Shown: piece after piece, positions 1 through 64,000 of the stretch
Layout of the letters: every line of letters begins with the position of its first letter
How positions within the stretch are numbered: the first letter of the stretch is position 1
DNA from: Prosthecobacter sp.
GTDB lineage: Bacteria; Verrucomicrobiota; Verrucomicrobiia; Verrucomicrobiales; Verrucomicrobiaceae
NCBI RefSeq assembly: GCF_034366625.1
Contig: NZ_JAXMIH010000014.1
Location: 62,001-126,000 of the forward strand
DNA length: 64,000 bases
Direction: 5' to 3'
Made by a program: the position numbers and the translations under genes
Notes under the pieces: model-generated
Told to the model about the DNA's origin: nothing
What the model saw: only the letters and a program-made list of their open reading frames with translations
The model's database searches: none

Positions 1-2717
1 AGCCGCGCAGCGTCCAGCCTAAGCCCCGTCGAGGCAATCACAGTACCCAGAGCCTCGCGCTGCTCCTGCAACGCACGGATCTCCTCCGGCCGCACCTGGG
101 GATTGCGCGACTGCAAATCCTCAAGCCGGGCAATCTCTTCATCGAGGTGTTTGCGCATGGCTTTGAGGCTCCGTTCCTTCAGTTCCTTGAGTTGCGCCTC
201 CGCGAGCTGCTGCGCCTTGCAGAGCATCGTGGGCAGGAACTTGTGGCGGACGGTTTCGTTTTCGACGGTGCGAGTGGGATCGCCGGGAGTGAGTTTGGCG
301 CGGGTGAAGGCCGGATCGGCGGTGAGATCACGGCCTTGATGATCGATGGCGATGCGAATCGGTGTGGCTGGCAGGAAGCGTGAGGCATGCAACGCGGGCG
401 GGGCGATGCATTCGGCGATGAAACTGACTTGAAGCACCAAGCCTTCTCCACCAGAGGCTTTCCAGAAAGCGAAACCCGCGTTGCCATCATGGGAGCCGAG
501 CAGGACATCAAGCGCACCACACACGAGCGGGTGATCCCAGGTGAGGAAGGCTTCGTGCTCGCGGGAGAGGGCGCGTTCGCGGTCGAAGGTGAAGGTGAGG
601 CCTTCATCGGGCAGCGCGGGCAAGGCGTCGGTGATGAGGTTGTCGGGACGGATGAACCAGGTGCGGTTGGTCATCTCCTCGACGTGCATGCCGAAGTGAT
701 CGAGCAGGCGGATGAAGAAGCGCTCGAAGTCGAGACCGGCATCGACATCGCGGATTCGCTCAATCAGACGTGCGGCAAGACGTGGCTTGCAGGAGTTGAG
801 TTCGAGGAGGCGGTTGTGGCCGCGTTCGAGCTTCTTCCGCACTTCGAGGCGCAGTTTGGCGGTGCGCTTGATGAGATCGTCGAGTTTGGCGGCGTCAAAG
901 CTGGTGCAGAGGGCTTCTATTTCAGCGGCGAAGCTATGGAGGAGCTGCGTGGCCCCTTGCAGGCTGTGTTCAAAGGCATCGAGGCCTTCGTGATACCAGC
1001 GGGCGAGGATTTCGCCTTCGGAACCTGCAATGAAGGGCACATGGATGTTGATCGTGCCTTTCTGGCCGATGCGATCGAGGCGGCCGATGCGTTGTTCGAG
1101 GAGTTCAGGATCGCGCGGCAGATCAAACAACACGAGATGCTGGGCGAACTGGAAGTTGCGGCCTTCACTGCCGATTTCGGAGCATATGAGCAGGCGTGCG
1201 CCTTCAGGATCGGCAAAGGCGGCGGCGTGGCGGTCGCGCTGCATCAAATTCAGACCTTCGTGGAATAGAACGGCATGCACGTTGATCTCGCGCAGGAGGC
1301 GCTCGTGGATGTCTTCGGCGAGTTTGCGCGTGCGACAGATGAGCAGGACTTTGGCCTCGCCAAGTTCACGCAGAGTGGCAGCGAGCCAGCGAATGAGCGT
1401 ATCTTCGGGAGTCGAATTTGGCTCGATGCCAAGCAGCCGGGTATGGCATTGGCGCGGCGGGAAGCCCTGGATGACGGCACGGGTGTTCCGAAACATGACG
1501 CGTCCGGTGCCAAATTCGTCGAGGAGATCGCTGACAAGACGCTGGCGGGCGGATTCATCGCCTGCGGTGAGTTCCGTGATGTGTTGCTGCACTCGTGGGG
1601 AGTGACTGGCGAAGAGTTCGCGGTCTTGTTCGCTCATGCTGCCGCCTTGCAGGATGAGATCGACCACACGAGCGACTTGCTCGTAGCGATCTGATTCGGC
1701 GAGGAACTCGTGCAGATCGCCATAGCGGTCGGGATCGAGGAGACGGAGGCGGGCGAAATGGCCTTCGGCACCGAGTTGCTGCGGGGTGGCGGTGAGGAGA
1801 AGGACGCCGGGGACGCGGCTAGCGATGGCTTCGACGACTTGATAGGCGATGCCGGGAGATTCGACGGTCCATTCGAGGTGATGGGCTTCATCGACAATTA
1901 GAAGATCCCAACCGGCGTCGGCGGCCTGTTGCGCTCGCTTTGACGAGCCGCTGAGCAAGGACAGCGGGCAGAGCACGATCTGGCTGTCGAGGAAGGGATT
2001 GCCTTCGGGATCGCCGGCTTCGATGGCGGCGCAGCGTTCTTCGTCGAAGAGGCTGAACATCAGATTGAAGCGGCGCAGGAGTTCGACGAACCACTGGTGC
2101 GGCAAGGCGTCGGGCACGAGGACGAGGATGCGTGAGGCGCGGCCGGTGAGGTGAAGGCGATGCAGGATGAGGCCGGCTTCGATGGTCTTGCCGAGGCCGA
2201 CTTCATCGGCGAGCAGAACGCGCGGCAGGAGGCGACCGGTGACATCGGCGGCAATGGACATCTGATGCGGGATGGGATCGACGCGACCGCCGATGAAACC
2301 GCGCACGGGCGAGGCCTGCATGCGGCAGCGCCATTCGACGGCTTCAGCACGGAGGGCGAAGGTGGGCAAATCGTCGATGTTCGCGGCGAGGAGGCGCTCC
2401 TGCGGGCCCCCAAGGCTGAGGGTGTCGGCGAGTTCGGACTCAGGGATGCTGCGGGGGCCGCAGTGGTAGGTCAGAACGCCGTCCTGCGAGGTGACGGAGT
2501 CGATGGAGTGCTTTGAACCGTCGCGATGCGTGAGGGTGTCGCCTGCGTGGAAGCTGGCGCGGCGCAATGGAGCACCGTTGCGTGCGTAGCGGCGCTTTTC
2601 ACCTGCGGCGGGGAAGCGCAGGTCGATGAAGCTGCCTTCCACGGCCGTGACGATGCCGAGACCGAGTTCGGGCTCGCTTTGACTGATCCAGCGCTGGCCG
2701 GGTGCGGGGGATTCCAT
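1..2717 (-). CDS. rapA: RNA polymerase-associated protein RapA (SNF2/Swi2 ATPase), 3' end cut by window edge
   Basis: RapA is a Swi2/Snf2 translocase that binds RNA polymerase and promotes its recycling after transcription. The frame is open from an ATG at 2717 to base 1 (905 codons plus two bases). The N-terminus reads PGQRWISQSEPELGLG, the typical RapA Tudor-like beginning. The Walker A motif DEVGLGKT lies at residues 171-178 and DEAH at 276-279. The helicase C-terminal signature EQRIGRLDRIGQ is present. The last visible residues (REALGTVIASTGLRLDAAR) align with the extreme C-terminus of E. coli RapA (968 aa), so only a few residues are probably missing. The start lies 12 nt after the stop of the upstream secreted-protein gene, so the two are likely co-transcribed. 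The family call is secure; the function is by homology. Confidence 0.93.
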   Translation of the reverse strand, partial: MESPAPGQRWISQSEPELGLGIVTAVEGSFIDLRFPAAGEKRRYARNGAPLRRASFHAGDTLTHRDGSKHSIDSVTSQDGVLTYHCGPRSIPESELADTLSLGGPQERLLAANIDDLPTFALRAEAVEWRCRMQASPVRGFIGGRVDPIPHQMSIAADVTGRLLPRVLLADEVGLGKTIEAGLILHRLHLTGRASRILVLVPDALPHQWFVELLRRFNLMFSLFDEERCAAIEAGDPEGNPFLDSQIVLCPLSLLSGSSKRAQQAADAGWDLLIVDEAHHLEWTVESPGIAYQVVEAIASRVPGVLLLTATPQQLGAEGHFARLRLLDPDRYGDLHEFLAESDRYEQVARVVDLILQGGSMSEQDRELFASHSPRVQQHITELTAGDESARQRLVSDLLDEFGTGRVMFRNTRAVIQGFPPRQCHTRLLGIEPNSTPEDTLIRWLAATLRELGEAKVLLICRTRKLAEDIHERLLREINVHAVLFHEGLNLMQRDRHAAAFADPEGARLLICSEIGSEGRNFQFAQHLVLFDLPRDPELLEQRIGRLDRIGQKGTINIHVPFIAGSEGEILARWYHEGLDAFEHSLQGATQLLHSFAAEIEALCTSFDAAKLDDLIKRTAKLRLEVRKKLERGHNRLLELNSCKPRLAARLIERIRDVDAGLDFERFFIRLLDHFGMHVEEMTNRTWFIRPDNLITDALPALPDEGLTFTFDRERALSREHEAFLTWDHPLVCGALDVLLGSHDGNAGFAFWKASGGEGLVLQVSFIAECIAPPALHASRFLPATPIRIAIDHQGRDLTADPAFTRAKLTPGDPTRTVENETVRHKFLPTMLCKAQQLAEAQLKELKERSLKAMRKHLDEEIARLEDLQSRNPQVRPEEIRALQEQREALGTVIASTGLRLDAAR

Positions 2718-2729
2718 CCGGGCGTGACG

Positions 2730-3317
2730 CTACTTGTCCTTTTTGCCAAAGAGGCGGCCAAAGAAGGATTTTTTCTTGGGTGGCTCGGGGGCGGCTGCCT
2801 GGGGCTGTGCCTGCTGGACTTGTGGTTGCGCATACTGGCCGGGGGCTGGCGTGCTTTGCGTGAAGTCGATGACACCGGGCTTGATGGAGGGGGCGGCGTT
2901 GGGGTTGACGTTGATGACCTTGGGCGACTTGGCTTTGCCGTCGGCACCGTATTCGTAGATCACCTGCTGGTAGCACTGGCCCTGGAGATTGAAGGAGCGC
3001 ATTTCCTTGGCGCGGCCGAATTCATCGAAGTACACCTGGGAACGGGCGACGAGGTTGCCGCGCCCGTCGTAGATGTGGCCCTGGGTGGGGAGACCGCGCT
3101 CGTTGAGAAGGTAGTGTTTCTTGCTGATCAAGGCACCGCCGGCGTTGTAGGTGGCCTCGGTGAGTTCGTTGGTGGTCTTGTCCACGATGGTCTCGGAATG
3201 CGAGTTGTCGGGATGATAGGTGCTCTTGGCCAAAATGGGCGTGGTGGCCGGAGCAGATGGCTGCGCGGAGGCAGATGTCAGCCAAAGAAGGACAAGAAAG
3301 GCAGAGCAGGATTTCAT
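2730..3317 (-). CDS. Small secreted protein with MORN/YD-like repeats (hypothetical)
   Basis: Encodes 195 aa when started at the ATG at 3317. The frame opens upstream to 3380, but only the internal start gives a clean signal peptide (MKSCSAFLVLLWLTSASAQ). The mature part has aromatic-glycine repeats (YNAGGALISKKHYL, IYDGRGNLVARSQVYFDEFGR) resembling YD/MORN-type beta-hairpin repeats. These are followed by a Gln/Pro/Ala-rich linker and a strongly basic tail KKKSFFGRLFGKKDK. I do not recognise a named family. It is 12 nt upstream of rapA in the same orientation, so it is probably the first gene of that transcript. No link between its role and RapA is apparent. Confidence 0.75.
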   Translation of the reverse strand: MKSCSAFLVLLWLTSASAQPSAPATTPILAKSTYHPDNSHSETIVDKTTNELTEATYNAGGALISKKHYLLNERGLPTQGHIYDGRGNLVARSQVYFDEFGRAKEMRSFNLQGQCYQQVIYEYGADGKAKSPKVINVNPNAAPSIKPGVIDFTQSTPAPGQYAQPQVQQAQPQAAAPEPPKKKSFFGRLFGKKDK

Positions 3318-3400
3318 GACACAAACGAAGATGGCCGGAGAATAACGCCCACAATCCGACTCGACAACGATAAATCCCAATTCCCAAACCTCTCTCCGCC

Positions 3401-3838
3401 ATGAGTTCCTCCACTGATTTTTCCTGGGCTGATTTTCTCACCCGAACCATTGCCGATTTCGGCTGCACGACAGGCACGCTGCACCGGCTGGATCCAGCGG
3501 ACAAGCACCTCAAGCTGGTGGCCCATCAAGGCATTCCAGAGGCGCTGATGCCCATTATCCAGTCGATCCCGGTGGGCAAGGGCATCGCAGGCGTGGCAGC
3601 CGAACGGCGGGAGCCCGTGGAGATGTGCAATTTACAGACTGACACCTCTGGTGTGGCCAAGCCCGGTGCCAAGCAAACGCAGGTGCAGGGCACGCTGGCC
3701 GTGCCGGTGATGGATGGGAACCGCCTATGCGGCACCTTGGGCATCGGCAAGCTGGTCCCGTATGATTTTACGGTGGAGGAGAAGGAGCGGCTGCTGGGAG
3801 TCGCCAGCGGCGTCGCGGCCCGGCTGCTGCCGGGTTGA
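3401..3838 (+). CDS. Single-domain GAF protein
   Basis: Encodes 145 aa forming essentially one GAF domain. Visible features are an N-terminal helix, HRLDPADKHLKLVAHQGIP, the helix-loop SIPVGKGIAGVAAERREPV, and the core strands GTLAVPVMDGNRLCGTLGIGK, followed by the terminal helix FTVEEKERLLGVASGVAARL. GAF domains bind small ligands or act as sensor/dimerisation modules. No output domain is fused, and the Cys pattern of free-methionine sulfoxide reductases is not evident, so an enzymatic role is not supported. It is divergent from the 2730-3317 gene (83 nt gap) and convergent with the giant gene, from which a strong terminator separates it. Confidence 0.85.
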   Translation: MSSSTDFSWADFLTRTIADFGCTTGTLHRLDPADKHLKLVAHQGIPEALMPIIQSIPVGKGIAGVAAERREPVEMCNLQTDTSGVAKPGAKQTQVQGTLAVPVMDGNRLCGTLGIGKLVPYDFTVEEKERLLGVASGVAARLLPG

Positions 3839-3850
3839 TCTAAGAGCATC

Positions 3851-3892
3851 AAAAAGCCCGGTCGCGCCACAAGAGGCGGACCGGGCTTTTTT
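3851..3892. terminator. Bidirectional Rho-independent terminator
   Basis: AAAAAGCCCGGTC (3851-3863) pairs with GACCGGGCTTTTT (3879-3891). Inside, CGCC pairs with GGCG, leaving one bulged G and a 6-nt loop. A-runs on one side and T-runs on the other serve both strands. It sits between two convergent genes, the GAF gene (+) and the giant gene (-), and can terminate both. Confidence 0.92.
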
Positions 3893-3910
3893 GTTAAATC
3901 TGGATTCCGA

Positions 3911-6900
3911 TCAAAGGGAACCGATACGGCGACGGCGGCGGAAGAAGAGGCCAAGGAGGCCGAACATCAACAGCAGCATGCGGGAAGGCTCGGGGACGAC
4001 GACCAAGATACCGTAGGCACCGAAGGCGGTGGTGTCCCAAACGAGACCGAAGCTGGAGATGTCCACCAAATCGAGATTGCCAGCCGTCGGGTTGGCACCG
4101 CCAATGAAGCCGCTGGTGTAGCTGAAGTTCATATTGGTATTCGCAGTCCAGTCGATCAGGTTGAAAACTTGGCCGTAGGAAACACTGGCCAATCCGGAAT
4201 TCACCACGCGGATGGAACCGTCGCCATAGGTGGCCGAAGCACGGGTGCCGACGGTCAGATTCGAGCCAGCCCCAGTGAGATTGATGAAGTCATGGTTTGT
4301 CGTCGCCGTCGGGGCCTGGTTCCAAGTTGCCAAGGCTTCCGCACCATCGGCACCCGCTGCACCGCCATTATCCTCAAGACTGGTAAAGAGGGACAAGGCA
4401 TTGGCATAAGTGCCGCCATTGTACTCATACTGTCCGTTGACGAAAGTGGCTGCTGGAGTCACGGCATTGGACGGACTGTTGATGCCGATTTGGATCTGGG
4501 AGCCGTTGGCAACGGTGAGCGCGGTGCTGCCGACAGCGGCGATGGTCAGGGTGCCTCTGTCAGCCGTTAGGGAGGTGGCACCTGGGGCGAGTATGCCGAC
4601 GCTGGTCGGGCTGCCGACGGTGATCGCGCCGGCAATGGTGCCGGTAGCTGCCAGAGTTGCTGCATTGGTCAATGTTCCGCCAGTTTCACCGACAGTCACC
4701 GCGCTGGTGCCGGACAGGCCGATGACGCGGAGTTCACCATTGCTGACAGTCGTGGCACCAGTGTAGTCGTTGTTCGCGGCGGAGAGGGTGGTAGTGCCCG
4801 CTCCAGCCTGCTCAAATGAACCCGAGCCGGTGATCTGCTGGGAGGTGCTGAAGGGATTGCTGCGGTTCACGATCAACGCACCGTTGTTGGTGATGGCCCC
4901 GGTCGTACTGATGGTGCCGGTGGTGCCGCCAGTGCCGACCTGCAGGGTGCCACCAGTAATGGTGGTCGTTCCGGTGTAGGTGTTGTCAACCGAGAGGATC
5001 ACCTTGCCGGCGCCGACTTTCTCCAAGTTCATGCCCGTGCCGGAAACCACACCACCGAGTGTCAGAACTGCTCCTGTGCCTGCTCCAATGGAGCTGTTGG
5101 AAGCCATGGTGACCGTTCCTGTGACGGTGGCAATGCCCGTGCCGACAAGAGCGCCCGTGGATGAGACGCCAGTGCCGTTGGTGGTCACGTTTTCACCAAC
5201 AGTGACTCCACTGATGTTCAGCGCACCACCAGAGTTCACTGTGGTGGCACCGGCCGTGGTTCCAAGGCCGGTGGCGTTGGAAACGATCACCGTGCCGCCA
5301 TTGGCACTGATCGTGGTGGCACCCGTGTAGGTGTTGGCGTTGGCGAGAGTCAGAGTGCCGGAGTCACTCTTGATGAGAGTGCCGGCGCCTGTGCCGACGA
5401 TGCCGTTGAGAACTGTGTTGCCAGCGCCTTCCACGGTCAGGGCGAAGGCGCCCGAGATGCCACCAAGAATGGTCAGAGTGTCCGCATCGGACTGGATGGT
5501 TGCATTGCTACCGAGAGCGACAGCACCATTGTAGATGTTATTGCCACTGAGATTACGAAGAGCGCCACTGCTTGCAGCACCGACTCCATTGATGGTCAGT
5601 GCTTCACCAGCAATATTGACACCGCCCTGAAGTTCCAGAGAAGCTCCAGCAGCCACGCTGGTGGCACCTGCGGCGGTGCCCAAGGCCAAGTTGTTGGCAG
5701 CGCTCAGAACGCCCCCGGTGACGAGGGTGGTGCCCGCGTAGATATTGGCACCGCTGAGCACCAAGGTTCCTGTGCCGGTTTTAGTGAGCGAGGTGGCCGC
5801 ACCGCTAACCTGACCGGCGAGCGTCAGCACATTGGCGCTGTTCACGGTGATGGCTGGTGTAGCGTTGGTCAGGGCGATCATGTTATTGAAGGTGGCTGCG
5901 CCAGACCCCACATCCGTGGTGATTGCTCCGGCACCGCCGATGGTCAGCGTGTAGCCGCCATCGTTCTGGAGGACCACCGGGGTTCCACTCGTGTTGTTGA
6001 GCGCCACGCTGTTGATGCTCATGTCGGCTCCGAGCACCATATTGTTCTGGTCGGTCGGTGAGGTGACCGAGATGAAAACAGCCGTGCCCGATCCGGGGAC
6101 CAGACCCGTATCCGTGCCCGCGAGATCCGTCGCCCAGTTGCTCAGGGTCGAGCCATTGGAAACCGCCCACACATTGGTGTTGCCTGTGAACCCGCCCTTC
6201 CAGAAAGCGGAGGACAGCTCGGTCTGGGCGGTGGTGCCCAATGTCACCAAGGTGTCCGTCTGGTTGACGCCAGTGACGGTGAAGTTGGTGTTGTTGTAAA
6301 CATTGCCGAGCACGTAGGAGCCGGAGCTGCCGTTCGTGGTGAGGAGACCGCCGGAAGGCGCGCTGATCACGGTGTGAGTACCAGACGGTGCCGAGCCGGT
6401 GATGCCATAGACATCGATCGACGTCGTGCCGGAGTGGAAGGCCAGAGCTCCCGTGTTAAGCGCAATCTGGCTGCTCACGGTACCGGTGCCGACTTCCATG
6501 CCGATCCGGCTGGTGCCGGTCAGATTGAGAGCCACTCCCTGCCAGGCGGCGATGGTTAGAATCTGGTTGGCGTCGAACCCGGTGCGCATGTTAAAGGTGG
6601 CACCCGTGCCCACAGTCAATTTGCTGGTACCGCTGATGCCGTCAATGACACCGCCGGTGGCATGCGTGACTTCCAAGGTGCCGCCGTTTACCGTGGTTTC
6701 GCCCTGGTAGGTGTTGGCGTTGGTGAAGACGAGCTTCGTGGTGCCGTTCTTGGTGACGTTGATGTTGTTCTGAATGACACCGCCATAGGAACCATCGTCC
6801 GTCGGGGTGACGGTGAGGGTCTTCATCACAGTAGCGCTGTTGGTGATGAAGCCACCGGAGCTGGAGAAGGCCGCACCGGTGATCAGCGAGGTGGTGAGAT

Positions 6901-9900
6901 TGCCAATCGAGGCATTCCAGCCGCCGAGGTCGAGGACACCACGAGCGGTGGTGGTGAGATGGGTGCCGGTCGGCAGCGCGGTGGCGGAACCGAGGCGCAG
7001 GGTGCCGTTGGCAATGTTTGTGTCACCGAGGTAGCTGTTGCTGCCGGAGATGATCACGGTGTCGATGCTCTGCTTGGTCAGGCCGCCAACCCCGCTGATG
7101 TTGCCCTTGATTTCAAGGATCGCGCCGCGGGCGGTGTCCGTGAGGTTACTGCTGTTGTTGACATCCGAACTGACACCGGTCGAGAGCTCGGTGGTGCGGC
7201 CACTGTCGGTGCCGTTCGGGCCATCGGTGAAGGCATTCTGACCGACGAAGGAGTTGCCGAGGAGGTTGATGCTCACGCCGGAGCCCAAGGTGCGGAAGAC
7301 CGTTCCCGTGTTGCCGCTCGAAGGATCGTCGGTGCGGAGGAAGCCTTCAATGGCACCGCCGTTGATCTGAATGGTGGCCACCGTGGTGTTCTGGTCCGCG
7401 TTCACCTGGAGGGTGCCGGCACCGAGGTTGATCGTTCCGCTGCGGGCGTTGTCCACGCTCCAGCGCTCGATGGAGCCAGCCTCGTAGGTGACGGCCTTGG
7501 TGAAGCCGGTGGTGAGGATGTCCAGCACGCCGTAGCGGCGGGCGGTGATGCTGGTGCCGGCATTGGCGAAGGCGTTGGCATCGGTCACGCCGATGGCACC
7601 CTGCTCGATATAAACATCCCCGGTGAAGCTCGTGCTATTGTTGCCGCCAACCCAGAGGTAGCCGTTGCCCCACTTGATGAGGTCTCGGCTGCCGTTCAGA
7701 CCCGTGACGTTCAGACCGGAGCCCGTCGCGCCGGAGGTGATCTGGTTGTTTACGGCACCTGCGTTGATGTCGAGGATGGAATTGCCCGTGCCGGTGAGGA
7801 AGAGGGTTCCGGCATTGAGCACGGAACGGGTGTTGCCGGTTTGCACACGGAGGCGGGCCGGTGAGAGACCGGTCGTGTCGGTCGAGAAGGACTCCAAGTC
7901 ATTGATGCCGACGACGCTGTCCGTGAGGTTCGGTGTCGAGACGATGATGGTGTTGTCCACCGCGATGATCCGGCCCATGGTGTATTGGCCTTCGAGTGAA
8001 CTGCCGGGCTGTGCGAGGAGGTTCAGGGTCGTGCCCGCAGCGGTGGCAGTGCTGCTGGAGTTTAGGGTGATCGTGCCACCATCGCCGGAAGCACCGAAGG
8101 TGTTCAAAGTAAGAGCACCTCCATTGACGACCCAGTTGCCGGCGAAACCGGTGCCGTTGGCGGCGGCGGTCTGGTCCTTGCCAATCACGAGCGCACCAGC
8201 ACCGAACTTGGTGATGCTGCCCGCGTAGATGTCGCCGGTGAGCGTCGTGGTGCCGGTGTTGAAGATGATGCCTTCCTTGGTGCCGGTGGTGCCGAACTTG
8301 AGGTTGGTGGCAATCGTTGGCGTGCCGGTGGTGATCAGACCGCCGCGATCCGCATCGGTGGCTCCGTCAGCGAAGGTGAGGGTGTTATACTGGCCGACGC
8401 CGCTGCTGATGTTCTGATTGGTGCGCAGGGCATAGACGGACTGGTCTTGAGTCAGCACCATGGCGGCTGTCGTGATGTCCACGACGCTGGAGGCCGTCGT
8501 GTTGGTGCTGAAAACGCCACCGGCGAAGATGTTGCTGTAAGCGACCTGATTGGTGGCGGGAGTCAGCGTGCTCAGCACGGACTGGAAGCCGCTGGTGCTG
8601 TTGTAGCTGAGGAAGGTGTTGCTGGTGGCATCGATGTAGTAGGCAGGGAGAATGCCGTTGTTGGCAAAGCCGGGCGTCACGTTGCGGTTCACGGTGCCAG
8701 ACAGCGTCGGGAGGGTGGTGTTCCAAGCGGTGACCATGATGCGTTCCACTTCATCATTGCCAGCATTGAGGCCCAGGAAGGCACCGTTGGTCACGATGGC
8801 CAGGGTGCTACCCACCCCGGCGCGCGTCAGATCCGCCATGGTCAACTGCACGGCACCATTGGTGATGCGACGGTCAACGCGCAACGAGGAACCGCGTGAG
8901 TAACCCACAGCACCGATGACTTCGTTGGTGGTCGTCGCCGCGTTGTTTTCCGCACGCAGGTAGAGTTGCCCGCCATTCAGGTTGAAAGCGGTGGCATCGT
9001 CGTAACGGTTCTGGATTCCGCCTTCATTGTCGAACCACAACACCGATCCGGGGTGAAGGTTGACGGTGTATTGGTTGGCGGTGCCGGCGAAGTTGCGCAT
9101 CGTTGCACCGCTATAGAGGCGCAGTTGTCCAAAGATGTCCACGGCACCGCCATTACCAAGAGGACCATTGGCACCCGATGTCGCGGTGCGGGTCAGCAGG
9201 CTGGAGGAACGGCTGATGATGGTTCCGCCGGTGTAGGTATGAAGGTCGAAGGTGTCCGTCTCACCGCTATTGCCGTTGCCCGCCTGGTTGCCATATAGAA
9301 CCCGTGTGCCCGGAGTCGCTCCTTCGACGAAGACCCCCATGTTCCCCGCTTCCGTTGAGTTGAAGTTCACACGAGCACCACCGCCGCCGATGCGATAGAG
9401 ATTGTCGGCCCCAACACCCAGCGTCTGGGCGGTGTAGTCGGAGTTTGCGGTAGCACCAAGGAAGGAGCGACCATTGCCAATGAGGGCGAGATTCAAAGCA
9501 TTGGCGTTGGAGACCTGAAGCGCCAGCACGCCGTTGGAGTTGCTGCTCAACGCATTCTGAATGTAGCCCTGGTTGAATGCCGCATTTGACATGCGGAAGA
9601 GAGACATCTGCGACCCGGAACTGAGCAGTTCCACCTGGCCCGTGCCAAAGGCGATATTGGCCGGATTGGTGAGGAAGATACCGCCGGTCGGGTTGATGCG
9701 GATGGTGCTGCCGCGCAGGATCGCGTTCAGGTTCATCGCGGTGGCATTTTCAGTGGCCGCATCGCCGAAGCGGAGGAGACCGCCGTTGACGACGATGCCG
9801 AGGCCGTTGGCACCAGCAGTGCCCGCATACATGCCACCAAAGCTGCTGGTGGTGCTGTTCAACCAGAGGTCGCCGCCACCGCCCTTGATGATGGCCTGGC

Positions 9901-12900
9901 CGAGGGTGCCGGGTGTGGAACCAGCGCCGTCGTTGATGGCTCCGTTCAGGAGCACGGTGCCGCTGGACACATTGAGCAGCGGGGTGCCGGTCAGATTGGT
10001 GGCACCGTTGATTTCAAGAGTGTAGCTGCCCGAGGTGGTGGTGAGGGTCGAACTGCCGATGGTGAGATCCTTGAAGGCCAGATGCTTGTTGGTGCCGCCC
10101 AGACCTGTGTTGCGATCAATGGTGAGGGTCGAGCCGCCATTGACGATGAGGCTGTTGCCCGTGGCATTGCTGCCGATCCAGAAGCGCTGACGGGTGGTGT
10201 CGTTGGCACCAGCACCGACATCCATGCGGATGTTGGTCGTGCCGCTGTAGAGGGTGAGAGCGCCGTCGCCGATGCCACCATTGACCCGAGTCGTCGTGGC
10301 ACCGATCACACTGGTGTTGGCCATGCTGTTCGGGTTGCCGCTGGCAAAGGTGTTCAGTGTGGCGGGGTCGTAGAAGGCCAGCGTCACCGTCCCGGTCTGG
10401 GCTGTGGAGGCGGCGCTGATGGTGAAGGTGGTGGCGGTAATGCCACCTGTGATGGTGGCACCTGAAGGGATGCCCGCGCCGGAAACCAACATGCCAACGG
10501 TGAGGCCGGTGGTGTCTGCAACCGTGATGGTCGTTGTCGCCCCGACCGTCGCGCCGGTCATTGGCACGCCGGTGCTGGTGCCGCGGATGTTCAGGGTGCC
10601 CTGGACGACCTGGATGCCGCCGGAGTTGGTGTTCAGCAGGCCGGTGTTGATGTTGTTCAAATCAAGGGTTGCTCCCCCGGTTTTGATCAGAGTAGCTGCA
10701 CCGGTTGTTTGTCCGTCGATCCTCAAGGTTACACCGTTCGAAGTGTTGATGAAGGCGTTGCCAGCAGGGCCCAGATTCAGTCCACCGGACACTACCAAGC
10801 TCATGTTATTCGCGAAGCCTGCATTCAGCGTCTGTCCTTGTTCGCCGGGTGCGCCGCCGAAGGTGATGCCGCCGTTCATGACAAAGGTCTGGCCCGTGGC
10901 CGTAACAGAGGTTCGATCGGTCGAGAGCGTCGCGATGTGGTTGCCTTCCGCAATCATGAGGCCGGTGTTGAAGGCCGAGGTGCCGAGGACGGCGGCGATT
11001 TGTCCGACACCAGAGAGCGTTGCCGGAGCACCACTGAGGGTGAAAGTGGTGGCGCTGGTGATCTGGGCGATGGTCAGGCCGTTCACGCCTGGTCCATAGA
11101 GAGGCATGCCAGGAACAAGACCTGCGGTGCTCGCGACCGTGACCGTACTGTTCGTGCCATTGGCGGTCACTGAACTTGCGACCAAGTTCACGGTGGCACC
11201 GACGTTGGAGGTGAAGGCGTTGTTTGTATTCGTGCCCTGGGTGACTGTGGCGAGCACCGGCGCGCCAGCGGCGTTTACGAGCCCCACGTTCAGAGTGGCT
11301 ATCGAACCGATGAAGGTGCCGACTGGAATGCCGTTGCCGGAAATCGGCATACCCACAGCGAGACCGGTGGCAGAGGCGACCGCGATGGTCGCGCTGCCTG
11401 AAGTGCTGGTGAAGACACCGTTGACCCGGCCGACGTTGTCGGAGCGGAAGCCGAGCTGGGTGAATGCGTTGTTCAGCACCACAAGACCGCCCAAGCCCGT
11501 CGTCATGTCCCCCAAAGTTGCCACGCCACCGAGGTTGGGCTGGGCAAGCGTATTTTCACGGAAGAAGATGCCGCCTTGATTGATGATGTAGTTGCCGTTG
11601 AAGGTGTTCTGACGGGCGTCAATGAACAGGTTACCACCACCATGTTTCAGGACGTTGCTGGCATTGATGAGCTGGCCGGTGGTGGAAGGGCGGGCAAGAT
11701 CACCGACGACCAGGTTGTTGTTGTTGTAGATCACCGCTTCCGCCTCACCGCTGCCGGCCAGGCCAAATTCAATGCCCGGATGGATGGTGCGAGCACCGTT
11801 GATGATGAGGCCGCCGCTGCGGATGCGGATACGGTCCGTGGCTGCCGCCGTTCCGGAGGCAAAAGTCATGTCGCCGGTTTCCAGACGCAGGGCGTAGGTG
11901 TCGAGGGCCAATCCAGCTCCGCCGATCATGGAGGAAGCGGCGTTGATGATCGTGCGCTCATTCGGAACACTGGTAGCGCCGAGAGCACCGCCGCGAATGC
12001 CGTCAAAGCCGGCGCTCACGAAGCCGTTTTCAGCCGTGTAGGTGAGGAACTGGGCATTGCCATCGACAGTCTGCGGATTCATGATCCAAGGTGCCACCAT
12101 GCCGTTGAAGATGGTGACGGGACCACCGGTGACACCTGGAATGCTGAAGGTGGGCAGGGAAGCCACACCACCGACGAGCTTCACGCGCTCATCAGTGCCG
12201 AGCTGGAGAGCCGTGATGGGGTTGATCTGGAGCGTGGCGTTGTTCCCGGCGATGCTGAGACCGCCGACTGAATTGTCAGTGGTGCGCGTGAGATCGGTGC
12301 CGCCACCGCCACCGAGGACCAACGTCACGGTGCGGTTGAGGTAGTCACGCTGAACGACAAGCTGACCAAAGCCCTCGAGAACCACGTCACCGACGGTTTC
12401 GGTGACTTCGACGTCACGATTGCCCTGAAGGCGGATGGTGGCGTTGTCGAGCGTGATGGCAGCGTCATTCATCCAACGACCCTGGCCGCCATAGCCTTCC
12501 ATTTTGCTGGTGGCCAGCAAGCCGGTGGAGTAGTCGAAGCGCAGTTCGGAACCGGCGAGGAGGGTGACTGGGGCGATGTTGGCCGTCTGTCCGACGTTGA
12601 CGAACGTGCCGCCGAGACCGCCGGCGACCAGGATGCCGTAGTTGTCGAAGGCGCTGGTGGCCAGCGTGCCACGGAACTCCAGCGTGCTGCCACGGTTCAC
12701 CACGGTGGTACCGGCGTAGTTGTTGTTGGTCATCAGCACCACGGTGCCACGACCGTTGCCACCGGTGATGTTGTCCACGTTCAAGCCGCTGTCGATCATG
12801 CCGACGATGAGGTTGGTGTTGCCGCCCAAACCATTGGTCAGCACATTGCTGAACGCCATGTCACTGGAGACGTAGAGTGTGCTGCCACCTGCGCCGAGGC

Positions 12901-15900
12901 GGTAGGTGTTGCCTGCGCCTGCGCCCAAGGTGGCGGCGTTGTAGCTGCCGACCTGACCGACTGCATTGCTTGTAGATCCGAGGAAGGCGGTGCCGTCACC
13001 GATCCTGGCGAGGTCGATGGCCTGGGTATAGACGGTGTTCAGGGCGATGATGGAGGAACCAGCGTTCTTGCCGCCGCCATTGAGGCCGTTGCCGCCAGCC
13101 AGACCAAAGTAGGTCGCATCCTGCGGACCACCGAGGTTGCCAATGAGGAGGTTGAAGGCGGAGAGCGGCGCATCAGCGGCCATGCGGAGGATGCCGTAGT
13201 TGCCCATGGCGTTGCTGCGCAGATCGACGCTGCCAGCGCCGGTGGCAATGTTGCCGGTGCTGTTGAACTGGATGGCCTGTCCCGGCTGGATGAGCGCGTT
13301 GCCCGTGCCGTAGTTGGCGGTGTTGCTCAGAGTGATGACGTTGCCTTCAAAGGTGCCGAAGAAGGTGGTGCCGCCCTGGTTGACGTAGCCGCCGGCGAAG
13401 GTGGCTGTGTTGTCACTGTTGATGAACAGGCTGCCACCGGCCTTGAGGAGCGTGCCGTTGCCGCTGATGTTGCCAAGGATGGTGGTGTTGGCGTTGGGGA
13501 TGAACTCCGCATCCTTGATCATGGTCAGGTTGTTGAACTCAAAGCTGTAGCCGTTGGCGGAGTTTAGCGTCAGCACGGGCGAGCCCAGCGGACCGCCGAA
13601 CGCGAGGTTGCCGAGCTTGATGGTCTTGTTGTTGCCGCCATTGATGGTGCGGGCGTCGATGGCGACCGCACCGCTGCCGATGTAGCTACCGCTGCCGATG
13701 CCCGCTGTGGAACCAATCGTCAGATTGTTGTTCTGGAAGGTGGTGAGCACCTGCATGACCGAGGTGTTGTCGCCGTCGTGGCGGATATTGAGGTTCGCGC
13801 CATTGAGGGTGATCGGAGCGGAAGCGCCGAGCGGATTGGAAGCGCCATTGGAGAGACGGACTTCGGTGGTGCCCGCCATGAGTTTCCAAGCACCCACATC
13901 GTTCGCACCTGCGCCCGTGTCACCGTTCGTGAGGAACAGGTTGCTGGCACCGGTCTTGACCAAGGTCTTGCCAGCGGCGGAAATCTTGCCGCTGATCACA
14001 CCTTGGTTGAGGGTGTTGAGGAAGGTTTCACCCGTGGCATTGACAAGCAACGTGCCATTGATCTGGACATTGGTGTTCTGACCACCAGTCCAAGTAAGAG
14101 CATTGGCATTAAGGGTGACGTTATTGATCAGATTCCAGGCCACTGGAGCCGCGCCGGTGGCGAGGGCGGAGGTGGTGTTGGCGTAGGTCGCGCCATTGCC
14201 GAAGCTGTTGTACTGATCAATGGTGACGTTGTAGCCGCTGCCGGAGCCGAACTGGATGGTGGGGATGCCGTCGGTGAGCTCACCTGCGGCGTAACCGTTG
14301 CCAGCGATGGCGGCGAGATCGAGGATACCGCCCTTGAGAGTGACGGGACCGGTGCCGAGGGCGAGCGTGTTGCGCACCGCGAGGGTGCCGGTGCTGACCG
14401 GAGCGATGGCGTTAGCGCTGGTGACGCGGCCCGCATTGACGGTGGTGCCGCCCGTGTAGGTGTTGGCCAGAGGCGCGCCGTCCTTGTTGAGCGGCTGGTT
14501 CAGGGTCAGTGTGCCGTTGCCCGTCTTGGTCAGGCTGAGATTGCCATTGAGTGTGCCGGTGTAGGTGGTGGCCTGGCCGATGCCCGTGTTGACAGTCAGG
14601 GTGGAGGAGGAGCCGCTGTTCATCACACTGCCATAACCGGAAAGGCCGCCGATGGTGATGTTCTGGCCATTGAGGTCAAAGCTATTGGAACTGTTGACCA
14701 CAAGGTTGATCAGGCCGCCTTGGGGGACGCTGCTCTGGCCGGCAAACTTCACCGTACCTTCCTGAATGGTCATGTTGCGCAGGCCGCCTGCCGCCGTGTT
14801 GAGCGGCACCATAAGATTGTTCGTGCCGGAGATCAGGAGAGTGCCCGCACCGGCTTTGGTGAAGTCGGTGGCTTCAAAGTTGCCGGAGAGGGTGGCGTCA
14901 CCGGTCTGACCACCGCTGACCCAGACGAGGGCTTCCTGCGCGGTGGCACCCGTGCCAAAGCGGAGGTTGCTGCTGATGTTGGCGGCCGTCGTGCCGTTCA
15001 TGATGAGACCACCACTGGCAAGGCGAAGGAGCGAAGAGCCATCGAACGCCGTGACATTGGCGCTGGTGCGGAGAGCGAGGATGTCGATGGTGCCTGCGGC
15101 TACCTGCTGAGTGGTGGCGAAATCTCCCAAGGACGTCGCGGCGGATACGGTCAGATCCGTAGCAAGCGTGGCATTGTTCAGCAGGAAGCCGTTGGTCACG
15201 TCGTAGCGCAGGAAGTTGAGATCCTGACCGGTGGAGTCACGGCCCACGATGGAGGGCAGGGTGAGGATGCCGCTCGCATTGGTTGGCACGGTGCCGCCGA
15301 CCTTGAAGAACTCGTTGGCTCCGAGATCCGTGGTCAGGTTCGATGAGATGACCGTCAACATGCCGTTGGTGCCACGGCTCAGCGTGCCGGTGGAGGTCAA
15401 GGTGGTGGTCGTGGGCGAGGTGCCCTTGATCAGTTGCACGTTGCCAGCGTTGTAAGTCATGGAAGCCACTGTGAGGGCTTGGTTCACCACGCCGAAGGTC
15501 AGCGGAGTCGCCGCGCCGACGATGACGGTGGACGGGGCGCTGAGTGTCACTGTGGTGCCGTTCACATTGGTGACGACTGCGCCAGCAGGGATGTTGGTGC
15601 CGGTGACCGTCATGCCGGGCACAATGCCGACGGCGCTGCTGACAGTGACATTGTATCCCGTCGTTGCTTGGACGCCCGTAACTCCCACGGGGGCCGTGCC
15701 AAGGGTGCCCTGAAGCTGCAGGGTGCCGTTGGTGAGGGTGATCGCGCCCGTGCCGAACGGCGTGCCGCTGGTCATCTGAGTCATCACCGTGCCGCCGCCA
15801 CCATTGAAGTTGCCGATGGTGAGGCTGGTGTTGGCGTTCGTGGTGGAGTTGAGCACCAAGGTGCCGCCGCCGATCTTCGTCAGGCCGAAGGCTCCGGTGA

Positions 15901-18900
15901 TGGGCAGAGCCTGACCGAAGGTGAAGCCGCTGGATACTTCAATCGTGCTGGCCGCCGTCTGGATGAACTGGTGGGAAGTGGTGAACGAACCACCGACGGA
16001 GAGCATGCCGCCGCGCAGACGCACATCCGTGGCCAGGCCTGCGACCAAGTGCGCACCACCAGTTCCAACAGCGATCGGAGCGGTATCACCAAGATTGACA
16101 TCTCTGGTCACCCGCAGGACACCAGCGTCAATGAACCAGGAGGTGCCGTAGTTAGTGTTGGCCACGTCCTTGTTGTAGGCACCGTTGGTGCCGGTGATGA
16201 CCAAGACACCAGCACCGACTGAGGCACCGCTGTTGACGAGCAAGTTCGTACCCAAGGCTCCGCTGGAGATCAGGTTGGCATCGAACTGGATCACCCCCTG
16301 GGTTGTTCTGATGATGAAGTTGCGGTTTTGCAGCGTGGCGGCGCTGTTGAGATCCCAGGCACCAGCAGTTCCTGCATTAATGGTGTTGTTGAAGGTCAGG
16401 TTACCGCGGCCTTCAAAGGTGATCGGCAAGACGCCTGCAGCAGCGATGGTGCCGAGCGCGTTTGGTATGACGCGGTTGGCTCCATCCGAGCCGATGAAGG
16501 TGCCGGTCAGGGCGGTGGCGGCTCCGGTACCGCTGCCGAATGTCAGCGTGCCAGTGCCAAACGGACCGCTGATGATCGTGAGGGCATTGGAACCTCCCGT
16601 GTAGAGAGAATCGGCACCCACGACGACGCGGGCGTTCTGCAGGGCCGTATTGCCCTGATAAGTGTTGGACGAGTAACCGTTGGCGTCCGCGCCGAAGTAC
16701 ACCACACCCGCGCGGGTCACGGTAATATTGCCGGTTTCACCCACGAGGATGTTGTGCGCGGCACCATTGCTGGTAATCGGGCCGAGCAACTCCAGGCGAC
16801 CGGTGTTGATGGCCTGAAGCATCGTCGTGCGACCGGAACCGGCGGAAACGATTCCGATACCGCCAGTGACCTTCGAGGTGTAAAGGCTGTTGCCAAAGAT
16901 ACTGACCAAGTGGTTGTCAGTTGGGATCTGGACGATGATGTCACGTCCGAAGGTCACCTGACCGCTGAGGCCAAGACCGACGATGTTTGCCGAGTCATCA
17001 GCCACGTTGATGAGCAGCGGGGTGTCACTGATGCCCAAGGCACCTGCGGTGTTTGGCAACACATCGGTACCAACCAGGATGCCGGCGAAGGTCGATCCCG
17101 TCGAAGGCAGCGTGCCCGTGGCCGAGATGGTGGTGGTGCCGGTGTAGGTGTTCAGGCCATTCAGCACCAAGGGCTGGTTGCCGGACTTGACCAGGTTGCT
17201 GCCGACACCGCTGAGGATGCCGTTGATGCCGAAGGCCGAGGGCTGGCCGCCGATGCCGATTTCAAAGACATGGGTGCCGGCCACGCCGCCTGGAGCGAGA
17301 TTCACGTTGCCACGGAGGACGAGGTCGCCATTGCCCTGCCAGCGCAGGTCGGCCGCGATGTCCACGTTATTGCCTGGGCTGACCGCGCCGTTGAAGGTCT
17401 GAAGAGCACCGCCACCGCCGCCGGCCACGCTGCCGGAGAGGCTGCCGCCGGTCCCGGTCGAGTGATTGACCACGAGCTTGCCGGTGCCGAGGGCGAAGGA
17501 GTTGCCGATGTTGAGCACCGAGTTGCGGTTGGAGGAGATGTCGCCGGTGAAGTTCTGGCGGGTGTTCAGGGTGATGTTGGTGTTGCCGTTGATCAGCGCC
17601 GCGTCGGCGTTGGCGTTGCCGCTGGCCGCGCCGATCTGGACGCTGTTGGCACCCGTCAGCACGTTTTCGAAGGCGTTGAAGCCAATCCACAGCGTGCCCT
17701 GATTGCCGCCGCCGCCGAGGCGATAAACGCCGTCGGTGGAAGCACCGAGAGTCGGGGCGAAATAGAGCTGATTGTTCACACCGCTCATCATGGAGCCGAG
17801 CCAGAGCCGCTCCACTGCTCCACCCTGGTTGAGGGCGGTTTCCATCGCGCCCATGTCGAGAGCGCCGTACTGCCAGGAGTTGTCGAGCGAGATGACACCG
17901 AGGTTGGAGCCCGTGGTGGTCAACTGGACCACGCCATTGGCTGCCGCACCTGTGGTGAGGCGTGCCAGGATGCCGGCCTGTGTCAGCGCGACGCCGTTGT
18001 TGTTGTAACCGAAGGACACACCGGAGAGCGCCCAATCATCACTTGCGGCCATGACTTTCTGGCCGGCGATATTGAGCGCATCAGCCAGACGGATCTGCGT
18101 GCCGGGCAGCAGGTTGATGTCGCCCACGCCAAAGGGGGTTCCCGCACCCAGCACCGTGGTGCCGATGAGGCTGGAAGCAGTGTTCTGGGTGGAGGCCCAG
18201 ACTTCGAGGCCGATGGAAGCGGCGGTGCCGAAGGTGTTGGTGGCGTTGTTGAAGAACAGGCCGCCGTTGCCGACTTTGATGAGCTTGCCGCTGGCACCGC
18301 CGACGACCTGACCTTCAAGGATGGTCTGGTTGGCCGCTCCGAAGCTGGAACCAATGATGTTACTGTTGGCTCCGAGGGTGGTGGTGCCGGTGACAGTGAT
18401 GCCGTTCTGCACAAAGTTCAGGTAGATGGGCGAGTTGGCCCCCAGATCAGCAAAGGTGAGATTGTTGATCCGCTGCATCCAACCCTGGTTGTTGTTGGTG
18501 ATCGTGGAATCGGCGTTGACGGTGACATTGCTGCCAATGTTGCCGGTGAGGCGGATGCCGCTGGCGATGTTTGAGTCACGTCCGGCGTCGTTGGAAAGCA
18601 GGCTGTCGATGATGAGCGTGCCGCCGTTCATGACGATGTTTTGACTGTTGGTCGTGCTGGCGATGGCGGTGCCGGAGTTCGAGACCGGGTTCTGGAGGAA
18701 CAGATTGCCTTCGTTGAGGGTGATGGTGCCAGTCAGGAACGGGTTGCTCGAGGTCAGCGACAATTGGTTCGGGCCGAACTTGGTCAGGCCATTGCTGCCG
18801 GTGATCTGGGCGTTGATCTGGGAGGTGCCGACGCCGACGTAGATGACCGCTTCGTTGGCACCGAAGGCCAAAGTCATCGGCAGGGTGACCGGCGACACCG

Positions 18901-21900
18901 TGGCAGCCGCCGCCTGGACCGGGTTGATGATCGGCGGGGTGGTGGTGTTGCCGGTCAGAAGCAAACCGCCACCGATGTTACCCGCACCGCTGTCGAAGGT
19001 GATGGTATTGAAGCTGGCCGTCGGGCTGATGTTGAAGCCGCTGCGCAGAGCATAGACTGTGGAATTGGCCGACAAGGTGGCTGCCGCACGCACATCCAAG
19101 GTGGTACCAGCACCAAGCGCGGCGATCGCACCACCAGTGCTGACTGAGCTGTAACCCAACTGACCGGTGCCCAAGGTGGCGGAGCCAGGGGCAATCAGGG
19201 TTTGGAAGCCTGTCGTAGCCGCCGTCGGATTGTATCCCACATAGGAGTTGCTGGTCCGGTCCACGATCCACACAGGGGCAATGCCGCCGTTGACCACGGT
19301 GGCTCCATTGCTGGTCGTGCCTGCGCGGGTTACGCCAGCCGTTACGAGCAAGCGGTCAAACGAGGTGGCCGGAATGCCCGCCGTGATCACGCCCGAACCA
19401 ACGACCGCTGCGGCGCTGATCGTAAGGCTGGTCGCGCTGGCGATGGCCGTGATGGTGGCACTGGCAGGGATGCCGGCACCGGAGATCGGCTGGCCAATGA
19501 ACATCCCGGCAGTGGAGGCCACGGTGACCGTCGTGCTGGCCGTCGTGGTGCCGATGCTTTGATTGAAGTTTGGAATGCCGAGCGTGCCTGCGGCGGATGT
19601 GGCAAGACCGAGGGTGCCATTGGAACCGCGAGTCAGAGCTGCGGTTTCAAGAGTGGCGGAGCCTGCGCCGCCCACGCGAACCACGGTGGCGGTAGAACCT
19701 TTGTTCACCCCGAGCGCGCCCACGAGTTCATAGGACTGTTCGTTGGCAATGCCATCGAAACGGAGTTGACCGCCATTGAGATCCTGTCCGGTGGCATCTG
19801 CCCAACTGCCCTGGCCGTCAGCCACGGAACCGAGCTGGTCAAAGATTTGGACCAAGCTGCCCGGACGCATGAGGATGAGGTTGTTGTTGGCGTTGGTGAC
19901 GGAGTTGTAGAAAGATGCACTGTTCAGACCGCCAGGAACACCGGTGCGGAGGGTTCCGAACACTTCCACTGTGCCGCTGCCCAAGGGGGTGGCACCCGAC
20001 GCCCCGGTGTCGATGATGACCTGGGAACCCCTGTTGATGGTGGTGCCGCCGGAGTAGTCGTTGGAATTGCGAATGATGACCGTGCCGCTGCCTGCCGTGG
20101 TGCCGGCGATGTTGCCGAGTGGTGATCCGATGACGACACGAGCCGTGCCAGCGCCACTGGCGGAGCCGAGGACGTTGTCCGAGCCGACGAAGGCGAAGTT
20201 CGGGCCGGTGTTGGCACCAAGGCGGTAAACTCCCACACCGGCGGAGATGCTAGTGCCGCCCGCAGTGGCGGGTGCGGAGATGACGATGCTTGTATTCGCA
20301 GCGATGCTGAGAATGGTCGCACCCGCTGGAATGCCGGTCCCAGATACCTGCTGTCCGACCACCAAGCCCGTGGTGTTCGCGACCGCAATCGTTGCGCTGC
20401 TCGCGGTGACCGTTACTCCCGAACTGATGGTGATCGTAGAGTCGGGGGCGCCTGCAACGAGGGTCGGGGCGAGGTATTGGATTTCGGTCGCACCGTAGCC
20501 ACCGAGGAAGAGCCTGCCATTTCCGATGCTGGCCATGTTGAGGGCTGAGTTGAACTCAGGCACGGCCAGTTGCAGGACTGCACCAAATCCGCCATTCAGC
20601 TTGGCAGAGTTCAGGCCGGTGCCGGGGTTGTAGTCGGTGTCGAGGACAATGGCGGGCAGGCTGCTGATGTTGCTGTTCAGATTCAGGCCGCTGATGCCAC
20701 CAATGCTGCCATTGCCAGCAATGCGGAGAACCCCGCCGGGATTGACATTGACCAGACCGGCGCCGAGGGGCGTGCCTGAGGTGCCGGTGACCTGGACAGC
20801 ACCCGCGTGGATATTCACACCGCCCGTGAAGGTGTTGGCAGTGCCCGAGATGCGGAGTGTGCCGTAGCCGGTGGTGCCCTGGCCGAATTTGTTGAGGTCA
20901 GCCGCGCCGCTGACAACACCAGCCAGCTCCAGGAAGGTGGCGCCAGCTGTGGCTGTGTTCACATTGGCATAACCGCCGTTGAGGGTGGTCGTGCCAGCCG
21001 CCTTGAGCGAGTAGCTGTTGCCGCCCGTGAGGGAGAGGGTGTTGTTGGCGATGGACAGGTTGCCGATCTGGATCTGGTTGCCCGTGTTGGCTCCAACACG
21101 ATCCACGTTGATGGTGGCCGTGCCGGTGACGGCGACGTTAAGGCCGTTTGGTGTTCCTGCGGACTGGCCATAGATGATGGTGCCGTTCGGGCCGCCACCG
21201 TTGCTGTTGAGAGCGAGGATACCGCCGTTGAGGGTCACGGTGCCGGGGGTGGAACCGTTGGCACCGCCGAGACCAAGCGGGTCTTGAACGGTCAACTGGC
21301 CTTGATTGATGATCACGCCACCAGTGAAGCTGTTCTGGTTCGCATAAGTGTTGTTGGCCGTGATATTGCCGAGAATCAGGGTGTTGATGCCGTTCTTGAT
21401 CAGGCCGGTGGTCTTGTTGCCGCCATTGATGGCATCGACGATGTTGCCGAGGAAGGTGGTGTTGGTCAGGCCGCTGATGGTCAGCGTGCCGTTCGCGGCG
21501 GTGGAGGCGTTGCCCACAATGCCTGCCGTGCCGGCCAGACTTGCAAAGGTGACATTGCCGCCGTTGACGTTGAGTTTGGCGGTGTCGTTAAGCACGAGGG
21601 CGGTGGTCAGCTTGGTGGAAGCGGAGGAATTACCCAGAGTCAGGGTGCCATTGTTCACCGTGAGAGCACCATAGATGCCGTTGCTGCCGGAGAGGATCAA
21701 TTCGCCCGCACCGGTCTTGGTGATCGTCCTGGCGGAAATGCCGCCGCTGATCGTGGCGGCGACGCCTGCATTGCCACTGACGTAAATGATGCCTTCGCTC
21801 GCACCGGTGGTGGCCGGGTTGACGGCGAGGGTGAGCCCGCTGGCGGTGGCGGTGGCGGCGACGCTGATGGTGATGGTCGTGCCGCTGGCGATGGTGGCGA

Positions 21901-24900
21901 TGGTGGCGCCCACAGGGATGCCGGGGCCGGAGATCGGCATGCCCACCACAAGGCCGGCAGTACTCTGCACCGTGACGGTGGTTGTCGCGTTGGTGGAAGC
22001 ACCCGTGAGGTTCACAGACGGCGTCAGGCCATTGACGACGAGGTTGGAACTCAGGTTGCTGGTGCCGTTGAAGATGAGGGCACCCATGTCGTTGGTGTTC
22101 ATGCTCCGGAGACGAAGGGTGCCGCCTGAGATGTTGGCCGTGGTCGTGATGCCGAAGACATCAGCCGTGCCGGTGATGCCGGTGGCGGAGGTGATGTTGG
22201 CGATCGTGGCTGCCGTGGAACCCGTGAAGGTGTTGGTCAGCGCGGAGATCGGACTGGCGGAGATGAAGCCGATAACGGGGTCGTAACTGACGAAGCTCGC
22301 GGATGCATCCGTGCTGGAAGCCAAGCGCAGGATGGAACCAGCGACAGCATTCACGTTCAAGCCGTTGAATCCGCCGATATTGTTGAGGGTGGCGAGCTGC
22401 TGGGGAGTGGTGGTGACCTGACCGAGGACCGTGCCGCTGAGGACTCGGGCGTCAGCGCCAACGGTGTTGCCGAGGTTGCCGTCCACGCCGGGAACGATGG
22501 ACAAGGTGCCGTTTCCGACGCGGGCGAGGGTGGTGGCGGTGAGCTGGATGTCATTGCCCATCTGCGCGTCGAGGCGGATGAAGGAACCACCCGCGTAGTT
22601 GACGGTCGGGATCACGAAGACGGCACCGGGGCCGTTGGTGTTCACGCGGAGGGAGCCGCCGTTGATGGTGACCGCCACGTCGCCGAATGGCGTGCCGAGG
22701 GCGGACTGGGTCATCAAGGTAGCGCCGTTGCTGATGGCGGTGTTGTCGTGGACATTGGCACCCGTGACGTTGCCGTTCAAAATCACCGTGCCAGGGCCGT
22801 TGATGGTAAGCAGGCCGGTGCTGTTGACGGTGAGCCCGCTGTTGGTGTAGGTCTGGCCCGCCGCCACATTGATGCTGCCGGCACCCGTCATGGTGAGGGC
22901 GCGGTTGGAGGTGCTCGTGGCGGTGACGGCAAGGTGGCCGCCGTTGAAGGTGAGGCCGCCAGGAGTGACGTTCAAGCCGCCGACGCTGCCGAGGTTGTTG
23001 TCAGCGCTGATGCTCAGGACACCGGCGTTGATGCTGGTGACACCGAGGTAGGTGTTGCTGTTGGAGAGAACCAAGGTGCCGAGGCCGGTCTTGGTGAGGC
23101 CTGTCTGCGCGCCGACGAAGGTGAAGTCGCCGCTGATGATGCCGGAAGCCGTGAGAGTGGTCGCCGCGCCCACGTCAATCACGCTGGTCTGGATCAACTG
23201 CATGCTGTTGGCGACGGTGAAGTTCTGGTCCCAACCTGCGAGAGTGCCGGAGTTGAGGAGAATGCTGCCAGGAAGGTTGCCCGTGCTGCTGAGGGCCAGG
23301 ATGCCCTGGCTGATGGCGGTGTTGGTGTAGGTGTTCGCGCCGTTGGAGAGGCGCAGAATGCCGACGCCGGTCTTCACGAGGGTCGAAGCACCGGAGATCG
23401 GGCCGGAGAGAGTGACGATGCGAGTCGCATCGGCGACGCTCAGGGCGCGATAGGTCGCACCAGCGAGGTTCACGGCACCGCTGAGGGTGAGATCGATCTG
23501 GGTCTGCGCACCGCCGCCGATGAAGGCGTCAGCGGCAAAGGCGCCGATGGTGTTGCCGGAGCCCGCCAGCGCACTGAGGACGCCGGTGCCGGAGAAGTTG
23601 ATGGCGTTGGTGATGTTCATCGGCTGGAGCAAGCCGACGGTGCCAGTGACGCCGAGGCCGGTCTGGTTGACTTCAAGTGTGCCGCTGTTGAACGAGATCG
23701 CGCCGGAACCGAGCGCGCCAGGGTTGCCGAGACGGACGACGGCATTGCCGTTGATGGTGGTGCCGCCTGTGTAGGCATTCGGGGTATTGAGGATCACCGT
23801 TCCACCGTTGCCGATGAGGTTGGCTCCCGGTGTGCCGGAAACCGCGCCGACGACGACCGAATTGCCAGCACCATTGACCAGCACGGGGCTGTTGATTTGG
23901 AGGGTGCTGCCACCTGTGCCGAGACGATAGACGTTGCCTGCGCCCACACCGAGGGTGGTGGCGGTGTAGTTACCACCAGCGGTGGAACCGAGGAAGACGC
24001 GATTGTTCGGTCCGAGGGCTCCGAGGTCAACAGCGGTGCTATAGCCGACGACGTCAATGCCGAGCGTGCCATCCACCGTTCCGCTCGTCGTTGCGAAGGT
24101 CACACTGCCAGGAAGTGCCCCGTTGTAACCCAAACCGATGGCACCAATACCGTCGTTGTTGGTGTTCACCGTGGTGACGGTAGTGCCGATGTTGGCGGCG
24201 CTCAGGATGCGGAGAGCTGCGCCTGCGTTGACCGTGATGGTGCCAGCAGAAGTGAGCTGCTCATTGGCAGGAGTGGTGCTGCCGACGCGAGCCTCAAGAG
24301 CGCCCTGATCAATGATGATGTTGCCTGCGTAGGTGGAGGCCCCGCCGAGAATGAGATTGGCAACACCCTGCTTGGTGACAGAAGCCGTGCTCCCAGCGAA
24401 GGTGCCGAGGACGTTCAACTGGTTGAACGTGTGCAGCGTGCTGCCCGTGCTGCCGTTCATCGTCAGGGCGCCGAAGATGGTATTGGTCTGGCCGCCCTGG
24501 ATGCCGAGGGCGGTGCTGCCAGAGGCCATGGTGACAGCGCCGATGGCGGTGTTGCCGACCGAGGCGTGCAGGATGCCGTTGGCACCGAAGTTGACGGCGT
24601 TCTGGACGAAGACGTTGGTGGCACCATTGAGATAGGAACCCCCATTGAAGCCAAGGGCAGGACCTGCGGTGTAGAGCGATCCGCCCAGACCATACTGGGT
24701 GGTGATTGTGAGCCAGCCATCGTTGATGGTGATCGCGCCGGTCAGGTTCGGATTGCTCAGCGCGCTGATGGCGAGCTGGCCCGGACCCGCCTTGGTGAAG
24801 CCGCTGAAGCCGCCCGCACTAGCGAACGGAGCGCCGAGGGTCATGACGATGCCGCCGTTGCCCGCGAAGTTGTTTTCGACCGTGATGGTCGGAGTGGGGG

Positions 24901-27900
24901 TGCCAAAGCTGACGACCCCGTTCAAGGTCAGGCTCTGCGCCGACGTGCCGAAGGTGAGCTGGGTGTTGGCCGTGATGTTGTTGGCAATGGTGCGGGTGGC
25001 ACCACCGGCGAGGATCTTGGCTCCGTCGGTGATGGTCAGCGCGCCTGTGCCGATCGGGCCGGCCGTCACCGTGGCTCCCAAGGCGGTCGGCGTGCTGTCC
25101 ACACCGAAGATGATCGAACCTGCCGTCAGGGCGACACCACCGGTGAAGGTGCTGGCACCCGTGAGGATGAGGGAACCATTGCCAGTCTTGCTGATGGAAC
25201 CACCCGCACCGGTGTTGATGCCGCTGAGGATGAGGCCGTCTGGCGACAGACCGCTGACGTTGATCGTGCGGGCTGCAGCACCGAGGTTGAGGATGCTGGC
25301 GATGGTAGGCGTGGTGCTGAAGCTGTCATTCACCGAGGTGATGCTGCCGGTGATCGTGAGAGCGGTACCACCGGTGATTGTCGGGGTGAGCGCACCGCCG
25401 GTGTTGTTGAAGGTGATGTTGCCCGCGACGGTATTTGCACCTGTGTAAGTAAGTGTGCTGCCACCATTCAGGATGATGTTGGCGCTATTATGAATAGTTC
25501 CAGCCACCGTCTGTGTGACCGCCGCGTTGTTAATGATGAGGGTGCCGTTCGGGATGGAAACCGTGGTGGTGCCGTTCGCGCTGGCGGTGCTCAAGGTAAG
25601 GGTGCCCGCATCGACATAAGTGTTTGCCGCGCCACCACCGTAGCTGTTATTGCCGGTCAGGACAAGGCCGCCCGCACCGCTCTTGACCAATGCAACGCCA
25701 GCACCAATGATTGGCGTGGCGATGGTGTTGACGCCCGCGCCGGTGTTGGTGTGGATGAAGAGCTCAGAGCCACCGCTGGTCAGGCCTGTGCCGCCGGAAA
25801 TGGTCAGGGCATTGGCACCCGAGTTGATGAGCAAGCCGCCGGTGCCCAAAGTCAGCGTGCCGCTCACAGTCAAGGTCGTCGCGGCAGCGGCAGCGACGGT
25901 TAGGGAGTTGAAGGTAGGGCTGGCCGCCGAGGTCGCCGTGGCGAACACTCTGATGTTGTTGGCTGCCACGCCGTTGGTGAAGTTATTGGTCGAATATGCC
26001 GGATAACCCGACATGCCGAGCGCGCCAACACCGCCAGATGTGCCGCTCGGGGCAATGTAGCTCGCGAAGTCAGTGCCGTTCACCGTGGCCCAACCGCCGA
26101 GGATGCCGTCGTCCAAGGTGATGGCCGCAGTATTGACTTGTGTGAGAATGACCTGGCTGTTGTTGGTGCCGCCAAGGCCGAGATTATTGCCGGTGAAGTT
26201 GATGGTTGTGCCCGCCGTGGAGCGGATCAGATCCGCTATGGTCAGCGTGGACGGAGTGACCGTGCCGGTGGCAGGAGTCACCGTAATCGTGTTGGCACCG
26301 CCCAGTCCCGCGCCACCGTTGAGGGTGATGGCACCAACCGTGGCACCACTCTGCACGCCAATGTAGGTGAGCGTGCCTCCCTGCATGGTGATCGGTGTCG
26401 CGCCGACGCGGTTGGAGACAACGTAAAGACCACTGTCGTTGAGGGTCAATCCACCAAAGTAGTTGGTGATGCTGGTTGTGCCGGAGAGCTGTCCTTGATC
26501 CTGCAGGGCCAGCACGCCGTTTCGGACTGAGGTCACGCCGCTAAAGGTATTGTTGCTGGTGAGGGTGGTCGTGCTGTTGCCGGAACGGGTGTAGTTCAGA
26601 TTGCCGGTGATGCTGCCGCCAAAGGTCGTGGAACCCGCGTCAGCCACGGTCAAGGTCGCCGCCGTGCCGCTGCTATTAGTGACGATGCCGGCGGAACCTG
26701 GCAGCGAAGTGGTGCTGTCGATGCGGGAAACCACCTGATTCTTGCCGTTGAGATCAAGGGTGCCTCCTCCATTGACGCGGACGGTCTGAAGCGTCGGAAT
26801 CGCGTTGGTTGGAATCACCGTGAGGGTATTGTCCACGCCGCTGTTCAGGGTGAGCAGACCGTTGTTGATGGTGGTCTGGCTGCTGTTGGTGAAGAACTGC
26901 TGCTTGTCGATGCTCATGGCACCCGCACCGGTCTTGATGAAACCGTTGCTACCAAGGACTTGAGCGTTGAAGTTCAGGGTGTTCACCGTGTCGAGCTGGT
27001 GGATGATCATCTGATTGCCGCCGGACTGGATGAGACCACCGGTGAAGTCGGCGCCGCTGGCGTCGAGGACTAGGATGCCGCCGCTACCGATGTTCAGGAT
27101 GGCCTCATCGCCGATGGCGTTCAGTGCGGTGGCACCGGAGAAGGTGAGGCTGTTCGTGGTTACCGAGCCGTAGAGCTGGGTGCTGTTGAGTGCGACGTTG
27201 GATGCCGTGGAAACGGCGCGGAACAGGCCGGGGGCCAGTTCGGTGGACGCGAGCGGACGGACACCACCAATGGCGGAGTAGGTGGCGAAGGCGATGCCGT
27301 TGCCAGTGGCGCTGGTATCCGCGATGATGTCAGGACGAATGCTGATGGTGTTGCTGCCATCGCCAGTGGCACCGCCAAGTAAGTTCACAACCGCAGGGGC
27401 GAAGAGATTGGCGACACCGGCACCGGGAGCGGCACCGAGGTTGTCACCGCGAATCAGCAAGGCACCACCACCCGACAAGGCGGCTAGATTTCCTGCACTC
27501 AGGATCAAGGACTGGGATGCATTCGCATCCAAAGTGATGATCGAGGAGCCAGACTGAACGCCAATCGCCCCAACGGTGCCGAGGTTCAAGGTTTCCACGG
27601 TGGCTGCACCCGCATTGCCGATGATTTTGAACTCGCCGCCCTGCATGGTGATGTTGCGCACCAAGCCGGAGCCGATGGCGAAGTTGGTGCCACCGAGGCG
27701 GTCGTTGAGATTTGCACCGCTGTTGTCGAGGATGAGCGTGCCGCCCTCAGGGAGGGTATAGGTCTGGAATTTCGTGCTGCCTGCTGCACCGCTGAGAACT
27801 GAGGTGCCTTGAGAGGTGGTGAAGGTGCCGATGCCCATGGTGCCCGTGCCCGCCGCGCTGTCGATGGTCATGGTGCCCGTGCCGATCTTGTTCAGGTTGA

Positions 27901-30900
27901 AGCTGGTGCTGGTCTGATTGGCGGAGCCGAAGCGGCCGGAGAATGTGAAGGTGCTGTTGTCGAAACCGGTAGCCAAGGTCGCGCCAGTGCCCGAGTTGTT
28001 GGTGACCAATCCAGTGCCAGTGATGGAGCCGGTGACGACGTTGATACCCGCGATGTCCAGGGTGCCTCCCGTGGCGAGGTTGACGTTGGAGAAGCGAGAC
28101 AGACCGTTCGTGTTACCAGGGCGGAGGGTGCCATTGTTGACCTGGGTGATCCCGGTGTAATCGTTGGCGATGTTACCGAGGGAAAGGATGCCGGGGCCCT
28201 CCTTGGTGAGGTTGAAGGCACCGGTGTATTTCGCGCCGAGGGTGCCGATGACGGCAGGGCTTTCGACATTCACGATCGGGGTGCCGCCGCTGAACGTCAC
28301 GAGGCCGTTGAGAGCCAGATTGTTGCCGGAGATGCCATTGAAAGTGAGTGTGTTGCTCGGATTGGAGACGGTGACGGGATTGTAGATCGTGGTGGCCACA
28401 CCGGTGATTTTCACGCCGTCATTAGGGATGCTCAACGTCCCCAAGCCGAGAGGACCGGCAGCAACGACCCCAAAGTTAAACTGGTCGCTGGCACCCACAA
28501 TCAGGAGGCCCTGATTAAGGGTGATGCCACCAGCGAAGGTGCTGTTGTTCGAGGAGAGTGAGAGCGCACCGGCACCTTCCTTAATGAGCGAACCGTTCTG
28601 GATGATGCCGGAGATGACGAGCGAGTTGAGCGATAAGCCGCTGGTGGTGATGGTCTTGGAACCGCCGCCCAAATTCAGAGCGCTACTGATGGTCGGAGTG
28701 GTGCCGAAGGCATCGTTCACCGCGACAATCGGACTGGCGTTGCTCAGATTGACGACGCCCGGGACGGTGAGGGTGTTGGTGCCGTTGGTAGTGGCCGGGG
28801 CGGAGAGGGTGATCGTGGTGCCATTCACGATGGAAGCGATCGTCGAGCCAGCTTGAATGCCCGTGCCCGTGATGGGTTGACCCACGGCGAGACCCGCAGA
28901 GGCAGCGACCGTGACGGTGCTGCTGCCGATCACGGTGACCGCTCCGGCCAGCGAGAAGCCAGTAGCTGCGAGGGTCGGTCCGGCTGTGCCGCCCTGGTTG
29001 TTGAGGGTGATGGTGCCTGCCACGGTATTGTTGGCTCCGAAGTAAGTCAGAGAACCGCCGCCGTTGATGATGATGTTGTTGTTGGCACCGATCTGGCCGG
29101 CATTCAGCGTCATCGTGACTGCCGCATTGTTGATGGTCAGCGTGTTGCCGCCGACGGCACCCGGATTCGGGATCGTGACAATACCCACACCGCCGTTGAG
29201 GCTGAGGGCGGAGTTGACGACGGTGTCGCCCGTGTAGGTGTTCGGGGCCGTAAAGGCCGTCGTGCCTGCTCCCGCGACGACCACGCGAGTCTGGCCGACG
29301 CCGTTGTCGATGATGCGGGAGTTCACAGTCAGGGTGTTCTGGTTGTTCATGAGGAACAACTCACTGATCCCCGCAGCCGTGCCGCCTGCGGTCAGACGAC
29401 CGCTGTCGGCCGCTGCACCGATGGTGTTGTCATTGGCACCGCTCTTGATCAAACCACCGGAGACAAGGTTCAACGTGTTGGTGGCTGTGGCGAAGGTCAG
29501 ATTGATGTTACCCACCATGTTCAAGCTGTTCAATGTGTCTGCGGCACCAACGGCACCCGTGGCGATGAGGCGAATATTTTGGGTGGGATTGTTACCGGCG
29601 GTGATGGTCGTGCCGGTGTAGCCCGCGTAACCCGCGTTATTCAGCGGGCCGACGCCCTTGCCAGCAGTCCAGGAGGCAAACTCAGTGCCATTGGTGACGG
29701 CCCAGCCGCCAAGAATATTGTTGGTCAGGGCAGGGGTGCCTCCATTGAGGCTGGTCAAAAGGATCTGCGAGCTGCCGATGTCCGCAAAGCCGAGGTTGGT
29801 GCCGGTAAAGTTCACACGGGAACCACTGCCAGCGGTGCGAAGCAAGTCTGTGATGGTCAAGACCGAGCGACCCGTATTGCCGGGGTTTGCGCTGATGGTG
29901 CTGTTACCACCCAGCACGGTGATGGTGCCAAGCGTTTCGGTGACGGTCTGGCCCTGCACACCGTTCAAGGTGATGGTGCCGCCGCGCGTGCTGATGGCGT
30001 TGGCGTCGGCAATGCGATTGCCCGAGATGGCGAGGTTGCCGTTGTCCATGTTCAACGTGCCAAACTCCAGATTTAATCCGGCGGTGCTGGCAAGTGTGCC
30101 GCTGTCACGCAGTTGCAGGGTGCCGCCGCGGACGTTGGTGGCTCCGGTGTAGGTCTGTGCGCTGGTGAGCAGGGTCGTGTTGTTGCCGGAACGGGTGAAG
30201 GCGAGGCTGCCGCCGATCACGCCGCCGAAGTTGCCGCCGCCGGTCGAGGTCAGGGTTGCCGCCGAGCTACTGGTGATGAGGCCGCCGGTGCCGGGGAGCA
30301 GGTTGTTGTTCGAGATCGTCGAGAAGGCCTGGTTCTGCCCGTTAAGATCGACCGTGCCAGCGTTGGCGACCAGTCCAATCGTGGTCACGGCGGCAGCGGT
30401 GGGAGCCACGAGGATCGTATTGGCCGCTCCACTGTTGAGCGTGATGGTGCCCTCGTTGTTCGTGATCGAACCGGTGAAATACTGGGAGACATTGAACGAG
30501 AGATTGCCCGCGCCGTCCTTGGTAATGCCAGCGCCGGAGATGTAGCTGCCAACCGCAAGGTCACCGAGCGCGTGGATGAACAGCGAACTGCCACCCGTTG
30601 CCACCTGACCACCGGTGAAGCCCAAGTTGCCCGTCTTGGCAAGGATGCCGATTGAGCCGGGTGCCAGGATGCTGCCTGTGTTGAAGCCCGTGAGTCCACC
30701 GCCGGCATTCAGGGTGATGGTGGCCACCGTGTTCGTGGTGAAGGTTTCGTTGCTGCTCAAGCTCAGGTTCGCCGTGGTGGTGAACATGTTGTTGATGCTG
30801 CCGAGCGTCTCATTCGCCGCGAGCAACCGGAAACCCGATCCCGCAGCGTAGGTGAGGAAGCCGGCGCCGGTGCCAGTGGCCGAAGTGTCGCCAATCATGT

Positions 30901-33900
30901 CCGGGCGGGTGCTGATGTTGGCGAGACCGGCGATGGCATTGCCGCCGGACAAACCAAGAGCTCCACTGGCAAGTATAGTGGCTACGCCAGCACCGGGCGT
31001 GGAGCCGAGCGAGTCGCCGCGGACCAAGTAGGTGGAGCCGGTGCTGAGGCCATGCACGCTGGCGAAGTTCAGAACCGTGGATCCGGCTCCGGGCACGAGG
31101 GTGATGACGCCGCCACCGCTTGGCGCGGTCAAGGCGCCCACGGACTCGGAGGAACCGCCCGCCGCACCCAGGATTTTCAACTCACCACCGGCCAGAGTCA
31201 CCCCCTTGAGCAGGCCACCGAGGCGGTTGTTCGTGTTCGTGGTGGTGTTGTCGAGGATGAGGGAGCCGGTCTGGTTGATCACGTTGCTGGTGAAGGCCGT
31301 CTGCGCATTGCCTGAGTAGGTAACCGCGCCACCCTGGATGGTCTGGGTACCAGTGGAGGTGCTAACACCGCCGGTGAGGCCGAAGGAACCGGAGCCGATC
31401 TTCTGCACATTCAGGGTGGCCAGGACGCTGTCGTTGTAACCGAGGAAGCGGCCATCGAAGCTGGTGGCGGCATTGTTAAGACCAAAAGTCAGCGTGCGGC
31501 CCGTGCCGGAGTTGTTCGTGATGTCGCCACCGCCGCTCAACTGACTGAGGATCTGGTCAACATTGTTCAGGTCAAGACGAGTGCCGGCAACCATCGAATA
31601 GGTGGACGCATACGGAATGGTGTTGGTGGCACCGAGGAAGATCGTGCCTGCACTGAGGGTGGTGGCACCCGTGTAGTAATTGACACCGTCAAGACGGAGA
31701 CCGCCATTACCCAGCTTGGTGATGCCGCCGGTGGTGCCAATCATGGTCGGCATGGCCAAGGCCAGCGGTGCATTGGCCGTGCTCGTGGCGGTGATGTTGT
31801 GGTTGGTCGCTCCGATGTCGATCTTCCCGCTGGTGCTAACGGTGAAAATCGGAGTGACGTTTGATGTGCCGATGGTGGAACTGATGTTTCCGGTGAGGGT
31901 CAGCGTGCTGCCGAAGGTGACGGCGGTATTCGTGGCGGCTCCGGTTGCTGGCTGGGAGAGTTGAACCGTTGTGCCAGACAAAATGGCGGCAATCGTGGTG
32001 CCAGCAGGGATGTTGGTGCCGGTGACAGGCATGCCGACGGCCAAACCATTTGTAGAGTTAGCTCCACTCAGCGTAAGGGTGGAGTTATTGGTCGCCGTGG
32101 TGGAGTTGCCACCGGTAACGCTGGCCGTGCGGACGGTCGCGGCGGCATTGGCGCTGGTGGAATCAAAGGTGAAGTCACCAAAGCTGGAGTTGCCCCAGAG
32201 GTTCAATACGCCACCACCATTGATGGCGATGTTCGCACCCGTAGCGATCTTGCCGCTCTGGCCGGTGGCATAGACGAGGAGGGCGTTGTTGATCGTGATG
32301 CCGCCGGTGGCGGGGAGGACGGCCTGGGCGTTGGTGCCGGAGAGCGTGGTCGTCGTGTTGATCACCGTGCCTCCCGTGTGACTGTTCAGACCATTAGTCA
32401 CAATGAACGCACCCGCGCCACTGAGAACCAATCGAGTGGCTCCACCACCGGCGTTGTTCACAATGCGAGAGTTCACCGTCAAAGTGTTCGCCATGTTGGT
32501 GAGGAACAGTTCTTTGGTGCCCGCGCCGACACCGGCGCTCAGACGTCCGCTGTCCACCGTGGCACCGATGTTTCCGTCGAAAGCACCCGATTTCAAGAAG
32601 CCGCCTGAGGTCAGGTTCAAGGTGTCCGTGCCGGTCGTGAAATTGATGCTCTGAGCGGCTGTGTTGGTGAAGAAGTTCAGGGAGTTCAATGAATAGACAC
32701 CGGCCGTGGCGGGAACGGAGAAGCTGTTGTTCGTCACCCTAATATTCTGCGCCGCGTTGCCTGGAGCGGCAGGGAATGCCGAGCCCGAATATCCCGGGAA
32801 ACCCGTCTGATTCAGGATGCCTACACCCGTGCCTGGGAGGTAGCTGGCAAATTCGTTGCCGTTAGCGATAGCCCAGCCGCCGATGATGTTGTTCGTGAGT
32901 GTGGGTGCAGTATCGAACTTGATCTCGGCGTTGCCTGCGTTGAGTGAGATACCCAAGTTGGTGCCGGTGAAATTCACGATGGAATCTGTATTCCGGGTGA
33001 GGCTGTCAAAGGTCAGCAGCGCCGAACCGCCGGAACCAACCGAGGAGTTGATGGTCGAGAAACCACCATTCACGGTCAGTGCACCTAGATTCTGAACTGA
33101 ATCAATACCGTTGCCACCGAAGTAGTTGAAGGCACCGGCCTGGAGCGTGACGGGAACCTCGCCCAGGCGGGTAAGACCAACAAGGCCGCGGTTGTCAACG
33201 TTGAAGGTGCTGCCGGTCAGAACTTCCACCGAGGTGGTGTTGGCGAAGGTGCCACTGTCGATCAGGGTGGTGGTGCCGCCGCGCAGGCTGGTGGTGCCAG
33301 TGAAGGTGTTGGCGTTGGTGAAGATGGCGGTGTTGTTGCCGGACTTGACCAAGTTGATGTTGCCATTGATCGAACCGCCGAAGCCCGCGCCATTGACTGC
33401 GGTCGTGGTGCCGCCTGCGACGGTGAAGAGGGCGGCGATGCCACTGGTGTTGGTGATCGTGCCGCCGGTGCCAGCGAGGTTGCTGGCGCTGCCAAGGATG
33501 GCGACGGCCTGATTGTTGCCGTTGAGATCCACCGTGCCGGAGTTGACCTGGAGGTTGTTGGTGCCACCGATGGCGTTCACAAACAGGGTGTTGGCACCGC
33601 CATTGAGAGTCAGCGTGCCGTTGTTCACTGTTGTCACACCGGTGTAGAATTGGGGCCGGTTGAGGGTCAGCGTACCTGCCCCGGCCTTTGTCACGCCCGC
33701 TGTGCCTGTGATGCCGGCGGAGAAATTGAGATTGCCGTTGGTGTGGATGAAACCAGGAACGGCCGCCAGCGCAATCAGGCCGCCGCTGATTCCTGAATTA
33801 CCCGCCTGCGCGATGATGCCGCCGCTGGTGAGGGTCAATATCGTGTTCTGCGGAATCGGCCCCGCAGCCTGCGTGCCGCCAAACTGATTCAGAGTCAGGC

Positions 33901-36900
33901 TGTTGATCGTGGTGGCGGCAATATACGCACCCCCGTGAGTATAGCCCATTCCCACGTTGGTGGTGGCACCGGAACTGAGGAATGGAGCGAGTTCCGCAGC
34001 GGTGAGCGCGCGGAAGCCGGGGCCGCCGGCGGTATTAACGCCAGCAGCACCGACGTAGGTGGCGAAGGATGTGCCGGCACCGGTCAAGGAAGTATCCACG
34101 AGGATGTCAGGCCGGATTGACATGGTCGTCGTACCAACCGCTCCGTTAGCACCGACTTGGACAGGCGCTGTTCCAGTCAGTGTGAAGTTGGCCACGCCAG
34201 CGCCCGCTGTCGATCCGAGGTTCGGGCCACGCAGCAAGAGGGTGGAACCGCCGACCACCCCGCCCATGACGCCCGCGTTCAGGACAGTACCCTGAGTGCT
34301 GGTTGGCGAGAGATTGATGACGCTGGCACCAGAAGCCATGGTGACCAGACCGCCCTGAACCGTCAGGGCTGAAGCGGCCGGAACAGTGGCGGCCACACTG
34401 AGAGTGAGCGTGTTGGTGGCCTGATTGATGGCGGTGATGGTCGTGTTTGCCGCGAAACCGGGACCCGAGATACCCATGCCGACGACGAGATTGTCAACGT
34501 TGGTGACAAGCAGCGTGGTTGATGCTGAGGAAGCGACACCAGATGTCTTTGGAATGACGATGCCCAGCGACTCAGTCGTTGGGGCTGCGGAGTTGCCGAG
34601 AATCGTGAGCGTGCCGCCGTTCAAGGTGAGGCCGACGCTGTCGGTGGCGGTGTCCACCTGGCCGCCGAGGCGGCTGTTGACGTTGGTGCCGGAGTTGTCG
34701 AGGACGAGGGTGCCGCCGTCGAGGACGTTGTTGGTGGCGAAGAGGCTGTTGGCCGTGCCACTATAAGTCAGAGTTCCCTGCCCCGCGATGAGGATGCCGG
34801 TGGAGGTGCTCGTTCCGCTAAGGGTGAGGTTGCCGGTGCCGATCTTCGTCACGTTCAGGGTATTCGGAGCCGCCGCACTGAAGCGGGCGAAGGAACCGTC
34901 GAAGGTGGAGTTGGTGTTGTCATAACCGACGAGCAGGGCACCGGCGGTGCTGGAGGCATTGGTGACCACACCGGTGCCGGTGAGGGAACCGAAGAGGGCG
35001 CTGGCACCGTTCAAGTTCAGGTAAGAAGTGGCGCTGGCGAGGTCGAGTCGGGAGTTGCGTGCACCGGCGAAGGCTCCCGCCGGGTTGGCGACAATGGCGA
35101 TGGTGCCCGCGCTGACGGTGGTATTGCCGGTGTAGGGGTTCTGAGCCTGGAGACCGAGGACGCCCGCGCCGGTCTTGGTGAGACCTGCGGTGCCGAGCAT
35201 GGCGGCCTGGATGTCCACGGAAGGCAGGAGGGCGGAAACATCCTGGCCATTCCAGAGGGTGGACGCGACGTTGAAGGTCCGATTGCTGGCCCCGAGATCG
35301 ACCCGACCGGCGATACGGGCGATGGCTCCGGGGTTGCTGGAGGTGACGTTGACGTTGCCGTTCAAGAACAAGGTGCCGCCAAAGTCGGCTCCATTGGGCA
35401 CCACGTCGCCCTGGAAGGAACTGATGAGCGCGCCCTGATTCCCGCCGTTATTATTAATGTTGAGGCCAGCCAGGGTGTTGTTGCCCGCGAGGAGGAGGAA
35501 GCCGGGGCCGTTGACCGTGACGATGTTGGCCGGATCAATCTGGCCGCCGTTCACTTCCATGGTGATGCGGGCGTCCACACCATTGATCCCACCGTTGATG
35601 ACGACGCCGTTGGTGGAGTAAGGAATGGTGACCACACCGACACCGCCATTCAGGCGCAGGTTGCCCTGATTCACAATCGTGCCGCCGGTGTAGGTATTCG
35701 CAGCGGTCAGAGCGAGGGCGGAGGCGCCAGATTTCACGAGCGACACAGTGCCGGTGCCAGCTCCGGTGGCGAGGGCGTCGGAGGTATCAACGATGACCGA
35801 GTTGATGGTGATCGTGTTTTGATTGTTGAAGGTGATCAGCTCGGTGTTGCCGGAGAGGGCGGTGCCGCCGGCGGTGAGGATACCGCGGTTGGCGGCGGTG
35901 CCGAAGTTGACCGCGCCGTTTTCATTGCTCTTCAGAATGCCGCCCAAGGCGAGGTTGAGGAAATCCGGGCCACCCGTGGTGGTGCCGTTGGTGAAGGTGT
36001 AATTGAGGGTTGCCGTTCCGGTGGAGCGCAGACTGCCGATGGTGGTGTCCGCCGCAAGGGTGACGCTGGCGCTGTTCGTGGAGATGTTGGTGGGCAGATT
36101 GTTACCGCTGGCGAGCCCCGCGGCATAGGTCGGGAAGCCAGCTTGACCGATGGCACCGACGCCCAGATCGACCGAGTAGGCGGCATAATCATGTGAGTTG
36201 ATGATCGCCCAGGGTCCGAGAGCGGCGGTGTTGGCCTGGCCGGTGATGAGGATGCGCGGGAAACTACCCAAAGTGCCGAGGCTGGTGCCGGCGAAGTTCA
36301 AGGTGGCTCCGGCGGTGCGGCTGAGGCTGGTGAGGGTGAGTTCGGCGGAGTTGATGCCGGTGCCGCCGATGGTGAGGGCGATGGTGGAGGCGCCTTCGGC
36401 GGCAGTGACCGCGCCGAGGGTTTCGGTCGAGGCCGTCTGGGCGCGTCCGATGTAGTTCAGCGTGGCACCACGCAGGTCAATGGCCGCTGCATTGTTGATG
36501 CGGTCATCGTGATTGATCGTGCCGACGTTGTTGTCCAGCGTGAGGATGCTGTAGTTGATGTCGAGATTGGTGGTGCCGGAGAAACGGGCGGAATCGCGCA
36601 TCAAAGTGGTGCCGGCGGCGATGAGGATGTCACCGGTGGTGTTGCTGTCGGAGAACATCGACAGCGCGACGTTCGCCCCCGTCTTCTGGAAGGCGGCGGA
36701 ACCGGTGATGGTCCCGGCAAAGTTTCGGGCAGCGTCCAAGTTCTGGACAAAGGTGGAACCAGCGGAGCCGGTGATCGTTCCACCGGCGTTGGCGACACCA
36801 GCATCGGTGAAGAGGCGGGAAGTCTGGGCGTTGCCATTGAGGTCGAGGGTGCCTCCAGCGCTCAGGTGCAGGAAATTATTGAAGAAAAGCGTGTTGTTGC

Positions 36901-39781: not shown

Positions 39782-40213
39782 AAAATAAAATTAAATGGCA
39801 CGATCAATCCCTCGGGGGAGGGAGCTTGGGATGCGTAAGATTCGATGAATGTTTGTGTCCTGCGGGAGAGGCAAAAAACTGCTCCAGGTCCTTCTGTGCA
39901 CGAAAAACCTTCGCGACAAAATGGTCGCGAAAACAGCTTTGCGAGGGGCGCATGACTGCATCGGGCGTGGTGATTGGACATGAATGAATTGAACCTTATC
40001 AAACCACAGTGAACGCTCATCCGACAAACCTTTTTCTTCACTTTGAAAAAAAAGATTTAAATCATTGAAAAAGAACAGGTTAAATTAACACCAAGCTGCA
40101 CTATCATGAATCAGAAAAAAACTTAGCGGCACCCCCTCTAAAAGAGGTTGTTTCCAATCCAAGATTTACGGAGTTTTTAACTAACCAAACTGCCAATTGT
40201 GCCAAATCGGCAG
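39782..40213 (-). promoter_or_regulatory. AT-rich intergenic region and probable promoter/leader of the giant gene
   Basis: This 432-nt gap without a convincing gene lies between the tRNA and the giant gene. It is markedly AT-rich near 40040-40130 and contains the perfect palindromes GATTTAAATC (40054-40063) and GTTAAATTAAC (40079-40089). It also has a short hairpin CCTCT-AAA-AGAGG (40135-40147) followed, on the minus strand, by a T7 run (40118-40124) that may end the tRNA transcript. I could not assign -35/-10 boxes with confidence. No SD is seen before the giant's ATG. Confidence 0.5.
39910..39931. promoter_or_regulatory. Inverted repeat in the giant gene's leader
   Basis: TTCGCGAC (39910-39917) and GTCGCGAA (39924-39931) form a perfect 8-bp inverted repeat with a 6-nt spacer, about 130-150 nt upstream of the start codon. 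It may be an operator or an RNA hairpin in the 5' leader. No T-run follows on the minus strand, so a simple terminator is unlikely. Confidence 0.5.
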
Positions 40214-40285
40214 TATCCCCGACAGGAATCGAACCTGTATTTAGAGTTTAGGAAACCCTCGTTCTATCCATTGAACTACGGGGAC
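40214..40285 (-). tRNA. tRNA-Arg (anticodon CCU)
   Basis: A full 72-nt cloverleaf is visible on the minus strand. The acceptor GTCCCCG pairs with CGGGGAT (one G-U pair), with A as discriminator. The D stem is GTTC/GAAC. The anticodon stem AGGGT/ACTCT encloses TTCCTAA with CCT at positions 34-36. The variable loop is short and the T arm is ACAGG-TTCGATT-CCTGT. CCA is not encoded (CTG follows). It reads AGG codons. A weak candidate promoter lies upstream (TTGAAA near 40333-40328 and TAGAAA near 40312-40307, spacing only 15 nt). Confidence 0.95.
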
Positions 40286-40419
40286 GTGGTGAATTCAGAA
40301 CCTCCATTTCTACCGGTTTTGGAACGGTTTCAACTTCCGTTTGCGGCTTGTGAATCAAGTCGCAACATCGCCTTCCCTGCCGCGTTTTCACGCTTCCACC
40401 ACCCCAACCCACCCTCCCC

Positions 40420-41865
40420 ATGCCCAGCGCCTCCCTTTCTCGCCGTCATTTCATCACCAGCAGTGCTGGCTTTACCGCCGGGGTTTTCACCGGCCCGAAT
40501 CTCCTCCTGCGCGGCCAGGATGCGGCCGGAAAACGCCTGAATCTGGCTCAAATCGGTGCCAATGGCAAAGGCTTGGCTGATACGGGCATGGTCACGCTGA
40601 ACCACAACATCGTGGCGATGGTCGATGTCGATACCAAGCGTCTCGATGAAGCTGCCAAGAAGCGTGAAAAGCACCACCTCGACTCCAGCCAGTCAGCACC
40701 GCCCGCGCCGAAGCTCTACCAGGACTTCCGCAAGATGTTCGATGAGATGGCCAAGGATATCGACGGCGTCATCGTCTCGACACCCGACCACACCCACTAT
40801 CTGGCGGCCATGTGGGCCATCAAGCACGGCAAACACGTCTGCGTCCAAAAACCCCTCTGCAACTACATCTCCGAGGTGCGCGATCTGCATCGTGCTGCGA
40901 AAGAGGCTAAAATCGTCACCCAAATGGGCAATCAGGGCCGCACGATGGACGGCCAGCGCATGGCGAAAGAATGGATAGAGCAGGGCGTCATCGGCACACT
41001 CAAGGAAATCCGCCTGTGGACGAACCGCCCGATCTGGCCGCAGGGACCGATCAAAAAGAAGCTCATCGAGTGCCCGCCCAACCTGAACTGGGATCTCTGG
41101 CTCTCCTGCGAGCCGAGCGAGCCTTACTTTGAGTTCGACCTCGACGAGGTCGCCACGAAAAAGAACAAGCGCAGCCCCGGCCCGCATCACTTCAACTGGC
41201 GCGGCTGGTGGCAGTTCGGTTCAGGCGCGTTGGGCGACATGGGTTGCCACATCATGGACTCCACGTTCAGCATCCTCGGTCAGCTCATTCCTGAAAAAAT
41301 CGACGCCGAAAGCGGCCCAATCAGCGATTTGAACGCCCCGACCTGGAGCAAACTCGTGTACCACATGCCCGCTGGGAAGCATGCCGCCATGACGGTTTCC
41401 TGGCACGATGGTGAGAAAGATGGCATGCCCAACAAGCCCGAGCGTCATCCAGACATCCCAGAGGAAACTTTCAAGAAGGCCCAGAGCGGCATGATGTTCA
41501 TCGGCACCGATGGTGTCATCTTTGAAGGCGACGCCTACTGCAAGAGCCCGATCATTTATCCGCTGGAAAAATACACCCAGGTCCGCCTCGACATGAAGGC
41601 GGGCAAGATCAAGCAGACCGAAACCCGCAGCGTCATGCCGGACAATCCGCAGGGCGAGTGGGCGCACCACATCGTCAACGGCGGCCTGCCCAGCTCGAAC
41701 TTCGACTACTCCGCCCCGCTCACCGAGTTCGTGCTGCTTGGCAATCTCGCCATTCGCGCCCAGCAGACCGTGCAGTGGGACAAGGGAGCGATGAAAGTCA
41801 CCAACACCGAGGCTCCAAACAAGTTCATCACCCGCCCGTCGTATCGCGACGGCTGGAAGGTCTGA
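40420..41865 (+). CDS. Tat-exported Gfo/Idh/MocA family oxidoreductase
   Basis: Encodes 481 aa. The N-terminus SRRHFITSSAGFTAGVF is a Tat-type signal with twin Arg, so the enzyme is probably periplasmic, common for this family in Verrucomicrobiota and Planctomycetes. The Rossmann motif is GANGKG (residues 46-51), followed by VAMVDVD. DGVIVSTPDHTHY and the family signature CVQKP (QKP at 143-145, in the EKP position) follow. The C-terminal part (WHDGEKDGMPNKPERHP and later) is the usual alpha/beta dimerisation domain. The likely reaction is NAD(P)-dependent oxidation or reduction of a sugar or cyclitol; the substrate is unknown. It stands alone: a tRNA is divergent on the left and an SDR gene converges on the right. 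Confidence 0.92.
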   Translation: MPSASLSRRHFITSSAGFTAGVFTGPNLLLRGQDAAGKRLNLAQIGANGKGLADTGMVTLNHNIVAMVDVDTKRLDEAAKKREKHHLDSSQSAPPAPKLYQDFRKMFDEMAKDIDGVIVSTPDHTHYLAAMWAIKHGKHVCVQKPLCNYISEVRDLHRAAKEAKIVTQMGNQGRTMDGQRMAKEWIEQGVIGTLKEIRLWTNRPIWPQGPIKKKLIECPPNLNWDLWLSCEPSEPYFEFDLDEVATKKNKRSPGPHHFNWRGWWQFGSGALGDMGCHIMDSTFSILGQLIPEKIDAESGPISDLNAPTWSKLVYHMPAGKHAAMTVSWHDGEKDGMPNKPERHPDIPEETFKKAQSGMMFIGTDGVIFEGDAYCKSPIIYPLEKYTQVRLDMKAGKIKQTETRSVMPDNPQGEWAHHIVNGGLPSSNFDYSAPLTEFVLLGNLAIRAQQTVQWDKGAMKVTNTEAPNKFITRPSYRDGWKV

Positions 41866-41886
41866 GTCGAGTCATGTCGTGAGGTG

Positions 41887-41909
41887 GTCCAGTTGCGGCG
41901 CAACTGGAC
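41887..41909. terminator. Perfect 10-bp stem-loop between convergent genes
   Basis: GTCCAGTTGC-GGC-GCAACTGGAC forms a perfect 10-bp stem with a 3-nt loop in the 48-nt gap between two convergent stop codons. No clear T-run follows on either strand, so it could be a weak bidirectional terminator or a dispersed palindromic element. Confidence 0.6.
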
Positions 41910-41913
41910 TACT

Positions 41914-42687
41914 TTACCGCAGATTCACCGCACCACCGTCAATCGGATAAGAACTGCCGGTAACGAAGGATGCCTCGTCACTGCATAAATACAGCGCGAG
42001 TGCCGCGATCTCCTCCGGCTTGGCCATGCGGCCGATCGGCTGGGCTTCGCTGAGCTTTTGGAACATTTCTGCTTCCTGACCGGGATACGTTTTAGCCAGA
42101 TAGCCATCGACGAACGGCGTGTGAACTCGCGCAGGCGCGATGCAGTTGCAGCGGATGCCCTGCTTGATGAAATCCTTCGCAATCGAGTAGGTCATCATCA
42201 AGACCGCCCCTTTCGTCATCGAATACGCAAAACGATCCGCGAGTCCCATCTGCGCCGCGATGGAACACATGTTCAGGATCACGCCCGCCTTCTTCTCGGT
42301 CATGTGAGCCAACGCGGCCTGCGCACAGGCATGCACTCCCTTGATGTTCACGCGATGCAAGCGGTCCATGTCCTCCTCGGCCGTGGTCAAAGCGGTGCCG
42401 ATGTGAGCGATGCCTGCGTTGTTGACGAGAATGTCGATCTTGCCGTGCTGCTTCGCCACGTCGTCAAAGATGGTCTTCACTTCGCCATAGTTGCCCACAT
42501 CACACGCAGAGCCACGCGCACTGCCGCCAGCGGCTTTGATCTGATCCACGGTGACCTGTGCCGAGTCCTGCTTGAGGTCCAGCACTTCGACATGCGCTCC
42601 TTGTTTGGCGAAAAGGACGGCGATGGCCTGGCCGATGCCTGATCCGGCTCCGGTAATGATGACGGTTTTATTGGCGAGTGAGAACAT
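41914..42687 (-). CDS. Short-chain dehydrogenase/reductase (SDR)
   Basis: Encodes 257 aa, a classical SDR of normal length. The cofactor motif TGAGSGIG is at residues 12-19, and Asp37 at the end of beta-2 suggests NAD(H) preference. NNAG lies at 89-92. The catalytic set is Asn114, Ser142, Tyr155 and Lys159 (YSMTK). The C-terminus PIDGGAVNLR is typical. The sequence resembles sugar-acid dehydrogenases such as 2-keto-3-deoxy-L-fuconate dehydrogenase, but the substrate cannot be fixed from sequence. The start is 33 nt after the hflX stop on the same strand, so it may be read through from hflX. Confidence 0.93.
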   Translation of the reverse strand: MFSLANKTVIITGAGSGIGQAIAVLFAKQGAHVEVLDLKQDSAQVTVDQIKAAGGSARGSACDVGNYGEVKTIFDDVAKQHGKIDILVNNAGIAHIGTALTTAEEDMDRLHRVNIKGVHACAQAALAHMTEKKAGVILNMCSIAAQMGLADRFAYSMTKGAVLMMTYSIAKDFIKQGIRCNCIAPARVHTPFVDGYLAKTYPGQEAEMFQKLSEAQPIGRMAKPEEIAALALYLCSDEASFVTGSSYPIDGGAVNLR

Positions 42688-42720
42688 GAGTGGAGGGAAA
42701 CAGCGATTGGCGGCTCTTTT

Positions 42721-44052
42721 TTACTTCTTTCCTTTTTTTCGGGCTTCGGACTCCACAAAACCGGGCACAAAGCCCGCGAACCGGCTTTCGAAGCGCTTCG
42801 GGATCACGCATTGAATCACCGCGCGACCACTTTCGTAGTCTTCGGTGAGCACCTTGCCTTCCTGATGCGCCAGCGCCACGAGATCCATGCGGTCCAGCGG
42901 CAGATCCAGTTCCAGGCGCACCACGCGGTCGATCAAAAACTCATCCAAACGGTGCAGCAGGTCGTCCATTCCCTGCCCGGTCTTCACGGAAATCGCCAGC
43001 GCTTCAGGAAACTCGCGTTGCAACTCCATCAGCCGCGCATCATCCACCAAATCGACTTTGTTCAGCACCAGCAACACGCGTTTGTCGCCCGCACCGAGCT
43101 CACCGAGCACCTTCGTGGTGGTTTTATAAAACTCGACGGCCTGCATGGAACTGGCGTCGATGACATGGATGAGGAAATCCGCCTGCGTAGCTTCTTCCAG
43201 CGTCGCACGGAAGGATTGCACCAGATCGTGCGGCAGATTGCGAATGAACCCAACGGTGTCTGTGACAAGCAGCGACTGACCATCCGGCAGTTCCATGCGC
43301 CGCGTGGTCGTATCGAGCGTGGCAAAAAGCTTGTTCTCCACATAAGCATCGGCGGCGGTGAGTTTGTTCAGCAGCGATGATTTGCCCGCGTTCGTGTAGC
43401 CGACGATGGCCACATGCGGCACAAACACCCGCGTGCGATCCTTGCGCATTGTGTCTCGCTGCTTTTTCACGTCTTCAAGATCGGCACGCAGTTTGTCGAG
43501 CCGCTTGCTCGCGAGACGACGGTCCACTTCGAGCTGCGTTTCACCTTCACCACGCGCCGCACCGGCTCCACCCACGCCACCACCAGCGCCGCCGCCTTGA
43601 CGATCCAAGTGCGCCCACATGCGGGTGAGTCGCGGGATGGAATACTCCATCCGTGCCAGTTCCACCTGCAAGCGCGCTTCACGCGTCTTTGCCCGCATGT
43701 TGAAAATATCGAGAATGACCTCATGGCGGTCGATCACGCAGATGTTGCCCTCGCTTTCCCACGCCCGCTGCTGTCCTGGACTGAGTTCGTTGTCCCACAC
43801 GATGCAGTCAGCGCCGATGTCCTTCGCCTGCTTCATCAGCTCCGCCGCCTTGCCGCTGCCGATCAGATAGCGGGCCGTGTGCTCACGGGAAAAAACGAGT
43901 TCCTTGCCGATGATGTTGATGCCCAGCGTTGTCACCAGCTCGGCCAGCTCTTCGAGCAAATCGAAGCCCTCCTGCTTGTGACGGCGATCAAAGTAGGCCC
44001 CGATGAGAAAGGCGCTCTCGACCATGTTGGGTTTTTCGCGGATGTCGAACAT
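42721..44052 (-). CDS. hflX: Ribosome-associated GTPase HflX
   Basis: Encodes 443 aa from the ATG at 44052 (MFDIREKPNMVESAFLIGAY). The frame opens further upstream to 44589, but that part is antisense to the lipoprotein gene and unlike HflX. The N-terminal domain has the family segment GSGKAAEL...VWDNELSPGQQR and the glycine-rich GGGAGGGVGG linker before RGEGETQLE. G domain motifs are G1 GYTNAGKS (218-225), G3 DTVG (265-268) and G4 NKVD (331-334). HflX splits or rescues stalled 70S ribosomes under stress (E. coli protein 426 aa). It is divergent from the lipoprotein gene, with 51 nt for both promoters. The SDR gene lies downstream. Confidence 0.95.
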   Translation of the reverse strand: MFDIREKPNMVESAFLIGAYFDRRHKQEGFDLLEELAELVTTLGINIIGKELVFSREHTARYLIGSGKAAELMKQAKDIGADCIVWDNELSPGQQRAWESEGNICVIDRHEVILDIFNMRAKTREARLQVELARMEYSIPRLTRMWAHLDRQGGGAGGGVGGAGAARGEGETQLEVDRRLASKRLDKLRADLEDVKKQRDTMRKDRTRVFVPHVAIVGYTNAGKSSLLNKLTAADAYVENKLFATLDTTTRRMELPDGQSLLVTDTVGFIRNLPHDLVQSFRATLEEATQADFLIHVIDASSMQAVEFYKTTTKVLGELGAGDKRVLLVLNKVDLVDDARLMELQREFPEALAISVKTGQGMDDLLHRLDEFLIDRVVRLELDLPLDRMDLVALAHQEGKVLTEDYESGRAVIQCVIPKRFESRFAGFVPGFVESEARKKGKK

Positions 44053-44103
44053 GAGGCGAGCATGGCGAGCGACGCTACATTGCCAAGCTGCGTATTCCAT
44101 GCC

Positions 44104-44604
44104 ATGAACACGCACATGACACGCCGCCTTCTTCTGATCAGCCTCTGCCTCGGTCTCGCTGCCTGCGACTCCTCGGACACGGCCGCCCTGCCGCTCAACC
44201 TCTACGAATGCGATGCCGGAGAAGCCGCGCTGCGGCATCTCATCACCAAGCTGCCCGACCTGAATCCCGGCGTCGCTAAAAGCTACGCCATCGTCCTCGG
44301 CGAAATCAACCGCGACGGCATGACGCCCGCCACCGATGTCTTCACCAAGCGCTTTGCCGATTTGAAGCTCAAGTTCATCAACGCGCAAAACCTCAAGGAC
44401 ACCGATCCCGACCACACCATCGTCGATGCCGAAACGCGCCTCGCCGCCTTCATCCTTCAGCTCCGCAAACTCCAGCAGACCAGCGCCACCACCTGGGACG
44501 CCGAAGTCGGCTGGAGCTACAAGAAGGAATTTGAGCGCATGAAGCTGCGCATCGAGGTCAAGGATGGCAAAGCGAGTGTGGTTGACCAAGCACCTGCGCG
44601 GTAA
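44104..44604 (+). CDS. Putative lipoprotein of unknown function
   Basis: Encodes 166 aa from the ATG at 44104; Met5 (44116) is an alternative. The signal sequence TRRLLLISLCLGLAAC has a lipobox LAAC with Cys21 as lipidation site, then an Asp/Ser start (DSSD). The mature part is mostly helical and charged (VLGEINRDGMTPATDVFTKR, ETRLAAFILQLRKLQQ), with no recognised catalytic motif. The frame continues upstream to 43414, but only as antisense of hflX. It converges on the PH-domain gene with 25 nt between stops. Confidence 0.82.
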   Translation: MNTHMTRRLLLISLCLGLAACDSSDTAALPLNLYECDAGEAALRHLITKLPDLNPGVAKSYAIVLGEINRDGMTPATDVFTKRFADLKLKFINAQNLKDTDPDHTIVDAETRLAAFILQLRKLQQTSATTWDAEVGWSYKKEFERMKLRIEVKDGKASVVDQAPAR

Positions 44605-44629
44605 CGCCTGCCTTGACCTTTGACCCGCC

Positions 44630-45163
44630 CTATTTCAGCGCGCCCTCGTCCTGGCTGTCCACATCAAGCTGGCGCACGCGTTTGCGGTCGCGTTCGTTTT
44701 GAACTGCGGTGCGGAGTTTTTCGCGGACAGCTTCCACGCCGGGAATGGCGCGCATGGGAACGGTGGGGGTGGTAGCGTCGGAGGTGACCATGGTGAGGTT
44801 GCCAAGGCCAACGAGGCGCAGAAGCAGGGGCTGCTCAATGGCGTAGTCTTTGACGCGGTAGAGTTCGAGTTCGTCGACCCGCTTGTTCAAGATGCCGCTG
44901 CGGATACGCAGCCGCTGCGAGGTCAGTTCATAAAAGGTGCATTTCGTGACCCACCAACGCACAAGCCACATTACCAGCGGAATGATCAGCGCGAGATAAG
45001 CCAGGCCGCCGGTGAACAGGGCGGGGATGGTGGCCGCGAAGGCGATGCCGACGGCGATCACGATGCAGAACAGATAATACCAAAAGTGAACCCACTGGGA
45101 GGTGTGGCCGCTCCAGAGAACGGTTTCGGCGGAGGGCGGGACGGAAGAATCGTCGTTATTCAT
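44630..45163 (-). CDS. PH-domain (bPH2/DUF304-type) membrane protein
   Basis: Encodes 177 aa. An N-terminal cytosolic segment (SAETVLWSGHTSQWVHFW) is typical of YdbS/DUF304 proteins. It is followed by two hydrophobic helices (about 28-48 and 51-70), then the bPH2 core: YELTSQRLRIRSGILNKRVDELELYRVKDYAIEQPLLLRLVGLGNL. The C-terminus is highly charged. The family is membrane-associated and of unclear role. Three minus-strand genes lie upstream with short gaps (TIM-barrel enzyme 39 nt away, then clpX), so it is probably the last gene of that run. Confidence 0.88.
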   Translation of the reverse strand: MNNDDSSVPPSAETVLWSGHTSQWVHFWYYLFCIVIAVGIAFAATIPALFTGGLAYLALIIPLVMWLVRWWVTKCTFYELTSQRLRIRSGILNKRVDELELYRVKDYAIEQPLLLRLVGLGNLTMVTSDATTPTVPMRAIPGVEAVREKLRTAVQNERDRKRVRQLDVDSQDEGALK

Positions 45164-45202
45164 GATGATGGATGTTTGAGGTGCTGCTGCGCGGTTGGAA
45201 AA

Positions 45203-46174
45203 TCAGAGTGTGGACGCAATCTCATCAAGCGCCTGCTTCGTACGTTTGATGCCTTCGATCTCAGGGTGCTTGTCGCCTTCGTATTCGATGCCGATGTAGC
45301 CCTTGTATCCGGCTTTGATGACGATGTCGATGAGGCGCTGGAAATCGAGGGTCATCTCGCGGCCTTCACGGCGGTCTTCGGTGTAGAATTTACCGGCGCC
45401 GGTGTCCCAGTCATACGCCTTGGCGCTGACGCCCTGCTTTACCCACGGCATGAATTCGCGCAGGCCTTTGTAGGGGTTGTACAGCTCGCCCTTGTTGCGG
45501 TCGGTGTAGAAGTTGCCGAAGTCGGGCAAAATGCCGACGCGGGCGTGATCGGCGGCTTTCATGACACCAGTGAGCCAGAGACCGTTGCTGGAGAGACCGC
45601 CGTGATTTTCGACGACAATGAAGAGGCCGCGCTTGTCGCCCTCGACGCACAGACGGTGCAATCCATCAGCAGCGAGCTTCATCTGCTCGTCCCAGCTCAA
45701 GTTAGGATCGCTGGCGGCATTCACGCGGATGCTGTGGCAGCCGAGCGTAGCGGCGGCATCAAGCCACTTGATGTGATTCTCGATGGTCTTGGCGCGTTTG
45801 GACTCATCAGGATCGCCGAGATTGCCTTCACGGTCGCACATGATGAGCAGACCTTTCACGCCTTCGCCTTCCTGGCGTTTCTTCATCTCGCCGAGGTAGG
45901 CGGCATCGGTGGCCTTGTCGAAGAACATCTGGTTCACGTACTCGACGCCTTCGATGCCGAGGCTGCGGGCGATTTTGGCAAAGTCGAGATGCTCATGACG
46001 CTCCGCGTTGCCTTTGCCAAAGATGCCCTTGTTCAGCGACCATTCGGCGAGCGATATTTTGAATGGCGGCTCCTTGTCAGCCGCGATGACGTTACGTGAA
46101 CCCACAGCGGCAATGGCGGCGGTGGCGATCTGAAGAAAATGGCGGCGGGAGGAGGCGCGATGGGGCATGGGCAT
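45203..46174 (-). CDS. Tat-exported sugar phosphate isomerase/epimerase-like TIM-barrel protein
   Basis: Encodes 323 aa from the ATG at 46174; the ATG at 46168 is equally possible, and a longer frame to 46243 lacks support. SSRRHFLQIATAAIAAVG is a twin-Arg signal. The barrel is of the xylose-isomerase-like type (PF01261). Visible strand ends are EWSLNKG, GVEYVNQMFF, GLLIMCDREG, SIRVNAASD, IVVENHGG (metal-binding Glu expected here), ILPDFGNFY and GYIGIEYEGD. Family members isomerise or epimerise sugars; the substrate is unknown. It sits 72 nt downstream of clpX. A Tat-exported version agrees with the exported Gfo/Idh/MocA protein nearby, so both may act on periplasmic sugars (inference). Confidence 0.9.
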   Translation of the reverse strand: MPMPHRASSRRHFLQIATAAIAAVGSRNVIAADKEPPFKISLAEWSLNKGIFGKGNAERHEHLDFAKIARSLGIEGVEYVNQMFFDKATDAAYLGEMKKRQEGEGVKGLLIMCDREGNLGDPDESKRAKTIENHIKWLDAAATLGCHSIRVNAASDPNLSWDEQMKLAADGLHRLCVEGDKRGLFIVVENHGGLSSNGLWLTGVMKAADHARVGILPDFGNFYTDRNKGELYNPYKGLREFMPWVKQGVSAKAYDWDTGAGKFYTEDRREGREMTLDFQRLIDIVIKAGYKGYIGIEYEGDKHPEIEGIKRTKQALDEIASTL

Positions 46175-46246
46175 GATAGCCAGCATTATGGCGTGCGGTG
46201 CCGCCAAAGCTCCAGAAGAATTTTCGTCCCAGCTTTGTAACAAAGC

Positions 46247-47539
<1,293 letters not shown>

Positions 47540-47586
47540 GATGTTTGATTGGATTGGGAGAATGTCGCACGGAAGCGTGATACACG

Positions 47587-48225
47587 TCAAGGTGACGCTT
47601 CAACAGAACGCAACACAACCTGATCTTTGTCATTACGCTCATACCAGGCGTTGAGTTTTGCTCCAGCAAGAGTGCGTGAGGTCAAAAAACTGTCCCGTGA
47701 GGCTAGGGCAGCGGGCAAATCCTCGCGAACACGGCCTGTTTTATCCCGGATTTCCAAGGTGCGGCTGTTCATCCGGTCCAATCGTTCCCATGAGGTAATG
47801 CCGAGTCCTTGAATCTCCGCGCCGGGTGGAACCGCTGCGGCATCCAGCAGCCACGCCTGCGGCACGATGAATTTCAACGCCTCAAAATGCTGCTGGCGCA
47901 GTTCCTGGCTCCAAAAAGGGCGCAAGGCCGGCAAATGCAGCAACGCACGCTCCAAAGGCGAAGTGACAAGCGATTCCCCACCACCGACGAGCCGCACATG
48001 ATCTGGTATCCCATCAAACGTCAGCCAGAGTTCGTTCGAAACCGCACGCAGCGGAGCAAGAGACAGCCAATGTGCCAAAAAAGCGCCCAAACCACCGGTA
48101 ATACGGCCTTTTGCGATGCGTGCCTGCAACACCTTGCGGGCAGCTGCCCAGCGCACCACACGATACCCGGCGGATTCGATCGCTTCGCGCAGCGCTCGAG
48201 GCAGTTGTGTGAGTAAGTCTTCCAT
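47587..48225 (-). CDS. Hypothetical protein, 212 aa
   Basis: I do not recognise a family. The N-terminus is helical ([20 protein letters not shown]). A middle part has [21 protein letters not shown] and the C-terminus is mixed ([29 protein letters not shown]). There is no signal peptide or membrane segment. It is GC-rich like its neighbours and has a sensible start next to a divergent gene, so it is probably real. It lies 47 nt upstream of clpX on the same strand and may be the first gene of that transcript. Confidence 0.75.
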
Positions 48226-48241
48226 GCGTCGAATGTCCTAG

Positions 48242-48736
48242 ATGCAGACAGCCATCCGTCAAAACGAGAGATTGCCTCGAATAGAGACTTATGGTAATTA
48301 TAAACCTGTGTTACGCATCTCCACCTGCTCCTTCCGTCCGCAAGCCTGCTCTCGAAGCTGGACAGCACCTGCCTTTTCGCTGCTGGAAATGCTCATGGTC
48401 ATCTGTTTCATCGGCATCGTCTGCGGTGTGGCCATCGGCTGGTATGCTGGCATACACAAAGATGTGCTTGAACGCGTGACCGACCAGCGCAACGCCCAGG
48501 AAATCGTCTCCCTCGGCGTCTGTGCCACGGTCAGCGGAGCCGACTTCGTCGTGAGTGACAGCAAGCAGGCCACGGTTGAAAACCTCATTGTGGGCACGGT
48601 GGGTAGGCACGGCCTATGGAAGGACAAGACCTTCCGCCTCACCTGTCTGCAACCCGAAGCTCTGCCCGGAGCGCTCACCTTCGTGAAATTCGAGGCGGGT
48701 CTGCTGCTCTATGATCCTGCGGGCGGTCAGCTTTGA
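48242..48736 (+). CDS. Type IV pilin-like / pseudopilin (GspG/H-type) protein
   Basis: Encodes 164 aa from ATG 48242; a GTG at 48308 (142 aa) would leave more room for the divergent promoter and a more usual leader. The prepilin signature is PA|FSLLEMLMVICFIGIVCGV: Phe45 follows the cleavage point, Glu49 is at +5, and a hydrophobic helix follows. The residue before cleavage is Ala rather than the usual Gly. The globular part is short (GADFVVSDSKQATVENLIVG...LLLYDPAGGQL). Such proteins enter type II secretion or type IV pilus machines after prepilin peptidase processing. No other secretion genes are nearby, so it is an orphan. Its stop is 5 nt from that of the convergent DUF4230-like gene. Confidence 0.8.
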   Translation: MQTAIRQNERLPRIETYGNYKPVLRISTCSFRPQACSRSWTAPAFSLLEMLMVICFIGIVCGVAIGWYAGIHKDVLERVTDQRNAQEIVSLGVCATVSGADFVVSDSKQATVENLIVGTVGRHGLWKDKTFRLTCLQPEALPGALTFVKFEAGLLLYDPAGGQL

Positions 48737-48741
48737 TGCGG

Positions 48742-49518
48742 TCAGTCTGCCTTGACCTCCAGATGAAGCGTGACGGGCTGCTGCATCGCTTCCGCCGCAC
48801 TCTTCGCCGCAGGTTCGTCAGGAAAAATCACCACAATCTCGCGAATGCCGCCTTGATCGCGCTCTTTCTGCTCTTTGAGCACCCACTGCTGGACAAACTT
48901 CGCCACTGACTGACGCGCAGCCTCGCGCACGTGCCTGATCTTGCCCGGCGTCGCGGCACGCCGTTCCAGGATCGACGTCAATCCTTTCTCCAACTCGGCC
49001 AGATTCGCCTCTGCATTAAAGCGCAGCCAGCCCGCCTCGGATTTTTTCTCCATCGTCTCCGTGCGAATCGCAGGCGGCAGAGATGGACGGATGGCAGGCG
49101 CAATCACCACACAGCGCCCATCCTGTACATTCAGGCTCCAGTCGTCCGACAGCTTCAGATGGTAGCGATAAACCACCATCGCACGAATTTCCGACACCGT
49201 GGTGCCGAGGTAAACCAGTTCATTGAACAACGACTTGGTGTCGAACTTCGTCACCATCTCCTCGGTGTCCACCGTGGCCAGTTCCAGCACATCTCCATTC
49301 GTCGAGACGATGCGTTTCACGTTCTCGCGAAACACCTCGGTGATGGTCTGTTTTTGAAAGTGCTCCGCCAGCCACTTCATGCCAAACCCGGAGTCCACGA
49401 CCTTCCAGGCCACGATGCCTCCAATGATCAGCACCGCTAGCAACGTCAGCGTCAGCAAAGCAAAACATCCCGGCCCGCGACGCGGAGCGGAAGTGGGGGC
49501 GGCATTCGGTTCAGACAT
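48742..49518 (-). CDS. Single-pass membrane protein, DUF4230-like
   Basis: Encodes 258 aa from the ATG at 49518 (MSEPNAAPTSAPRRGPGCF); the open frame further upstream is antisense to the DUF2167 gene. One transmembrane helix lies near residues 19-41 (FALLTLTLLAVLIIGGIVAW). The rest is extracytoplasmic with ELATVDTEEMVTKFD, YLGTTVSEIRAMVVYRYHL and LNVQDGRCVVIAPAIRPSLP, which resembles the DUF4230 arrangement of strands before a long C-terminal helix. The function of that family is unknown. It is divergent from the DUF2167 gene by 120 nt. The family label is tentative. Confidence 0.7.
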   Translation of the reverse strand: MSEPNAAPTSAPRRGPGCFALLTLTLLAVLIIGGIVAWKVVDSGFGMKWLAEHFQKQTITEVFRENVKRIVSTNGDVLELATVDTEEMVTKFDTKSLFNELVYLGTTVSEIRAMVVYRYHLKLSDDWSLNVQDGRCVVIAPAIRPSLPPAIRTETMEKKSEAGWLRFNAEANLAELEKGLTSILERRAATPGKIRHVREAARQSVAKFVQQWVLKEQKERDQGGIREIVVIFPDEPAAKSAAEAMQQPVTLHLEVKAD

Positions 49519-49638
49519 GCGGTGCGGGTAAACTTGATGACATGCGAACATGCCGCGTCCCTTTCCTGCTGCCAAACACGAATCTGCTGAAAACCATGCC
49601 TTGACGTTCGCAGGCTGCCCCCGCCAGATTGGAGGCGC

Positions 49639-50550
49639 ATGAAGCGCCCACTTATCCCGCACGTTGTCCTGCTGGCCTGCCTGGCAGTTTTTTCCGATCT
49701 CCACGCCCAACAACCTGCCGAGCAGGCCATGAGCGAAGAGGACAAAAAACTGCTCTCCGAAATGGAGAAAGTCGGCTGGGTTCGGGAGGGCACGGGAGAT
49801 CTCGGCGGCATGGCCAAAATCGCGATTCCGAAGGGCTACCGCTTCACGCACGGAAGCGCCACCAGCAAGGTGTTGGAATTGTTTGGCAACCTGCCGATGT
49901 CTTCCGCCTCCGGCATGCTCACCACCGAGGGATTCGGCCCGTGGATCATCTTCAGCTATGACGACTCCGGTCACGTGAAGGACGATGAGAAAGACAAGAT
50001 CGACGCCGATGCCCTGCTGCAAACCAAGCGCGAGCAGGTGGCCGAATCCAACAAGGTCCGTAAAGAACGCGGCCTCACTGAACTCGCCCTCGAAGGCTGG
50101 GCCATCCCGCCACGCTACAACGACAAGACCCACACTCTGGAATGGGCCCTTCAGGTCAGAAGCTTGAAGTCGGGCGGCGTCTCCATCAATTATGAAACAC
50201 GTCTGCTCGGCAGAACGGGTGTCATGGAAGTCCAATTGGTCTGCGCTCCGGAGGAATTGCAGCCCCTTCTCAATGAGTTCCAGCAGACCATGGGCGGCTT
50301 TAGTTATGTGGAAGGCCAGCGTTACGCCGAGTTCCGCGAGGGCGACAAGGTCGCGCAATACGGCCTCACCGCCCTCATCGCCGGCACCGGAGCCTTTGCG
50401 GCGGCCAAGATGGGCCTGTTTGCGAAGCTCGGCGCGTTCTTCGCCAAACTCGGCAAGGCCGCCATCCTGGTCGTCATCGCCGTGCTCGCCGGTTTGAAGA
50501 AACTGCTCGGCAAGCTCTTCGGCGCGCGCCAGCAGCCGCCCGGAGTCTAG
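49639..50550 (+). CDS. DUF2167 domain membrane protein
   Basis: Encodes 303 aa. The signal peptide is MKRPLIPHVVLLACLAVFSDLHAQ. The domain carries DUF2167 features: IAIPKGYRFTHG, GMLTTEGFGPWIIFSYDDSG, GHVKDDEKDKIDADALL, GWAIPPRYNDKTHTLEWAL, INYETRLLGRTGVM and ALIAGTGAFAAAKMG. The C-terminus has a hydrophobic segment (KAAILVVIAVLAGLKKLLG). The role of the family is not established. The next gene begins 3 nt after the stop, so the two are almost certainly co-transcribed and translationally linked. Confidence 0.9.
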   Translation: MKRPLIPHVVLLACLAVFSDLHAQQPAEQAMSEEDKKLLSEMEKVGWVREGTGDLGGMAKIAIPKGYRFTHGSATSKVLELFGNLPMSSASGMLTTEGFGPWIIFSYDDSGHVKDDEKDKIDADALLQTKREQVAESNKVRKERGLTELALEGWAIPPRYNDKTHTLEWALQVRSLKSGGVSINYETRLLGRTGVMEVQLVCAPEELQPLLNEFQQTMGGFSYVEGQRYAEFREGDKVAQYGLTALIAGTGAFAAAKMGLFAKLGAFFAKLGKAAILVVIAVLAGLKKLLGKLFGARQQPPGV

Positions 50551-50553
50551 CGC

Positions 50554-51630
50554 ATGACCGACGGCCAGACGCTCTTCGCAGTCTTCGCGCTGCTCTATCT
50601 CATCGAATGCCTGCGCCTCATGCCATCCACCGCATGGATGGCCGCAGGCTCGGTCAAATCACGTTGGAGCACGATCCGTCCCTGGATGCGGTTTCAAATC
50701 GCAGGCGGCTCCCCGTTGCTGCTTTCCGCATGGCCGCCGCTGCAAGCCCACACCCTCGCACTGCCTTGGTTGTTCATTCCCGAACACGAGGTGCTGCGTG
50801 TACGGCTCACCGACCGCATGATCGTGAACATCTCCTGGGAAAAACTGGCCCTGCGTGTTGAGGAAGCCACGCTCCACCTCGATTCCGCCACCAGCGTGCG
50901 TCTGGCCTCGTCTGCACAGGCACAAACCTGGCTGCAACGTCTTGCCGAATGGCGGGATCTGGCTCCTGAGAAACGCCGCGATGCCTTTCTCCAGCACGCA
51001 CGTGCCTCACTCGACACCCAAGCAGCAAAGCAGACCGCCGCTGAAGCGGCCAAACGCACTCGTTCATTGCGAAGACTCGCCACCCTCCACTTCATCTGGT
51101 GCTTCGGCGTCATCAGCGTGATTTATCATCGGTTTGGCGACAGCCTGCTGGTACTCGGCGGCGCCGCGGTCCTGCTGGTGCTGCAAATCATCCAGTCCTG
51201 GCTCTTCCTGTGCACCACACGCCAGATGAAAGCCCTCATTCCGTACCGTCGCTGGCGTGCGCTCGGCATCGCGTTTCTGCCGCAACTTGCCATGCGCGCA
51301 GCGGATGTCGTGAGCCTCGCCACCAACCATGAACCGCCGCATCCACTCGCCTGGCGTGTTTTGTTGGATGAAAAATTCTGGCTTCAAACCGCGCGTCAGT
51401 TCTGGCGCGAAGCACGCTACGTTCCCGGCTGGTCGCACAATGATTCCATGCCGCCTGAAGCCGAGGCGCTGCAAACCTTCTTCCGTCACGAAAACATCGC
51501 CGAAGCCGATTACGATCCTCCCTCCGCCGCGAAACTGCCCGTGTGCCCGCGCTGCGGAGCCGAATTTCAGACTGGCATCGCGACCTGCAAAGACTGCGGT
51601 GGCGTGGAACTACGAAACCCGGCTGCCTGA
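50554..51630 (+). CDS. Membrane protein with C-terminal zinc ribbon (hypothetical)
   Basis: Encodes 358 aa, starting 3 nt after the DUF2167 gene stop. Hydrophobic segments lie near residues 5-20 (LFAVFALLYLIECLRL) and 175-225 (LHFIWCFGVISVIYH, LLVLGGAAVLLVLQIIQSWLFL). The intervening soluble part is Ala/Arg-rich and probably helical. The C-terminus is a zinc ribbon, CPRCGAEFQTGIATCKDCGG, with two CxxC pairs. No enzyme motif is recognised. Context suggests it works with the DUF2167 protein at the membrane (inference). Confidence 0.82.
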   Translation: MTDGQTLFAVFALLYLIECLRLMPSTAWMAAGSVKSRWSTIRPWMRFQIAGGSPLLLSAWPPLQAHTLALPWLFIPEHEVLRVRLTDRMIVNISWEKLALRVEEATLHLDSATSVRLASSAQAQTWLQRLAEWRDLAPEKRRDAFLQHARASLDTQAAKQTAAEAAKRTRSLRRLATLHFIWCFGVISVIYHRFGDSLLVLGGAAVLLVLQIIQSWLFLCTTRQMKALIPYRRWRALGIAFLPQLAMRAADVVSLATNHEPPHPLAWRVLLDEKFWLQTARQFWREARYVPGWSHNDSMPPEAEALQTFFRHENIAEADYDPPSAAKLPVCPRCGAEFQTGIATCKDCGGVELRNPAA

Positions 51631-51637
51631 GCTGATT

Positions 51638-52609
51638 TCAATTTGGAACGTGGCGCAGCATCCACTCGACCATCTCGGCATAGATCGGAAAGTCGGTGAT
51701 CAACACGTTGTCGTGATCGGCTCCGGGGATTTCAATCCAGCGTTTTTCGATGCTTGATGGCAGTGCAGCATAGAGACGGCGGCCACATTCGATGGGAATC
51801 ACGTGATCCGTCGTGCCATGGGCGATCAGAGTCGGGCAATGCAACGTGGGAACAAGTGCGATGGAGTTCGCGGTGTTGAGCAGCATGCCCGTTTTCCATG
51901 CAAACAGCCGGCCGGTGATGTTTTGCCAAACTGAGCCGCACATTTCGCCAACAAGACCCGACGCTTGATGCTGCACGACGTTTTCCAGCATATCGAACGT
52001 CGAAACCAATACGGCGGCACGCCACGGCGCATCCTTGTTGGAAGCAGCGCGAATGCTGACGGCTCCGCCCATCGAAATGCCCATGATCCCTGCCGGTGTT
52101 GCCTCAAAACCAAACTCCGCCGCCGCTCTCTGCAGCGCCATCGCCGGGAGGTGCGACTCCTTCACGCCATAGCAGGCGATCTGTCCCGGATGATCGCCAT
52201 GCGCAGGCAGATCGAGCAGGATGCAGCGGAAGCCAACGGAACAGAATCGTTCCGCGATGAGCAGGTAGTCCTCTTTCCGACCACGGCGCCCATGTACGAG
52301 CACGAGATTGCCAATGATGCTGCCCGAGGGGGGCAGTGTGATGTTTTTTCTCAGCAACTGCTCACGCACTGCCTGACCTCGCTTGCCCAGCACTCCAGAT
52401 GGAGCGGGCTCGCACACGATGACGGGCGTGTTGTCGGCACAGGTGAAAAATTTCAACACCACGCCATGCGCCGATGAATCAGCGAGAAATTCATGATGGA
52501 AGTCCTGCAACGGCCTGCGGGACGGATGCGCGAGCTGGTCGGCAGCCCACCAAATAGCCGCAAGCGGCAGCAACACGAGAATGCCGGTGATGATATAACG
52601 TCTTTTCAC
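51638..52609 (-). CDS. Membrane-anchored alpha/beta hydrolase
   Basis: Encodes 323 aa. An N-terminal anchor helix (YIITGILVLLPLAAIWWAADQL) is followed by an alpha/beta hydrolase fold. LVLVHGRRGRKEDY is the oxyanion HG motif. GISMGG places the nucleophile at Ser179. Asp268 (AHGTTDHVIP) and His299 (GADHDN) complete the triad. CILLDLPAHGDHPG is typical of BAAT/BEM46-like serine hydrolases. The substrate is unknown, perhaps an ester or acyl group at the envelope. It converges on the zinc-ribbon gene (7 nt) and is divergent from the RlpA-like gene (62 nt). Confidence 0.9.
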   Translation of the reverse strand: MKRRYIITGILVLLPLAAIWWAADQLAHPSRRPLQDFHHEFLADSSAHGVVLKFFTCADNTPVIVCEPAPSGVLGKRGQAVREQLLRKNITLPPSGSIIGNLVLVHGRRGRKEDYLLIAERFCSVGFRCILLDLPAHGDHPGQIACYGVKESHLPAMALQRAAAEFGFEATPAGIMGISMGGAVSIRAASNKDAPWRAAVLVSTFDMLENVVQHQASGLVGEMCGSVWQNITGRLFAWKTGMLLNTANSIALVPTLHCPTLIAHGTTDHVIPIECGRRLYAALPSSIEKRWIEIPGADHDNVLITDFPIYAEMVEWMLRHVPN

Positions 52610-52671
52610 TGACGAATCATTGCCGGGATTGTGCCGCGTGCCAATCTGCTTATGCTCGACCGCAGCCGATC

Positions 52672-53238
52672 ATGAACATCCTTCTTCGATTCCTTGTCAT
52701 CGCGCTGCCGGTCCTGCTGGCAAACTGCGCCAAACCCGCGTACGAGGCGCGTGGACTCGCCTCCTACGTGGCGGATCACTATGCGGGGCATTACACCAGT
52801 TCCGGCGAGATTTACAATCCACAGGGCTGGACCGCCGCGCACAACTCGCTGCCCTTCGGCACGCAGGTGAAGGTGAAGAATCACTACAACGGCCGCACGG
52901 TGAACGTGACGGTGAACGACCGCTTCCCGTATTATCCGAACCGCGTCATCAACCTCTCCCGCGCCGCCGCCGAGTACATTCAGATCCCCTATCATCAGCT
53001 TGGTGATGTGACGGTGACGGCCAAGACGATTCCGGGCGGCACCGCACCAGCCGCCAGCTACGGCTCACCACCTCCAGCGGGCTACGGCGCACCGCCACCA
53101 TCTAACTACACTGCTCCACCGGCCGGTTACGGAGCGCCGCCACCCACAAATTATGGTGCTCCGCCACCCGGTTACGGCACCACCACCCCGCCCTCAGGCC
53201 TGCCACCGCCACCGGCTGGCTATCCAGGCGCCAGATAA
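52672..53238 (+). CDS. rlpA: RlpA-like double-psi beta-barrel lipoprotein with proline-rich tail
   Basis: Encodes 188 aa. The lipobox LANC makes Cys19 the lipidation site. The DPBB domain (about 28-112) has GLASYVADHYAGHYTSSGE, TAAHNSLPFGTQVKV, NGRTVNVTVNDR and RVINLSRAAAEYI. RlpA acts on peptidoglycan stripped of stem peptides; the conserved His (His57) and the Asp of VNDR (Asp83) are kept. The usual IDLS reads INLS (Asn94), and no SPOR domain follows. Instead the tail is a run of GYGAPPP-type repeats. Whether it is an active lytic transglycosylase is uncertain. Confidence 0.88.
   Translation: MNILLRFLVIALPVLLANCAKPAYEARGLASYVADHYAGHYTSSGEIYNPQGWTAAHNSLPFGTQVKVKNHYNGRTVNVTVNDRFPYYPNRVINLSRAAAEYIQIPYHQLGDVTVTAKTIPGGTAPAASYGSPPPAGYGAPPPSNYTAPPAGYGAPPPTNYGAPPPGYGTTTPPSGLPPPPAGYPGAR
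53050..53235 (+). repeat. Proline/glycine/tyrosine-rich repeats in the RlpA-like protein
   Basis: Imperfect repeats such as YGSPPPAG, YGAPPPSN, YTAPPAG, YGAPPPTN and YGAPPPG occupy the last about 60 residues. They would be extended and flexible, and may span or bind the cell wall in place of a SPOR domain. Confidence 0.85.
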
Positions 53239-53254
53239 CTTGGCTTAAAAAGGA

Positions 53255-53276
53255 GTGGCGTGAAATTTCCCGCCAC
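53255..53276. promoter_or_regulatory. Inverted repeat upstream of the ECF sigma gene
   Basis: GTGGCG-TGAAATTTCC-CGCCAC is a perfect 6-bp inverted repeat with a 10-nt centre, ending 32 nt before the ECF start codon. TGAAAT could be an ECF -35 element, with CGT (53285) or CGTC (53291) as a -10, but spacing is not standard. It may instead terminate the rlpA transcript. Confidence 0.35.
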
Positions 53277-53308
53277 ACTTCCATCGTGGCCGTCCATATC
53301 ATCAGCGT

Positions 53309-53884
53309 ATGCCACTTTCTCCCGATTCCGAGCCCCCTGCCGACGCCCAACTGGCCAGACGGGTCGAACAAGGGGATGACACAGCGTTCCGCAGGCTGAT
53401 GGAGCGACATGTGCAACGGCTGCGATCCTTTCTCGCGCTGCGCGCTCCCGTTCCTGACCTCATCGACGAGGTGGCGCACGATGCCTTTGTCTTCGCGTAT
53501 CAAAACCTGGGCGATTTCAACGAGGGCTCGATGCAGCCCTGGCTGCGCAGCATCGCACACAACCTGCTGCGCGACCGGCTGAAGGCCTATGCCCGGGAAT
53601 CCATCAAGCATGAGCGCTACTCCGAGATGGTGCGCTGGGAAATGGCACTGGAGGCTGCGGACAAGCCGGTGAGCGACGAATCGGATCACCTTGCCGCCTG
53701 CATCGAAAAATTGCGGCATCACCAGCGCACCGTTTTGGACCTGCGCTATGAAGCACAGCTCAGCAGCGAGGAGATCGCCAAACGCACCGGACGCAGCACG
53801 CTGGCGGTGCGCACGCTGCTGATGCGCGTGCGCCAGCAACTGCGCAAGTGCATCGAATCCCAACTCCAGCAAACCCCGGCATGA
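53309..53884 (+). CDS. ECF-type RNA polymerase sigma factor (Rhodopirellula/Verrucomicrobium family)
   Basis: Encodes 191 aa with sigma region 2 near 16-95 (DDTAFRRLMERHVQRLRSFL, DEVAHDAFVFAYQNLGDF, PWLRSIAHNLLRDRLK) and region 4 near 125-185 (LRHHQRTVLDLRYEAQLSSE, EIAKRTGRSTLAVRTLLMRV). There is no sigma-3 or region 1, as in ECF factors. The stop codon overlaps the ATG of the next gene by 4 nt (ATGA at 53881-53884), implying translational coupling. The next protein starts with an anti-sigma-like part, so this is probably a sigma/anti-sigma pair that controls its own cassette (inference). Confidence 0.93.
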   Translation: MPLSPDSEPPADAQLARRVEQGDDTAFRRLMERHVQRLRSFLALRAPVPDLIDEVAHDAFVFAYQNLGDFNEGSMQPWLRSIAHNLLRDRLKAYARESIKHERYSEMVRWEMALEAADKPVSDESDHLAACIEKLRHHQRTVLDLRYEAQLSSEEIAKRTGRSTLAVRTLLMRVRQQLRKCIESQLQQTPA

Positions 53885-56754
53885 AAGACGACGAAGCCAT
53901 CGACAAGGCCCTGGAGGGAGTTCTTTCCAATGAAGAATGGCAGGCGCTGATGAGCGATCCTGAGACGCTCAAGGAACTGGAGCAACAACTCGGCATGGAC
54001 GCGCTTCTGCGCGTAGCTCTTGAGAAGACCGGCACGCCGGAAGCGCTGACAGAAGCCATCGAAGCCAGCGTGGGCGTGTCACCCGTCGAAGATCTCATGT
54101 TCAGCATCGAAGCGGCGACGACTGGCACGCGCAAACGGCGGCGCTGGTTCACTTCATTGCCGCGCTGGACGACAGCCGCCGCAGCGGTGCTCATCGGATT
54201 CATCAGCGGCAGTTTCGCGTGGCCGGATGTGTTTCTGTGGCTCGATCTCGGCCCCACCGTCGCCCAGCGCACCGGCAAACGCGTGATCCTGCACGGCCAC
54301 ATCATCGCCGAGCCGCCGAAGCCCGCCCCAGTCATCACCTTCTCATTCCCATCGCCCAAACCGGCCCCGACAGCACCAGCGACCACCGAAACGCCCAAGT
54401 CGGAGCCAGTTGCGCAAGTGGTGGCAGCTCCATCACCAGCTCCGGCACCCATGGCGGCGGTGCCAAAGCCAGAACCCGAAAAGAAGCCCGCTGCCCCGCC
54501 CTCCACACCCGCGATGGCGCAATCCACGTTGCCGCCGCCGATGAATCTAGCGTCAAAACCCCCGGGCGACATGACACTGGTCATTCCCGACGCCTCCACG
54601 AAAGTCGATTTCGAAAAACATGTGCTGCCGATCCTCGAACGTTCCTGTTTCGAATGCCACAGCGGCAAACTGAAGAAGCCCAAAGGCGGCATTCGCTTCG
54701 ACGACCTCGAATTGATCCGCGAAAAAAGCCGCTCGGACAATCTCGTGCTGCCGCACAAGCCGGACAAAAGCACGCTGGTGAAATCCATCTCCCTCAAGAA
54801 GGACGATGACGATCTCATGCCGCCGCCGAACGAGAGCAAGCCGCTCAGCGCGGACGAGATCGCCCTCATCCGCCGCTGGGTCGATGAAGGCGCGAATTTC
54901 GGCTACTGGACCTCGATGCGCGCGAAAGAAGTCATCATCTCGACGCAAAACGAGGCGGTGGATGTTTCCAAACTGCAGGCCGTCGCCGCGCGCATTGATC
55001 AACTTATCGAAGCCGACCTGACCAAGCACGCGCAGGAACCGCGACCACTCGCCAACGATGCCACCTGGCTGCGCCGCGTTTATCTCGATCTCGTCGGCCG
55101 CATTCCCAGCGGTGATGAGACGAAGCGCTTCTTCACCGCGAAGGAACCCGACAAGCGCGCCCGCCTGATCAACGAATTGCTCGTCTCCAACGGCCACGTC
55201 AGCCACATGTTCAACTACTGGTGCGATCTGCTGCGTGCGAAGGACGATCTCGCCGAGGGCGTGCAGGGAGATTTTTATCTCGCATGGATCAAACAGAGCG
55301 TCCGCGACAACAAACCCTTCGACGAATGGACACGCGAACTGCTCAGTCCCGAAGGCTACGGCTGGCGAGCGCCTGCGGCGGGTTATTACCTGCGCGATGG
55401 CGAAAACCGCGCCGCGAACATCGAGAGCACCGCCACGCTCTTTCTCGGCACACAAATCTCCTGCGCGCAGTGTCACGATCATCCCTACAGCCGCTGGACG
55501 CGGAAAGATTACCATCAATTCCTCGCCTGGACCTCCGGCATCAAGACCGCCTCGAAAGAGGATGCCGTCGGCACCGTCGAAGCCGAAAAAATCCGTGAAG
55601 CCGCGGAACGTTACGACCGGCTGGCGATGGCCGGCATGAGCTATGAGCGCAAACAGAAGTATGAACGCATCAAGGAAGCGCTGCTGGCCCTCCAGCGCGC
55701 GGCAGGTGGCGCAGGCATCGTGAATGACGAAGGCAGTCCCGCGATGCTGCCAGATGATTACCAATACCCAGATGGCAAGCCCGGCGATGCCATTCCCGCT
55801 GCCGTGCTGTATGGCGAACCACCCCCTGCGACCGCCCGACCGGCGGAAACACTGGCCGCGTGGGTCACTTCACCGCAAAACACGCGCTTCAGCCTCACAC
55901 TCGCGAATCGTCTCTGGGCCAAACTTTTCGGCCTGCCCTTCGCCGGACGCGTCGATCAGGTGCGTGAGATTGCCGACTGCGCGAATCCCGACCTCGCGCA
56001 GTACCTCGCTCATGTCGTGCGCGAGGCGAAATACGACGTGCGGCAGATTCTGCGCATCCTCTGCCTCACCCGCGCCTACCAGCGCGAGGCAGGACTGCCG
56101 CCAGTGGATAGCGAAGTCATTTACCGCTTCCCCGGTCCCGTCGTGCGGCGTTTGAGCGCCGAGCAGGTGTGGGACTCGATGATGGCGCTCGCGGTCAAAG
56201 ATCTCGATGTGAAGCTGAACTTCGATCCTCCCGGCGTCGCCGCGCTCGAATCCGCCGTCGGAGCCAAAAAAACCAGCGATGTCACCGGCGTGGCACGCAA
56301 GATGGCCGGCGAGGAGGAGCGCGAGATGAAAGCGGACCAGCGCCGCGCACGGCTGCGCAAAGAAATGGCGAAGGAATTCGCCGGTGGCGGACTGGAGCGT
56401 GCCTCCGAGCTGCCGCAGCCCGCGCCGGACGGTCATTTCCTGCGCATGTTCGGCCAGGGCAATCGTGATTTCATCGGCGACGCGTGGAGCGCCTCCACTG
56501 TGCCGCAGGCGCTGCTCATGCTGAACAGCGACTTCTTCGATCACGTCGCACGTTCCGGCAGCCCGCTTGCTGACAACCTGCGCGGCCTCAACAACATTCG
56601 CGAAGCCGCCCGTGGCGCCTTTCTCGCCGTGCTCACACGCGAACCGACGCAGGAGGAGCTCGACGCGTGTCAGGAAACGCTCGGCGACACCCGCAACGCC
56701 AAGGCCCTCGCACGCATGCTGCTCTCCACCGCCGAATTCATGTTTCAAAAATAA
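53881..56754 (+). CDS. Anti-sigma-like N-terminus fused to PSCyt1-DUF1549(PSCyt2)-DUF1553(PSD1)
   Basis: Encodes 957 aa from the ATG overlapping the sigma stop. Residues 1-80 are acidic and helical (KDDEAIDKALEGVLSNEEWQ), followed by a membrane helix about 95-118 (TAAAAVLIGFISGSFAW) and a Pro/Ala-rich linker to about 230, like an anti-sigma or regulator membrane part. PSCyt1 has a heme-type motif CFECH (Cys256, Cys259, His260). DUF1549 begins near 378 (WLRRVYLDLVGRIPSGDE) and contains a second CxxCH, CAQCH (528-532, followed by DHPYSRW). DUF1553 begins near 657 (WVTSPQNTRFSLTLANRLWA). The family is thought to be extracytoplasmic and is tied to DUF1501 partners; biochemical role unknown. The DUF1501 gene follows 10 nt later. 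Confidence 0.92.
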   Translation: MKDDEAIDKALEGVLSNEEWQALMSDPETLKELEQQLGMDALLRVALEKTGTPEALTEAIEASVGVSPVEDLMFSIEAATTGTRKRRRWFTSLPRWTTAAAAVLIGFISGSFAWPDVFLWLDLGPTVAQRTGKRVILHGHIIAEPPKPAPVITFSFPSPKPAPTAPATTETPKSEPVAQVVAAPSPAPAPMAAVPKPEPEKKPAAPPSTPAMAQSTLPPPMNLASKPPGDMTLVIPDASTKVDFEKHVLPILERSCFECHSGKLKKPKGGIRFDDLELIREKSRSDNLVLPHKPDKSTLVKSISLKKDDDDLMPPPNESKPLSADEIALIRRWVDEGANFGYWTSMRAKEVIISTQNEAVDVSKLQAVAARIDQLIEADLTKHAQEPRPLANDATWLRRVYLDLVGRIPSGDETKRFFTAKEPDKRARLINELLVSNGHVSHMFNYWCDLLRAKDDLAEGVQGDFYLAWIKQSVRDNKPFDEWTRELLSPEGYGWRAPAAGYYLRDGENRAANIESTATLFLGTQISCAQCHDHPYSRWTRKDYHQFLAWTSGIKTASKEDAVGTVEAEKIREAAERYDRLAMAGMSYERKQKYERIKEALLALQRAAGGAGIVNDEGSPAMLPDDYQYPDGKPGDAIPAAVLYGEPPPATARPAETLAAWVTSPQNTRFSLTLANRLWAKLFGLPFAGRVDQVREIADCANPDLAQYLAHVVREAKYDVRQILRILCLTRAYQREAGLPPVDSEVIYRFPGPVVRRLSAEQVWDSMMALAVKDLDVKLNFDPPGVAALESAVGAKKTSDVTGVARKMAGEEEREMKADQRRARLRKEMAKEFAGGGLERASELPQPAPDGHFLRMFGQGNRDFIGDAWSASTVPQALLMLNSDFFDHVARSGSPLADNLRGLNNIREAARGAFLAVLTREPTQEELDACQETLGDTRNAKALARMLLSTAEFMFQK

Positions 56755-56764
56755 CCGCCCCCCC

Positions 56765-58057
56765 ATGAATCATCCCCTCAACCGACTCGACGACCTCGCA
56801 CGCCGTGAATTCATCACCCGCATGGCAAAGACCTGCCTCGGCGTCAGCCTTGTTCCGCCCGTTGGTCTCGCACGAGCTCTGGAAACCAACGCGCCGAAAT
56901 TCGCCGGTCACGTCATTTATCTCTACATGCGCGGCGGCATGAGCCACCTCGACACCTTTGACACGAAGCCGGATGCGCCGGCGGGCTATCAAGGCTCCAC
57001 ACGCACCATCAAGACGAAGTCCGAGGATTTGCAGATCTCCGGATTCTTCCCCAAACTCGCGGAGCATGGCAAAAAAGTCGCCGTCGTGCGCTCCATGCAT
57101 CACACGCAGGGCGCGCATGAGCCGGGCATGTACAAAGTGCTCACCGGCTACGAAGTCTCCGCCTCGATGAAACATCCCGCGCTCGGCTCCTGGGTTGCGC
57201 GACAGGTCACGCAGGGTGCCTCCACCCTGCCCGCTTATATCCGTCTCGCTGATCTTGCCGGTCATCCAAGCAGCGGCTTCATGGACGCCCGTTTCGCGCC
57301 CGTCCCCGTGCTGGATGCCAACAAAGGCCTGGAGCACACCCAGCTTCAAAACGGCGACTCCATGACCAACCTGCGCAAACGCACCGGACTCGCCGAAAAG
57401 CTCAACAGCGACTTCCTCAAACGTTTCCCAATGGATGGAGTGAAGGCGCACTCCGATGTTTTTGCCGATGCCATCAAGCTCATGACCAGCAAGGATCTCG
57501 ACGCCTTCGACATCACCCAGGAAAAAGGCAATCTCGTGAACGACTACGGGGCCAACTACTTCGGCCAGGGCGTGCTGCTGGCCCGCCGACTGGTGGAACG
57601 CGGCACCAAGTTTGTCGAGATCGAGCTCGGCGGGTGGGACACGCATTCCAACAACTTCACGCAGGTCGAGGCGCTCGCCAAAGTCGTGGATGATGCCGTG
57701 AGCACGCTGCTAGAGGATTTGGAAGCCCGCGGCCTGCTGGAAAGCACGCTGGTGGTGCTCACCACCGAGTTCGGCCGCTCGCCGAAAATCAACGGTTCCG
57801 GCCGCGATCATCATCCCATCGCCTTTTCATCGTTCATCGCCGGTGGCGGTGTCAAAGGCGGCCAAGCCTACGGCAAAACCGACGAAACCGGCACCCGTGT
57901 CATCGAAAATCCCGTCACTGTGCTCGACTTTCATGCCACCATCGGCGCGCTGATGGGCGTCTCGCCGCACGACCTCATCCCCGCCGGCAGCGGCAGCTTC
58001 AACATCTACGGCGGCACGGGAGCCAAACGCGGCGTGCCGATTGCGCCCTTCGTCTGA
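56765..58057 (+). CDS. DUF1501 protein (sulfatase-like fold, Tat signal)
   Basis: Encodes 430 aa from the ATG at 56765; an upstream in-frame extension overlaps the previous gene. LARREFITRMAKTCLGVSLV has twin Arg (13-14) and a hydrophobic stretch, a Tat-like signal. DUF1501 landmarks are YMRGGMSHLDTFDTKP, MHHTQGAHEPGMYKVLTGYE, FVEIELGGWDTHSNNF, LTTEFGRSPKINGSGRDHHP and TVLDFHATIGALMGV, the metal-binding pattern of the alkaline phosphatase/sulfatase-like superfamily. Substrate unknown. It is the last gene of the sigma-PSCyt/PSD1-DUF1501 cassette and converges on the phosphoesterase gene (21 nt). Confidence 0.94.
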   Translation: MNHPLNRLDDLARREFITRMAKTCLGVSLVPPVGLARALETNAPKFAGHVIYLYMRGGMSHLDTFDTKPDAPAGYQGSTRTIKTKSEDLQISGFFPKLAEHGKKVAVVRSMHHTQGAHEPGMYKVLTGYEVSASMKHPALGSWVARQVTQGASTLPAYIRLADLAGHPSSGFMDARFAPVPVLDANKGLEHTQLQNGDSMTNLRKRTGLAEKLNSDFLKRFPMDGVKAHSDVFADAIKLMTSKDLDAFDITQEKGNLVNDYGANYFGQGVLLARRLVERGTKFVEIELGGWDTHSNNFTQVEALAKVVDDAVSTLLEDLEARGLLESTLVVLTTEFGRSPKINGSGRDHHPIAFSSFIAGGGVKGGQAYGKTDETGTRVIENPVTVLDFHATIGALMGVSPHDLIPAGSGSFNIYGGTGAKRGVPIAPFV

Positions 58058-58078
58058 AGCAACTCAGTCGCTGTTTCA

Positions 58079-58807
58079 TCACTTCCCCAGCTCCAGCCGT
58101 TGCGCAAAGTAAGCTGGCAGACCGGCCTGGATGATCGCCTGCTGCGCACCGGCAATGTCATAGGGCACGCGCCGCCACAGGATGTCCTGGGTGTCGCGAC
58201 GATAGATGGCGTAGCAGGCGCGTTCGTCGCGATCACGCGGCTGGCCGACGGCTCCCACATTCACGAGGCACTTGCGGTTTGGCCTCAAAGCTTCAATCGA
58301 AGTGATGTCCACGCCAAGTTCATCGCCCTCTACCCAGAATGCAGGCGAGTGCGTATGCCCGATGAAGCAGACCATTCTTGTTTGATGCGGAAAACTCTGC
58401 GCGGCAGCGTCCGCCCTCAGCACATAAGTCCACTCGCCAGGATGATGCAGGGAGGCATGCACAGCCTCATAGTCTTCGGCCTGCATCGTCATGGGCAACG
58501 CCGTCAGCCAGCCTTTCTGCCCCGGAGTCAGCACGCCCCGTGTCCACTCGATGGACTGGCGCGTGGCGTCCTTCACGCCATCCAGTCCCGCACCGGTGGT
58601 CACCATCGCATCGTGATTGCCCTGCACACAGGGAATGCCGTACTCCATCAGAAGATCGATGCAGTCACCGGGGCTGCCGCCATAGCCCACCACGTCGCCG
58701 AGACACACACGTTCGTTGATGTCGTGGTCTGCCAAGTCTTGCAGCACGGCGCGCAGGGCATGGGCATTGCCATGGATGTCGCTGAGGATCGCCACCGAGT
58801 TGTTCAT
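58079..58807 (-). CDS. Calcineurin-like metallophosphoesterase (YfcE/diadenosine-type)
   Basis: Encodes 242 aa. All metal-binding motifs are present: SDIHGN (Asp10, His12), CLGDVVGYG (Asp38), QGNHD (Asn64, His65), VHASLHHP (His117) and IGHTHSP (His151, His153). The last part VNVGAVGQPRDRDERACYAI is typical of the Metallophos_2 group that includes YfcE-like phosphodiesterases. It is probably cytosolic (no signal). The substrate, a small phosphodiester or a phosphoprotein, cannot be named. It is divergent from the second sigma gene by 101 nt. Confidence 0.92.
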   Translation of the reverse strand: MNNSVAILSDIHGNAHALRAVLQDLADHDINERVCLGDVVGYGGSPGDCIDLLMEYGIPCVQGNHDAMVTTGAGLDGVKDATRQSIEWTRGVLTPGQKGWLTALPMTMQAEDYEAVHASLHHPGEWTYVLRADAAAQSFPHQTRMVCFIGHTHSPAFWVEGDELGVDITSIEALRPNRKCLVNVGAVGQPRDRDERACYAIYRRDTQDILWRRVPYDIAGAQQAIIQAGLPAYFAQRLELGK

Positions 58808-58908
58808 GCCCGCACCTACCGGTTACGCGGGAAATCGTCAACCCAGCAGCACAGACTCGGTGCATCCCGGCGATTGCCGAACCATGCATCCCGTGCCAGA
58901 CATCGCCC

Positions 58909-59499
58909 ATGCCCGATGCTGATACACTGTTTCGTGAGGCGCTGCCGCTGGCCGACAAGATCGCGGGCGGCTACGCGAACATTCCCGGCATGACGGCGGA
59001 TGACGTGCGTGCCGTGGCGCATGCGGCGCTGCATCGGGCGGCGCTGGCGTTTGATCCGGCACGCGGGGCGTTTGCGGCGTATGCGGCGCGGGCCATTCGG
59101 AATGCGCTGAACTCGCTGCATCAAAAGGAGGCCCAACATGCCCGGCAGGTTGGGCCGGAGGCGGATCTCGCCCTCGCAGCGTTCACTACGACTGGCAGCA
59201 CCGCGCCCAGCCAGCGGCTGCCGGACGAGTTTCAGGATGTGCTGAGTCAGGTCCGCTCGCAGGAAAGTCGGCGCGTGCTGGAACACCTGCTGGCCTCACT
59301 GCCTGCACGCACCCGGCAAATCCTCGCTCTTGTCGCCGAAGGACACAGCTACGCCGAGATTGGCGAGCGGCTCAACGTCTCGAAGCAAGCGGTCCACAAG
59401 GCCGCCGCTGCGGCCTTGAACAGCCTCCGGGAACAACTGGCGACACAGGGTTTCGGCGGACTCGACTCCAAAGGTTTTTTGCAGACGGCGACTGACTAA
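58909..59499 (+). CDS. Sigma-70 family protein (short, FliA/SigB-like)
   Basis: Encodes 196 aa. Region 2 is compact: LADKIAGGYANIPGMTADDV, HAALHRAALAFDPARGAFAA, YAARAIRNALNSLHQKE, with the FDPxRGxFxxYAxxxIRNAL pattern of group 3/4 factors. Region 4 is clear: LPARTRQILALVAEGHSYAE, IGERLNVSKQAVHKAAAAAL. Region 3 is absent or replaced by a poorly conserved linker. It may be a true alternative sigma factor or a sigma-like DNA-binding regulator. No anti-sigma is adjacent. The stretch is very GC-rich (one 60-nt line counted at 73%), in contrast to what follows. Confidence 0.87.
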   Translation: MPDADTLFREALPLADKIAGGYANIPGMTADDVRAVAHAALHRAALAFDPARGAFAAYAARAIRNALNSLHQKEAQHARQVGPEADLALAAFTTTGSTAPSQRLPDEFQDVLSQVRSQESRRVLEHLLASLPARTRQILALVAEGHSYAEIGERLNVSKQAVHKAAAAALNSLREQLATQGFGGLDSKGFLQTATD

Positions 59500-59557
59500 C
59501 AACGCCCAAGGTATCTGAGATTCCGCAAGGCAAAGAATAGAATTGTTCATTCGGAGG

Positions 59558-60061
59558 CTAGATCCTGCACGCAATCCACGCATCAACAGTGAACAGCGGA
59601 GTAGGGCGCAAACTGACACATGCGGCAAAGCGGTGGTTTCCATCTAAAATGTGATAACCAAGCGAATCCTCAAGGAGGACCAATGGTGTATGCAGCCGTC
59701 CTGTGCTTTTTATGAACTGCCGAGAGCGCAGAAAACTCTCACGACCTTTTCCATTTTTAATCTTCGTTACTGGTGTGGGACGGCCATGAACATACGATAA
59801 AATGATCCAGTTTATGATCTGTTGTGAGTTTGGATGAAGGCGGCTGCCAAGCAGAGGGATTTGCTGGCTGTGCCAGACGAGATTGCTAATTGTTTGGATC
59901 GAATTGCCGCCAAAATATTGGAACCAATTCCTGTTGCTGTGTAGTGAATGGATTGACTCAAACGGCCATCCGTTGCTTTCAATCAGCGGTCGAATCCAAA
60001 TGTTAAATACATCCTCGGGCATTTTTGGAAGCATTCCTTTAGCTTTCTCCAAGAGATTCAT
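59558..60061 (-). CDS. Small 'DGNHR' protein (ParB/Srx-like core, hypothetical)
   Basis: Encodes 167 aa. The C-terminal half has PVTKIKNGKGRESFLRSRQF and then LVLLEDSLGYHILDGNHRFA. The DGNHRxAA motif after a beta strand is the hallmark of ParB/sulfiredoxin-like domains, where it binds nucleotide. The N-terminal half (helical, Trp/Asn-rich, IWIRPLIESNGWPFESIHSL) is not recognised. An AGAGGG Shine-Dalgarno-like stretch precedes the ATG. It lies 26 nt downstream of the WD40 kinase and shares its low GC, so the two probably form one transcript and moved together. Function unknown; the ParB-like assignment rests on one motif. Confidence 0.72.
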   Translation of the reverse strand: MNLLEKAKGMLPKMPEDVFNIWIRPLIESNGWPFESIHSLHSNRNWFQYFGGNSIQTISNLVWHSQQIPLLGSRLHPNSQQIINWIILSYVHGRPTPVTKIKNGKGRESFLRSRQFIKSTGRLHTPLVLLEDSLGYHILDGNHRFAACVSLRPTPLFTVDAWIACRI

Positions 60062-60087
60062 GAACCCTCTGTAGCAGTGCGTAATAT

Positions 60088-63000
60088 TTACTCAAACTCG
60101 GAATGATACTCCCAATCCAGCTCCCAAAGACGAAGTGTGTAATCTCTCTCTGGATAACCGCCACTTCCTGACAGTGCAAAGCGGTCGTTCGGCGAAAATG
60201 CCACAGAGTTCACGCTATCGGCGTGTCCCTCGAAGACACGCAGGCATTTACCAGTCGCCACTTCCCATAATCGCAGAGTTTTGTCTTTGCCGTGACTGTG
60301 GTCTCCACTTCCAGAGAGTGCAAACCGACCATCATGCGAAAACGCGACCGAGTAAACTTGTCCTGTGTGCCCCTCGAAGGTGCGCAAGCATCGACCTGTG
60401 GCTATGTCCCATAGATGAAGCTGTTGAATTTTTTGAAAAATGTTACCGCTGCCGGAGAGCGCAAACCGGCTGTCTGGCGAGAATGCTATCGAGTTAATCC
60501 CAGTCAGACTGGCACCATCGAAAGTGCGAATGCATTTCAGGGTTTCTACATCGCATAAAAATATATCAGAAGCGCAGCCACAGAGGGTGAAATGTCCGTC
60601 AGGTGAAAACGCTACACAGTTGATCGGGCCATTATTTTCTGCATCAAAAGAGTGCAGACAGCACCCGCTGGCTATATCCCATAAACGCATGGTGTGGTCG
60701 CAATCAGCTTGATTCCTACTGTCCACACCACTCCCTGACATGACAAAGCGGCCGTCGGGCGAAAATGCTACCGAGTTTACACAGTTAGTATGGCCCAAGA
60801 AAATCCGAAGGCATTCTCCAGTAGAGACTTGCCATAGCCGTAGAGTTTTGTCGGCTGCTCCTGAAACTACGAAGCACCCATCGGGCGAGAATGCAACGGA
60901 GACAACGTATCCAGTATGCCCCTCAAAGGACCGCAAGCATCTCCCCGTTGATACGTCCCAAAGCCGAGGCATGCCGTTGCCGCCAGAAAACACGAATAGG
61001 CCGTCAGGCGAAAAACTGACAGAAGTAACATATGACGTGTGGGTCTCGAATGTGCGTTTCAACCATCCGCCACCATAGGACTTGCTGCGCACGCACGCAC
61101 CGGCTCGGGCCTGGAGATTAAGGCATTCCTCACTCTTACCGAACCCTGGAATCTTTCGCGCAAGCTTCAGCGAGTTCAGCGCCTCGTGGATTTGGCCTCC
61201 ATCAAGGGCAGTGTGTGCGCGAGCTAATAATGCTTCGTGTGAATTCTGACGTTGAATGGCCTCGTCAGCAGTAACGACTACCGAGTAAATCCAAGGTGCC
61301 TGACGGCGCCGCTCTATGACCGTTTCAATGTCCCACAGTCGTACCGTGTTATCCGTGCTATTATTGTTTTGACCGCTTCCTGAAATTGCAGTGCGTCCAT
61401 CCGGTGCAAACGCCACACAATTGATGCCATTATCGTGCCCTTCGAATGTCCGCAAACAACGTCCGAGAACCAAATCCCATAGGCGCACCTTTTTGTCCAT
61501 GCATCCAGACACGGCATAACGGCCGTCGTTCGAGTAAGATACAGAAGTGATTGCGTTCAAGTGACCATCAAACCTCCGCAAAAGACGACCAGAGTCCAGA
61601 TCCCACAAACGTAACGCTTTGTCTTTGCAATCATGACTTGAACCGCTGCCAGTAAGAGCGTAGCGACCATCAGGTGAAAATGCCACTGCGCTGATTTTAT
61701 CATTCAAACCATCAAATTTGAGTATGCATTGGCGGGTGGACAAATCCCACAATCGTAGCGCATTGTCACTGCTGCCAGAGAGCATGAATTTGCTGTCGGA
61801 TGAAATCGCTACAGCGGTGACACAGCTCATGGGCAGCGGAAAATCATATAGCCGTCGTCCTGTCGCCATGTCCCATAGGTATAGGCCAGCACTTGAGCCA
61901 CCGGTAACCACATGATGGCAATCAGGCGAGACTGCCATGCAATAAGTGTGTTGCGGGCTTTCCTCAAACGTGCGCAAACATTGGCCAGTGGCAAGATCCC
62001 AAAGACTCAGGTCCGATAAACAACCGGATGAAATGGCATGCTGACCATCAGGCAAAAATGAAACCAACGTTCCGCTACCACTCTCTCCAAAAATGAGTTC
62101 GCACTCTCCAGATTCTGTTTCCCACAGTCGAATGGGGTCCGTCTTGGAACTGAAATCCCTCCCTGCGGACAGGATGTGGCGTCCATCAGGCGAGAACGAC
62201 ACGGAATTAACACCGTCGTCAGTGTGCCCCTCGAAAATATTCAAACATTGCCCTGAACCAAATTGCGCTAATGCGCGAGTCTTTTCCAGAACCCCTTGAG
62301 CAGTGTCACCACCACCTAGTTTGATGGCTTCGTCGAAATGATAGAGCGCTTTTGTAAAATCCGCATTTTCATTCCTAACCCAGCCCAAGGCGCATTCCAA
62401 GTTTGTATTGTTGACGTCATCCCCTCTAATTTCTTCGAGATTCACCAACACTTCCTCATCAGTGAGCTTCCCTTCTCTCCAAAGCATGATGCTTCGGTTG
62501 TAGGTCGATGCCAGGTGGTGTTTGTCTAGATTTAGGGCTTGGATAAAAAATTTCTCTGCATCGTCGAACTTGCCCAAGTCAATCAAGGAGAGCGCTCGAT
62601 TGTTGAGAGCATCTGGGGTGTCGGCGGCGGCTATTGGCTCGTGGCGTGGGTGAGGAACACCAATTTCTGCGACATAAACTTCGCGGAAAGCTATGGCACA
62701 ATCCAGGAGACTTCTGGGACGCAATGCCGAATTCTGTTGTAAGCACCGCCTTAGCAAGGCCACCACTCCATCAGGCATAGAGGGTATTCCTTCTTCCGTC
62801 CCTCCATTTTCAATGAAAAACTCGAGCGCTGCACCCGCAACACTGCCTGAGTGCCATGTAACATCTCCTTGAAACATCTGGAGAACGCTGACAGCCCAAG
62901 ACCAAATATCTGTGCGGCGGTCAAGCGTTTGTCCTTCGGACTGCTCTGGTGAGCAATAGGGTGGACTCATCCCGCCCGTCGAAGCCATTATGGAATTCTT

Positions 63001-63615
63001 GCCATATAGAGCAGCCGCAGCAGTGTTCAAAGAACCTACCGCGACCTTCGCGCCAGCAAGACCAAAATCACTTACTTTGACAGTTCCATCTTCCCACATC
63101 AATGCATTGAGTGGTTTCACGTCTTGGTGGATGACGCCTCTCTCGTGGGAATAGTGTAACCCCCAAGCGAACTGTATCGACACATCAAGAATTCGAGCCA
63201 AGGAGGTCAGCTCGTCGCCTTCATAAAGTCGTCTAGCTCGTATCCATTCTTCAAGTGTGCCTGCGTCCGCGTATTCCGAAAACACTCGCGGCAGCCCGCC
63301 GAGTTCGCGCACATAATGACAGGCGGCTATGTGTTGGTGCAGTCCCAAGTTAATCCAAGTTTGGCATTCTTTTGAGAATGAATCCTTCTGCTCTTGTGTG
63401 TTAAAAACGTGCGCACGGGGTGTTTTAACAGCCAGCTCGCGCCGCCAGGTTCTGTGGTAGACTTTGTAAACTCGGCCAAAACCTCCCTCGTGGTAGTTCT
63501 TCTGATGTGCCTCAGCGCCGAAACCCTCGGTGACGGGACACACCTCATAGAGGTCGAGAATCACATCTCCAAGCTGCCATTCTGATGGGACTTCATCTGG
63601 ATCAAGGTAATTCAT
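60088..63615 (-). CDS. Ser/Thr protein kinase fused to TPR-like region and 14 WD40 repeats
   Basis: Encodes 1,175 aa. The kinase domain (about 35-315) has glycine loop EGGFGRV, Lys64, HQDVKPLN (163-170, catalytic Asp165 and Asn170), DFG (183-185), SPE (222-224) and DIWSW (Asp236). The residue before the catalytic Asp is Gln, not Arg (non-RD). Residues about 335-445 are TPR-like (NRALSLIDLGKFDDAEKFFI). Seven WD40 repeats follow, then a helical insert (EALLARAHTALDGGQIHEAL), then seven more, each with SVAFSPDGRFALSGS-type strands and RLWD ends. Two seven-bladed propellers are expected. There is no membrane helix. Unlike typical PknB-type receptors it is cytosolic. It starts 15 nt after another kinase gene. 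GC is low (lines at 42-43%). Confidence 0.94.
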   Translation of the reverse strand: MNYLDPDEVPSEWQLGDVILDLYEVCPVTEGFGAEAHQKNYHEGGFGRVYKVYHRTWRRELAVKTPRAHVFNTQEQKDSFSKECQTWINLGLHQHIAACHYVRELGGLPRVFSEYADAGTLEEWIRARRLYEGDELTSLARILDVSIQFAWGLHYSHERGVIHQDVKPLNALMWEDGTVKVSDFGLAGAKVAVGSLNTAAAALYGKNSIMASTGGMSPPYCSPEQSEGQTLDRRTDIWSWAVSVLQMFQGDVTWHSGSVAGAALEFFIENGGTEEGIPSMPDGVVALLRRCLQQNSALRPRSLLDCAIAFREVYVAEIGVPHPRHEPIAAADTPDALNNRALSLIDLGKFDDAEKFFIQALNLDKHHLASTYNRSIMLWREGKLTDEEVLVNLEEIRGDDVNNTNLECALGWVRNENADFTKALYHFDEAIKLGGGDTAQGVLEKTRALAQFGSGQCLNIFEGHTDDGVNSVSFSPDGRHILSAGRDFSSKTDPIRLWETESGECELIFGESGSGTLVSFLPDGQHAISSGCLSDLSLWDLATGQCLRTFEESPQHTYCMAVSPDCHHVVTGGSSAGLYLWDMATGRRLYDFPLPMSCVTAVAISSDSKFMLSGSSDNALRLWDLSTRQCILKFDGLNDKISAVAFSPDGRYALTGSGSSHDCKDKALRLWDLDSGRLLRRFDGHLNAITSVSYSNDGRYAVSGCMDKKVRLWDLVLGRCLRTFEGHDNGINCVAFAPDGRTAISGSGQNNNSTDNTVRLWDIETVIERRRQAPWIYSVVVTADEAIQRQNSHEALLARAHTALDGGQIHEALNSLKLARKIPGFGKSEECLNLQARAGACVRSKSYGGGWLKRTFETHTSYVTSVSFSPDGLFVFSGGNGMPRLWDVSTGRCLRSFEGHTGYVVSVAFSPDGCFVVSGAADKTLRLWQVSTGECLRIFLGHTNCVNSVAFSPDGRFVMSGSGVDSRNQADCDHTMRLWDIASGCCLHSFDAENNGPINCVAFSPDGHFTLCGCASDIFLCDVETLKCIRTFDGASLTGINSIAFSPDSRFALSGSGNIFQKIQQLHLWDIATGRCLRTFEGHTGQVYSVAFSHDGRFALSGSGDHSHGKDKTLRLWEVATGKCLRVFEGHADSVNSVAFSPNDRFALSGSGGYPERDYTLRLWELDWEYHSEFE

Positions 63616-63630
63616 GGAGGCCGGATGCGG

Positions 63631-64000
63631 TTACAAAACTGAGCGAGCGGCTGCCAACATTTCACCCGCCGACTGACTACGCCTCTTGAGATCGACTGAA
63701 AGGGTTGCATTCAGCCACGCAGCTAATTTCGGCGAGATCGTTTTGTCACGCTTCTCAAGAGGAACGATCTCCTCGTTCAGGATGACATCAATCGGGTCGC
63801 GCTTCTCTGTAAACGGATACGGGAAAGTGCCAGTGAGCATGAAGTAGAACGTCGCTGCCATGCTCCAGACATCGGAGACGGGTTTGAGATGCTTGAAATT
63901 GATGAGCTGTTCGCGTGGCATGAACAGTGGGGTGCCAGCGTAGTTGCCGGTGACGCTGAGACCGCTGAGACCGGCCTGCTGGAAGTTCTTGGCGAGGCCG
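63631..64000 (-). CDS. Ser/Thr protein kinase, C-terminal part (5' end outside window)
   Basis: The frame is open from the right edge to a stop at 63631, about 123 residues. It starts inside the activation segment (GLAKNFQQAGLSGLSVTG, presumably after DF), then AGTPLFMPREQ in the APE position, SDVWSMAATFYFMLTGTFPY with the conserved Asp, and the helical C-lobe to AARSVL. The catalytic loop lies outside. The domain ends with the gene, so this kinase has no C-terminal sensor, unlike the downstream one 15 nt away. Its base composition is GC-rich (27 of the last 40 bases), unlike the following WD40 kinase. Confidence 0.9.
   Translation of the reverse strand, partial: GLAKNFQQAGLSGLSVTGNYAGTPLFMPREQLINFKHLKPVSDVWSMAATFYFMLTGTFPYPFTEKRDPIDVILNEEIVPLEKRDKTISPKLAAWLNATLSVDLKRRSQSAGEMLAAARSVL

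Follow-up and report, generated by a model that had tools for sequence, protein, structure and literature searches.

The window, a stretch of 64,000 nucleotides of Prosthecobacter DNA, contains a giant minus-strand gene (3911..39781) that forms a single open reading frame of 11,956 amino acids. Matches to TIGR02601 and PEP_CTERM identify its product as a PATR beta-strand repeat surface protein, with a PEP-CTERM sorting signal (TIGR02595, E 4.3e-5) at the C-terminal end (3926..3997, minus strand). Ten cassettes were found within this reading frame, all on the minus strand and at the ten positions named in a preliminary description of the locus: cassette 1 (34340..34540), cassette 2 (31898..32104), cassette 3 (28745..28942), cassette 4 (21806..22003), cassette 5 (20219..20416), cassette 6 (19358..19555), cassette 7 (15479..15676), cassettes 8 and 9, which are the first and second member of a tandem pair (11219..11413 and 10973..11170), and cassette 10 (10358..10555). 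All ten intervals delimit the core plus three residues on either side.

A profile seeded with the ten cassettes and iterated over 23 giant reading frames recovered exactly ten cassettes in the window gene (E 1.5e-9 to 1.7e-18 at Z = 1000). Since this profile was trained on the same ten cassettes, a single cassette served as an independent query; it recovered itself and seven of the nine others (E 1.3e-8 to 6.4e-4). These sequence and profile searches rule out a chance motif as the origin of the cassettes. Mean pairwise amino acid identity was 0.422 among the cassettes, compared with 0.251 and 0.242 among their left and right 60-residue flanks and 0.240 among random 60-residue pieces of the same gene (44-45 pairs per class). 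Hence, the cassettes resemble each other more than their host repeats do.

The solenoid that flanks the cassettes consists of the PATR repeat (TIGR02601 / PF12951), and TIGR02601 matched the protein around the cassettes in the NCBIfam search. The cassettes share their host protein with this repeat, but those tested matched neither PATR model, in agreement with the earlier view that they are unlike PATR strands. The only Pfam match of five cassettes (E up to 10) was one sub-threshold hit to DUF2938, and none of three cassettes matched an NCBIfam model (E up to 1).

The cassettes occupy several unrelated insertion points rather than one fixed position. The proposal that they sit at different points of different super-repeats holds for most of them, but not for cassettes 2 and 3 (31.9 and 28.8 kb), which are inserted at nearly the same point of the super-repeat, some 9 residues from each other, nor for the tandem pair of cassettes 8 and 9. 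At the point that corresponds to cassettes 2 and 3, a paralogous super-repeat has an empty site (25334..25366, minus strand). Cassette 1 likewise has empty paralogous counterparts at residues 3985-4160, 2810-2970 and 619-785 of the same protein. Orthologs have such clean empty sites as well, which bears out the suggestion that the cassette is a domain-sized, in-frame unit.

Filled and empty sites across Prosthecobacter

The search of genomes by profile, as the preliminary description had advised, yielded 495 matches, or 476 when overlaps over 10 residues are discounted, in 22 of the 23 giant reading frames, from 15 Prosthecobacter genomes. More than half of these (273 of 495) lay at most 25 residues from another match, in tandem arrangement. 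A homologous empty site was found for 189 of the 495 matches, and the inserts had a median length of 67 residues (interquartile range 64-70, n = 89). Turn-forming residues were not enriched at the insertion sites (0.551, background 0.539, sd 0.015).

Five arrays were present in a single gene only. Four of them belong to the C8-type family, where the testable orthologs were empty in 8 of 8, 8 of 8, 7 of 7 and 8 of 8 cases. The fifth is in the window gene, where all four testable orthologs were empty at cassette 5 (one further ortholog could not be tested). Over the C8-type family as a whole, 636 positions were called filled, 111 empty, 186 undecided and 11 other, although internal repeats may mislead some of the filled and empty calls. 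As most of the determined positions are shared, much of the cassette pattern is inherited. Moreover, a two-cassette array that is present in seven of nine orthologs is absent from the gene G027_C78, in which the DNA flanks are 91% and 98% identical; this absence looks like a loss.

The shared positions and the apparent loss would both be expected if the cassettes were mostly ancestral, and repeatedly lost rather than gained. We consider this improbable as a general account, as each of the four one-gene arrays, with its seven or eight empty orthologs, would then require a precise loss for every one of them, or else losses along most branches. Three phage head-closure homologs and 12 of 19 FlgL matches that lack the cassette, described below, also argue against it. 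The data support tandem duplication combined with in-frame gain and loss of cassettes.

Tests for mobility at the DNA level

The many insertion sites, the empty sites and the five single-lineage presences are also compatible with the preliminary suggestion of a spreading element, i.e., a mobile DNA element that inserts copies of itself in-frame into coding sequence by an intein-, IS- or group-II-like logic. However, none of the tests at the DNA level gave support for it. Direct repeats across 89 insertion junctions, among which target-site duplications should appear, did not exceed those of shuffled pairings in length (5.12 versus 5.17, sd 0.09), and only three of the 89 reached 8 bp; given the age of these junctions and the approximate position of their ends, an eroded duplication would be missed.

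Codon sharing was also at expectation in the window gene, where the fraction of identical residues with identical codons was 0.416, against 0.429 predicted from codon usage. In four other genes, the observed and expected values were 0.428 and 0.408, 0.358 and 0.330, 0.343 and 0.342, and 0.331 and 0.311. The small excess in three of these genes is not specific to the cassettes, since one or both of their flanks show it too. Of the pairs with unrelated flanks, 58 reached 60% amino acid identity or more, and the 40 listed included no near-identical copies at unrelated sites (maximum 0.73 in amino acids and 0.73 in DNA). Higher DNA identity occurred in orthologs and inside arrays, and 84% DNA identity over 167 nucleotides only inside the array region of one gene.

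In addition, with about 60 residues a cassette has no room to encode its own enzyme. With no target-site duplications (a test limited by the age of the junctions) and no near-identical dispersed copies among the pairs listed, mobility at the DNA level is unsupported. We saw no sign of a currently jumping element, and regard a self-copying one as very unlikely.

Fold and occurrence in phages and flagella

We modelled the structure of cassette 4 alone (pLDDT 82.3) and that of cassette 3 together with its flanks. The ten-cassette profile (positions 1-57) matched PDB chain 8eci_1 (residues 16-74) at E 5.9e-7, and a 90-row profile matched it at E 4.1e-5. The same chain was the best Foldseek match of the isolated model (rank 1, probability 1.00, E 8.1e-3), with a VIA Z of 8.4 and an rmsd of 1.8 over 64 residues. 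In the model with flanks, the cassette (residues 88-156) again matched 8eci_1 (Z 9.0), while the whole modelled segment matched an autotransporter passenger (Z 12.7). All further matches of the isolated domain, ranking below 8eci_1, had a Z under 7, which leaves the wider fold family tentative. F1-ATPase beta and V-ATPase gave weak matches (E 0.22 and above, Z up to 4.6) and were not used.

The preliminary description had mentioned similar sequences in phages, and the cassette domain is indeed present in phage proteins. It matches PHROGs virion families, occurs in 11 phage records and in at least 137 stretches of IMG/VR, and is found within phage proteins of the head, tail and capsid. In a phage head-closure protein (phrog_578) it is inserted, and an 82%-identical homolog lacks it, as did all three homologs compared. 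Among bacterial proteins, FlgK and FlgL both carry the domain in one contig; in 12 of the 19 genomes that gave a FlgL match, this match consists of two pieces that skip the cassette part.

A tree of 90 rows (10 from the window, 48 bacterial and 32 phage, of which 15 phage rows came from one contig) required 14 changes between phages and bacteria, compared with 26.6 in shuffled trees, and a single clade of all phage rows was not rejected (AU p 0.394). The tree neither shows nor rejects repeated exchange between phages and bacteria.

That the cassette is merely an unusual solenoid rung, diverged from PATR and amplified along with the super-repeat, would suit its repeat-rich surroundings in the same gene and the common position of cassettes 2 and 3, but is hardly credible given flanks that are on average as dissimilar as random pieces, non-PATR hosts such as head-closure, FlgK, FlgL and tail proteins, and an in-context model (alignment of seven rows; pLDDT 56-61 in three of five runs) that suggests a separate domain.

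Interpretation and comparison with known systems

We put the probability at roughly three in four that the cassette is a promiscuous beta-barrel surface domain of the Bridgette decoration type, common to phages and bacteria, with a presumed ligand and recombination route. Each cassette would be one compact domain, all-beta and about 60 residues long, that interrupts the beta-solenoid of a giant secreted surface protein and should stick out sideways from it. New copies might be gained by rare in-frame recombination, either illegitimate or through short homology, and would be retained because exposed loops accommodate a small barrel that folds by itself. Tandem duplication would multiply them locally, and in-frame deletion or recombination between super-repeats could remove them. 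In function, the domain may decorate surfaces, acting in binding, spacing or shielding at the exterior of an assembly. We propose no dedicated mobility machinery.

A further-reaching and rather doubtful version holds that one domain circulates in-frame, at the protein-coding level only, among phage virions, flagella and giant adhesins. Phages would then be the vehicle into the surface proteins of Verrucomicrobiota, with amplification to dozens per protein and turnover on a species timescale.

The literature searched, at the level of titles and abstract openings, yielded no description of the cassette. What seemed an oddity of one giant gene has become a domain family that can be counted, and the cassettes tested matched no Pfam or NCBIfam model. 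The many pairs of insertions and empty sites within one genus make the entry of a domain into proteins measurable, and one common unit ties the decoration of phage capsids to giant adhesins and to the junction proteins of flagella.

Ig-like domains of phage virions are promiscuous small all-beta inserts in many unrelated surface proteins. The cassette works similarly, although five cassettes (E up to 10) matched none of the Ig-like Pfam models. A second likeness concerns domains inserted in another domain. In the tailspike LKA1 gp49, a six-stranded beta-barrel insertion domain (283-370) interrupts the beta-helix, according to its published description (PMC5701251), just as the cassette interrupts a beta-solenoid. 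The P22 I-domain is likewise an insert, and the hosts of the cassette also close up without it, as the empty sites in the giant proteins, in head closure and in FlgL show. The structural matches to LKA1 gp49 (4ru4, 291-372; Z 6.7) and P22 coat (231-347; Z 6.1) fall below 8, where the tool warns that they may reflect a common arrangement, and neither protein was among the sequence-search matches (E up to 1); shared ancestry is therefore not established.

Of the relatives with a solved structure, the decoration protein of Arthrobacter phage Bridgette (8eci chain 1) is the closest, and it resembles the cassette in both sequence and fold. The Bridgette protein is a separate capsid protein of 126 amino acids, whereas the cassette is a repeated insert in a giant bacterial surface protein.

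Occurrence and conservation of the cassettes

The giant gene is a single open reading frame of 11,956 aa on the minus strand (3911..39781), with no stop within the reading frame. It contains PATR-type beta-strand repeats (TIGR02601) and ends in a PEP-CTERM sequence (TIGR02595), while its N-terminus resembles a signal peptide as judged by eye only. A tRNA gene lies directly upstream on the minus strand (window 40214-40285), and at window 60000-64000 the GC content drops from ~0.60 to 0.51 across a 1,175-aa minus-strand ORF (60088-63615).

Each of the ten positions listed in the preliminary description holds a cassette inside this frame. The HMM search proposed there, with a profile built from the ten cassettes and iterated over 23 giant ORFs, returned the same ten and none extra in the window gene, at E-values of 1.5e-9 to 1.7e-18 (Z=1000) for cassettes on which the profile had itself been trained (consensus: TSGSTTVTVASTAGLVVGQAVSGTGIPAGTTITAINSGTTITLSQAATATGTNTLLTFGA). 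As an independent check, a search with one cassette as query recovered itself and seven of the nine others. The five cassettes searched against Pfam had no match except for one sub-threshold DUF2938, and the three searched against NCBIfam had none.

The contrary outcome considered beforehand was that the cassettes are no more alike than their host repeats, but the comparison went the other way. Mean amino acid identity was 0.422 for the cassettes, compared to 0.251 for left flanks, 0.242 for right flanks and 0.240 for random pieces. Four further giant genes gave 0.317-0.383 for cassettes and 0.229-0.278 for flanks. Because cassette identity exceeds flank identity in all five genes, the cassettes form, judging from amino acid sequence, a family of their own, distinct from the host repeats.

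In the 6.6-Mb source genome, where the window belongs to contig C14, all 26 matches to the one-cassette query fell in three giant frames (11,959, 10,491 and 8,918 residues). Next to the 8,918-aa gene, on contig C6, another long frame of PEP-CTERM-like type (2,005 aa or more) lacks the cassette. The proposed genome search also found the cassette in relatives (37 of 56 genomes, own included), and in 31 of 288 genomes sampled across the phylum, again including our own. In total, 22 of the 23 giant ORFs, from 15 genomes, contained 495 matches. Overlaps of >10 aa affect 31 pairs of neighbours, and 476 matches are left once overlaps are dropped. The largest count in one giant protein was 63, some overlapping. 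Many cassettes also occur in an open frame of 17,232 residues in another genome of this class (2.3 Mb; G151, contig C2, ~8-50 kb).

Predicted fold

The model of cassette 4 (90 rows) reached a pLDDT of 82.3 and a pTM of 0.66. Compared with solved structures, the ten-cassette profile had one clear relative, the decoration protein of Arthrobacter phage Bridgette (PDB 8eci chain 1; E 5.9e-7), which was also the best structural match to the model (Foldseek E 8.1e-3, prob 1.00; Z 8.4, rmsd 1.8 over 64 residues). Weaker structural matches (Z 6.1-6.7) were a phage tail tube protein, the LKA1 tailspike insertion domain and the P22 coat I-domain. The LKA1 study describes its insertion domain as a six-stranded barrel interrupting a beta-helix, and likens this barrel to the P22 domain and a V-type ATPase (PMC5701251). 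In BFVD, 3 of 412 matches reached E 0.001, the best being a Bordetella phage tail collar protein (3.3e-4); lower rows (E 0.005-0.12) included virion structural, HK97 capsid and P22 gp10-like proteins.

Cassette 3 with its flanks gave a 267-residue model (7 rows; pLDDT 76.3, other runs down to 56; pTM 0.76). The model as a whole aligned to an autotransporter passenger (Z 12.7), while the Bridgette protein covered only residues 88-156, i.e. cassette 3 in place (Z 9.0, rmsd 1.6). Hence, cassette 3 is predicted to fold as a domain of its own within a beta-solenoid.

Gain, loss and amplification

When flanks were joined, an alignment across the junction was found for 479 of the 495 matches, and for 189 of them a junction-spanning subject lacked the cassette. 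Subjects, some of them paralogous super-repeats within the gene itself, were allowed up to 12 additional and 20 absent residues close to the junction. At these empty sites, the flanks were up to 79% identical in amino acids, and the insert had a median length of 67 aa (IQR 64-70, range 51-80) in the 89 events with at least 50% identity. In the window gene, homologous super-repeats without cassette 1 lie at aa 3985-4160, 2810-2970 and 619-785, and a single empty copy (25334-25366) corresponds to both cassette 2 and cassette 3. Turn formers were not enriched over background at insertion sites.

Two ortholog families of giant cassette genes were compared. The C8-type family (9 genes) has 118 arrays of one or more adjacent cassettes, of which 100 were testable in at least three other genes (636 calls filled, 111 empty, 186 undecided, 11 other). 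Four arrays were private, with one gene filled and all testable others empty: G000_C8 at 3764, G004 at 7460 and G010 at 3975 (each empty in 8/8 others), and G015 at 3174 (empty in 7/7, one more untestable). In the window-type family (6 genes, 47 arrays, 24 testable; 69 filled, 65 empty, 94 undecided, 7 other), cassette 5 of the window is private, empty in 4/4 testable others with one untestable. Apart from private arrays, most remaining positions are common to orthologs.

A two-cassette array occurs in seven of the nine C8-type genes; its absence from G027_C78 and G015 reads as a loss, and DNA flanking the empty site in G027_C78 is 91% (43 nt) and 98% (108 nt) identical. In G027_C55, a cassette is missing at aa 3540-3700 (loci L033-L034), where DNA identity to the ortholog falls from ~90% to ~70% and other super-repeats match equally well, a hint of possible recombination or conversion between super-repeats. 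More than half of the matches (273/495) lie within 25 aa of another. Some array members are >90% DNA-identical, the highest being units of 46-aa spacing in G012, and tandem duplication is thus the one amplification route observed directly.

The idea of a domain-sized, in-frame spreading element stood in part: the cassette is an in-frame unit with empty sites, but neither a target-site duplication signal nor dispersed near-identical copies were found. The longest direct repeats at 89 junctions averaged 5.12 bp against 5.17 bp when shuffled (sd 0.09), although at junctions of such age, with ends placed only approximately, eroded duplications would escape detection; repeats of at least 8 bp occurred at 3/89. 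Codon sharing at identical residues was 0.416 in the window cassettes, against an expected 0.429. Excesses in four other genes were 0.001-0.028, and the three clear ones were equalled in one or both flanks of the gene concerned. Among 40 listed of the 58 dispersed pairs (at least 0.60 aa identity, unrelated flanks), identity peaked at 0.73 for both amino acids and DNA. In a local DNA comparison, two copies separated by 480 aa in the array region of one gene were 84% identical over 167 nt. As far as tested, the cassette does not appear to be a DNA element.

Host proteins and proposed role

The preliminary description mentioned similar sequences in other bacterial and phage surface proteins, and matches in phages were found. 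Matching PHROGs families (best E 1.1e-5) include several virion structural ones; tblastn returned 11 phage records, including tail fibres and structural proteins; and at least 137 IMG/VR stretches encode the cassette, of which 80 were kept, many being one similar ~600-aa ORF. In the stretch L107 the head-closure protein (phrog_578, E 2.4e-111) contains the cassette as an insertion. Its counterpart in MW202483.1, which is 82% identical, has no cassette, nor do those of two more phages, and the homolog in L113 has two. Further hosts among nine proteins scanned were DUF4815/phrog_358, phrog_3287 (two), phrog_376 and a Collar-domain protein in Bradyrhizobium; two of the nine had no domain match. 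The viral ORF with the most cassettes of any examined has 16 in 1,730 aa (L147:961-6150, IMG/VR); it is truncated by the stretch and has tail-protein matches.

In a Verrucomicrobia contig (QQND01000043.1; L078:1438-4734), adjacent FlgK (PF22638, PF06429) and FlgL (PF00669) both contain cassettes. FlgL was matched in 19 of 194 phylum genomes. Twelve of these matches were split: the first piece ran up to query residue 146-158, the second began at 219-236, and -3 to 78 target bases separated the two. FlgL in these 12 genomes lacks the cassette. FlgK was matched in 15 genomes (in 13 by disjoint N- and C-terminal segments, in one by the N-terminal part only and in one by the cassette part only), its middle being too variable for calling an empty site. 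Five other bacterial hosts were scanned as well: Lcl_C, PA14 or PATR was present in three, and nothing matched in the remaining two.

A small self-folding barrel could enter an exposed loop and leave the host fold intact. Rare in-frame insertions would survive for this reason, multiply in tandem and diverge. Phages may have supplied the bacterial copies; a tree of phage and bacterial cassettes was compatible with repeated exchange and also with a single phage clade (AU p 0.394). Since the hosts whose annotation is informative belong to virion, flagellar-junction or surface-type proteins, the putative role of the cassette is likely display, i.e. binding, spacing or shielding.

A literature search found no description of the cassette. 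Insertion domains as such are already known from phage and surface proteins. To our knowledge, neither the amplification of this domain in giant proteins nor its occurrence in FlgK and FlgL has been described before.
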